From: a virus
DNA: 37,774 nt
Virus record (IMG/VR): IMGVR_UViG_3300031673_000217
Location: 1 to 37,774 of that record
Strand: one strand, 5' to 3'
Position numbers and translations under genes: made by a program
Notes under the pieces: model-generated
The model's input: the letters and a program-made list of their open reading frames with translations, nothing else
The model's database searches: none
What the model was told of the DNA's origin: nothing
Shown: positions 1 to 37,774 of the stretch, in pieces
How the letters are laid out: each line of letters begins with the position of its first letter
Position numbering within the stretch: position 1 is the first letter of the stretch

Positions 1-152
1 TTCAATCATTTGAAAAATTAAAAGATTTAAAAGAAAAACTTTATACTTTAAACAATAGATATTTTAAAATATCCAGTATAGATTTTTTGTCTCCTTATGC
101 AAAAGGTGTTAATACAAGGATATTAAAAAAAGGTTATATAAAGGGCAAATAA
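1..152 (+). CDS. Hypothetical protein, 5' end cut by window
   Basis: The frame is open from position 3 to a TAA at 150-152 and gives 49 residues of an unknown protein, with a Lys/Glu-rich helical stretch followed by a short basic tail (ending YIKGK). The start lies upstream of the window. The next gene begins three bases later. No family can be recognised from this fragment. Confidence 0.5.
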   Translation, partial: QSFEKLKDLKEKLYTLNNRYFKISSIDFLSPYAKGVNTRILKKGYIKGK

Positions 153-154
153 AA

Positions 155-331
155 ATGAAAAAGAATAAAATCAAAAAGGGATACAAGAGAATTTATTGTG
201 ATAATTGTAATAGTTTTGAGATAGTGCCAGATAATCCTGTTTATAATTCTGTATGTGTTATATGTAAGCATATTAGGATAAAGAGATTTGGCAAAGTGTT
301 TTCGAGACAAGAAGATAGAAGGTTTGTTTAA
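155..331 (+). CDS. Small zinc-ribbon protein
   Basis: A 58-residue basic protein with two CxxC pairs (YCDNCNS near residues 19-23 and CVICKH near 36-41), the pattern of a four-cysteine zinc ribbon. Small zinc ribbons of this kind are frequent in phage early regions, but the target is unknown. The ATG follows the preceding stop by two bases in an A-rich leader, so translation is probably coupled. It is too short for a specific family assignment. Confidence 0.6.
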   Translation: MKKNKIKKGYKRIYCDNCNSFEIVPDNPVYNSVCVICKHIRIKRFGKVFSRQEDRRFV

Positions 332-342
332 AGAGATATGAT

Positions 343-549
343 ATGATTAAAGATAAAAAAGAATATGATAAAATAGAGGTATGGTTGAAAATGTATGAGA
401 GATCACATTACGGTCAAGGTGCTATTGCTTGTAGCGAAAGAAAAAGCAGATTATCTTGTCCTTATGAAGCAGGAACAGAAGCATTTGAAAACTGGCATAA
501 TGGATATAATACAAAAGTGGATAGTTATTGTGCAAGAGGTGGATATTGA
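343..549 (+). CDS. Rmf/CrpP-like small protein
   Basis: A 68-residue protein whose C-terminal half resembles the ribosome modulation factor/CrpP fold. It has Gly-x-x-Ala near residue 24, then Arg, then Ser-Cys-Pro-Tyr (residues 38-41), Gly-Thr-Glu-Ala-Phe, and Trp-His-Asn-Gly-Tyr around residues 51-55. Known members either dimerise 70S ribosomes (Rmf) or are plasmid/phage-borne proteins of disputed function (CrpP). The N-terminal 20 residues are charged and helical. The function in this phage is inferred from motif only; the remaining sequence is divergent. Confidence 0.6.
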   Translation: MIKDKKEYDKIEVWLKMYERSHYGQGAIACSERKSRLSCPYEAGTEAFENWHNGYNTKVDSYCARGGY

Positions 550-577
550 TAAAGTATTTTTTAAAAGGAGATGGGAA

Positions 578-805
578 ATGGTGAATTCTAATATTATTGC
601 TATAAAGTTTAATATAAACAGCAAGGATGAATTTAAGATTCATATAGCCAATATAGAAAAGTGCGGAGGAATTATTATTAAAGCTAAATCAGCAGACATA
701 TGGGGTATAGTCCAATTTTGCGTTGAAAATGTAAGTTGTTTTGAAGAAGAATTTCTAAAGAATGATAGTTTCAATAAAGCAAGAATGTTTAAGAAATTAT
801 TTTAA
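578..805 (+). CDS. Hypothetical protein
   Basis: A 75-residue protein starting MVNSN. The start at 578 was chosen because an AAAAGGAG ribosome binding site lies at 563-570. The open frame extends upstream to 395, but that part overlaps the Rmf-like gene and has no good binding site. The protein alternates beta-like and helical stretches (an IIAIKF strand, a KCGGIIIKAK strand, an acidic/aromatic helix) and has a basic Phe-rich end. No family recognised. Confidence 0.6.
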   Translation: MVNSNIIAIKFNINSKDEFKIHIANIEKCGGIIIKAKSADIWGIVQFCVENVSCFEEEFLKNDSFNKARMFKKLF

Positions 806-817
806 AGGGAGAAAGAA

Positions 818-2059
818 ATGGAAACAATGGAAAAGAAATTATACAAGGTATTAAACGGCGATAAAAGCTGTAACGGTGGAGCTTATGTGTATGATTTGCC
901 AAAACTAAAAAAAGACGGCACATGGAAACCCGGAAAATGGACGAAGAAAATGAAAAAAGCTGATTTAAAAATGTGTTGTGTCGGGTATCATTTAACAACT
1001 AACCCTGCAAATTGGCTGAATAATACTTCTACAGTCGTGTATAGGGCCGAGGCTAGGGGTGTTGTGCGGTATCGTGGAGATAAATGCGTGTGTGGTCAGG
1101 TGCGATTGCTAAAACCGCATGAAACAAATACCGGATTAAATAATACCGGTCTATACAATGGCGGTAACAATAATACCGGTCTATACAATAGCGGTGACAG
1201 GAATAGCGGTAACAGTAATAGCGGTGACTGGAATAGCGGTTACAGTAATAGCGGTTACAGTAATAGCGGTGACAGGAATAGCGGTGGCAGTAATAGCGGT
1301 GACTGGAATAGCGGTTACAGTAATAGCGGTGACAGTAATAGCGGTGACAGGAATAGCGGTTACAGTAATAGCGGTGACAGGAATAGCGGTGACAGGAATA
1401 GCGGTGGCAGGAATAGCGGTAACAGGAATAGCGGTGACTGGAATAGCGGTGGCAGGAATAGCGGTTACAGTAATAGCGGTGACAGGAATAGCGGTGACAA
1501 TAATAGCGGTGGCAGGAATAGCGGTAACAGGAATAGCGGTGACTGGAATAGCGGTGACAGGAATAGCGGTGACAATAATAGCGGTGGCAGTAATAGCGGT
1601 GACAGGAATAGCGGTAACAGTAATAGCGGTGGCAGTAATAGCGGTGGCAGTAATAGCGGTGGCAGGAATAGCGGTGACTGGAATAGCGGTGACTGGAATA
1701 GCGGTCAGTATCACACGGGTTATTTCAATACGGACAAAGAGCCACTATTTTTAATGTTTAATAAATCATGTAAAATAAAAAGAGATAAAATTAAATTCCC
1801 ATATTATTTTAAAAATATTGTGTTAACCGAATGGATAAATTACACTGACGAAGAAAAGAAAAGCGATAATAAAAAGGCATTAATTAGGGGCTATTTAAAA
1901 ACATATACATACAAAGAGGCATGGGCGGTTGCATTTAAAGAGGCAAGTAAGATTGATATTGAACTCACGATAAAACTGCCCAATTTTGATTATAAAATAT
2001 TCGAGGAAATAACAGGGATAACAGAAAAAGATATTAAAGAAGTATTAAAAGGAGAATGA
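818..2059 (+). CDS. Pentapeptide-repeat protein with DUF7666-like N-terminal domain
   Basis: 413 residues in three parts. Residues 1-100 resemble a phage N-terminal domain of the DUF7666 type (LYKVLNGDKSCNGGAYVY, then CCVGYHLTTNPANWL and a YRAEARGVV strand). Residues 104-303 are 40 exact copies of the five-residue unit Asn-Ser/Thr-Gly-x-x. Residues 304-413 are a charged helical tail. N-x-G-x-x arrays (Pentapeptide_2-like) form beta structures in other proteins. The AT-poor repeat contrasts with the AT-rich flanks. The start is supported by AGGGAG 10 bases upstream; an in-frame ATG at 827 is an alternative. A structural, adhesive or host-targeting role is speculation. Confidence 0.7.
   Translation: METMEKKLYKVLNGDKSCNGGAYVYDLPKLKKDGTWKPGKWTKKMKKADLKMCCVGYHLTTNPANWLNNTSTVVYRAEARGVVRYRGDKCVCGQVRLLKPHETNTGLNNTGLYNGGNNNTGLYNSGDRNSGNSNSGDWNSGYSNSGYSNSGDRNSGGSNSGDWNSGYSNSGDSNSGDRNSGYSNSGDRNSGDRNSGGRNSGNRNSGDWNSGGRNSGYSNSGDRNSGDNNSGGRNSGNRNSGDWNSGDRNSGDNNSGGSNSGDRNSGNSNSGGSNSGGSNSGGRNSGDWNSGDWNSGQYHTGYFNTDKEPLFLMFNKSCKIKRDKIKFPYYFKNIVLTEWINYTDEEKKSDNKKALIRGYLKTYTYKEAWAVAFKEASKIDIELTIKLPNFDYKIFEEITGITEKDIKEVLKGE
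1127..1726 (+). repeat. 40-unit, 15-bp in-frame tandem repeat
   Basis: Forty consecutive 15-base units with no indels. After the first four degenerate units the core is aat-agc-ggt followed by two variable codons. Codon 4 is almost always gac, ggc, tac or aac, and codon 5 is agg, agt, tgg or aat. Because the units lack stops in any frame, long spurious frames appear on both strands here. Confidence 0.95.
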
Positions 2060-2060
2060 T

Positions 2061-2213
2061 ATGAGTAAATGGGAGAAATGGTTTTTAATGATGCTTATAA
2101 TAAGTTCGGTAATGATACCGACAGCAAAGAATAATATACAAGGGATTGCATTTTATATTTTTGCATTTATTTGTGGTTTATTATTTATTGCAGAAAAGGG
2201 GGAAAAGAAATGA
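2061..2213 (+). CDS. Small membrane protein, two predicted helices
   Basis: A 50-residue protein (MSKWEKWFLMM...) with two hydrophobic segments at about residues 7-21 and 28-43, separated by a short polar turn, and a KGEKK tail. It is preceded by AAAAGGAG with an 8-base spacing, which also encodes the end of the upstream gene. The stop overlaps the next start (ATGA, 2210-2213). Function unknown. Confidence 0.6.
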   Translation: MSKWEKWFLMMLIISSVMIPTAKNNIQGIAFYIFAFICGLLFIAEKGEKK

Positions 2214-2356
2214 TAACAATTCAACGTAGTAAAACAAACAAGAAGCGATTTGTTTTGATGATTGGAGATATGATTTATCATATATCATGCAAGGAAGCAC
2301 AGCATTTATTAAATAAATTAAAACGATACAAAGAATTAAAGGGAGAAAAGAAATGA
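2210..2356 (+). CDS. Small basic hypothetical protein
   Basis: A 48-residue lysine-rich protein beginning MITIQRSK. The ATG overlaps the previous stop as ATGA and has GGGGGAAAAG just upstream, so I prefer it to a start at 2171. A beta hairpin (RFVLMIGDMIYHI) is followed by an amphipathic helix (CKEAQHLLNKLKRY). The stop overlaps the next gene as ATGA. No family recognised. Confidence 0.6.
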   Translation: MITIQRSKTNKKRFVLMIGDMIYHISCKEAQHLLNKLKRYKELKGEKK

Positions 2357-2739
2357 GAAAAATAAAAAGTAAGATAAATGATTTGATTATATTTTTAAAA
2401 TGTTTTTTCTTTGGACATGATGATACTATTGTAACATATTACAATCCCATATCAGGAGAAAGAGATTTGGGAATATTGTGTTATAGATGTAAAAGACCTA
2501 AGATATCAGATTGGAGTTATGAATTATATCAGGAAATAGAGAACAAAGAAGATAAAGAAAAAACAAAAAGTAATAATATTGTAAAAGAGATAATTAATGA
2601 CCTTAGCGATAGAAAAGGATTGCATGATGAATGGGATTCGATAGATGAAATTATAAAAAAAGAAATAATAGATAAATGGGAAAAAATAGTAAGAATTGAA
2701 TTGATGAAAAACAAAGAAAGCGAGGTGGAGAATGAGTGA
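2353..2739 (+). CDS. Zinc-ribbon protein, DUF1660-like N-terminus
   Basis: 128 residues. The N-terminal part has a short hydrophobic/aromatic segment (LKCFFFGHDD) and later GILCYRCKRPK, a layout reminiscent of the short prophage DUF1660 proteins. The C-terminal 75 residues are charged and helical. The last residues (SEVENE) are encoded by a junction sequence repeated elsewhere in this window, and its ATG starts the next gene, with an 8-base overlap. Confidence 0.55.
   Translation: MRKIKSKINDLIIFLKCFFFGHDDTIVTYYNPISGERDLGILCYRCKRPKISDWSYELYQEIENKEDKEKTKSNNIVKEIINDLSDRKGLHDEWDSIDEIIKKEIIDKWEKIVRIELMKNKESEVENE
2716..2739 (+). repeat. Gene-junction repeat, copy 1 (SEVENE type)
   Basis: The 24-base string ends GGTGGAGAATGAGTGA. 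In one frame it encodes the tail ESEVENE-stop of the upstream protein. In another it supplies GGTGGAG as ribosome binding site and ATG-AGT as the start of the next gene. Six further copies or variants occur at 12427, 23326, 23951, 24141, 24484 and 24743. Confidence 0.9.
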
Positions 2740-2932
2740 TTATCCGATATGTTATAGATATTTATGTATTGCAACAATGGAATTTGGAATTAAATTAGGA
2801 TTAAATGATGTAATGTTATTAGTTGCATACTGGAATAGTTGGAAGGATAAGTTAAATCAGGAAACGTATCTTGAAGCTGTAAAAAAATATGATAAAGGTA
2901 CATTGGATTTTACACAAGAACCGAATTTTTAA
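2732..2932 (+). CDS. Hypothetical protein
   Basis: A 66-residue protein starting MSDYPICYRY, translated from the ATG embedded in the repeated junction. It is mostly helical, with a hydrophobic core segment (LNDVMLLVAYWNSW) and an acidic end. Overlap with the upstream gene implies translational coupling. No family recognised. Confidence 0.55.
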   Translation: MSDYPICYRYLCIATMEFGIKLGLNDVMLLVAYWNSWKDKLNQETYLEAVKKYDKGTLDFTQEPNF

Positions 2933-2942
2933 GGAGAGAGTT

Positions 2943-3242
2943 ATGAAAATGTATACTATTGAACAAGCAAGTGAAATATTGAAAGTACCACAACAAAGAA
3001 TTTATTACGAAATACATTCAGGAAGATTAAAACCATTGAATATTATGGGAAGGTATGCTTTGAGTGAGGAAAATATTGAATCATTAAAAAATAAGTATTT
3101 TAGGAAAGATAACTTGATAACGGTTGATGAGTATTGTAAAAGCAAAAAGATAAGTAGAAGTATTTTTAATTACAGAAAAGGTATCGGATATATAAAGGTG
3201 ATAAAAATTGATGGTAGAGTATATGTTAGGAGCGACAAATGA
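2943..3242 (+). CDS. Excisionase/MerR-like DNA-binding protein with two HTH units
   Basis: 99 residues. Residues 3-50 fit the winged HTH of the excisionase/HTH_17 family: YTIEQASEILKV, then PQQRIYYEIHSGRLKP, then GRYALSEENIESL. Residues 57-98 look like a second, similar unit (ITVDEYCKSKKISRSIFNY, then a RVYVRS wing). The start at 2943 follows AAGGAGAG with ideal spacing; upstream in-frame codons overlap the previous gene. It is followed by a sigma-like factor with ATGA overlap, so the two may form a regulatory pair. The DNA target is unknown. Confidence 0.75.
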   Translation: MKMYTIEQASEILKVPQQRIYYEIHSGRLKPLNIMGRYALSEENIESLKNKYFRKDNLITVDEYCKSKKISRSIFNYRKGIGYIKVIKIDGRVYVRSDK

Positions 3243-3721
3243 AGTATGAACAGGAGATAATAGAATTGATACCAATGTTAAAAAATTACTTGAAAAAGAT
3301 AATAAAGAAGTATAATGTGTTGCATGATTTTGATGAGGTGTTTCAGGAATGTTTATTGAATATAATACAGGGAAGTCAAAATAGAGAAATCCAAGAAGCA
3401 AAGAAGTATTTTATTGGTATTGCAAAAAATACTGTTAATATGATTGTTAATAGAATAAACAGGGATAGGATATTGATAGAAAAATATGGTTGTCATAAAT
3501 CAGGAATATCCAAAGACAGTTATTATAATGATATTTTAAATGACATGGAATTACAATTAAAAAAGAAATCAATCAGTTTGAATAAAGTATGGACTGCTTT
3601 AAAGGTTTTTAATGGCGATATTGGTAGGGTAGCGGAGCATTTGGAATGTAGCAAGTTTAATGTATCATATCACAAACAGGAGTTAAAAAAGATATATAAA
3701 GATACATTGATAAAAATATAA
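3239..3721 (+). CDS. RNA polymerase sigma-70-like factor
   Basis: 160 residues. Residues 28-75 resemble sigma region 2: DFDEVFQECLLNIIQ, then AKKYFIGIAKNTVNMIVNR and basic NRDR. Residues 115-155 resemble a region 4 HTH (VWTALKVFNGDIGRVAEHL, then CSKFNVSYHKQELKKIY). The size matches ECF-type or phage-encoded small sigma factors. It probably redirects host RNA polymerase to phage promoters. It overlaps the upstream HTH gene by 4 bases, and a sigma-70-type promoter lies across its stop codon. Confidence 0.65.
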   Translation: MKYEQEIIELIPMLKNYLKKIIKKYNVLHDFDEVFQECLLNIIQGSQNREIQEAKKYFIGIAKNTVNMIVNRINRDRILIEKYGCHKSGISKDSYYNDILNDMELQLKKKSISLNKVWTALKVFNGDIGRVAEHLECSKFNVSYHKQELKKIYKDTLIKI

Positions 3722-3735
3722 TTTTGTACTATAAG
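3707..3735 (+). promoter_or_regulatory. Promoter candidate for the replication operon
   Basis: TTGATA at 3707-3712, a 17-base spacer, then TATAAG at 3730-3735, a good housekeeping-type promoter. It sits across the end of the sigma-factor gene and would drive the ParB-like to Rad50 operon starting at 3786. The first gap in the gene array follows it. Confidence 0.6.
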
Positions 3736-3751
3736 ATTCGTTGTGTTTTTT

Positions 3752-3767
3752 AACATATATTATGTAA
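3752..3767. promoter_or_regulatory. Operator-like element AACATATATTATGTAA
   Basis: A near-palindrome (ACATA-TAT-TATGT) just downstream of the promoter candidate. Fourteen of 16 bases match the element at 20382-20397 in another gene-free gap. The position between the start of transcription and the first gene suits an operator; the binding protein is unknown. Confidence 0.4.
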
Positions 3768-3785
3768 ATTTGAAAGGAATTTAAG

Positions 3786-4541
3786 ATGAGTGAAAATGAC
3801 AAAGATAAAGACATTCAGGATTTGTTGGATGAGATAGAGGAAAGAGAAGGCGGTAAGGAAGTTGATGAAAAGAAAACAGATGAGGAAAAAGTTAAAAGCA
3901 AAAAACCAGAAACAAAAATTGACGCAGTTATATCAAGTCATGTGCCGATTGATCAATTAAAATTTAGTAAAGGGAACAGGGTAATAAATAAAGAATCAAT
4001 TGAGGAATTAAAAGAATCAATTCATAATTACGGATTATTAGTACCGATAATTATAAATAAGAAAAAAGAAGTTTTGGATGGAGAGAGAAGGGTAAAGGCA
4101 TTTATGGATTTATCTATAAAAGAAATCCCTTGCATTGTTAGTGATAAAAAGTTTGATGATGCATCTATTATTGCTAATTTTATAAGAGAGAATTTAAGCA
4201 CAGAACAAGTTAAGGTGATATTGATAAGAAAAATAAAAGAGAGTGAAAAGAAAATTACACAGGAAGAACTTGCCAAAATGTACGGATTAAGTCAAGGCAG
4301 AATTAGTCAGATATTTAATGTTTCAAAAAAACCAAGAGCGAAAAGTAAAAAAATTAGAAAACTCAAAAAGATAAAGAGGGTTGATTTACCAGAGAATGTT
4401 GCAATGGAAGTCCATACGAATAAAGTACAGATAACATTTATTCTTGATAATGAAATGGTAAAAAATCCAATGAAATCAATAACGAATTTATTTAAGGAAA
4501 TAAAAGATTTTGATAAAATTGTAGAAGAAGGGAGAAAATAA
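3786..4541 (+). CDS. ParB-like protein
   Basis: 251 residues. The N-terminal 45 residues are highly charged. Residues 55-120 match the ParB/Srx N-terminal domain: VPIDQLKFSKGNRVINKESIEEL, GLLVPIIIN, then LDGERRVKAF and IPCIV. After that come an IxENLxxEQV helix and an HTH (ITQEELAKMYGLSQGRISQIF), as in ParB/Spo0J. In phages such proteins occur in partition, as nucleases, or as regulators. It is the first gene after a promoter and heads the recombination operon, so it may act in replication or regulation. AAAGG lies upstream of the ATG. Confidence 0.8.
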   Translation: MSENDKDKDIQDLLDEIEEREGGKEVDEKKTDEEKVKSKKPETKIDAVISSHVPIDQLKFSKGNRVINKESIEELKESIHNYGLLVPIIINKKKEVLDGERRVKAFMDLSIKEIPCIVSDKKFDDASIIANFIRENLSTEQVKVILIRKIKESEKKITQEELAKMYGLSQGRISQIFNVSKKPRAKSKKIRKLKKIKRVDLPENVAMEVHTNKVQITFILDNEMVKNPMKSITNLFKEIKDFDKIVEEGRK

Positions 4542-4882
4542 TGGAATCACTTGATAAGGTTATTGATGCGATAAAGGATTGTGCTTTTGATTTGGACAAA
4601 GAAGAGAATTTAAAAAGAAGCAAAAATCTATTGACAATCAAGATTAAAATAAATCAAAAATTATTTGATCTTGAAAAGGAATATGAAAAGAAAAAGAACG
4701 AATTGGTAATATCAGAAGAAGTACAAAAGGGTAAAAATGCAGAAGCGAGATCAGCAATGATTGAGTTGAATTTGGCAGGAACGGATTATGATAAAATAGG
4801 AGAATATAAATTTCTTATTGGTGTTGCAAGAGGTGTTGAAAGTCACAATGAAAATGTTTTAAAAATGTTTTTTAAGGAGTAA
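4541..4882 (+). CDS. Hypothetical charged coiled-coil protein
   Basis: 113 residues, helical and rich in Lys/Glu, with a coiled-coil-like stretch at 33-55 (KINQKLFDLEKEYEKKKNEL). The start codon shares one base with the ParB-like stop. It lies between the ParB-like and ssDNA-binding genes, so a replication role is likely, but no family is recognised. Confidence 0.6.
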   Translation: MESLDKVIDAIKDCAFDLDKEENLKRSKNLLTIKIKINQKLFDLEKEYEKKKNELVISEEVQKGKNAEARSAMIELNLAGTDYDKIGEYKFLIGVARGVESHNENVLKMFFKE

Positions 4883-4886
4883 TAAA

Positions 4887-5669
4887 ATGTCAAGAGAAAC
4901 AGATTGGGGAGACCCGGACACAAGTAAAGAATTTGGAACTGATGCACAAAGATATAGAGGGAGAGAAAAGTTTAAGGATGTTATACGGATAATTACGAAG
5001 CCGATTAAATATTTTACTCATAGTGTAAAAGAGAAAAAGCTATTTGTGAATTGCAGTAAAGTGGAGGGACGTTGTTTGTTTTGTGATGAAAATTATGATA
5101 GGGCATTGAAGATCGGTTGTGTGGTTGTTCATATAGCGGAACGAGAAGTCAATAAAAATACTGGCAATTATAGTGAGGTTGGAGAAGCGAAAGTATGGTT
5201 GTTTGGAAAAGATAAATGGAAATCATTATCAGGCATCATAGAGGATTATGAACAGATAAAAAATGATTCAATACAAAAACATGATTTGATTGTTACTTGC
5301 GATGATGAAACTTTTCAGAAGATTGAATTGAGACCGACATTAGTAAAGAGTAAGGTAAGAAAAGATATGCTTGTTAGTTATCCTGCTGTAAAGAAACAGT
5401 TGGAATATTTTACAAGTCCGACAAGTCTCGAAAAACAGAAAGAGATATTGGGCGGTGCTCCTATAACAAATCATGATACGATAGAAACAGAAAATGCAAT
5501 ATCAATAGAGGAAAGCCTTGATATTCCAGATGAACTATCAGAGGGAGATAGAGCAATCCGCAAAAGTTTAAATGAACATGAAAAGGAGGACAAAAAAGAA
5601 AAAGGAGATACGGTTGAGGATATACTTGATGAGTTAGATATGGATATAGAAGGGGGAGTGCCGTTCTAA
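4887..5669 (+). CDS. Single-stranded DNA-binding protein (gp32/SSB-like)
   Basis: 260 residues. The core (20-160) has alternating strands of an OB-fold type with a CSKVEGRCLFCDE cysteine cluster, reminiscent of the zinc site in T4 gp32-like proteins. The C-terminal 60 residues are strongly acidic and end DMDIEGGVPF, which resembles the DDDIPF tip by which bacterial SSB recruits partner proteins. Placement immediately before a RecA-like recombinase (one-base overlap) supports an ssDNA-binding role. It probably coats ssDNA during replication and recombination. Assignment is by motif, tail and context. Confidence 0.7.
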   Translation: MSRETDWGDPDTSKEFGTDAQRYRGREKFKDVIRIITKPIKYFTHSVKEKKLFVNCSKVEGRCLFCDENYDRALKIGCVVVHIAEREVNKNTGNYSEVGEAKVWLFGKDKWKSLSGIIEDYEQIKNDSIQKHDLIVTCDDETFQKIELRPTLVKSKVRKDMLVSYPAVKKQLEYFTSPTSLEKQKEILGGAPITNHDTIETENAISIEESLDIPDELSEGDRAIRKSLNEHEKEDKKEKGDTVEDILDELDMDIEGGVPF

Positions 5670-6541
5670 TGAAAATACAGAAGTGGATAAAAACTGATTT
5701 CATATTGTTAAATGAAATGCTCGGCAATGGAATACCAGTAGGCAAGATTATTGAAATATTTGGATTCGAAGGTTGCGGAAAAACAACACTGGCACTGGAA
5801 TTAAGTAAGTGTTTCAGTAAAACTTATTATATTGACTATGAGCATGAATTGGATGAGAATTATGTGAAAGGAATAGGAGCAAAATTAAGTAAATTGGAAT
5901 GTCCAGAAACTTTTGAGGAGGGAATTGATAATTTTTTTCATAGTTTAAAAAAGAACGAGAAATATGATTTGTTGATTATTGATACAATAGGAAGCGCAAT
6001 CACTAATGAACAGATTGAAAAAGATTTAAAGGATAATACTATCGGTTCTCTCTCTCAAAAGGTTACGATTTTTTTAAGGAAAGCAGAGAAGATATTAAAA
6101 CCAATGGGTATAACATTGATATTATTAAATCATAAAAAAGATAAAATTGGAATTGGATTTGGTGGAGAGCGATATTATACACCCGGAGGTAGGCAGATAA
6201 AATATTCCTCAAGTATAAGATTGTCAATAACGCAAAAGAAGGATAAGATTTTTGATGATGGAATTATAAGTAATATATGGTGTGTTAGAAATAAAGTTGC
6301 ACAGGGGGATTATTTGAGGAATTGTGAATATATAATAGTTAGAGGTAAAGGAATAATTAAAGGGGAGGAAGGACTTAGATTAGGAACGGAATTAAATATA
6401 GTAAAAAGACAAGGGCAATCGTTTGTTATAGGTAAGAAATCATTTAGAGGAAAGAAGGAAGTTATTGAATTTATCAATTCAAATGATAAAATTAGGATGT
6501 TTATAAATGATAGATGGAATACAAGAATTAAAAATAAGTAA
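5669..6541 (+). CDS. RecA/UvsX-like recombinase
   Basis: 290 residues. Walker A is GFEGCGKTT (residues 32-40). The RecA-type YYIDYEHELD (53-62) carries the presumed catalytic Glu58. Walker B is LLIIDTIG (101-108). A later GGERYYTPGGRQIKYSSSIRL-type stretch matches the DNA-binding loop 2 and following strand of RecA. It catalyses ATP-dependent strand exchange. It is shorter than bacterial RecA (about 350) and lacks a long acidic C-terminus. It lies between SSB-like and Rad50-like genes and overlaps the latter by 35 bases. Confidence 0.88.
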   Translation: MKIQKWIKTDFILLNEMLGNGIPVGKIIEIFGFEGCGKTTLALELSKCFSKTYYIDYEHELDENYVKGIGAKLSKLECPETFEEGIDNFFHSLKKNEKYDLLIIDTIGSAITNEQIEKDLKDNTIGSLSQKVTIFLRKAEKILKPMGITLILLNHKKDKIGIGFGGERYYTPGGRQIKYSSSIRLSITQKKDKIFDDGIISNIWCVRNKVAQGDYLRNCEYIIVRGKGIIKGEEGLRLGTELNIVKRQGQSFVIGKKSFRGKKEVIEFINSNDKIRMFINDRWNTRIKNK

Positions 6542-7571
6542 TTATCAATCCCTAAAAGATGTTGAAATCATTTTGGGTAATATCACGGCTATTACTGGGA
6601 TGACGGATAGTGGGAAATCAGCATTTTTTAGAGCGGTAAAAGCACTTACAGAAAATCAATCAGGAAATGAATATATAACACAGGGAGAGAAAAGAACAGT
6701 AGTGCAAGCTAATGATGTAAAATGGATACAATCTACACAAGAAAACGGATATGAAATTGGAGATAAGAAATGGGAAAGATGTGGTAGGAATGTTCCTGAT
6801 GAAGTACGGGAACATTTAAATATGGGTGAATTTGTTTTTGGTAAGGATGTAAGAGCATTTTTAAATTTTTCTGGACAGTTAGATTCTGCATTTATTGTTC
6901 AAGGGAATCCTGCTGATAATGCTAAAATCATAGGTGCGATTTCAAATATTCATGTTGTATATAATGGATTGAGAGAAGCGGAAAAGGATGCGAAGAATTT
7001 AAAGAAGAGAATAACAGTAGTACAGGAAAAGATTGATGAATATAAAGAGCAGTTATTAACGGAAGAAAAAGAGTTTATTCATATTGATAAATGTTATGAA
7101 CAATTAAAAGAGATATATAGATTGGCAGTTGATATAGATGAGGAACTTGATGCGATAGGAAGTATAAAAATAAAGTATTCTGAATTGAAGATAAGCATAT
7201 CAAAATATACAGCAATAAATAAGAAATATAAAGGAATTAATTTTAAGGGATATAATAGTAAAATTGATGAAATAACTCATGCAAAAAGGGTATATAGCAG
7301 ATATGATGAGATAATAGGCAAGGTAAGGGGCATAGAGCGCCGTATAAACGTTTATAAGGGCATATCTATTAATAAAGGTATAAAGTGTATAGCAGATTAT
7401 GAAATGCTGTTAAAATTGAAATCACAGTTTTCTGAAGCAATAGTTAAGTTTAAACGTGTAGAGGATAGGTGTAATGGTTTTGGAATGGAAGTAGATGAAA
7501 TAAAAAAGAAAATTGATGAACTTGGTGTATGTGATGTTTGTGGGAGCGAAAAGCAATATTGGAATATTTGA
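6507..7571 (+). CDS. Rad50/SbcC-like ATPase, N-terminal half ending at the zinc hook
   Basis: 354 residues. The N-terminus fits SMC/Rad50 ATPases (IQELKISNYQSLKDVEI, Walker A GMTDSGKSAFF at 31-41). The rest is a long coiled coil, ending in a CDVCG zinc-hook motif (Cys342, Cys345) only nine residues before the stop. There is no ABC signature, Walker B or H-loop; these are all in the separate gene at 9711-10355. The polypeptide therefore stops at the hook apex. The two halves probably assemble with the Mre11-like nuclease encoded between them, like T4 gp46/gp47. The start overlaps RecA; TTAGGA precedes it. Confidence 0.82.
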   Translation: MIDGIQELKISNYQSLKDVEIILGNITAITGMTDSGKSAFFRAVKALTENQSGNEYITQGEKRTVVQANDVKWIQSTQENGYEIGDKKWERCGRNVPDEVREHLNMGEFVFGKDVRAFLNFSGQLDSAFIVQGNPADNAKIIGAISNIHVVYNGLREAEKDAKNLKKRITVVQEKIDEYKEQLLTEEKEFIHIDKCYEQLKEIYRLAVDIDEELDAIGSIKIKYSELKISISKYTAINKKYKGINFKGYNSKIDEITHAKRVYSRYDEIIGKVRGIERRINVYKGISINKGIKCIADYEMLLKLKSQFSEAIVKFKRVEDRCNGFGMEVDEIKKKIDELGVCDVCGSEKQYWNI

Positions 7572-7583
7572 AGGAAGAAAGAA

Positions 7584-7751
7584 ATGGCAAAAGATATTAT
7601 GATTTCAAAGACAACAGAAACGTGTGGTAATTGTATTAGAAGAGGTGTTCATAATTTGAGTATGTTTTGCAGGGAAAAATCTGATAAGACAAAGATGTGT
7701 TTGGTTACTGCATTAACTGTATGTGATGATTGGAAAGGGGAAAGGGGATGA
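7584..7751 (+). CDS. Small cysteine-rich protein
   Basis: A 55-residue protein (MAKDIMISKT...) with CGNC at 14-17 and further cysteines near 29, 39 and 48, probably a zinc site. It ends in CDDWKGERG. The binding site AAGGAAG lies upstream. The stop overlaps the next start as ATGA. It lies between the two halves of Rad50; function unknown. Confidence 0.6.
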   Translation: MAKDIMISKTTETCGNCIRRGVHNLSMFCREKSDKTKMCLVTALTVCDDWKGERG

Positions 7752-8050
7752 GCAGTAAATTAGAAAAAGCAAAAAGAGGTAGTCTTAAAAAATGGAGAAC
7801 TATTTTAAAAGCATATCCTGATTGTGAGAAAATGTATGGATTTGGTGTAGGTTCTGTATGTGCTTTTTGTTGTATTTATTATTATTATTGGGGTAGATGT
7901 AAATGCCTATTGTATCCGAAAATATGTGGAACTTATGAATCATTGTTTTACAGAATTTATATGAAAACCGAGAAAAAAGACAAACGAGGATTAAAGCAGA
8001 TGATCCAGAAGATGATAAGGGAAATTAAAAATGCAAAGGAAAAGAAATGA
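7748..8050 (+). CDS. Cysteine-rich protein
   Basis: 100 residues. The central stretch CAFCCIYYYYWGRCKCLLYPKICG holds CxxC, CxC and a further Cys. This matches a common but uncharacterised phage pattern of C-x-x-C-x(n)-C-x-x-C-P-L followed by a late Cys and Tyr. The C-terminus is a basic helix. The ATG at 7748 has AAAGGGG nearby and is preferred to an upstream ATG at 7730. Binding of zinc is inferred. Confidence 0.55.
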   Translation: MSSKLEKAKRGSLKKWRTILKAYPDCEKMYGFGVGSVCAFCCIYYYYWGRCKCLLYPKICGTYESLFYRIYMKTEKKDKRGLKQMIQKMIREIKNAKEKK

Positions 8051-8508
8051 GTAAAATAAAAGAAGAAATTAAATATGATATTGAACAGCATTTTTATTTA
8101 TTATCAAAATTAGATGAAAATAATTATAGACAAAGAATAGGGGTATTAGCAATAGGAGTGTCATTGTATAAAAGGAATACTCAATATGATGGATATATTG
8201 CTATTACAGGTTCAGTATGTAGTTTATTGGATAATTTTAATTCAAAAGCAGGAAGAAGGATTGCATTACAAAGATTAAAAAGTAGAAGTGCTAAAACAAG
8301 AAAAGTTACTTTTTTAACTATTTATAATGATAATTATTGTTTATCTGAAATAATATCATTTTTAAAATTAAAGGATGCTCTTGAAAAAAGAAATATTGAC
8401 TATGCTTTTTGTTCTAAAAGGCTTGAAAATATAATGGAATTTATAATGAAAGAAATATCAAAAGTAAAAGAAGCAGAAGATATATTGGAAGGAAAAGAAA
8501 TTGTTTAA
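8047..8508 (+). CDS. Hypothetical protein
   Basis: 153 residues, largely helical and basic, with no motif I recognise. It has a segment RRIALQRLKSRSAKTRKV that could bind nucleic acid. It overlaps the upstream gene as ATGA and runs into the TTG start of the Mre11-like gene, so it is co-expressed with the recombination nuclease complex. Confidence 0.55.
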   Translation: MSKIKEEIKYDIEQHFYLLSKLDENNYRQRIGVLAIGVSLYKRNTQYDGYIAITGSVCSLLDNFNSKAGRRIALQRLKSRSAKTRKVTFLTIYNDNYCLSEIISFLKLKDALEKRNIDYAFCSKRLENIMEFIMKEISKVKEAEDILEGKEIV

Positions 8509-9379
8509 AGCGATAGCATTTAGTTGTTTGCATTATAGTTTAAAACCACCTATAATGAGAACAGATGATTATGGTGAATTAATATTAGGTAAATTGAAAT
8601 GGATACTTGATAAGGCAAAAGAATTAGATGCAATGGTTTTATGTTGTGGTGATTTATTCCATAGAAAATATGGAGTTACATTTAAAGAAGTAAATATGTT
8701 AATGGAAACGATAGGTGATAATAAAATATATGGTATATTAGGAAACCATGATGTGCAGGGATATTATGCAATGAATACCGATGTATTACCTATTGGAGTG
8801 TTAATTAAAGCAAAAAAGTTTATACCGATGCCAGAGCATACTTATTTTATGTTTGATGGAGTAGCGATAACAGGGAAGCATTATTGTATAAATTATGATG
8901 TACCTGAAACGTATGATGTAATGGTAAAGGATTGTGATTATCATATACATTTAACGCATGGAATGTTAACGAATAAAAAGACACCTTATGATTCAGTAAG
9001 CGTTAATCAGGTAGAGGTAAATGCGGATATATTAGTTAATGGACATAATCATAGCTTTTGGCAGGATGAAGAAAGAAAAATAATAAACATAGGTTCAATA
9101 GCGAGGGTAGCAATGGATAATAATGAAATAAATAAACAACCAAAAATATTATATATTGAAGGAAAGAAAACAAGTTTTATTGATGTACCGATAGAAAAAG
9201 ATGTATGGTTAAGTGAAGTAAAAAGAGAAACATTAAATGTAGAAGATGTTGAGAAGTTTGCAAAGAGTATAAAGGAAATGGAGTTATCAAGTGATGAGGA
9301 TATATTGAAAGAAATATTAAAAGATGAAAGTAAAGAAGTGCAAAAAAAGGTATATAGTTATTTGGAGGAAAAAGAATGA
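8501..9379 (+). CDS. Mre11/SbcD-like nuclease (calcineurin-like phosphoesterase)
   Basis: 292 residues with the phosphoesterase motifs in order: SCLH (8-11), GDLFH (50-54), GNHD (81-84), a THG histidine near 152-154, and GHNH (181-184). These bind two metal ions in Mre11-type nucleases that resect DNA ends with Rad50. Motif I is normally Asp-x-His; here the Asp is replaced by Cys9. The start appears to be TTG at 8501, preceded by GGAAGG, because MFKAIAFSCLH must be included and no nearby in-frame ATG exists. The neighbours are the two Rad50 halves. Confidence 0.82.
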   Translation: MFKAIAFSCLHYSLKPPIMRTDDYGELILGKLKWILDKAKELDAMVLCCGDLFHRKYGVTFKEVNMLMETIGDNKIYGILGNHDVQGYYAMNTDVLPIGVLIKAKKFIPMPEHTYFMFDGVAITGKHYCINYDVPETYDVMVKDCDYHIHLTHGMLTNKKTPYDSVSVNQVEVNADILVNGHNHSFWQDEERKIINIGSIARVAMDNNEINKQPKILYIEGKKTSFIDVPIEKDVWLSEVKRETLNVEDVEKFAKSIKEMELSSDEDILKEILKDESKEVQKKVYSYLEEKE

Positions 9380-9714
9380 ATTTACAAGAATTAAAAGAAA
9401 AACTTGATGAAGCAAAGGATGAAAAGGCAAGGGCAGAAGAAAGATTAAAAACATTAAAGGAACAGAAAGAAGAATTGGAGGTTGAATTAAAGAAGTATGG
9501 GATTAAAGGTATAAAGGAAATTGATAAACGTACAGAAGAATTGCAAAGCGAATTGGAATTGTTGTTTGATAAGTTAAATTCCGTAGAAAAGGATGTATTA
9601 TTAACAGAAGAAGCTGAAAGTGATATTGACAAAGAGACAGCAAGTATAATTGATGAAAAAAAAGATGATGATTTGGATGATGATTTAGATAATGTATTGG
9701 ATGACATATTATGA
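9376..9714 (+). CDS. Coiled-coil protein with acidic tail, within Mre11-Rad50 operon
   Basis: 112 residues. Residues 1-75 form a charged heptad-like coiled coil (LKEKLDEAKDEKARAEERLK), and residues 85-112 are highly acidic (DDDLDDDLDNVLDDIL). It sits between the Mre11-like gene and the Rad50 C-terminal half, overlapping each by 4 bases. It may contribute a separate coiled-coil arm or adaptor to the complex (inference). It has no catalytic motif. Confidence 0.6.
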   Translation: MNLQELKEKLDEAKDEKARAEERLKTLKEQKEELEVELKKYGIKGIKEIDKRTEELQSELELLFDKLNSVEKDVLLTEEAESDIDKETASIIDEKKDDDLDDDLDNVLDDIL

Positions 9715-10355
9715 GCATATTGAATAAGATTGAAGAACAGTTAACTAATGCAGAAGAATCACGGAATGGATTAAAGGGCAGGATCGAATTATTGAAAGAG
9801 CAGACTGATAATGCAGAGGATGAATATTTGAAATGCATTGAAGAATATAAAATGATTGGGAAAGTACTTGATATATTAAGAAAGTATGCTATATTAAAAG
9901 AACAGATATTAAGAGAGAAGATTGATAATATAGTTACTAAAGGATTGAGATTGATTTTTGGTAAGGATTACAGGAGTAAGTTAGAGTTCGGAATAAGCAG
10001 AGGACAGGCAGTTATAAAACCAAGAATAATAACAATGATAAATGGAGAAGAATTAGAAACGGATATAGCAAGTGCACATGGTGGAGGATTGGTAAATATT
10101 GTTAGTGTATTATATCAGATATTGGTTTTATCATTAGTGAGACCGAAACAGAGACAAGTATTGTTTTTGGATGAACCATTCAGAAATGTTAGTGAGGAAT
10201 ATTTAGAAGCAACAGGAGAATTTTTAAAACAATTAAATGTGAAGTTAGGAATACAGATTATTTTGATTACGCATAGAAAAGAATTATTACCAGTAGCAGA
10301 TAAGGTATATGAGTTTTCATTGAGTAATGGATTAACAAAGGTAAAGCAGATATGA
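9711..10355 (+). CDS. Rad50/SbcC-like ATPase, C-terminal half
   Basis: 214 residues. Coiled coil at 1-75, then the ATPase C-lobe: ABC signature-like SAHGGGLVNI (121-130), Walker B VLFLDEPF (150-157) and H-loop THR (187-189). It lacks Walker A and a CxxC hook, both of which are in the gene at 6507-7571. Together the two make one complete Rad50 head. A strong terminator begins at its stop codon, so this is the last gene of the recombination operon. Confidence 0.85.
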   Translation: MSILNKIEEQLTNAEESRNGLKGRIELLKEQTDNAEDEYLKCIEEYKMIGKVLDILRKYAILKEQILREKIDNIVTKGLRLIFGKDYRSKLEFGISRGQAVIKPRIITMINGEELETDIASAHGGGLVNIVSVLYQILVLSLVRPKQRQVLFLDEPFRNVSEEYLEATGEFLKQLNVKLGIQIILITHRKELLPVADKVYEFSLSNGLTKVKQI

Positions 10356-10423
10356 TAAGGATAACAGGATTTTTTCATCACAAAAACCATTTCTTTTTCC
10401 TTTTCCTGTTATCCTTATTTTTT
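10355..10423 (+). terminator. Rho-independent terminator
   Basis: ATAAGGATAACAGGA (10355-10369) pairs perfectly with TCCTGTTATCCTTAT (10404-10418), a 15-bp stem. The tract continues as T residues to 10423. The 34-base loop itself contains a smaller T5/A5 pairing. It begins at the last base of the Rad50 C-half stop codon and closes the operon. Confidence 0.85.
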
Positions 10424-10435
10424 AAGGAGTAATTT

Positions 10436-10648
10436 ATGAAAGTGATTATTGCAATAGTAATTGTTTTATTGTTTTCGCAGTGTATATTTGCTATGATAAT
10501 ACAATCAGAAGGTATAGACAATAATTACAATAAAGAATTATATGGAGGTAGTGATGAATATATAATAGAAAGAGAATTATTTTGGAAAGGGGTATTACCT
10601 GTTATTGTATTTATTATTGGATTAAAATATGGGTGGTGGTATATATAA
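10436..10648 (+). CDS. Small membrane protein
   Basis: 70 residues with an N-terminal hydrophobic helix (VIIAIVIVLLFSQCIFAMII) and a C-terminal one (LPVIVFIIGLKYGWWYI). The polar 25-residue middle would be exposed. It is the first gene after the terminator, with TAAGGAG upstream of its ATG. The stop shares one base with the next start. Function unknown. Confidence 0.6.
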   Translation: MKVIIAIVIVLLFSQCIFAMIIQSEGIDNNYNKELYGGSDEYIIERELFWKGVLPVIVFIIGLKYGWWYI

Positions 10649-11112
10649 TGAGCAGTCAAAGAGAAAAAGAAAACAGCAAAAAATGGGCTGATCATATACT
10701 TGAAAAGTATAGCATATGGAGTGAGAGGTTAACTGATACTCCGTACATATCAGAAGGTGGTATAGTTAATTACAAAAAACCTTTTGACAGGATTGTAGTT
10801 ATAAAAGGTTTTGCAATTGAATTTAAATATGTAAAGGGTAGAGGTTTTAATTTAAAGAAATGGATCACTCATAAAGATACAAGACATCAATACACTGATT
10901 TGTTGGAATTTTCAAGAACAAAGAGCGGGATTGGAGTATTGTTTATATTTTTTAAAATGGCAGGGAAAAGAGATTTACAGAAGAGATGGATTTCTGCTAT
11001 ATCATTAAAGAATAAATTTATAAACGAAAACAAAACACATATTAAATATGATGAGATGAAAGATGTTATTGATTTGGAAAAAATGATAGGAGAAATAGAC
11101 TATGGACATTAA
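10648..11112 (+). CDS. RecU-like Holliday junction resolvase / PD-(D/E)xK nuclease
   Basis: 154 residues. The pattern KPFDRIVVIKG followed by AIEFKYVKG gives the Asp and Glu-x-Lys of a PD-(D/E)xK active site (near residues 46-62). Then NLKKWITHKDTRHQYTDLL and a GIGVLFIFFK strand match the HQ-x-x-x-L and Gly-rich strand of RecU. RecU cuts Holliday junctions; here it would process recombination or replication intermediates before packaging. It is shorter than cellular RecU (about 200). I prefer the ATG at 10648, which overlaps the previous stop, over upstream codons. Confidence 0.7.
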   Translation: MSSQREKENSKKWADHILEKYSIWSERLTDTPYISEGGIVNYKKPFDRIVVIKGFAIEFKYVKGRGFNLKKWITHKDTRHQYTDLLEFSRTKSGIGVLFIFFKMAGKRDLQKRWISAISLKNKFINENKTHIKYDEMKDVIDLEKMIGEIDYGH

Positions 11113-11431
11113 GGATTTCAATTTTAAAGATTTTAAAATAGAAAAAGATATTGATATGAATCGGATTCTTGATTTGGATGCGGATATAGCACTTGAAGAA
11201 TTTAAATGTTTAGGTATGAATGGAGAAAAAACTTGTGATAATTTAGTAAAATATATTAAAGATAAAATAGAAAATTATACTATGTATGAATTGGCATCAT
11301 ATATTGCATTATTATATGGAACATCATCTAATGATTCATTACGTGCTACGATTTTGGGAGGAAGAAAAACAAGAGGATTTATTAAAATATCAAAAAAATA
11401 TTTTACAGAAAATGGGAAAAAAGATGAGTGA
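11102..11431 (+). CDS. Hypothetical protein
   Basis: 109 residues: an acidic, Phe/Asp-rich N-terminus, then a helical region with YELASYIALLYGTSSNDSL and a basic, Lys-rich end. No family recognised. It overlaps the RecU-like gene by 11 bases and the following zinc-finger gene by 8, so all three are probably translated together. Confidence 0.55.
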   Translation: MDIKDFNFKDFKIEKDIDMNRILDLDADIALEEFKCLGMNGEKTCDNLVKYIKDKIENYTMYELASYIALLYGTSSNDSLRATILGGRKTRGFIKISKKYFTENGKKDE

Positions 11432-12065
11432 GATAAAATGTTATTTATGTGGCAGTTGGTGTTTTCCTCAAAATGTTACGAAATATCTTGATGCTTATTA
11501 TTGTGGTGGATGTGCGCAAGAACATATAAGAAGAATGCAAGAATGTAGCGCTCCGGATTGTATGGAACGCAGGATAGGAATGGTAAAATATTGCGAGAAG
11601 CATTTTAATCTTACAGAAAACAAAACAAAAGAAATTGAACAGCTCCGCAAAGAGAACGAGGAATTGGAAAAGAAACTTAATTTTGATAAACAAAGATGTA
11701 CTTGTGATGAAAACATAGATAGTCCATGTTTAAAGCATAAACGAGAAAATGAATTACAGGATATGGTAATAAAATTAAAGCAAGCATTGAAGAAACATAA
11801 ACATACAGATGAATGTTTTAATTATGCAGGGAAAACAGCAAGTAAAGGGAATGGTTATCATTGTATAGCTAAGTGTGCTGATTCATATAAAAAAATAATT
11901 AAAGAAGTAAATGGTGAACATATATTTACAAAATGTGAATGCGGTTCAAGGAATATTATTTGTATTGGTGGTGGGTATCAGGAGGCAGATGCAAGTCGTA
12001 ATTTACCAGAAATAGATGGTGAAGAATATGCGTGTAATGATTGTGGTAGAACGTTTTGGTGTTAA
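11424..12065 (+). CDS. Multi-zinc-finger coiled-coil protein
   Basis: 213 residues with several cysteine pairs: CYLCG (6-10), YCGGCA, C-x4-C, CTC and C-x4-C in the middle, and CECGS/CNDCGRTFWC in the last 50 residues. A short coiled coil (IEQLRKENEELEKKL) lies near 73-88. The DNA encoding LRKENEEL is identical over 24 bases to part of the gene at 23342. The start at 11424 (MSEIKCYLCG) follows GGGAAAAAAG and is preferred to one at 11286. Probably a nucleic-acid or protein-binding accessory protein. Confidence 0.55.
   Translation: MSEIKCYLCGSWCFPQNVTKYLDAYYCGGCAQEHIRRMQECSAPDCMERRIGMVKYCEKHFNLTENKTKEIEQLRKENEELEKKLNFDKQRCTCDENIDSPCLKHKRENELQDMVIKLKQALKKHKHTDECFNYAGKTASKGNGYHCIAKCADSYKKIIKEVNGEHIFTKCECGSRNIICIGGGYQEADASRNLPEIDGEEYACNDCGRTFWC
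11643..11666 (+). repeat. 24-bp exact repeat, copy A (LRKENEEL-coding)
   Basis: Identical to 23570-23593. The sequence begins CTCCGCAAAGAG and ends GAGGAATTG and codes LRKENEEL in both genes. Its codons (ctc, cgc, aac, gag) are unlike the AT-rich usage around it, which suggests recent shared origin. Confidence 0.85.
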
Positions 12066-12078
12066 GGGGATTTCAATA

Positions 12079-12450
12079 ATGAGTGAACCAAAGCAGGAGT
12101 TTAAATCAGGACATAGGGTTAGATTTATAAAACCATATAATTTTCATTGTGAATTGCAGGGCTATATAGATAATGGATTTTGGGAAGTGGCAGTAATTAG
12201 CAGTGATTTAGTTTTTTTGGCACATCAAGATCATTTAGAACATACACATAATCCACCGTTGGTTGAATGTCCTTCTTGTATGGGTATGGGAGGGTTTTTG
12301 AATGTCAATGGAACGGGGCTACCGGTACCTTCAGATTTCAAGAAGTGTGAATTTTGCAACAAGCAAGGGTGGGTAACAGAAGAAAAAAAGAATAGTTATT
12401 ATGATAAATATAGATTTAATGATAAAGAAAGCGAGGCGGTGGATGAGTGA
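12079..12450 (+). CDS. DnaJ-type zinc-finger protein
   Basis: 123 residues. Residues 1-60 form a beta-rich domain (HRVRFIKPYNF, FWEVAVISSDLVFL). Residues 62-100 contain CPSCMGMGGFL and CEFCNKQGWV, a pair of CxxCxGxG-like repeats as in DnaJ zinc fingers. The tail ESEAVDE is encoded by a junction repeat that also starts the next gene. The start has TAAGGGGA upstream. Confidence 0.6.
   Translation: MSEPKQEFKSGHRVRFIKPYNFHCELQGYIDNGFWEVAVISSDLVFLAHQDHLEHTHNPPLVECPSCMGMGGFLNVNGTGLPVPSDFKKCEFCNKQGWVTEEKKNSYYDKYRFNDKESEAVDE
12427..12450 (+). repeat. Gene-junction repeat, copy 2 (SEAVDE type)
   Basis: Variant ending GCGAGGCGGTGGATGAGTGA. It encodes ESEAVDE-stop in the upstream frame and provides GAGG and the ATG of the next gene (MSELK...). 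Confidence 0.9.
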
Positions 12451-12688
12451 GCTAAAAACAGACTATGCGCATATTAAATTCAGGGTGTGCACGATTGATC
12501 CCGGTTTTGAATGGACGTGCTTCAGCAGAAGCGGTCACGTGCTCGGCTTTGTGGCGTACAACAGGGAATGGAGGGAATACGAATACTGCCCGAATCCCGG
12601 AACGGCATACACGCATCAGTGCCATGATGATATAGCGGATTTTCTTGAACAGTTGAATATAAAAAAGAAAGGTATTAAAAATGAGTAA
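12443..12688 (+). CDS. Hypothetical protein, high-GC cassette
   Basis: 81 residues (MSELKTDYAH...) rich in aromatic residues and with scattered Cys and His (RVCTIDPGFEW, CFSRSGHVLGFVAYN, THQCHDDIADFLEQL). Codon use differs sharply from its neighbours: gtg, tgc, ggc, cac and cgg are frequent, and GC is near 50% by eye. Together with the junction repeat at its start this suggests recent acquisition. Function unknown. Confidence 0.6.
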   Translation: MSELKTDYAHIKFRVCTIDPGFEWTCFSRSGHVLGFVAYNREWREYEYCPNPGTAYTHQCHDDIADFLEQLNIKKKGIKNE

Positions 12689-12905
12689 AAAATATGAAAC
12701 GGTAATTGATTTTGAAAGTACATTTCATAGTATGATTATTCATTGTCCAGTTTGTGCGAAGATGATATTTATTACTATGATACCGTGTATAGGAGAAGGA
12801 AAATCAACTATTGAAGCAGAGTGTTCGCATGTACGGTTTTATATAAATGATGAACATTATGCATTAGATATTGATTTTCTTGGGAATAAAGGAATCAAAG
12901 AGTGA
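12681..12905 (+). CDS. Small zinc-binding protein
   Basis: 74 residues with CPVCAKM near 22-28 and later Cys residues (PCIGEG, ECSH), a possible zinc knuckle. The 5' end overlaps the upstream gene by 8 bases. The 3' end overlaps the GTG start of the next gene. No family recognised. Confidence 0.55.
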   Translation: MSKKYETVIDFESTFHSMIIHCPVCAKMIFITMIPCIGEGKSTIEAECSHVRFYINDEHYALDIDFLGNKGIKE

Positions 12906-13267
12906 ATAAAATAAAAATTGAAAACGGTCAATATGAGAGTATATGGGATTTCACAATGGATGGAGTAAGGCATATCAATATATGTGAAGTTAAAAGTGTT
13001 GGTTTAATTGCAGGATTAGGTGAAGAATTATATTTAAAGAATGGTTTATGGGGGAAAGAAAAAGAGGATTCAATTGCTATTGGAATTGTTGTAGATATAC
13101 AAGCAGAATTAAGGCAAGCAGATCAAATAATAATTACTAAAATAATGATAATAAATATGGAAGATGATTTTTATGATAAATTAAAAGATATGATAAACAA
13201 AGAAGAAGTAATGGCTCAAGTATTATTATGTAAATTGGCAAAACGTTTCAAGGTAGTATTGTTATAA
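12902..13267 (+). CDS. Hypothetical protein with GTG start
   Basis: 121 residues. GTG at 12902 overlaps the preceding TGA as GTGA and restores a continuous frame; the first in-frame ATG lies later and would remove conserved-looking N-terminal strands. The sequence is beta-rich in the first 70 residues and helical afterwards. It is the last gene before the glycosyltransferase cassette. No family recognised. Confidence 0.5.
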   Translation: MNKIKIENGQYESIWDFTMDGVRHINICEVKSVGLIAGLGEELYLKNGLWGKEKEDSIAIGIVVDIQAELRQADQIIITKIMIINMEDDFYDKLKDMINKEEVMAQVLLCKLAKRFKVVLL

Positions 13268-13289
13268 TTATATTCCATTAAGGATAAAT

Positions 13290-14528
13290 ATGTCCAAAAT
13301 TTTGATGCTTCAAAAAATGCCATGTATTAGGAATTGGAAATATGCTAATGTATTAAATGATTTAGGGCATGAAGTTTATTTGGGTATGCTTTATAATACA
13401 TTAGAGCAATATTATACATTACCATTAGATTGTTATAAGGAAGTTTTTTATGCGACATCAGTAGCAGGAATTTCATTTACGTTACCATATTTTGATATAG
13501 TGCATTGTCATAATGAATCTGATATGCTTACAATGATGGCGATAGCGTATGCAAAAGGGACGGGGGTAAAGGTAATACATGATTGTCATGATTGGGTTGC
13601 AGGGAGACAACAGATTTCACAAGAGTATTTAGTAAATTCAATTGGTGCTAATATATTATCTGATTTAGTTATTTATGTTTCAGAAGTACAAAGGGATTAT
13701 ATAAGAAGCAAGGTTGGAGAATCACAATCAGAAAATATAGTTATTTATAATGCGCCATTAGAAAAATATATACCTAAAGAGTTAAAGAAGAAGAAAGAAG
13801 GGGATAAGTTAAAGATTGTTTATGCAGGTGGAGTATCAGAAGATCCGAATAGTCATAGATTTTTTATACCAGAGTTCAGAGAATTATTAAGGGCAGGACA
13901 CGAGGTGTATGTATACGCTCCTGCAATATCAGATGAGTATAAAAAGTTAGAAGGATTTAGTAATTATAAAAACATGGGGCATTGCAATTATGAAAATCTT
14001 ATAACTGAATTGTCACAGTATGACATTGGGATATTACCATTCAGTAAAAATCAAATAAATCAAGTGCATTTAGATATGGGATTACCAAATAAATTATTTG
14101 AATATATTTCAGCAGGATTACCAGTAGCTTGCAAGAAGGGATTTGAACAGCAGGAAAAGTTTATAAATGAAAATCAAGTTGGATTTTTATATGATGGGAT
14201 GGAAGAGTTTAATAAAAAAGTAAAGAATAAGGATAATTATAAATTAGATAGATATAAATGGACGTTTGATAAAGAGGTAAAGGAGAAGTTATTACCATAT
14301 TATGACAAGTTAAGTGCAAAAAATAAATATAAAAAAGTAGAACCAAAAGGGAAATTAGAATTAAAAGAGGTTAAAGTATCATTGGAAATATATGAAGATG
14401 CAAAAAAAAGACAGATAGGTTTTTTTGGTAGAGGGCATGATAAGGATTTGATATTTGAAAGTTATATGTTAGAACAAGGAGAAAAGGAAAATGGAGACCG
14501 AAGAAAAGAAAATAAGAATGGAAAGTAA
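13290..14528 (+). CDS. Glycosyltransferase family 4 (GT-B)
   Basis: 412 residues with a two-Rossmann GT-B layout. The N-terminal part has FDIVHCHNESD and VIHDCHDWV. The C-terminal part has KLKIVYAGGVSEDPN and the family 4 donor motif GLPNKLFEYISAGLPVA (264-280). Such enzymes transfer a sugar from a nucleotide sugar. The last 70 residues are charged and not part of the usual fold. It opens a cassette with two more glycosyltransferases and a methyltransferase. Substrate unknown. Confidence 0.8.
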   Translation: MSKILMLQKMPCIRNWKYANVLNDLGHEVYLGMLYNTLEQYYTLPLDCYKEVFYATSVAGISFTLPYFDIVHCHNESDMLTMMAIAYAKGTGVKVIHDCHDWVAGRQQISQEYLVNSIGANILSDLVIYVSEVQRDYIRSKVGESQSENIVIYNAPLEKYIPKELKKKKEGDKLKIVYAGGVSEDPNSHRFFIPEFRELLRAGHEVYVYAPAISDEYKKLEGFSNYKNMGHCNYENLITELSQYDIGILPFSKNQINQVHLDMGLPNKLFEYISAGLPVACKKGFEQQEKFINENQVGFLYDGMEEFNKKVKNKDNYKLDRYKWTFDKEVKEKLLPYYDKLSAKNKYKKVEPKGKLELKEVKVSLEIYEDAKKRQIGFFGRGHDKDLIFESYMLEQGEKENGDRRKENKNGK

Positions 14529-14697
14529 AATTGAATCAATGGAGGATGAATTGTATAAGGCATTAAGGGATTTATATGATTATATAACAGGGAAGCATGA
14601 TCATTATGCAACTATACAGGAAATGGCTAATAAACATCATGAAATAAAAGTAAATGCAGAAAAAACATTATCAATATATGAGGAAACAAATAAATGA
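14491..14697 (+). CDS. Small charged protein
   Basis: 68 residues, helical and acidic/basic, starting inside the end of the GT4 gene with AAAAGGAAA upstream. An alternative start is at 14518. It overlaps the next glycosyltransferase as ATGA. No motif recognised. Confidence 0.5.
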   Translation: METEEKKIRMESKIESMEDELYKALRDLYDYITGKHDHYATIQEMANKHHEIKVNAEKTLSIYEETNK

Positions 14698-15734
14698 AAC
14701 ATGGAATATCGGTTGCAATGATAGTTGAAAATGAAGATAAGCATATAAAAATCTGTATTGACAGTGTAAAAGATTTAGCGGATGAAATAATTGTATTGTT
14801 AGATAAGAACAGTAATGATGGGACAAGGGGGATTCTTGAACAATATGATAAAGTTAAAATATATGAAAATGTTTATAATGGGGATTTTGATTTTAGTGAA
14901 TCAAGAAATAAAAGTTTAAAAAAATGCCAATACAGTTGGACATTTATAATAGATGGAGATGAAGGATTGGCAAGTGACAATAAAAAAATTAGAGATATAA
15001 TATTAAATTCTGATTTGGATAGAGCATTTATGATAAGAGTGAATCAGGTAATAGGAGAAACAACACTTGGTGGATTAAATCAATGTAGATGTTTTCCTAC
15101 GAGAAAATCAGGAGAATACAAGGGGAATGTTCATAACCAATTTACTTTTGATCCAAGTGTATTACAAAGAGATAACAGTTTGAATTGTGAAATAATACAT
15201 TATGGTTTTGCAGATATTGATAAAAGTAAAAAAAGAAAAGAAAGAACAGAGAAACTTGTAGTAGCAATACTTGATAAAATAAATGCAAATAAAGGCACGA
15301 TAGAAGATTATTATAATGTGTTAAAGATGTTACAAGTAATAGGGAAGGATGAAGAAGCTGTAAGGTATGGTAGAGAGGGATTGAATCTATTTGCAACATT
15401 ATCAAATAAAGAACAGCAGGATAAGAATAGATTTTTAGTTACGTATGTAATGGCAAGTATGGCGGTAGGACAGTGGGAAACGTGTGATACGATATTAAAC
15501 CGTCATATAATTATAGCAGGAGAAACAGTAGATAATCAATTTTTATTGTTTGCTTATTATTATAGGTGTGGTAAAATGATTAGTGCTTTTTTTAGTGGGA
15601 TAAAATATTTGGAATTAATGGATGTTGAAATAAATGATCCAGTAAATATGCAATCAATGTTAATATATAAAAATGTTATTGAGGAAAAATTGAACTGGTT
15701 AAGATATTACATGGCAGAAAAGTTGGAGATGTGA
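14694..15734 (+). CDS. Glycosyltransferase family 2 (GT-A)
   Basis: 346 residues. The N-terminal 120 residues fit a GT2 fold: ISVAMIVENEDKHIKICIDSV, LADEIIVLLDKNSNDGT, FSESRNKSL, and the metal-binding IIDGDE (85-90, DGD). The C-terminal half is helical with TPR-like character (YNVLKMLQVIGKDEEAVRYGREGL). This combination occurs in phage and bacterial glycan enzymes that use a nucleotide sugar. The acceptor is unknown. It is flanked by small genes of the same operon. Confidence 0.82.
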   Translation: MKHGISVAMIVENEDKHIKICIDSVKDLADEIIVLLDKNSNDGTRGILEQYDKVKIYENVYNGDFDFSESRNKSLKKCQYSWTFIIDGDEGLASDNKKIRDIILNSDLDRAFMIRVNQVIGETTLGGLNQCRCFPTRKSGEYKGNVHNQFTFDPSVLQRDNSLNCEIIHYGFADIDKSKKRKERTEKLVVAILDKINANKGTIEDYYNVLKMLQVIGKDEEAVRYGREGLNLFATLSNKEQQDKNRFLVTYVMASMAVGQWETCDTILNRHIIIAGETVDNQFLLFAYYYRCGKMISAFFSGIKYLELMDVEINDPVNMQSMLIYKNVIEEKLNWLRYYMAEKLEM

Positions 15735-15907
15735 TGTTTATATTATTTGGTTGGTTTTTGTTAGTTGTGAATACAATGGCATTACTTGATTATTGTAATA
15801 AATTATGTAGATCGAAAGAAAGAAATTTTGAGATAGCATATATTATGTCAATTATTATGGAAGCAATGATGATATGGTTTATCATTTTCGCTATGTTAAA
15901 GGTGTAA
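15734..15907 (+). CDS. Small membrane protein
   Basis: 57 residues with two hydrophobic helices (FILFGWFLLVVNTMALL and AYIMSIIMEAMMIWFIIFAML) joined by a basic loop with two Cys. The ATG shares a base with the stop of the GT2 gene. It may anchor a partner of the glycan cassette, but this is inference. Confidence 0.6.
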   Translation: MFILFGWFLLVVNTMALLDYCNKLCRSKERNFEIAYIMSIIMEAMMIWFIIFAMLKV

Positions 15908-15912
15908 AAAAC

Positions 15913-16065
15913 ATGATATGCCCGAACAGGAAATGTCCTGTCCATGTTGAAAGAACAAAAGAATTTATATTAAGTTGTGAACATAGTATTAAACATGTTT
16001 ATAATTATCAATGTAATATGGAAATAAAAGATTGTTGCAAATGCGAGAAGATAAGGAAAAGATGA
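15913..16065 (+). CDS. Small cysteine-rich protein
   Basis: 50 residues (MICPNRKCPV...) with about seven cysteines in pairs (CPNRKCP, SCEH, DCCKCEK), likely a zinc-binding fold. AAAGGTG lies upstream of ATG 15913. An upstream start at 15874 would overlap the preceding membrane protein and lacks a binding site. Confidence 0.55.
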   Translation: MICPNRKCPVHVERTKEFILSCEHSIKHVYNYQCNMEIKDCCKCEKIRKR

Positions 16066-16224
16066 ATGAAGAAGAAGAACAAAATTAAATGTCCTAAATG
16101 TTTTAGTACTGATGTAAGGTATTTATTAAAAGATGATGCTAACAATAAATATCTTTATAAATGTATTGATTGCCATACTGTATTTGCCGATAAAAAAACA
16201 AAGTTAGTAAAAGAGAAAAAATGA
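16066..16224 (+). CDS. Small zinc-ribbon protein
   Basis: 52 residues with CPKC (9-12) and CIDC (33-36), a classic four-cysteine ribbon of the rubredoxin/TFIIS-like layout (KCPKCFSTDVRY ... YKCIDCHTVF). Lysine-rich at both ends. It starts directly after the previous stop; AAGGAAA is the binding site. Its stop overlaps the next start as ATGA. Confidence 0.6.
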   Translation: MKKKNKIKCPKCFSTDVRYLLKDDANNKYLYKCIDCHTVFADKKTKLVKEKK

Positions 16225-16391
16225 AATCATTATCAGATGAATTGATTGAGGAAATAGAAAAAGATATAAGAGAGACACAAGAATTGAATGAGGGATGGTT
16301 AAAGTTAGATTTACATTATAGAAGAAGGTTATTGATAAAATGGAAAAACCAAATACAAAGAGCGTTGGACACGATAAGAAGTCTTTTTTGA
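16221..16391 (+). CDS. Small charged helical protein
   Basis: 56 residues (MKSLSDELIEEIEKD...), helical with an acidic start and a basic Arg-rich end. ATGA overlap with the zinc-ribbon gene. The next gene begins inside it in another frame. No family recognised. Confidence 0.5.
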   Translation: MKSLSDELIEEIEKDIRETQELNEGWLKLDLHYRRRLLIKWKNQIQRALDTIRSLF

Positions 16392-16519
16392 AATTTGTAA
16401 ATGATTTACATGATATTAAATCATTGCATGAAAAGGAAATATTTTATAATATAGTCAATGAATTATTTATTATGAAAGATGAAATAGAAAAATTAAAGAA
16501 CATTATAAAAAAGGATTAG
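16340..16519 (+). CDS. Small helical protein
   Basis: 59 residues (MEKPNTKSVGHDKK...) ending in a coiled-coil-like helix (FIMKDEIEKLKNIIKKD). It overlaps the upstream gene by 52 bases, has AAGAAGG upstream, and fills what would otherwise be a gap before the lipoprotein gene. No family recognised. Confidence 0.5.
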   Translation: MEKPNTKSVGHDKKSFLKFVNDLHDIKSLHEKEIFYNIVNELFIMKDEIEKLKNIIKKD

Positions 16520-16521
16520 TA

Positions 16522-17295
16522 ATGAAAGCGATATTGTTTTTATTAATTGCAATAGTAATTAGTTGGTATTTGATGTTATCACATTTAACAGGATGTAAAG
16601 TTAATGGTTTGAATGTAGAGAACAAAATGGATACAGATGATAAAGGGTTTGATTTTGGTGAAGATTATAGTGATAAGCAGGAGAGGGTAGAGATAAAAGA
16701 AGTTAAAGAAATAAAAAAAGAGATAGTTGATAATAATATAATAAGTTTTGTATATTTAATAGTTAAAATAAAGGAGGTAAATTTATATGCAACGTGTTAT
16801 TCTCAACAGGACAGCACAATAGAAATGAAGGGGATATATGCTAATCAAAAGTATGCAAGTTTTTTAAATAAAAGTGAACGCAGAATAAACAGGAATCATT
16901 ATACCGTAGCATTAAATTACAATATGAAAGAGTATCATGAGGGATTGATAAATGTGAATGGAATATGGACGCATAGATATAGATTTCATGTTCCAGATTA
17001 TAATGCTGACATTATTGAGAAATTTAAAATAAAAAATGATACTTATATGAATGATATTGACTATTTGAGAATATTTAATAATGATTATTTTTCAGTACCA
17101 AGAGATAGAATGAGTAATAAAAAAGAATATGCTAATAGGATTGATGTATTGTTTACAACAGCAGGAAAATACTCAACAATAAAGCAGAGACAAAGAGCAT
17201 GGGCAAGAAGAAATACTCATAATATGCCAATAGAAATATGGGAGATACAGAAGTGGGCATTTTGCAAGGATGGCTCAAAAAGGAGAATAGAATGA
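16522..17295 (+). CDS. Putative lipoprotein with 3D/DPBB-like domain
   Basis: 257 residues. An N-terminal hydrophobic helix (AILFLLIAIVISWYLML) is followed by the lipobox LTGC, so Cys25 is the likely lipidation site. After a charged spacer, residues 90-215 resemble the 3D/double-psi barrel pattern of MltA/SleB-like exoproteins: NLYATCYSQ, MKGIYANQ, YTVALNYN, RYRFHVPDYNAD and a late RIDVLF. Those domains act on or bind peptidoglycan. The first Asp of the motif is Asn here. A cell-surface role (superinfection exclusion or wall binding) is inference. Confidence 0.5.
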   Translation: MKAILFLLIAIVISWYLMLSHLTGCKVNGLNVENKMDTDDKGFDFGEDYSDKQERVEIKEVKEIKKEIVDNNIISFVYLIVKIKEVNLYATCYSQQDSTIEMKGIYANQKYASFLNKSERRINRNHYTVALNYNMKEYHEGLINVNGIWTHRYRFHVPDYNADIIEKFKIKNDTYMNDIDYLRIFNNDYFSVPRDRMSNKKEYANRIDVLFTTAGKYSTIKQRQRAWARRNTHNMPIEIWEIQKWAFCKDGSKRRIE

Positions 17296-17780
17296 AAAAA
17301 TTAAATTTAGGATGCGGTAAAGACACAAGGGAAGGATTTATAAATCTTGACTTCAGAGAAAATCAAGGAGTGGATATTGTATGTGATATAAAAGATGGTT
17401 TACCATTTAAGAATGGAGAATTGGATTTTATATTTGCACAGGATATAATAGAGCATTTCCCATTGGATTACACAGATACATTGATAAAGGAACTGTATAG
17501 AGTATTAAAAAAGGGAGGTGAAATAGAAGCACAAGTACCTAATTTTGAATTGAATTACAAGGAATATAAAGAAGGTATTGCGAGGAAGCTATTTAAAGAG
17601 CAGAGTAATTGTCATAGATTTAGTCAATGTGTATTTGGGAAGCAGGATTATGAAGGCAATTATCATTATCAGTTATTTGATAAAGATAGATTGAGAAGTA
17701 TATTTGAAACGAATGGATTTGAAGTTGTAAAAGAATGGGAGTATGGTAGGGGATTAAATATAATAGCGAGGAAGAAATGA
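17292..17780 (+). CDS. Class I SAM-dependent methyltransferase
   Basis: 162 residues. Motif I is LNLGCGKDTREGFINLD (4-20), the SAM-binding loop. Next come VDIVCDIKDGLPF (motif II region), DFIFAQDIIEHF (motif IV-like) and LIKELYRVLKKGGEIEAQVPN. This is the Methyltransf_11-type pattern used by small-molecule and sugar methyltransferases. Start at 17292 chosen because AGGAG lies upstream and MKKLNLGCG is the natural N-terminus. It sits between glycosyltransferases, so a glycan or sugar substrate is plausible. Confidence 0.78.
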   Translation: MKKLNLGCGKDTREGFINLDFRENQGVDIVCDIKDGLPFKNGELDFIFAQDIIEHFPLDYTDTLIKELYRVLKKGGEIEAQVPNFELNYKEYKEGIARKLFKEQSNCHRFSQCVFGKQDYEGNYHYQLFDKDRLRSIFETNGFEVVKEWEYGRGLNIIARKK

Positions 17781-19519
17781 ATTATATAGTGACAATAACC
17801 AGTAAGAATTATTTGAAATACACATACAGATTGATTTATTCATTAAGAGAAATTGGATATAAGGGGGAAATAATTGTATTAACTCCTGATGATGATATTT
17901 ATTGTAATTGCAGGATTATTAAAATAGAAAAAATATTTACAGCAGAAGCAAAAACATTAGATGATAGCAGATGGTTGCAATTTCAATTACTTGATAATGA
18001 TTTTTTCAAAGATGGAGATAAAATAATATATTTAGATTCTGATGTTATAGTGCATAAAGGATTTGATTTTGAAAGAATGTTTAATGAATATACTTTTGCA
18101 GTATCAATAACACATTTTGACATAGATGAATTTCCAATATTGAGGAAAATACTTTGCAATCCGGGAATAGATTTTAAATATATAGCAACTCCGTTTGTAT
18201 TTGAAGTAAATGACAAAGTAAGAGATTTTTTTAATGTTTGCAAATTATGTCAAGAAATATCTAATCATTATAAAAGAGGCACATTGCTTGCATTTAATTT
18301 GGCATGTTATTCTTATTTAAAACATGATGAGATACAAATAATACCTGAAGATAAAGTTGTATATGCTTATGATATGCAAGAAGGAAGAGTGTTTGATGAT
18401 CCGATGATAATACATTATGGAGGTTTTAAAGGAAAGAAGATTTGGGAAGAAGAATATTATGATAACAAGCCAGTATCGTATATATTAAAAGAGGAAGAAG
18501 AAAATAAAAGTTTTAAAAGAGAATACAATTTAAAAACAAAAAAGAATAAAGATATATATGCTTTTCAAACAGATGAAGGATTAGGTAATCAAATAGAAAC
18601 ATATTTAATTTATAGGGTATTGATTGAGATGTTTGAAAATGTTGATATATTCTTTGCGTTTTCAGATCGTGATAATGAAGGGAATATAAAGTTTTATGAA
18701 ATAATTACAAAGTATTTTGGGAATGATTGTTTAGTAGTAACAAAAGGAGGTTCATTAGATGATGAAATCAGTAAAAGGTATAAGGGATTGTTTTGTTGCA
18801 GACCACGAAGAATAAATAATATACCAGTATTGGCAGAGATAAAGAATTATGCATTTGGTTCAGAAGTTGATAGAAACAATGAAATGTTATACCAGTTAGG
18901 GAAAAATGATGCTGATATAAAAAGATATTTTAATGAGTTTTTACCATTGAATTGGAGAAAGATACGAGGTGATGATTACAATGATTTTTTACCTACTTAT
19001 GATATTGTTATTTGTGTAGGGAGCAAGCACAATTTAAGATGGATAAAGAAACGTTATTTAAGAATGAATGAAATTATTGATGAATTGAAAAATGATTATA
19101 AAATAGCATGTGTTGGGCATAAGGACGAATATATTTATGGATGTGATGATTATACTCATTTATCATTAGAGGAAACATTTGATTTTGTTTCAAAAGCTAA
19201 AGTTGTGATAACAATGGATAGTGGATTATTTCATTTTGTTAATTTAATAGGGATTGAAAATGTTGGTATATTTGGAGGAACAAACATAGAAAAGAATACG
19301 AATATAAAAGTTGATAGATATGGTGTATGGGGATTCCATAAATTTTCAACAATAATATCAGGTTCAAAGTGTGAAAAGCAACCATGCCAAAATAATGGAT
19401 GGAGATTAACCGCTGATTGGGATGAGTGTGATTATTATCAATGTATGATGTTTCCACCTCAATCAATAATTGGTGTTGTAAGAGAAAAGTTATTGGATTT
19501 GCAATTCAGTAAATTATAA
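17777..19519 (+). CDS. Bifunctional glycosyltransferase: GT8-like plus GT9-like domains
   Basis: 580 residues. N-terminal 1-240: GT-A fold with YIVTITSKNYLKYTYRLI and KIIYLDSDVIV (Asp87-Ser-Asp89, GT8-type DxD), then PMIIHYGG near the end of the domain. C-terminal 255-580: KDIYAFQTDEGLGNQIE at the start, IVICVGSKHNLRWIKKRY, then VVITMDSGLFHFVNLIG followed by IFGGT, which is the GT9 (heptosyltransferase-like) motif set. A fusion of two transferases would add two sugars in sequence. It overlaps the methyltransferase as ATGA. Acceptor unknown. Confidence 0.78.
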   Translation: MNYIVTITSKNYLKYTYRLIYSLREIGYKGEIIVLTPDDDIYCNCRIIKIEKIFTAEAKTLDDSRWLQFQLLDNDFFKDGDKIIYLDSDVIVHKGFDFERMFNEYTFAVSITHFDIDEFPILRKILCNPGIDFKYIATPFVFEVNDKVRDFFNVCKLCQEISNHYKRGTLLAFNLACYSYLKHDEIQIIPEDKVVYAYDMQEGRVFDDPMIIHYGGFKGKKIWEEEYYDNKPVSYILKEEEENKSFKREYNLKTKKNKDIYAFQTDEGLGNQIETYLIYRVLIEMFENVDIFFAFSDRDNEGNIKFYEIITKYFGNDCLVVTKGGSLDDEISKRYKGLFCCRPRRINNIPVLAEIKNYAFGSEVDRNNEMLYQLGKNDADIKRYFNEFLPLNWRKIRGDDYNDFLPTYDIVICVGSKHNLRWIKKRYLRMNEIIDELKNDYKIACVGHKDEYIYGCDDYTHLSLEETFDFVSKAKVVITMDSGLFHFVNLIGIENVGIFGGTNIEKNTNIKVDRYGVWGFHKFSTIISGSKCEKQPCQNNGWRLTADWDECDYYQCMMFPPQSIIGVVREKLLDLQFSKL

Positions 19520-19529
19520 GGAACATAAC

Positions 19530-19961
19530 ATGAGGATATGTATTAAATGTGGAACACAAATAGGAAATGTTGTTGATGATTTATTTAAGAAGGGATTAAT
19601 TATCAGAGTGTGTAAATGTGGGGAGAGTATAAGGTTGAGTGCAGGAGATTGCACAAGAGAAGATTTAGAAAAAATATTAAGAATAAATAAGCAGGAAAGT
19701 GAAGTTAAAATTGAAGTTAAAGAGGAAAGAGTTTTGATTGGATATGAGAATATTGATTTATCAAATACGGATATACCTAAAACGATTATAACGATATTAA
19801 ACAAACAGGGGATAATAAAGATTACAGATTTATTGAAATATGGAGTAAATGAAATAGAAAATATAAAGGGAATGGGAGGGACAAGGATAAAAAAAATAAT
19901 AGAAATACTTGACAAAGTTGGTATAAAGTGGAATAATGAAAGTGAGATTGGAAATGTTTGA
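19530..19961 (+). CDS. Zinc-ribbon protein with RNA polymerase alpha-CTD-like domain
   Basis: 143 residues. Residues 1-35 contain CIKCGT and CKCGES (zinc ribbon). Residues 72-135 match the alpha-CTD helix-hairpin-helix pattern: IDLSNTDIPKTIITILNKQGI, then ITDLLKYGVNEIENIKGMGGTRIKKIIEIL. In host RNA polymerase this domain contacts UP elements and activators. A phage copy could compete for, or replace, those contacts. The alternative is a generic HhH DNA-binding domain. It opens the block after the glycan cassette. Confidence 0.65.
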   Translation: MRICIKCGTQIGNVVDDLFKKGLIIRVCKCGESIRLSAGDCTREDLEKILRINKQESEVKIEVKEERVLIGYENIDLSNTDIPKTIITILNKQGIIKITDLLKYGVNEIENIKGMGGTRIKKIIEILDKVGIKWNNESEIGNV

Positions 19962-20004
19962 TAAGGTACGATTGTTTTTTAGGATTTTATACAGGAGACA
20001 GAAA

Positions 20005-20253
20005 ATGGATGAGAAGATTGAATTAGGAATACCTGCACTGGAAAGAAAAGTTATTGCTTATGAAAAGAAGATTGAGGAATTGGACAAGAACATTGAGATA
20101 CTTACTGTTAATAAAGATAAAGTTGATAGCAAATTGAATGAATTGAAAGTTACAAAAAAGGAAATGATAAAAGGATTAACAGATACAAAAGGGAAGATTG
20201 ATAAGATAAACAATCCAAAATCTATTAAAAAATCCGTTAAAAAGAAGAAGTAA
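20005..20253 (+). CDS. Coiled-coil protein
   Basis: 82 residues, nearly all a heptad-like coiled coil (LERKVIAYEKKIEELDKNIE...) with a poly-Lys tail. The start at 20005 follows AGGAGA; a longer form from 19936 would overlap the upstream gene. It is the last gene before a 347-base gap. Function unknown. Confidence 0.55.
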   Translation: MDEKIELGIPALERKVIAYEKKIEELDKNIEILTVNKDKVDSKLNELKVTKKEMIKGLTDTKGKIDKINNPKSIKKSVKKKK

Positions 20254-20284
20254 AATAATTGCATCAAAACAAGAGGGAGAAACC

Positions 20285-20316
20285 AATAAAACAATTGTAT
20301 TGTTTTTATTATTTTA
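20285..20316 (+). terminator. AT-rich terminator-like hairpin
   Basis: AATAAAACAAT (20285-20295) pairs with ATTGTTTTTATT (20299-20310, one bulged T) around a TGT loop, followed by ATTTT. It stands 31 bases after the end of the coiled-coil gene and could end the upstream transcript. The stem is weak because it is nearly all A-T. Confidence 0.45.
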
Positions 20317-20353
20317 GGGGTGTAAACATTGCATATTAAAAATAAGTTAAATT

Positions 20354-20397
20354 TTACACTATATGAAATAGAATGAATTTAAACATATATAGTGTAA
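20354..20397. promoter_or_regulatory. Inverted repeat TTACACTATAT / ATATAGTGTAA
   Basis: Two perfect 11-base arms (20354-20364 and 20387-20397) separated by 22 bases. The right arm sits in a 16-base element that matches 14 of 16 bases at 3752-3767. The left arm lies in GTTAAATTTTACAC (20346-20359), which matches 13 of 14 bases at 32678-32691. Likely an operator or phage promoter element; a hairpin role is also possible. Confidence 0.5.
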
Positions 20398-20434
20398 GTT
20401 GATTAGTTATATTAAATAATTATTTGTGTTTATT

Positions 20435-20456
20435 GAAAGGAGAAAATATGAAATAA
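20435..20456 (+). other. Strong ribosome binding site before ATG-AAA-TAA
   Basis: GAAAGGAGAAAATATG is among the best ribosome binding sites in the window, yet the frame is only Met-Lys-stop. It may be a leader (start-stop) element for the RNA structure or gene downstream, or the remnant of a deleted gene. Confidence 0.4.
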
Positions 20457-20502
20457 CAAAACGATATTTATATATAAGTGATTTTTGAAAAGAGAAATTA
20501 TG

Positions 20503-20588
20503 ATTAAGGCAGTGAGTGGCATGGTAGCCTGAAGCGACACATTGACTTGTGCGACACTTTGCAGACCGACTGTCTCACTGCCTTTAAT
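20503..20588 (+). ncRNA. GC-rich structured RNA candidate, cloverleaf-like
   Basis: In an AT-rich gap, ATTAAGGCAGTGAG (20503-20516) pairs with CTCACTGCCTTTAAT (20574-20588, one bulge). Inside are three hairpins: GGC/GCC (20518-20529), CG-A-CACA/TGTGCG (20535-20553) and GCAG/CTGT (20561-20573). This gives a four-way junction. It lacks the T-arm TTC, so it is not a normal tRNA. A 10-codon frame (MIKAVSGMVA-stop, from 20500) overlaps its 5' half, so an attenuator is another reading. It is not a plain terminator because only three T follow. Confidence 0.55.
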
Positions 20589-20600
20589 TAAGGGAAATAA

Positions 20601-20834
20601 ATGAAAAAGATAATAAGAAAGATTAAGAAGTTATTTTTATTGATGATACCTTATTTGCATTTAAATATAGATATGGGAATAATACAGATTAGAACAAGTC
20701 TAATTTATAAGGAATTTACTTTAAGATGTTTTGAATTTGTTTCATTAAAAATAACAATATTTTATAAATGGGGGTTTAGTTTTTGTTTTTATAGTCCAGA
20801 TAAATTTCGATATAATATATTAAAAGATAAATAA
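20601..20834 (+). CDS. Small basic hypothetical protein
   Basis: 77 residues, basic N-terminus (KKIIRKIKKLF) then alternating beta strands rich in Phe/Tyr. TAAGGGAAA precedes the ATG by a normal distance. It lies directly after the structured RNA candidate, which could regulate it. No family recognised. Confidence 0.5.
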   Translation: MKKIIRKIKKLFLLMIPYLHLNIDMGIIQIRTSLIYKEFTLRCFEFVSLKITIFYKWGFSFCFYSPDKFRYNILKDK

Positions 20835-20835
20835 A

Positions 20836-21015
20836 ATGTTAACTGATAATGATTTAATGCTTTTTGGTAAATATAAATATATAAAGATGAAAGATGTACC
20901 TGCTGATTATCTTGATTGGTTAAATGAGCAGGAATGGATTGAGAGGGATTTCAAGGAAGTATTTAATTATATACAAGATAATATTGATGCTATAAATAAG
21001 GAATTGGAAGAATGA
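20836..21015 (+). CDS. DUF3820 family protein
   Basis: 59 residues: LTDNDLMLFGKYKYIKMKDVPADYLDWL matches the DUF3820 core (FGKYKG ... DVPADYLxWL). The remainder is an acidic helix. Members are common in phages and bacteria, and their function is not established. ATGA overlap with the following gene at 21012. Confidence 0.7.
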   Translation: MLTDNDLMLFGKYKYIKMKDVPADYLDWLNEQEWIERDFKEVFNYIQDNIDAINKELEE

Positions 21016-21209
21016 TACATTATAAAGAAACGAAATATGGATTTGAATGGGGAAGTGCTAAAATAGAAAGATGTTGTAGCGATGAGAAAAAAGGATGGAT
21101 TGTATTATTTATAAAAACTCCAAGACACAAGAATGGTTTGGAGATATATATAACAAAAACAGGCAAAGTAAGAGTGTATGGCAAAAAGGAATGGGAAGAA
21201 AAAAAATGA
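21012..21209 (+). CDS. Hypothetical protein
   Basis: 65 residues: beta-rich (YGFEWGSAKIERC, GWIVLFIKTPR, LEIYITKTGKVRVYG) with a KKEWEEKK tail. Its stop overlaps the ATG of the DUF5131 gene. No family recognised. Confidence 0.55.
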   Translation: MIHYKETKYGFEWGSAKIERCCSDEKKGWIVLFIKTPRHKNGLEIYITKTGKVRVYGKKEWEEKK

Positions 21210-22000
21210 CTAAAATAGAATGGTGTGATGAATCATGGAATCCGATTACAGGATGTACTCCGATTAGCGAAGGATGCAAGAATTGTTACGCAAAAAGAAT
21301 GTCATACAGAATGAAAGGTAGATTTGGATATGATAAAAATGAACCTTTCAAGGTAACGTATCATAAAGATAAATTAAAAGAACCTTTGAAATGGAAAAAA
21401 CCGAAAAAGATATTTGTATGCAGTATGGGAGATTTATTTCATGAAGCTATTTGTGATGAAACGATTGATGATGTTTTAAGTATTGCGTTATTAGCAAAAC
21501 AGCATACATATTTATTATTGACAAAGAGACCTAAAAGAGCACTGGCATATTTTAATTATCATTTTCCTATTGGGGTTGATGGTAACAAAGAATTTTATAG
21601 GAAAGATTATTTAACAGATAATGTATGGGTTGGAATTACAGCAGAGAATCAAGAAAGGGCAGATGAAAGGATACCTGTACTATTTAAAATTCCTGCAAGA
21701 ATACGATTTGTTAGTGCAGAACCGATGTTAAGAATGATGTTATTAGAAAAATATTTGGGTTATTATAATAAGTATGCAATATTGACAGAAGAAAAACCTA
21801 AATTAGATTGGGTTATATGTGGTGGAGAGAATGGACATGGAGCGAGGGCTATTCCTTCGTACAGTATAATGAATTTACGGGATCAATGTGTAAAAGCAAA
21901 TGTACCATTTTTCTTTAAGGGATGGGGAAAAGCATCACCAAATACAGGCAGGAAAATACAAGGTAAGGAATGGAACCAGTTTCCTAAAATTAAAGGCTAA
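21206..22000 (+). CDS. DUF5131 / phage Gp37-Gp68 family protein
   Basis: 264 residues. It starts MTKIEWCDESWNPITGCTPISEGCKNCYAKRM, the hallmark three-cysteine N-terminus of this family. Later parts IFVCSMGDLFHEAI, TYLLLTKRPKRA, VWVGITAENQERADERIP, RFVSAEPML and DWVICGGENGHGAR are all typical. The Cys cluster suggests an iron-sulfur or metal site related to radical-SAM-like folds, but the reaction is not established. Start at 21206 chosen because the hallmark motif begins there. The neighbours are DUF3820 and ASCH-like genes. Confidence 0.85.
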   Translation: MTKIEWCDESWNPITGCTPISEGCKNCYAKRMSYRMKGRFGYDKNEPFKVTYHKDKLKEPLKWKKPKKIFVCSMGDLFHEAICDETIDDVLSIALLAKQHTYLLLTKRPKRALAYFNYHFPIGVDGNKEFYRKDYLTDNVWVGITAENQERADERIPVLFKIPARIRFVSAEPMLRMMLLEKYLGYYNKYAILTEEKPKLDWVICGGENGHGARAIPSYSIMNLRDQCVKANVPFFFKGWGKASPNTGRKIQGKEWNQFPKIKG

Positions 22001-22002
22001 AC

Positions 22003-22377
22003 ATGAGAAATATGAGTGTTGCATATACAACAGAGCAAATAGAAAATGAATCAAAAACAATTACAAGAAGAAATGGATGGTGGTTCTTAAAGCCGGGCGA
22101 TATTGTAATGACATGCAAAAAATGTATGGGATTTAAAAAGGGAGAAAAGATACAGAAGATAAAACCGATAAGGATAATATCCACAAGGAAAGAGCGATTA
22201 TCTGATATAACACAGGATGATGTAGTTAAGGAGGGATTTCCCGATATGTCAGTGGATGAATTTATTGATATGTATAAAAAAATAGGTCATTATAAATATG
22301 TTAATCCTGATTCAATCCCAGTAAACAGGATTGAATTCTGTTATGTAAAGGAGCAAGGGGATGAAAGAGTTTATTAG
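22003..22377 (+). CDS. ASCH domain protein
   Basis: 124 residues: SVAYTTEQIENESKTITRRNGWWFLKPGDIV is the ASCH core (K-T-x-T-R-R, then GW ... LKPGD). It is followed by IKPIRIISTRKERLSDITQDDVVKEGFP and VNRIEFCYV. ASCH domains bind RNA or modified bases; the substrate here is unknown. It follows the DUF5131 gene by two bases and overlaps the Toprim gene by 17. An alternative start is at 22012. Confidence 0.78.
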   Translation: MRNMSVAYTTEQIENESKTITRRNGWWFLKPGDIVMTCKKCMGFKKGEKIQKIKPIRIISTRKERLSDITQDDVVKEGFPDMSVDEFIDMYKKIGHYKYVNPDSIPVNRIEFCYVKEQGDERVY

Positions 22378-23326
22378 AGATTGGAATTATAGAGAAAAAT
22401 TGGCAATAACATATATAGACAACACTGGAAATGAAAGTATTTTTGAAGCAAATCAGCATGAATTGATTAATCAAATAATTAACATTGTCAATGATTATTG
22501 CAATCAAAATATAACATTAACAAATAGACAAATTTATTATCAATTAGTAGCGAAGGATATTATTCCTAATGCAGATGAAATATATAAACGGATATGTAAA
22601 ATTATAACGGATTCAAAATATGCAGGTTTAATTGATTGGGATGCGATAGAGGATAGGGGTAGAACACCGTTAAAACATCCTGAATGGGAAAACGTTAAGG
22701 AACTTATTGAAAGCGCTATTTATGCTTACAGATTACCACGGTGGAAAGATCAAAAATATTATGTAGAATTATATTGTGAAAAACAAGCCATGGAGAGTAT
22801 TATTAAACCTATTGCAGACAAGTATCATATTTATTTTGGTGTAAATAAAGGATATTCAAGTTCTTCAACAATATATGATTTATCAAAACGAATAAAAAAC
22901 AAAATAATAGAAGGTAAAAAAACTATTATTCTTTATTTAGGAGACCATGATCCGTCAGGATTGGATATGATTAGGGATATAAATGATAGGATAAGAGAAT
23001 TTATAACAGTTGATATGGAATTATATGCAGATGAATTTAATGTTGAACAACTTGCTTTAAATATGGAACAAATAAATGAATATAATCCACCGCCAAACCC
23101 TGCAAAAATAAAAGACCCAAGAGCGAAATGGTATATAAAAAAATATGGGAATAAAAGTTGGGAATTGGATGCATTAGAGCCGAGAGTGTTAATTGATATT
23201 GCAGAAAGAGGGATATTAAAATATTTAAATAAAAGAAAATATAATGAATGGATTAGAAGAGAAGAAAAAGAGAAAAAGGAACTTATTAAATTTGGTAATA
23301 AATTAATAGCAAACAAGAAAAGATAG
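22361..23326 (+). CDS. TopoVI-A/Spo11-like Toprim protein
   Basis: 321 residues. Residues 50-66 (NITLTNRQIYYQLVAKD) resemble the catalytic Tyr winged-helix motif of topoisomerase VI A/Spo11 (R-x-x-YY). Residues 134-200 hold a Toprim-like set: VELYCEKQAME (Glu140), GVNKGYSSSSTIYD and IILYLGDHDPSGLDM (Asp195, Asp197). A full TopoVI needs a B subunit, and none is seen. It may be a nuclease or DNA-breaking enzyme of the kind found on mobile elements. The C-terminus is basic. GGAGCAAGGGG precedes the ATG. Confidence 0.65.
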   Translation: MKEFIRDWNYREKLAITYIDNTGNESIFEANQHELINQIINIVNDYCNQNITLTNRQIYYQLVAKDIIPNADEIYKRICKIITDSKYAGLIDWDAIEDRGRTPLKHPEWENVKELIESAIYAYRLPRWKDQKYYVELYCEKQAMESIIKPIADKYHIYFGVNKGYSSSSTIYDLSKRIKNKIIEGKKTIILYLGDHDPSGLDMIRDINDRIREFITVDMELYADEFNVEQLALNMEQINEYNPPPNPAKIKDPRAKWYIKKYGNKSWELDALEPRVLIDIAERGILKYLNKRKYNEWIRREEKEKKELIKFGNKLIANKKR

Positions 23327-23347
23327 AAAGCGAGGTGGAGAATGAGC
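23326..23347 (+). repeat. Gene-junction repeat, copy 3
   Basis: The junction string here begins at the last base of the Toprim gene stop and is not translated as a tail. It ends GGTGGAGAATGAGC and starts the next gene (MSKTKRY). Confidence 0.85.
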
Positions 23348-23974
23348 AAAACAAAAAGATACCATGATGCTGATGGGAACAAGGTAACGCTAACTACGTT
23401 ATGCAAAAAAGTACCTGACTGGGTAGCTAACCAAATAAGACAGATAAACAAAGAGAATGATGAATTGAAGACGCAAATTGACATAGGAGTAAGACTCCAT
23501 CAATCATTGGCTGAAAAGCTATATGCGGTTGGTGGAAATCTTGAAAATCATAAAATAATGACAAAGGAACTCCGCAAAGAGAACGAGGAATTGAGAAACG
23601 GCAATAAACATATCGCGGCATGGATGGATAGGTGTCACGATTTGGAAATAGAGAACAATGAATTGCTCGATGAAATTGAGGCGTTAACAGAATGTTTGAA
23701 CGGGTCCAGCAAGGCAGTTTATACCGCTGAAGTATTTGATAAAATGATGGCAAAGAAGGATGAGGAGATTGAATGTTTAAAGCATGAGAATGAGCAATTA
23801 AGAGCACGGATTAAAGAAAGAGCAGACCTGACACATAAATATTATCTTGAACAGATAGAGGAATTAAAGTATATCCTGAACGACATTCAGATCGTTGACG
23901 GAAGATTGCTTGTTACGGAGGAAATGAGGAAATATGTAAAACCGATAAAGGAAATCGAGGTGGAGAATGAGTGA
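23342..23974 (+). CDS. Long coiled-coil protein
   Basis: 210 residues, largely coiled coil from about 30 (INKENDELKTQID, ELRKENEELRNGN, LEIENNELLDEIEALTE, CLKHENEQLRARI). It contains the 24-base identical stretch shared with the gene at 11424, and a similar MFKA/CLKH segment. Base composition is richer in GC than its neighbours. The end EIEVENE is encoded by a junction repeat. It may be a structural or scaffold protein; unknown. Confidence 0.6.
   Translation: MSKTKRYHDADGNKVTLTTLCKKVPDWVANQIRQINKENDELKTQIDIGVRLHQSLAEKLYAVGGNLENHKIMTKELRKENEELRNGNKHIAAWMDRCHDLEIENNELLDEIEALTECLNGSSKAVYTAEVFDKMMAKKDEEIECLKHENEQLRARIKERADLTHKYYLEQIEELKYILNDIQIVDGRLLVTEEMRKYVKPIKEIEVENE
23570..23593 (+). repeat. 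24-bp exact repeat, copy B (LRKENEEL-coding)
   Basis: Identical to 11643-11666 and in the same reading frame relative to the protein. Confidence 0.85.
23951..23974 (+). repeat. Gene-junction repeat, copy 4
   Basis: Starts GAAATCGAGG (one difference from copy 1) and ends GGTGGAGAATGAGTGA. Tail EIEVENE, then MSDIKL. Confidence 0.9.
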
Positions 23975-24164
23975 TATAAAATTAATGCCGCATAAATGTC
24001 CGGTATGCAATGGCAGAGGTATTGTCCCGAATGGTTTCTATTCTACGACCAGTCCGTATTACAGTAGTACAAGCACTATTCCTGACAAATGCAGGTCATG
24101 CAATGGGACGGGTGTAGTATGGCATGCATATCATAATTTGGAAAGCGAGGTGGAGAATGAGTGA
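23967..24164 (+). CDS. DnaJ-type zinc-finger protein
   Basis: 65 residues: CPVCNGRGIV (11-20) and CRSCNGTGVVW (about 42-52), two CxxCxGxG motifs as in DnaJ, separated by a Ser/Tyr/Thr-rich spacer. No J domain. Tail ESEVENE from a junction repeat. It probably binds zinc and contacts a partner protein or RNA. Confidence 0.65.
   Translation: MSDIKLMPHKCPVCNGRGIVPNGFYSTTSPYYSSTSTIPDKCRSCNGTGVVWHAYHNLESEVENE
24141..24164 (+). repeat. Gene-junction repeat, copy 5
   Basis: Identical to copy 1. Tail ESEVENE, then MSEKPV. Confidence 0.9.
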
Positions 24165-24507
24165 AAAACCTGTTATCGTTACTTTGTGTGGAAGCACAAA
24201 ATTTAAAGATGAATTTGTAAGTGCCAATTTAAGAGAAACGTTAAAGGGAAAGATTGTGTTGTCTATTGGTTGTGATACGAAAACAGATGATGATATTTTT
24301 GGTCATTTAAGCGAAGAAGAATTTAAGAAAACAAAAGAAAAACTTGACTGGCTTCATAAAAGAAAAATTGATATATCTGATGAAATACTTGTGTTAGACG
24401 TTAATGGATATATTGGTGAGTCAACAAAAGGTGAGATAGATCATGCTAAAAGTTGCAATAAGAGAATCAGATATCTGTCAGAAGAAAGCGAGGCGGTCGA
24501 TGAGTGA
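24157..24507 (+). CDS. Nucleoside 2-deoxyribosyltransferase-like protein
   Basis: 116 residues: VIVTLCGSTKFKDEFVSANL at the N-terminus, EILVLDVNGYIGESTKGEIDHA near 85-105, a Rossmann-like arrangement of the nucleoside 2-deoxyribosyltransferase superfamily (related to DUF4406). The Gly-Glu-Ser-x-x-Gly-E-x-x-x-A motif fits nucleotide binding. It may move deoxyribose between bases or act on a nucleotide. It is adjacent to a MazG-like gene, so nucleotide metabolism is a common theme. Tail ESEAVDE from a junction repeat. Confidence 0.68.
   Translation: MSEKPVIVTLCGSTKFKDEFVSANLRETLKGKIVLSIGCDTKTDDDIFGHLSEEEFKKTKEKLDWLHKRKIDISDEILVLDVNGYIGESTKGEIDHAKSCNKRIRYLSEESEAVDE
24484..24507 (+). repeat. Gene-junction repeat, copy 6
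   Basis: Variant ending GCGAGGCGGTCGATGAGTGA. Tail ESEAVDE, then MSELSK. Confidence 0.9.
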
Positions 24508-24769
24508 ATTAAGTAAAGAAATAAAACTATTTGCAGAACGTATGCAATTTAAACTTGAAAAGAATAGACATAAAGGTGGTTGGGACAGATGCCCGATTGC
24601 ATCGCTTATGAACAGAGCGGATGAAGAAAAAGAAGAGTTTATCGAGTCTTGTAAAGACCTTGATTATGAACAAGCAATGAATGAATGTGCTGATGTGGCT
24701 AATTTTTGGATGATGATACATGATAAATTGATGAAGAGGAGAGAAAGCGAGGCTGTGGATGGCAAATAG
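24500..24769 (+). CDS. MazG-like nucleotide pyrophosphohydrolase
   Basis: 89 residues, all-alpha: WDRCPIASLMNRADEEKEEFIESC gives an E-x-x-x-E metal site, and QAMNECADVANFWMMIH gives the E-x-x-D pair typical of MazG. MazG-type enzymes hydrolyse nucleoside triphosphates, and phage versions may alter nucleotide or alarmone pools. The ATG at 24500 lies within the junction repeat. Confidence 0.65.
   Translation: MSELSKEIKLFAERMQFKLEKNRHKGGWDRCPIASLMNRADEEKEEFIESCKDLDYEQAMNECADVANFWMMIHDKLMKRRESEAVDGK
24743..24769 (+). repeat. Gene-junction repeat, copy 7
   Basis: GAAAGCGAGGCTGTGGATGG, a shorter variant. Tail ESEAVDGK, then MANRIK. Confidence 0.85.
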
Positions 24770-24968
24770 AATTAAATGTTATATATGTAGTAAGGACATG
24801 GAGGAAATGCATAAGAGGCAGAGAAGGATAGGGGGATTATTTAATAATGAAAAAGTAATAGTTATGTATGATTGTTACATTAAAAAGCAAGGTATATCAG
24901 ATAGAATAACAAAGATAGAGATATGTGAGAAATGTTTAATAAAGGCAATAAAGGAAAGTAATATATGA
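24759..24968 (+). CDS. Zinc-finger protein, paralogue of 25207 gene
   Basis: 69 residues: CYICSKD (7-13), then CEKCLIKAIKESN at the end, probably one split zinc site. The same layout (CDICDKK ... CNECLIKAIKDN) occurs in the protein at 25207-25404. An ATG at 24759 lies in the junction repeat; stop overlaps the next start. Confidence 0.6.
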   Translation: MANRIKCYICSKDMEEMHKRQRRIGGLFNNEKVIVMYDCYIKKQGISDRITKIEICEKCLIKAIKESNI

Positions 24969-25123
24969 AAAAGAAAGAGTTGTTATTAAAAAGATTAAGT
25001 AAATGTAAGGATAATAATGATCATCATAAAGGGCATGAAGAAGCAGACGAAGCATTATTGGAATATATAAACGATGAGGATATAACAGAAGCATTTGATG
25101 ATATAATAAAGTGGTACAGTTAA
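24965..25123 (+). CDS. Small acidic hypothetical protein
   Basis: 52 residues: a basic start (MKKKELLLKRL) followed by a His/Glu-rich middle and an acidic helix (DEDITEAFDDIIKWYS). ATGA overlap with the upstream gene. The next gene starts immediately after its stop. No family recognised. Confidence 0.5.
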   Translation: MKKKELLLKRLSKCKDNNDHHKGHEEADEALLEYINDEDITEAFDDIIKWYS

Positions 25124-25207
25124 ATGAATCCTGAAGCAGTAATGATATTGTTTATAATATTTGTAATAGTAATGTTAATAATAATGGATAAAAAGGAGAA
25201 AGAGTAA
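25124..25207 (+). CDS. Tiny single-helix membrane protein
   Basis: 27 residues: MNPEAVMILFIIFVIVMLI then a charged tail MDKKEKE. One hydrophobic helix with a positive C-terminal side. It lies flush between two overlapping genes (no gap upstream, one-base overlap downstream), which supports its reality despite its size. Confidence 0.5.
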   Translation: MNPEAVMILFIIFVIVMLIIMDKKEKE

Positions 25208-25404
25208 TGGCACGAAGAAGGATATGTGATATATGTGACAAGAAAATAGGCAGAACAGACAGAAAAACTCAAATGGATATATTGATTAACAAAAAGAAAA
25301 TAGAGGTTATATATGAATGTTATGGCAAAGGTGGAATAATGGATGTATGCAATGAATGTTTAATAAAAGCGATTAAGGACAATTCATATCTTGTGAAAGT
25401 ATAG
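25207..25404 (+). CDS. Zinc-finger protein, paralogue of 24759 gene
   Basis: 65 residues: CDICDKK at 7-13 and CNECLIKAIKDN near 48-59, matching the gene at 24759 in spacing and in the CLIKAIK motif. AAAGGAG precedes its ATG. The two genes are separated by two small unrelated genes, so one probably arose by duplication. Confidence 0.6.
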   Translation: MARRRICDICDKKIGRTDRKTQMDILINKKKIEVIYECYGKGGIMDVCNECLIKAIKDNSYLVKV

Positions 25405-25406
25405 TA

Positions 25407-25784
25407 ATGAATAATGATATAATAACAGTGCCATTATTTGAGGTTGGAGTACCGACAAAGAACAGGAACATATATAGCATGGAATGCGTGAAACAATTAA
25501 AGGAACAAGTAAAGGATGGAAAAGCATTTATTAGATTATGGGATGGATGGATGGAACGAGTACAGACTATACAACAAGACACTATAAACAATATAGAAGG
25601 GCATATTACGGATATATATTTAGATGATAATATTTGTTATGCAAAGGTTAAGTTTAATAGAATAGTATTTGGATTAGAATGTGAAGCAGAAGTACATGAA
25701 GAAATGATAGAGGATAAAAAAGTGTTTGTAGTTGATAAAATATTAAAAGCAGTTGGTATAAACATAATAAGGGATAAGAAATGA
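25407..25784 (+). CDS. Hypothetical protein with VPLFEVGVPTKN motif
   Basis: 125 residues. The start MNNDIITVPLFEVGVPTKNRNIYSMEC is faintly like the start of phage prohead protease domains (G/KN-x-R-x-Y), and later strands (IEGHITDIYLDDNICYAKVKF, KVFVVDKIL) suggest a beta barrel. No catalytic residues can be assigned, so this is only a resemblance. ATGA overlap downstream. Confidence 0.5.
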   Translation: MNNDIITVPLFEVGVPTKNRNIYSMECVKQLKEQVKDGKAFIRLWDGWMERVQTIQQDTINNIEGHITDIYLDDNICYAKVKFNRIVFGLECEAEVHEEMIEDKKVFVVDKILKAVGINIIRDKK

Positions 25785-26053
25785 AAAAGCATTATAGCAG
25801 TTATGAGGAGGAGGATGCGTACAGGAAGGGTTATTATGGCAGGTATAGGGATTATGAATATGAGGAATATTCAGATAGAGCAAGAGACAGGGCATATTTT
25901 GATGGTATAAAAGAGCAGGAACAAGAAAGAAAACAAAGGGAATTAATGGAAAGACAAGAACAAGAGGAAATGATACATCAAAGATATGTTGAAGAAGAGA
26001 GACAAAGGGAAAGAGAACAAGAAGAGCAAATACAAGAAGAACAACAGTATTGA
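25781..26053 (+). CDS. Highly charged Glu/Arg/Gln-rich protein
   Basis: 90 residues. The first third is Tyr/Arg/Glu-rich (YRKGYYGRYRDYEYEEY), the rest a charged helix with E/Q/R clusters, probably one long alpha-helix. No motif recognised. It overlaps the previous gene by 4 bases. Confidence 0.5.
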   Translation: MKKHYSSYEEEDAYRKGYYGRYRDYEYEEYSDRARDRAYFDGIKEQEQERKQRELMERQEQEEMIHQRYVEEERQREREQEEQIQEEQQY

Positions 26054-26089
26054 CATGATGGAATAGAGGAAAGAGAATTACAAAGGACA

Positions 26090-26128
26090 ATGAATGATAT
26101 TGAAAAGAATTTACATAACGATAAGTAA
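26090..26128 (+). other. Mini frame MNDIEKNLHNDK, possible gene remnant
   Basis: A 12-codon frame after CAAAGGACA. Its product resembles the C-terminal tail NNIEKNHNKE of the next gene, and the DNA ATTGAAAAGAAT is shared with copies at 26400 and 26507. It looks like a leftover of a duplicated gene end rather than a working gene. Confidence 0.3.
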
Positions 26129-26141
26129 AGGAGAACAAGTA

Positions 26142-26426
26142 ATGCTTGAATATATACGTAATCTTTACGAGAAATGCTCTTATAATGGATCGTTGCATAG
26201 AAAGGTGCTGTTAACAAATGAATGTTACATAAATAAAGATAATAAATCAATGGAGTATTTAATTGATAGAGGGATAGTACGGTTAATGATGAAAGCGATT
26301 GAATGTAAAGGAGAATTCATAATAACAGGATTAAATACAGATAGAGGAATGGAAATAATAATACGTATAGAACCAAAAAAAGTATCATTAAACAATAACA
26401 TTGAAAAGAATCATAATAAGGAATAA
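26142..26426 (+). CDS. Hypothetical protein
   Basis: 94 residues (MLEYIRNLYEKCS...). AAAGGAG supports the start at 26142 over 26094. It shows helices then strands (ECKGEFIITGL, GMEIIIRIEPKKV), and ends NNIEKNHNKE. No family recognised. The 3' end carries a direct repeat found again 107 bases later. Confidence 0.5.
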   Translation: MLEYIRNLYEKCSYNGSLHRKVLLTNECYINKDNKSMEYLIDRGIVRLMMKAIECKGEFIITGLNTDRGMEIIIRIEPKKVSLNNNIEKNHNKE

Positions 26427-26518
26427 GCAATGAAAATAGATGAATTGATAGATAGATTAACAAAGATAAAGAACAAAGAATAATGATAATGTATCATAGT
26501 AATAACATTGAAAAGAAT
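26394..26518 (+). repeat. 18-bp direct repeat, two copies
   Basis: AATAACATTGAAAAGAAT occurs at 26394-26411 and 26501-26518; GTATCAT stands shortly before each. The first copy encodes the end of the gene at 26142, the second is in gene-free DNA. A third partial copy (ATTGAAAAGAAT) is at 26098. The pattern suggests a duplication followed by decay. Confidence 0.7.
26430..26483 (+). CDS. Possible tiny peptide gene
   Basis: A 17-codon frame (MKIDELIDRLTKIKNKE) preceded by AAGGAATAAG. It could be a real micro-gene or the start of a lost gene. No other evidence. Confidence 0.25.
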   Translation: MKIDELIDRLTKIKNKE

Positions 26519-26852
26519 ATCAATTATGAATGATATTATGAATAGTACCATACATAGTATTAACTCTCTTTTATTGTACTTCGCATTTATAACTCAATTT
26601 ATTATCTTATTTAATTATAATGATTACCTTAACTGCTACCGCATACCTCCTCTATTCATGTATTTGCATGATACCTTTTTTAACTGCTATTACTCATTCA
26701 AATATAAATTTCACCGCTCTTTTATACCCCATTTCATACCCTTGGCCGAGCGGTCGGGACGAAACAGGGGTAGGGGTATACAATATAAACGGCAAAGGAT
26801 CAGGGTAAAGGATAAAGGATAGAGGAATGATAGTTGTTAAGGAGATAATGTT
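26484..26852. other. Gene-free stretch with reversed purine bias
   Basis: No convincing gene on either strand. A 104-codon frame from 26508 has no ribosome binding site, starts in a repeat and encodes an atypical hydrophobic sequence. Between about 26560 and 26740 the top strand becomes pyrimidine-rich, the opposite of the rest of the window. Read in reverse it looks like decayed phage-type DNA, including an AGGAGG-spacer-ATG that meets a stop at once. A GC-rich hairpin lies at 26723-26780. Confidence 0.5.
26723..26780. other. GC-rich hairpin, 8-bp plus 5-bp stems
   Basis: TATACCCC (26723-26730) pairs with GGGGTATA (26773-26780), and inside it TACCC (26737-26741) pairs with GGGTA (26768-26772). 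Within the loop GGCC-GAGC-GGTC can form a small stem. It is not followed by T residues, so it is not a standard terminator. It could be a structured RNA or a site for DNA binding. Confidence 0.45.
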
Positions 26853-27155
26853 ATGTGGATATTAAAGGTAAGAGGTAAATATAATGATATAGATGTTGAG
26901 ACATTTAATTTTATTATTAGTGTTGAGATAGATAAGGCATTGAGTGAATATAGTATTGATGAAGTAAGAAAGGTAATATATGATATAATGTATGGTAAAG
27001 AGATGTGTAGATTTAATATAACAAGCACCGTAATGATAGAGGAATTGTTTGACGGTATTGATATAGTATTGAGGGAGCAATATAATCAATCTGTTATATC
27101 AGTAGAGATAATTGATATTGATAATAATTCAATCGTATACAGCAAAGGAGAATAG
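26853..27155 (+). CDS. Hypothetical protein
   Basis: 100 residues: an N-terminal strand (MWILKVRGKYND), a helix EIDKALSEYSIDEVRKVIYDI and a C-terminal strand pair (ISVEIIDIDNNSIVY). TAAGGAG lies 12 bases before the ATG. An island of coding sequence between two gene-free stretches. No family recognised. Confidence 0.5.
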   Translation: MWILKVRGKYNDIDVETFNFIISVEIDKALSEYSIDEVRKVIYDIMYGKEMCRFNITSTVMIEELFDGIDIVLREQYNQSVISVEIIDIDNNSIVYSKGE

Positions 27156-27503
27156 GTTATAATGTGTGTGAGGTATTGTATAATTGATTGTAAGGGCATA
27201 TCTATTATAGGAGATTGTATTGGTATGGCATTATATAGATATGTTATCCTGCATTGTTATATTATGTATTGTATGATGTATTGTATAATCGTTTATAAGA
27301 GCATAACTATTCTAATCAGGTGTATCACTGTAATATTGTATAGATGTGCCCGTACAGCACGACTCATAGCTTCACAGGTACGGTATAGGAGTAAAGCCTA
27401 CCGGAATATTGTCAATACTGATGTGAAATGTATATTATCCCGTAGTTTCAATAGTGGTAAAAATGGTTGACTATATATTTTTAAAATGCAAGGAGGATAT
27501 GAA
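27156..27503. other. Gene-free or doubtful stretch with internal repeats
   Basis: A 102-codon frame (27162-27470) exists but its product (many Cys/Tyr/Ile and few charged residues) is unlike its neighbours and probably not real. The DNA has imperfect repeats around TTGTATAAT-x-GxTTxTAAGxGCATAxCTATT (near 27178 and 27282), three TATAAT motifs (27158, 27179, 27284), and CCGTAC/GTACGG arms (27350-27355, 27378-27383). It resembles regulatory or structured DNA. Confidence 0.4.
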
Positions 27504-27824
27504 ATGAGTGATATAAGGGATATTGGTATATTGACAGATGAGGATATGAGGTTAAGAGAGCATATATTTGAGGTAGGAAGTAAGGATGTTAAGAGATATG
27601 TAAATAAGCTAGAGAATCTTGTTGTTGCGTTTGTAGAGGATCTATTAGAGTTACAAAGCAAGAGTTTGCATTACAGAATAGATGTTGAGGGAGTATTAAC
27701 GAGGGCGAAGTGTTTAGAATGTGGAATGAACATAATAAAAGATAAGCAGGATAGAGAGGTTAATTTAGAAACGGATGTAGTGGTATGTAGATGCGGAGGC
27801 AGTTATGTTGGTGGCGGTGAATAA
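27504..27824 (+). CDS. Zinc-ribbon protein
   Basis: 106 residues: a helical N-terminus (RLREHIFEVGSKDVKRYVNKLENLVVAFVEDLLEL) and a zinc ribbon at the end (AKCLECGMNII ... VVVCRCGGSYVGG). An AAGGAGG site supports the ATG at 27504; upstream codons from 27486 are less likely. The stop shares one base with the next gene. Confidence 0.6.
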   Translation: MSDIRDIGILTDEDMRLREHIFEVGSKDVKRYVNKLENLVVAFVEDLLELQSKSLHYRIDVEGVLTRAKCLECGMNIIKDKQDREVNLETDVVVCRCGGSYVGGGE

Positions 27825-28063
27825 TGGTAATGAGTAAGGGTAAGCAATTTATTGGGGGAAGGTATGATGGGATGGAGTATGAGGGTGAAATGATACCGGA
27901 ATTAAAGGTTGTGATAAGTGCGGTAGGAATTGAGGTAGGGGTGAATGTTTGGTATGCGATGTTTAAGAGCAAGATGATGGGAGAAGATATAAGGTTCAGG
28001 TATCATCATTATAGGATAGGAGAGGGAGGGAATTATTATTATCAAGGGATAATAGAGGAATAG
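27824..28063 (+). CDS. Small hypothetical protein
   Basis: 79 residues: Gly-rich start (GKQFIGGRYDGMEYEGEMIPEL), strands, and an aromatic/His segment (IRFRYHHYRIGEGGNYYYQG). An alternative start is at 27830. Its stop codon lies inside an 8-base tandem repeat, so changes in repeat number could alter the C-terminus. Confidence 0.5.
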   Translation: MVMSKGKQFIGGRYDGMEYEGEMIPELKVVISAVGIEVGVNVWYAMFKSKMMGEDIRFRYHHYRIGEGGNYYYQGIIEE

Positions 28064-28106
28064 AGGAATAGAGGAATAGAGGAATAGAGGAATAGAGGAA
28101 TAAAGG
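28051..28106 (+). repeat. 8-bp tandem repeat, seven units
   Basis: AATAGAGG repeated six times exactly, then AATAAAGG. The period of 8 is not a multiple of 3, so each unit shifts frame. It contains the stop of the upstream gene and repeats an AGAGG ribosome-binding-site-like motif. A likely slippage hotspot. Confidence 0.95.
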
Positions 28107-28165
28107 AATTGATAATTAACAAATGTATTATGTATTTTACTAATGTATAGAATGAAAGGGATTAT

Positions 28166-28681
28166 ATGAGTGCATTTAAGGTTATTTTGATTAAGAGAGA
28201 AGAATTGCATAAGGCTGAATGGAATTATAAAACAGATAATCAGGATATGGCACGAAAATTAAAAGAGAACATAAAAGAAAACGGTATATTACAAGCGAGT
28301 ATTATTTATGAAAATAAAGAAGGGAAGCTTGTTGTATTAGACGGTAATCATAGGTTAGATGCTTATAATGAATTAGGTATAGATGAAGTTCCATGCATAA
28401 AATTAGGGAAGATATCATTATCAAGGGCAAAGAGGATTGCCATTGAAATAAATGAAACGAAGTTTGATAGTGATCCTGTTAAATTAGCAGAGACAATAAA
28501 AGATATATCAATGGATTTCCCATTAGAAGAATTGGAGATAACGTTACCATATTCGATTGAGGAATTAGAGAACATGAAAAACTTGCTTGATTTTGATTGG
28601 GGTGGCGATAATAATGAGAAGGAATATGATGAGAATATTGGAACAATGAATGAATGTCCAAAGTGTGGATATAAATGGTAA
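28166..28681 (+). CDS. ParB-like nuclease-domain protein with C-terminal zinc knuckle
   Basis: 171 residues. Residues 33-75 match the ParB/Srx domain: LKENIKENGILQASIIYENKEGKLVVLDGNHRLDAYNELGIDEVPCI. There is no HTH, unlike the ParB-like protein at 3786. The end has ECPKCGYKW, half of a zinc ribbon. Such genes often stand next to phage methyltransferase and terminase genes, as here. Role unknown. GAAAGGG precedes the ATG. Confidence 0.75.
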   Translation: MSAFKVILIKREELHKAEWNYKTDNQDMARKLKENIKENGILQASIIYENKEGKLVVLDGNHRLDAYNELGIDEVPCIKLGKISLSRAKRIAIEINETKFDSDPVKLAETIKDISMDFPLEELEITLPYSIEELENMKNLLDFDWGGDNNEKEYDENIGTMNECPKCGYKW

Positions 28682-28703
28682 TAAATTTTTAGGATATAAA
28701 TAA

Positions 28704-29672
28704 ATGAATAAATTTACAGTAATAAGTATATTTGCAGGATGCGGCGGTTCTTCATTGGGATATAAATTAGCAGGATTTAAAGAATTATTAGCAATTGATT
28801 TTGATAAAAATGCAGAAGAAACATTTAGAATAAATTTTCCTGAAATACCTTTTTGGAATAAAGATATAAAAACAATAAAAGGACAAGATATTATTAATTT
28901 TTGTAATATAAAAAAAGGAGAACTTGATATATTAGATGGCAGTCCTCCATGTCAGGGATTTTCAACAGCAGGAAAAAGAAAAGTTATTGATGAAAGAAAT
29001 GATTTATTTAAAGAATATGTTAGACTTATTAATGATTTAGAACCAAAAATATTTATTATGGAAAATGTTTCTGGAATGATAAAAGGAAAAATGAAAGGTA
29101 AATTTATAGAAATAATGAAAACATTAAAAGAATTAGATTATAATGTTAAATGCAAATTGCTTAATGCAATGTATTATAATGTTCCGCAAAATAGACAAAG
29201 ATTATTTTTTATAGGAATTAGAAAAGATTTAAATAAAGAACCTATATTTCCAAAACCAAATTATAATGTAATAACAGTAAAAGAAGCATTAAAAAATGTA
29301 AAATTTGAAGAAGTTCCTGAATTGACTAAATCAGTAAAATTATATGTTAATAAAATGAAACAGGGACAATCATTGAGTGATGTTAATGGTAAAGGTTATC
29401 AAACAATTAGAATATATTATCATAAGCCTTGTCCTACTTTAGCGAAATTAAAGGCAGCAATAGGTTTTGGAATGTTAATTCATCCAACAGAAAATAGAGT
29501 TTTAAGTATAGCAGAAATGAAAAGATTATCTTCTTTTCCTGATGATTTTATTTTTTCTGGAAAATGGATTGATGCAAAACAAAGAATAGGTAATGCAGTA
29601 ATGCCGAATCAAATGAAAGCGATTGCAGAAATATTAAAAAAAGAAATATTAGAAAAAGGAATAAAAAAATGA
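28704..29672 (+). CDS. C5-cytosine DNA methyltransferase
   Basis: 322 residues with the ordered C5-MTase motifs: FAGCGGSSLGY (10-20), DGSPPCQGFS (78-87, catalytic Cys83), FIMENVSG (117-124), QNRQRLFFIG (162-171), and SFPDDF ... QRIGNAV late in the chain. It transfers a methyl group to C5 of cytosine. It probably protects phage DNA from host restriction. It follows the ParB-like gene and overlaps the terminase small subunit as ATGA. Recognition sequence cannot be read. Confidence 0.92.
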   Translation: MNKFTVISIFAGCGGSSLGYKLAGFKELLAIDFDKNAEETFRINFPEIPFWNKDIKTIKGQDIINFCNIKKGELDILDGSPPCQGFSTAGKRKVIDERNDLFKEYVRLINDLEPKIFIMENVSGMIKGKMKGKFIEIMKTLKELDYNVKCKLLNAMYYNVPQNRQRLFFIGIRKDLNKEPIFPKPNYNVITVKEALKNVKFEEVPELTKSVKLYVNKMKQGQSLSDVNGKGYQTIRIYYHKPCPTLAKLKAAIGFGMLIHPTENRVLSIAEMKRLSSFPDDFIFSGKWIDAKQRIGNAVMPNQMKAIAEILKKEILEKGIKK

Positions 29673-30403
29673 ATGAGAGAACAGATGATTATTATGAAAA
29701 GATTATTGATGAAATTGATAATGATAAAGGAGAAGAAGATAAAGAAGAAGATAAAGAAGAAAGTAAAGAGGAAGATAATAAAGATAGTAATGGCAAAAAG
29801 AACAGACCGAGTTTTGATTGGAAGGTTTTAACGAAAGAATATGTTGGGGGTTCTTTTGAAACAGTTGATGAATATATTAAATGGAGTGATGATAGGGTTG
29901 AGAAGTTTGGAGAGAAAAGGCCGACATCACATACAATTAAAAGAGCTTCATCACGGTTTGATTGGATTGCATTAAAAAGGAAAAAGGAATTAGGTTTAAT
30001 TGAAAAGATTGTTGATGGAGCAAGTAATGTTATAAGTGCAGAGGCAAGAGACCAGATTGAAGAATTAGCAAAAATGAAAACAGCAGTAACAAAATCACTT
30101 GTAAATTTAATAATTAAACTTACTAAGGATCCAAGCAATATGTATGTTAGAGCGGATTTATCTGATTTAATAAATGATACGAAGAGGTCATTGGGGATGA
30201 AAACAAAGGAAGAGGATCAGGTAAGTAATCCGATGATAAATGTGAATCAACAAAATGCAATGATTGGCGAAGGTAGCAGGAGGAAGCAATTAGAAGAAGC
30301 GACAAAAGAAGAACGTGAAAAGATAGCACAATCTGACATTGAAATAAACAAAGCATTAAAGGAAAAGTTTTTTGATGATGAAGAATTAGCGGATTTTGAA
30401 TAA
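29669..30403 (+). CDS. Putative terminase small subunit
   Basis: 244 residues. The N-terminal 45 residues are Glu/Asp/Lys-rich. Residues 48-110 have DWKVLTKEYVGG, then RPTSHTIKRASSRFDWIALKRKK, an HTH like that of terminase small subunits that bind the packaging site. The rest is helical and acidic at the end. The position before a large terminase supports the call. An ATGA overlap joins it to the methyltransferase. Confidence 0.6.
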   Translation: MNERTDDYYEKIIDEIDNDKGEEDKEEDKEESKEEDNKDSNGKKNRPSFDWKVLTKEYVGGSFETVDEYIKWSDDRVEKFGEKRPTSHTIKRASSRFDWIALKRKKELGLIEKIVDGASNVISAEARDQIEELAKMKTAVTKSLVNLIIKLTKDPSNMYVRADLSDLINDTKRSLGMKTKEEDQVSNPMINVNQQNAMIGEGSRRKQLEEATKEEREKIAQSDIEINKALKEKFFDDEELADFE

Positions 30404-30418
30404 AGGGTACAAATAGAT

Positions 30419-30598
30419 ATGGGAAGAAAAGTAAAAGGATTGACAGTGCAGGATGTGAGAGGAAATAAAAACAGAACATATTCAGAAATGGCAGTGATAC
30501 TCGAGTGCAGTATTACAGCGGTACGGAATTTCATGATAAAAAACAGAATACGAAAACAGGATTGCAGAGTTAAAAGAAAAGGCACGTATTGTTATTAA
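30419..30598 (+). CDS. Small HTH protein between terminase genes
   Basis: 59 residues (MGRKVKGLTVQDVRG...): NRTYSEMAVILECSITAVRNFMIKNRI is an HTH, rich in Arg/Lys at both ends. A small DNA-binding protein here could be a second packaging or regulatory factor. The binding site is weak (AAAGGGTAC). Confidence 0.5.
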   Translation: MGRKVKGLTVQDVRGNKNRTYSEMAVILECSITAVRNFMIKNRIRKQDCRVKRKGTYCY

Positions 30599-30632
30599 AG
30601 AAAAGATATGCTGTTTGAATAAAGGGCAAGCA

Positions 30633-32387
30633 ATGGATTTTAATGATCAGGATGAATTAAGAAAAGTTGTAATAACCGATATGGTGAATACAGGTATATT
30701 GTTTTTTGATAAGTATCACCTGTCAACAAGTGGAGAGAGAATGCATTTCAACCACATGCCATATTTAAAAGAAATGTATTTTGATGAGAGCCAAGAAATA
30801 ATCGTTATGTCAAGTGTGCAAACGGGCAAGAGTGAATTTGCATTGATAAAAGGATTAGCAAGTGTTGATTCAGGATTGAATGTATTCCATGTATTCAGCA
30901 CAGGTGAAGCAAAGAATAGTTTTGTTAAAAGCAGAATAGATGAATTGTTTGATAAAGTACCCGAATATAAAGTAATGGAAAAAGATGATAGAAGAAATAA
31001 ATATTTGAGGCAGATAGGAGAAGCGAATTGGAAATTTGTTATATCAGGAAGCAAGCCGCAGTTTGATGAATTCCCTGCTGATATTATTATTGTAGATGAG
31101 TTTGATTCATGCAATCAGGAGAATGTTAAACTTGCAGATACAAGAACAGAGAATAGTAATTATAAAATTAAATTGATTGTTGGGAATCCAACAGTTGAAA
31201 ATGTAGGCATAGAAGAATTATGGAAAGAGAGCACAAAAAAGGAATGGTATTTTTTATGCAAAGAATGCAAGGAATGGATTGGAGCAGATTTTTTTAAGAT
31301 AGTTGTTAAAGAGAATAAAGACAATGACGGGAATCATCTTACTTATGAATTGTATGATACTGAATGGAATGAAAATTTATATAGAGATATATATATCAGG
31401 TGTCCTCATTGTAAAACATTACAGGATAGAGGAAAAGGTAAATGGATTAAGGAAGGGGATAATTTCAAGAGAACAAGTTATCATATTTCAAAGATAATGA
31501 AACTTAATAGTAAAATATCTGAATTATGGATAGAGTTAAAAGATGCAGAAGGTAATGATTATAAAACAATGATTTTTTATAATAAGAAATTAGGTTTACC
31601 ATATACAGGAACAGGAGCAAAGATAACAAAAGATATGTTGGATAGATTAGTATATGATTATGTTGTGAGAAATTCAAGTAGATTACCCACGATAGGAGGA
31701 TTGGATGTTGGAGAGAAGTTTGATTTACAGATTGATATATCTGCAAAGAAAGAAGGAAAGAGGAAAAGATTATTTTTAAATGCTTATAGATTAAATTCAC
31801 TTGAAGAGGTTAAAGAGAAAATTGAATTGTTTAATATAAAAACATTATGTGTTGGAATAAAACCAGAGAGACATTTAATGCAAAAGCTTAGAGAAGATAT
31901 GTTTGGGATATGTGATGTAATATTGATTGAGGAATTAGAGGGCAAATCAGGAAATTTAAAATTAATTGGATTTGAAGAGAATGAGGAATTAGGTGTTATA
32001 AAAACTGACAGGACATGGATGCTTGATGAATCAATGAAGAATATAAAAATGAAACTTAATATTTTACCTAAAGGTTATGAATCAATACTTGATGGATTTT
32101 GGTTAAAGAGTATGGAATCAATAACGAGGATATTTGAGAATGACAAGAATGAATACAAGTGGAGCAAGGCAAGTATTGATCACTTTAGATTTACGGATGC
32201 CTTTAGTATGTTGGCATGGATGAAAACACAGGATGCTATTTTATTTGGTGGTAATTTCAAAAAGGATGAAACAGAGAAAAAAAGCAAAAGAGATATTGAA
32301 GTTGAAAGTAAAAAACTTATTTCAAGAAAAATAACACATGAAAGAATAGGACTTGTAAAAAGAAATTATGGCCTTAGAAGAAGATAA
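30633..32387 (+). CDS. Terminase large subunit, GpA-like
   Basis: 584 residues from ATG 30633 (AAAGGG upstream; a TTG at 30615 would add six residues). ATPase: Walker A SSVQTGKS (60-67) and Walker B IIIVDEFD (151-158). A zinc-binding insert CKECKEWI ... CPHCKTLQDRGKGKW follows. The nuclease part has IGGLDVGEKFDL and a late DHFRFTDAF. This is the lambda GpA type of motor that cuts and pumps DNA into the head. It overlaps the next gene by 20 bases. Confidence 0.88.
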   Translation: MDFNDQDELRKVVITDMVNTGILFFDKYHLSTSGERMHFNHMPYLKEMYFDESQEIIVMSSVQTGKSEFALIKGLASVDSGLNVFHVFSTGEAKNSFVKSRIDELFDKVPEYKVMEKDDRRNKYLRQIGEANWKFVISGSKPQFDEFPADIIIVDEFDSCNQENVKLADTRTENSNYKIKLIVGNPTVENVGIEELWKESTKKEWYFLCKECKEWIGADFFKIVVKENKDNDGNHLTYELYDTEWNENLYRDIYIRCPHCKTLQDRGKGKWIKEGDNFKRTSYHISKIMKLNSKISELWIELKDAEGNDYKTMIFYNKKLGLPYTGTGAKITKDMLDRLVYDYVVRNSSRLPTIGGLDVGEKFDLQIDISAKKEGKRKRLFLNAYRLNSLEEVKEKIELFNIKTLCVGIKPERHLMQKLREDMFGICDVILIEELEGKSGNLKLIGFEENEELGVIKTDRTWMLDESMKNIKMKLNILPKGYESILDGFWLKSMESITRIFENDKNEYKWSKASIDHFRFTDAFSMLAWMKTQDAILFGGNFKKDETEKKSKRDIEVESKKLISRKITHERIGLVKRNYGLRRR

Positions 32388-32619
32388 AAATAAATTCCGT
32401 AAAGATATTCGTTCCGTTATAAAAAAGCATTTCAGCGAATTTAAAACAGGAACAGTTTATTATTTAATGCGTGAGATGTTTGATGAAGAAATAGCAAATA
32501 TATCCATAAGAACAAATAACGGTAAAATGAAGGATTCTGCAAAAACACTTGGAATTAACTATAAAACATTCCAAAAGATAAGACCTGAACAAAGCACTCA
32601 AAAAGGTCAAAATTATTAG
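32368..32619 (+). CDS. Small basic HTH-like protein
   Basis: 83 residues: MALEEDKNKFRKDIRSVIKKHFSEF, then EEIANISIRTNNG and AKTLGINYKTFQKI, which may form an HTH. Codon use (cgt, ttc) differs a little from neighbours. It is followed by a 198-base gap, so it ends the terminase operon. No family recognised. Confidence 0.5.
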   Translation: MALEEDKNKFRKDIRSVIKKHFSEFKTGTVYYLMREMFDEEIANISIRTNNGKMKDSAKTLGINYKTFQKIRPEQSTQKGQNY

Positions 32620-32817
32620 TCGCTAATAATTTTGGATAACTACCTTTAAAATCAATGGTTTATGTTATAAAAAAAACGTTAAATATTACACATATTTTTA
32701 ATGGTTTATAATATCATGGAAATATGGCAGTTGTAGTTGTTACACCGCCAATAAATTTGACATATTATAGTATATATGCAATAATAGGGATGAAAGAGCA
32801 TTTAATAAAGGAAGTAT
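32620..32817. other. Non-coding gap before the portal gene
   Basis: 198 bases with a promoter candidate at 32757-32785. Two copies of AATGGTTTAT lie near 32654 and 32698. GTTAAATATTACAC at 32678-32691 matches 13 of 14 bases of an element at 20346-20359. A second, weaker TATAAT stands near 32705. A 42-codon frame from 32724 overlaps the portal start and the promoter and is not considered real. Confidence 0.55.
32757..32785 (+). promoter_or_regulatory. Strong late promoter candidate
   Basis: Perfect TTGACA (32757-32762), 17-base spacer, and AATAAT (32780-32785) with an extended TGC just before it. Transcription would begin near 32792, about 26 bases before the portal ATG, and drive head genes. 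It looks like a host sigma-70-type promoter. Confidence 0.75.
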
Positions 32818-34356
32818 ATGTTTGGTTTAGTAAGCTCCAAGAAACTAAGTGAGGTTAAAACTGAATTAAACAAGATACGAGAAGAATTAGAAGAAACACA
32901 AACAGAAAAGAAACGCAGGAAGATACAAGAGAGTTATTTATTCACTGGTGATTTGAATAAAAATATATATGGGCAGGATTCGGAGGATAGGTCAGATTTA
33001 ACTGTACTCAATTATCAGGAAGTACAGAAACAATGTTATGATGCTTTTAAAACATTCCCTTATGCAAAACGTGTAATTGAATTAGTTACTGATTTTGTAA
33101 TTGGTGCAAAATTAACTTATACCATTGCTGATGAACACAAGAAAAAATTAGAAATAGTAATGGAGGATTTTTGGACTGATTTTGATAATGATTTTGATTT
33201 GTATCTTGAAGGGATGTTGAATGAGTTATATGTTCTTGGTGAACAGATTTATCCACCTGCTGTAGTTGAAACAACAAATATAGTTAAACTTGGTATTGTT
33301 GATCCGAGAGAAGTTGACAGGATAATGAGGGATAAAACAAACAGTAAAAGATTATCACAAGTTATTTTAACACTTGATGCCGCAGGTGATGAAAGAGTAT
33401 ACGGAGTTATTCAAGAGGTTGGTGGAAAATTAGCAGTTCCAGAATATGCAAGGAATGTTGGAGCAGGTAAAAAATATGAAGGTGATGTATTTTTATTTCA
33501 AATAAACAGATTACCAACACAGACAAGAGGTTATTCAGAATTAACAACCATGATAGAGCATCTTGATTTATTGGATCAATTTTTATTTCAAGCAACTGAA
33601 AAAGCATTATTGATGTATCAATTTATTGCAGACGTTTTAATAAAAAACAAAACAGAAAAAGAGATTGATGAGTTCAATGTACCTGATCCAAGAAAAAATG
33701 TTATATTTAAACACAATCAAAATGTTGAAATGAAATTGCATACACCGGATATTAAAGCAGTAGAAATAGATAAGTTTGTTGGATTATTATCAAGATATAT
33801 TCTTGTTGCAGTTGGAATACCAGAGCACTGGGTTGTTCAGGGTGGAAACGCTAATTTGGCAACAGCTAAAGAGCAGAACAATCCGATTGAAAAAAGACTT
33901 GAACGGAAACAGGGTATAACGGATAAGATGCTGAAAACACTTGTACGGTATCAGTTTGAGAAAAAGTTTCCTAATTCAACATCAAGTGAAATAAAAAAAT
34001 ATGTTAATGCAGTGAAGTTTAGTTATCCATCAGTTGCAGGAGTTGACAGGAAATTAAGAGCACAAGTAATGCTTGAAACAGCGAAGGCACTTGTTATTGC
34101 AGTTGCTCAAAATTGGGTTGCAGGTTCAGATGCGGCAGAGGAATTTGTAAAATTATCAAATAAATATGGAATGGATTTAACAGCATTAAAAGTAGATGAT
34201 GAATTGAAAAGTTTATTAAAAGTACCTGGCAAGGATGAAATTGATAATGCAGGACAGCTTGATGATTATTTCCTTGCCGTTGATAAAATGGCAAAAGATA
34301 TAGAGTTTGGTAGTGGTAAAAAAATTGGGCAGAAGGTAGACGCTAAAACAGTATAA
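32818..34356 (+). CDS. Phage portal protein
   Basis: 512 residues. It has a coiled N-terminus, then the portal core (YDAFKTFPYAKRVIELVTDFVIG, ELYVLGEQIYP, VDPREVDRIM, DVFLFQINRLPTQTRGYSEL) and a crown/wing region (KFVGLLSRYILVAVGIPEHWV). Twelve copies form the DNA entry ring at one head vertex. It sits directly after the late promoter and before the Mu gpF-like gene. TAAAGGAAG is the binding site. Confidence 0.85.
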   Translation: MFGLVSSKKLSEVKTELNKIREELEETQTEKKRRKIQESYLFTGDLNKNIYGQDSEDRSDLTVLNYQEVQKQCYDAFKTFPYAKRVIELVTDFVIGAKLTYTIADEHKKKLEIVMEDFWTDFDNDFDLYLEGMLNELYVLGEQIYPPAVVETTNIVKLGIVDPREVDRIMRDKTNSKRLSQVILTLDAAGDERVYGVIQEVGGKLAVPEYARNVGAGKKYEGDVFLFQINRLPTQTRGYSELTTMIEHLDLLDQFLFQATEKALLMYQFIADVLIKNKTEKEIDEFNVPDPRKNVIFKHNQNVEMKLHTPDIKAVEIDKFVGLLSRYILVAVGIPEHWVVQGGNANLATAKEQNNPIEKRLERKQGITDKMLKTLVRYQFEKKFPNSTSSEIKKYVNAVKFSYPSVAGVDRKLRAQVMLETAKALVIAVAQNWVAGSDAAEEFVKLSNKYGMDLTALKVDDELKSLLKVPGKDEIDNAGQLDDYFLAVDKMAKDIEFGSGKKIGQKVDAKTV

Positions 34357-34357
34357 T

Positions 34358-35257
34358 ATGGCAGGTAGAAACAGTGAACGTCAAATAGTATACGCAGAAG
34401 AAGTGTATGAATTATTGAATGATTATAAAAATACTATGAATGCTTATAGTATTAAGGTTATAGAAATGCTTGATGATATACAGCGTAGGATTAGATATAA
34501 GATATTTTCAATAAGTGAGGAAGCATGGTTAAAGTTAGAATTGACAAAGATGTCAGGAGAAATAGAAAATCTTTTAAAAAATTTCAATATAGAATATAAT
34601 GCAACATTGCTTAATTCATTAAGGGATAGTGCAAAATCGGGAATAAATATTGTAATAGAACCGATGAAGAATAATCTTGATGTGAGTTTAATGTTTACGG
34701 AACCTTCTTTTTTCACTCCTGTATTTATGGATGAAGCAATCAGGGCGACATGGAATATAGCAAGTACAAATATAGTTGGTGTAACAGAGCAGGTAGCGAG
34801 AAATATAATTAGTGAGATAATGCAGGGTATAACAATTGGGGATACGAGATCATCTATTGTTGATAAAATTGCAGGACAGTTAGGTGGAGAGAAGTTAGGA
34901 TTCAGCACATTAAATGAAAGAGCATGGACTATATTTAGAACTGAAACATCTAAAATGCAAAGTTTTGCTACTGAATTACAAATGAGAGGTGTAATGGAAA
35001 TTATACCTGAAGCAGAAAAAGTATGGCATCATGGAGTATGGGGTATAGGACAGAGACCGCGCCCGGGACATGTTGCACTGGATGGAGTATCTGTCCCAAT
35101 GATTGAACCATTTTATAATGGGAATACAGGGCAGTCATTAATGTTTCCGCATGATCCTAATGCTCCGGCAAGTGAAGTATGTAATTGTGGATGCGCTCAT
35201 TCTGCAAAGATGCCTGATGAATCGTATCTTAGAAGTAAGACGATGGTAAATGTTTAG
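34358..35257 (+). CDS. Head morphogenesis protein, Mu gpF/SPP1 gp7-like
   Basis: 299 residues. The C-terminal domain has RAWTIFRTETSKMQSFATELQMRG, RPGHVALDGVSVPMIEPF and a late PHDPNAPASEVCNCGCAH, the conserved order of the Phage_Mu_F family (R-T-E, H-x-x-L-D-G, P-D-P, C-x-C). These proteins help assemble the head or portal and may enter the cell with DNA. It starts just after the portal stop, so the two are translated together. Confidence 0.85.
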   Translation: MAGRNSERQIVYAEEVYELLNDYKNTMNAYSIKVIEMLDDIQRRIRYKIFSISEEAWLKLELTKMSGEIENLLKNFNIEYNATLLNSLRDSAKSGINIVIEPMKNNLDVSLMFTEPSFFTPVFMDEAIRATWNIASTNIVGVTEQVARNIISEIMQGITIGDTRSSIVDKIAGQLGGEKLGFSTLNERAWTIFRTETSKMQSFATELQMRGVMEIIPEAEKVWHHGVWGIGQRPRPGHVALDGVSVPMIEPFYNGNTGQSLMFPHDPNAPASEVCNCGCAHSAKMPDESYLRSKTMVNV

Positions 35258-35279
35258 TTTTTTTAAGGGAGATAAAAAA

Positions 35280-35705
35280 ATGGAATATGGCAAATCTAAA
35301 GAAAAAGAAATGAAAAGTATATTAGAAGAAGCAGAAGGAGAAGTGAAAGAAAGAGTATTAAGACAACGGCTTGTTGATGAGATGCAGAAGTTGGGAATAG
35401 AAAATATCAGTATTGATATGTCAATTGATGAATTAAAAAAGATATTTAATGTTTATAAGAATCAAAAAAGGGTCCAGATAGAAGAAGTATATGATAAACA
35501 ATGGGCTATTGAAAGAATAAGAAATTCAAAAGTAAAAACAAAAGTTAAAAAATTAAATGGTGCGACAGTAGTACCGCAGACATATATGGAATTACTTGAA
35601 AGTGATATATTTTCATGTAAGGTTATTGGGGATGAATTTATAATAGCAATGCATGAAGGCGGTAAATATAAATACGATTTAAAAGCAGGGATACTGAAAG
35701 GATAA
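35280..35705 (+). CDS. Hypothetical head-operon protein
   Basis: 141 residues from ATG 35280 (AAGGGAG upstream; an ATG at 35250 would overlap the previous stop). It has an acidic, helical N-terminus and a beta-rich end (VVPQTYMELLESDIFSCKVIGDEFIIAMHEGGKYKYDLK). It lies between head assembly genes; a minor head component is possible but unproven. Confidence 0.55.
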   Translation: MEYGKSKEKEMKSILEEAEGEVKERVLRQRLVDEMQKLGIENISIDMSIDELKKIFNVYKNQKRVQIEEVYDKQWAIERIRNSKVKTKVKKLNGATVVPQTYMELLESDIFSCKVIGDEFIIAMHEGGKYKYDLKAGILKG

Positions 35706-35708
35706 TCA

Positions 35709-37774
35709 ATGTTAAGATTTCTATTTGAACAATTAAATTATGAAGTTGATGTTGATACTTTACTTGAAGTGATTAAAAAAACACTTAACAAGAATGAATG
35801 GTGTGTATTTTCAGAAGCAGGTAAAAGGATGGGGTGTTATTCAACAAAAGCAGAAGCGGAAAAAAGACTTGATCAAATAGAAATGTTTAAACATATGAAC
35901 GAAGCATTAGGAGAAGCGACAAAGAAATGGACAAAAGATAGTGCAATGTCATGGTTAAAGGAACATGATTTTAAAACAAGTGATTTTGAAAAGATGGAAA
36001 ATTATTTCAGTTTCAGACAGACAGACCCTAAACAGTATGATTCTTTCAAGGCAGATAAAGCGCCTTTTAATTTTAATGAAGCAGGTGGATGTCTTGTTAT
36101 TTTTGGGATTAAAGGTGCAGGTGATAATAAAACTTCAGAAATACAAACAATAAGATTTTATCATGGTGGCAAGATAAAAGAGGAATCAGAAAGTTTTTAT
36201 AAATACATTGTAAATAAAATGGGAGTAGCAGAACAGATTGATATTGAAGGTGGAGTTGAAAAGGTATTGAGAGCATTGCTTGTAGATCAGTATGGATTAG
36301 ATAAAACTAATGCAAGCAAAATAGTTAAAGCAGGTTTTAATAAACAAGCAGTGATGGAAGTGATGGACAGTATGGGTTTAGCTGAAAAGTTAAAATCAGA
36401 TTACATGAAGTTAATTGCACAATGGAAACAAGATATAAATTATGCTTCACATTCAGACCTTGAATTTTTAATGAAAGAATCAGAATGTCCTTTTGTATTA
36501 TTGGAAGCACAAGAAGGGGATGGTTCTGTTTGGAAAGTTGCGGTAATAGAAAAAGGGAAGAGTTATAATAGTACGGTTTACACAGATAATTCACTTGATG
36601 ATATAGTTAGGATTATAAATGAAGCAGACAAGGGTGGTGCTCCAATAAAATGTAATGCTTTTAAGTTAGAATCAATGTTGAATCATTTACCAGAAACGGC
36701 AAGGAAATTTGTAAAGGGATTTGTTGAAAATATTGTTGGATGGTTTAAAAATGCAAAGAAGATTGGGAATCAGGTAATAGCGGAATTGCATCTTGATGAA
36801 GGAGCGGAAAAGATAAAGAGTTTATTGAAAACCGCATATAAGAAAAATATAAAAATGCCGTTTGGATTATCAATAGATGGAGATGGAGATGTTGAGGAAG
36901 GATTTGATGGTTCAAGTAATGTAATAAATGTTTTAGGTGTTAAAACATTAAATAGTATAGATTGTGTAACATACCCAAGTGCAGGGGGTAAATTTTTAAG
37001 TTTAATAGAGTCTATTTTTAGAGAGGAACAGAAAATGTATAGACTGTTATTGGAAATGATTGCTCGGATTTATGGTGATTTGGTTGAAGGTATTGAAGTA
37101 GAGAAGGCTGATTTGGAAGTTGCAAAAAAGATTTTGGCAGAAGCTTCAAAGAAAGATGCTCGTTTCAAGATTGAGTTGACAGAGGAAAATGTTAGTGATG
37201 TGATTAAAAAGGTAACGGACATTGAGTATGCTATTAGAGAAGAGGCTAAAACTGCCAAGATAGCACCTGTTAAAGTTGAGCCAAAAACAAATGATGACAT
37301 GAAAAAGATTGTTGAAGCAGAACTCAAGGCTCTTAAAGAAGCACTTACACAGGAACGGTGTGAAATGCTTTTGAAAAAACTTCTTGATGAATCGGCACTT
37401 CCTTCACAGTTTAAAGAACAGTTGACAGAGGATTTCAAAGGCAGGATTTTTGAAGAGGATGAATTGAAAAAGAAAATAGATTCAATGGAAAAAGCAGTAT
37501 CACAGTTCAAAGAAGTATCTGCAGGTGGGCAGACAAGAGTTAAAGTTATTACTGATGTAAGGGACAAACAGCTTGATAGTATACAGGCATCAATGGATAT
37601 TCTTTGTGACGTTAGGGATGATGATGGTAAGTTAGTTGAGGGTGTTGATAGATGGCACGGTTCAATCAAAAGAGCATATATTGATATAACGGGCGATGAA
37701 TATATAGATGGCATGGTTGATATGAATTCACGGAATAGCAGATTGCATGAATCTATTAAAACATCTGATTTCAC
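35709..37774 (+). CDS. Capsid protease-scaffold-major capsid fusion (3' end cut)
   Basis: One frame of 688 codons, open to the window edge. Residues 30-115 have WCVFSEAGKRMGCYSTKAEAE and WLKEHDFK ... YFSFRQTDP, N-terminal parts often found in phage proteases. Residues 356-430 form the prohead protease (VIAELHLDEGAEKIKSLLK, MPFGLSIDGDG, LNSIDCVTYPSAGGKF). Residues 440-600 are a charged helical scaffold. From 606 on comes a major capsid N-terminus (VKVITDVRDKQLDSI, RAYIDITGDEYIDG, SRLHESIKTSDF). AAAGG precedes the ATG. Cleavage sites are not identified. Confidence 0.72.
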   Translation, partial: MLRFLFEQLNYEVDVDTLLEVIKKTLNKNEWCVFSEAGKRMGCYSTKAEAEKRLDQIEMFKHMNEALGEATKKWTKDSAMSWLKEHDFKTSDFEKMENYFSFRQTDPKQYDSFKADKAPFNFNEAGGCLVIFGIKGAGDNKTSEIQTIRFYHGGKIKEESESFYKYIVNKMGVAEQIDIEGGVEKVLRALLVDQYGLDKTNASKIVKAGFNKQAVMEVMDSMGLAEKLKSDYMKLIAQWKQDINYASHSDLEFLMKESECPFVLLEAQEGDGSVWKVAVIEKGKSYNSTVYTDNSLDDIVRIINEADKGGAPIKCNAFKLESMLNHLPETARKFVKGFVENIVGWFKNAKKIGNQVIAELHLDEGAEKIKSLLKTAYKKNIKMPFGLSIDGDGDVEEGFDGSSNVINVLGVKTLNSIDCVTYPSAGGKFLSLIESIFREEQKMYRLLLEMIARIYGDLVEGIEVEKADLEVAKKILAEASKKDARFKIELTEENVSDVIKKVTDIEYAIREEAKTAKIAPVKVEPKTNDDMKKIVEAELKALKEALTQERCEMLLKKLLDESALPSQFKEQLTEDFKGRIFEEDELKKKIDSMEKAVSQFKEVSAGGQTRVKVITDVRDKQLDSIQASMDILCDVRDDDGKLVEGVDRWHGSIKRAYIDITGDEYIDGMVDMNSRNSRLHESIKTSDF

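Follow-up and report, generated by a model that had tools for sequence, protein, structure and literature searches.

Start-Associated Sequences (SAS/ESAS), described in Cluster K mycobacteriophages (PMC3203893) and in Microbacterium phages of Cluster EF (PMC7302621), are short, conserved sequences that recur in multiple copies and one orientation at the ribosome sites of unrelated genes. The genes concerned are non-structural, and in some SAS the stop codon of the upstream gene lies inside the repeat (PMC3203893, PMC7302621). A second body of work addresses the old open question of why the boundaries of phage mosaics fall on gene boundaries, for which both targeted recombination and random recombination followed by selection have been advanced; boundary sequences or linkers, that is, short homologies repeated at gene boundaries that could target recombination, were proposed to account for this mosaicism (PMC3233612, PMC3029335). 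Individual cases are provided by Island3 genes 67/68 and Corndog gene 14, where the direct repeats on either side of a gene take in the end of the gene upstream (PMC3029335, PMC4351075), Island3 gp67 and gp68 having 18 C-terminal residues in common (PMC3029335). The PeSLs of T4-type phages (Arbiol 2010, Comeau 2014, as described in PMC4503421), which combine a promoter with a stem-loop, are repeated regulatory elements thought to mediate gene shuffling.

The DNA analysed here is a viral stretch of 37,774 nucleotides (IMG/VR record IMGVR_UViG_3300031673_000217; hereafter the window), for which a sequence-only reading had reported seven copies of a 24-base string at gene junctions. The string, GAAAGCGAGG(T/C)GGnGnATGAGTGA, was found exactly at all seven coordinates, forming the following joints.

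J1, 2716..2739, + strand: N type, GAAAGCGAGGTGGAGAATGAGTGA; encodes the tail ESEVENE-stop of gene 2353-2739 and starts gene 2732-2932; 8-nt overlap.
J2, 12427..12450, + strand: D type, GAAAGCGAGGCGGTGGATGAGTGA; encodes the tail ESEAVDE-stop of gene 12079-12450 and starts gene 12443-12688; 8-nt overlap.
J3, 23326..23349, + strand: N type; non-coding for the upstream gene 22361-23326; ribosome site and start of gene 23342-23974.
J4, 23951..23974, + strand: N type with GAAATC; encodes the tail EIEVENE-stop of gene 23342-23974 and starts gene 23967-24164; 8-nt overlap.
J5, 24141..24164, + strand: N type, same as J1; encodes the tail ESEVENE-stop of gene 23967-24164 and starts gene 24157-24507; 8-nt overlap.
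J6, 24484..24507, + strand: D type, GTC for GTG; encodes the tail ESEAVDE-stop of gene 24157-24507 and starts gene 24500-24769; 8-nt overlap.
J7, 24743..24766, + strand: D type, the most diverged, continuing as ATGGCAAA; encodes the tail ESEAVDGK-stop of gene 24500-24769 and starts gene 24759-24968; 11-nt overlap.

The joint string is a discrete DNA repeat with sharp edges. Allowing up to three mismatches, the 24-base pattern occurs six times in the window where none is expected (100 shuffles), and an 18-base form occurs seven times on the + strand, with no occurrence in the window on the - strand or when the pattern is read backwards. Between the copies at 2716 and 24141 all 24 bases agree, the remainder differing by 1-5 bases, and two forms can be distinguished, the N type containing GGTGGAGAATG and the D type containing GGCGGTGGATG. 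Six copies carry the prefix GAAAGC, replaced by GAAATC in the seventh (J4). Identity among the seven copies is 84% over the first 16 bases of the string and 80% over its last 8, and falls to 32% in the flanks (30 bases before, 33 after), the level of unrelated gene starts in the same window. When scored against the 24-base consensus, the seven junction starts reach 19-24 and the 52 other starts of the window 16 at most, none of the 59 lying between 16 and 19.

In position and conservation SAS are the closest known system, the present repeat likewise occurring at gene starts in every copy and on one strand. A SAS is 13 bp long and lies 3-7 bp before the start codon, which it excludes, whereas the string described here spans 24 bp with the ATG among them, and six of the seven copies also encode the tail of the upstream gene; half of the SAS copies are extended by 17-bp inverted repeats (ESAS), whereas the 30 bases upstream of the present copies agree at background level only. 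The SAS consensus, 5'-GGGATAGGAGCCC, has no match in the window with up to two mismatches. In proposed evolutionary role, boundary sequences and the Island3/Corndog insertions stand closest. Unlike what is proposed for boundary sequences, the sequence here has an obvious translation role as well, and gene turnover was seen only at the joints of other phages; the Island3 and Corndog cases are single events with two copies each, whereas here there are seven copies, five of them in a run. With PeSLs the analogy is one of purpose and not of anatomy, since the present unit, which appears to act on translation, shows neither a terminator-like site nor an unusual fold, and promoter-like sites are in no clear excess. 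A limited search of the open-access literature returned no description of repeats that carry a start, a ribosome site and an upstream tail together.

In all seven copies an ATG lies 16 bases into the string, with GAGG(T/C) ahead of it at Shine-Dalgarno (SD) distance, and opens the next gene. The stop codon of the upstream gene is the TGA within ATGAGTGA, so placed that stop and start overlap beside the SD site, by 8 nt in five copies and by 11 nt in one (24743), which is the arrangement associated with termination-reinitiation coupling. The dual use originally ascribed to all seven copies stands for the supply of an SD site and an ATG to the next gene, and for the upstream tail in six copies, the exception being that at 23326: the topoisomerase-like gene 22361-23326 ends in TAG, the G of which is the first base of the string, and no tail is encoded. 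The SEVENE and SEAVDE tails described earlier are seen at most joints, with ESEAVDGK and the longer overlap at 24743. The suggestion made in the sequence-only reading, of a recombination joint that lets cassettes be added without breaking translation, is supported in part, in that the string should yield a translated start wherever it is placed, regardless of the upstream reading frame.

The genes that the joints bring together are listed below.

2353..2932, + strand: genes joined by J1 (2353-2739, 2732-2932); no Pfam family match.
12079..12688, + strand: genes joined by J2 (12079-12450, 12443-12688); GC3 of 12443-12688 is 0.51, against a genome mean near 0.24.
23342..24769, + strand: four single-gene units between five joints (the array).
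23342-23974, + strand: coiled coil, array unit.
23967-24164, + strand: small cysteine-rich protein, array unit.
24157-24507, + strand: LCGSTKFKD-motif protein, array unit.
24500-24769, + strand: weakly PRA-PH/MazG-like protein, array unit; the PRA-PH match is below the curated cut-off.

These genes had been called unrelated, and the four array genes indeed have no family in common. The five array joints lie in tandem within 1.45 kb, while J1 and J2 are solitary, 10-20 kb away, and do not form arrays. The composition of the joined genes is uneven (GC3 0.19-0.51; the other genes average 0.24). Most homologues of the LCGSTKFKD protein terminate near RYL(E), by which standard the ESEAVDE tail of 24157-24507 is extra, these seven residues being modest evidence given that homologue tails in the alignment are variable anyway; the sole relative found for 24500-24769 aligns up to residue 80 of 89, short of the tail.

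By calculation, the predicted ribosome sites of the joint genes are, as a group, much stronger than those of the other genes in the window, the SD duplex energy with the anti-SD averaging -11.0 kcal/mol for the seven against -5.6 for the others (Mann-Whitney p = 7.5e-5). Local folding at the joints is unremarkable and no unusual fold was predicted there, no terminator-like site is present, and promoter-like sites in the array region (22, against 16.3 in shuffled sequence, sd 3.8) show no clear excess. A strong ribosome site and a stop-start overlap, with no clear promoter, terminator or fold signal, support a role that is probably exerted in translation. A promoter or stem-loop element was rejected as an account of the repeat, on the basis of the same three negative signals.

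Relatives in which gene content between the joints could be compared were sought by several routes. The portal protein retrieved only two identical partial contigs, which cover 27.7-37.8 kb and contain no joint; the topoisomerase retrieved 80 loci without synteny, the best at 53-56% identity and with almost no other gene common to the window. No relative was found with the SbcD-like protein or an 81-aa protein, nor among annotated phages by a protein search with two joint proteins or by a DNA search.

The same architecture was recognized with other strings in other phages. The loci fetched were scanned for starts that recur and have the upstream stop at the joint, a family being defined by at least three copies. 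Of 214 viral loci (2.9 Mb, window included), 10 contained dual-use joint families, a set that is partly biased, L318, L286, L227, L266 and L020 having been fetched by patterns requiring the core of the window's string and L399 by the string of L195; L195, L334 and L362 came to light in protein searches. No family appeared in five controls with the compared stretch moved by 40-100 bases. In L195, seven copies give upstream proteins ending in GDPS, GEPS or GDQS; in L318, four copies give GKVEVKDE or GKVEVGDE; the eight copies of L362 are ordinary non-coding starts, nearer to SAS. No dual-use family was found in the parts scanned of Gordonia phages GAL1 and CheeseTouch, Microbacterium phage Hendrix and T4, and only weak three-copy sets were present in those of Gordonia phage ODay and mycobacteriophage Island3.

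Two pairs of these loci are informative with regard to gene turnover. L195 and L399 are collinear on either side of a block of small genes, at 85% identity on the left and 90-93% on the right, and within the block share one stretch only (89%), the small genes being mostly different. Joint strings with the tails EGQGA, GDPS and NRTQEEK recur in both, where they sit on different genes. The NRTQEEK string additionally occurs intergenically before L195 4911, and a different reading frame is used for it at L195 5559-5586 and L399 3698-3725. Between the conserved flanks of L227 and L220, the KGETE(L/R) joints bound different genes in the two, and a further difference, the presence or absence of a single gene (L220 6386-6595), falls precisely at an ATGAGCGAG start, the shared joint there amounting to only about 10 bases. 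Such joints can coincide with gene turnover, an observation that is no proof for the window, these being phages unrelated to that of the window, with joints that differ from its own in sequence.

Overall, we consider it probable, if by no means secure, that the string is a translation-initiation element that has been copied and also serves as a recombination joint. That it is repeated as DNA, regardless of reading frame, ahead of seven unrelated genes is directly observed. Each copy combines the GAAAGC prefix with a strong SD (GAGGTG or GAGG) and, after a short spacer, an ATG, which in most copies is overlapped over 8 nt by a TGA stop; the element would have been copied with, or onto, incoming genes as a ready-made 5' end. 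The upstream gene would then read into the element and stop at the built-in TGA, acquiring its ESEVENE or ESEAVDE tail, and the overlap of TGA and start should couple both genes by termination-reinitiation. As a short homology, the element could further serve recombination, such that single genes are added, lost or exchanged with translation kept. The translation element is the best-shown part of this proposal; the recombination joint is plausible, and is supported by analogy with the gene turnover at the joints of L195/L399 and L227/L220. A broader proposition, which we offer tentatively, is that separate phage lineages may each have evolved a private multi-copy joint, with ribosome site, start and overlapping stop accepting any upstream frame, for plugging in, losing and reshuffling small translated genes, the window being one instance and L195/L399 the reshuffling.

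An expression element in the manner of SAS, held identical by selection on translation or on a phage or host binding factor and involving no gene exchange, seems to us unlikely, though it is the alternative that deserves most attention. It is favored by the location of the string over the ribosome site, its unusual conservation and its association with the strongest SD group in the window, and is how the authors who described SAS explain them (PMC3203893); it leaves unexplained the uneven composition of the joined genes and the occurrence of the same architecture elsewhere on gene sets with turnover. The two explanations are not mutually exclusive.

A different concern, raised in the sequence-only reading itself, is that the match might be only to a common ribosome-binding-site pattern. 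This applies to part of the string: at least 118 viral contigs contain the 18-base core, GAGGYGGWNRATGAGTGA, comprising the SD and ATGAGTGA, mostly where ordinary genes meet and with EVENE-like tails. The concern does not extend to the GAAAGC prefix, which is found in none of the 118 contigs listed with the core and which marks the string as a true repeat. A 19-base pattern including most of the prefix matched 20 contigs once each, about the chance expectation, and no second genome with several copies was found with it in the viral contig collection; as far as that collection shows, the full repeat appears private to this phage. Contig L002, an unrelated phage, matches exactly over 20 bases, once only, at a gene junction whose tail is ESEVENE-stop; this is not counted as evidence because one such match is near chance for a collection of that size, and a scan of bacterial genomes gave, among the matches listed, single, chance-like ones. 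The EVENE-like tails that the 18-base core yields in other phages are convergent. Extending convergence to the window, such that an acidic EVENE-like tail would result for any gene pair with a strong SD and an ATGAGTGA overlap and each of the seven copies would have a separate origin, draws on the same abundance of the core at ordinary junctions; it is very improbable in view of a prefix outside the SD that six of the seven copies carry and of the empty interval in consensus scores.

Selection for an acidic C-terminal peptide, for example as a shared tag or degradation signal, might be suggested by the six proteins that end in ESEVENE, EIEVENE, ESEAVDE or ESEAVDGK, and is hardly credible. J3 retains the DNA without translating it, which indicates that the conserved unit is DNA and the tail a by-product and not a cause; the majority of base differences between copies alter the amino acid, which points to DNA or RNA rather than peptide; and unrelated phages obtain similar tails simply by reading the SD and ATGAGTGA in that frame. 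Equally remote is tandem gene duplication followed by divergence, with the joints as relics, which the tight array of five might suggest and which was rejected because the gene products are unrelated, the four array genes having no common family, similarity ending at the edges of the string and two copies lying 10-20 kb distant.

Read as a copied initiation element with a probable second role as a recombination joint, the repeat bears on the placement of mosaic boundaries in phages, since a repeat combining stop, ribosome site and start would directly explain their precision. Such a repeat also predicts recurring C-terminal tails, for which any phage collection can be scanned, and calls for caution in annotation, as common C-termini need not imply common function.

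The stretch CTCCGCAAAGAGAACGAGGAATTG, common to two coiled-coil genes, occurs in the window at 11632-11678, 23433-23479 and 23559-23605. One of these genes lies inside the J3-J7 array (four unrelated genes between five joints, 23342-24769), and the other adjoins J2, the joint at 12427, each joint being a copy of the repeated 24-base string that carries the ribosome site and ATG of the next gene. This common stretch may be a second sign that the J2 and J3-J7 joint regions have exchanged sequence.

Elsewhere in the window, the gene at 818-2059, the GC content of which is clearly above that of its surroundings, contains approximately 36 tandem units of 15 nt encoding pentapeptide repeats of the NSGDR/NSGYS type. 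Judged by eye from their translations, 6507-7571 and 9711-10355 resemble the two ends of an SbcC/Rad50-type ATPase; they are separated by other genes, including one for an SbcD-like nuclease (8501-9379). Between the genes at 27824-28063 and 28166-28681, the 8-mer AATAGAGG is repeated six times in tandem (28043-28112). The right part of the window (27744-37774) shows 100% identity with viral contigs L150 and L151, over 7.75 and 10.0 kb; because both derive from samples other than the window's, this phage population has been sampled more than once.

Among the other viral contigs compared, L362 (98-15310) has AAAGGAGGGGGAGATGA eight times, each time at a gene start and in no case encoding an upstream tail, a repeat that resembles the Start-Associated Sequences (SAS) conserved at phage gene starts and that belongs to a phage other than the window's. 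The nearest mimic of the window's joint is found in an unrelated phage, L318, where four AAGGTCGAGGTGAAAGATGAGTGA joints (133-1863, minus strand) encode tails of GKVEVKDE*. Finally, the collinear phage contigs L195 (3535-8855) and L399 (1-6006) contain dual-use joints of no fewer than three additional families, which also encode the C-terminal tail of the upstream protein (EGQGA, GDPS and NRTQEEK), and the small genes between joints are almost wholly turned over from one contig to the other. For a test, this pair is better suited than the window itself.
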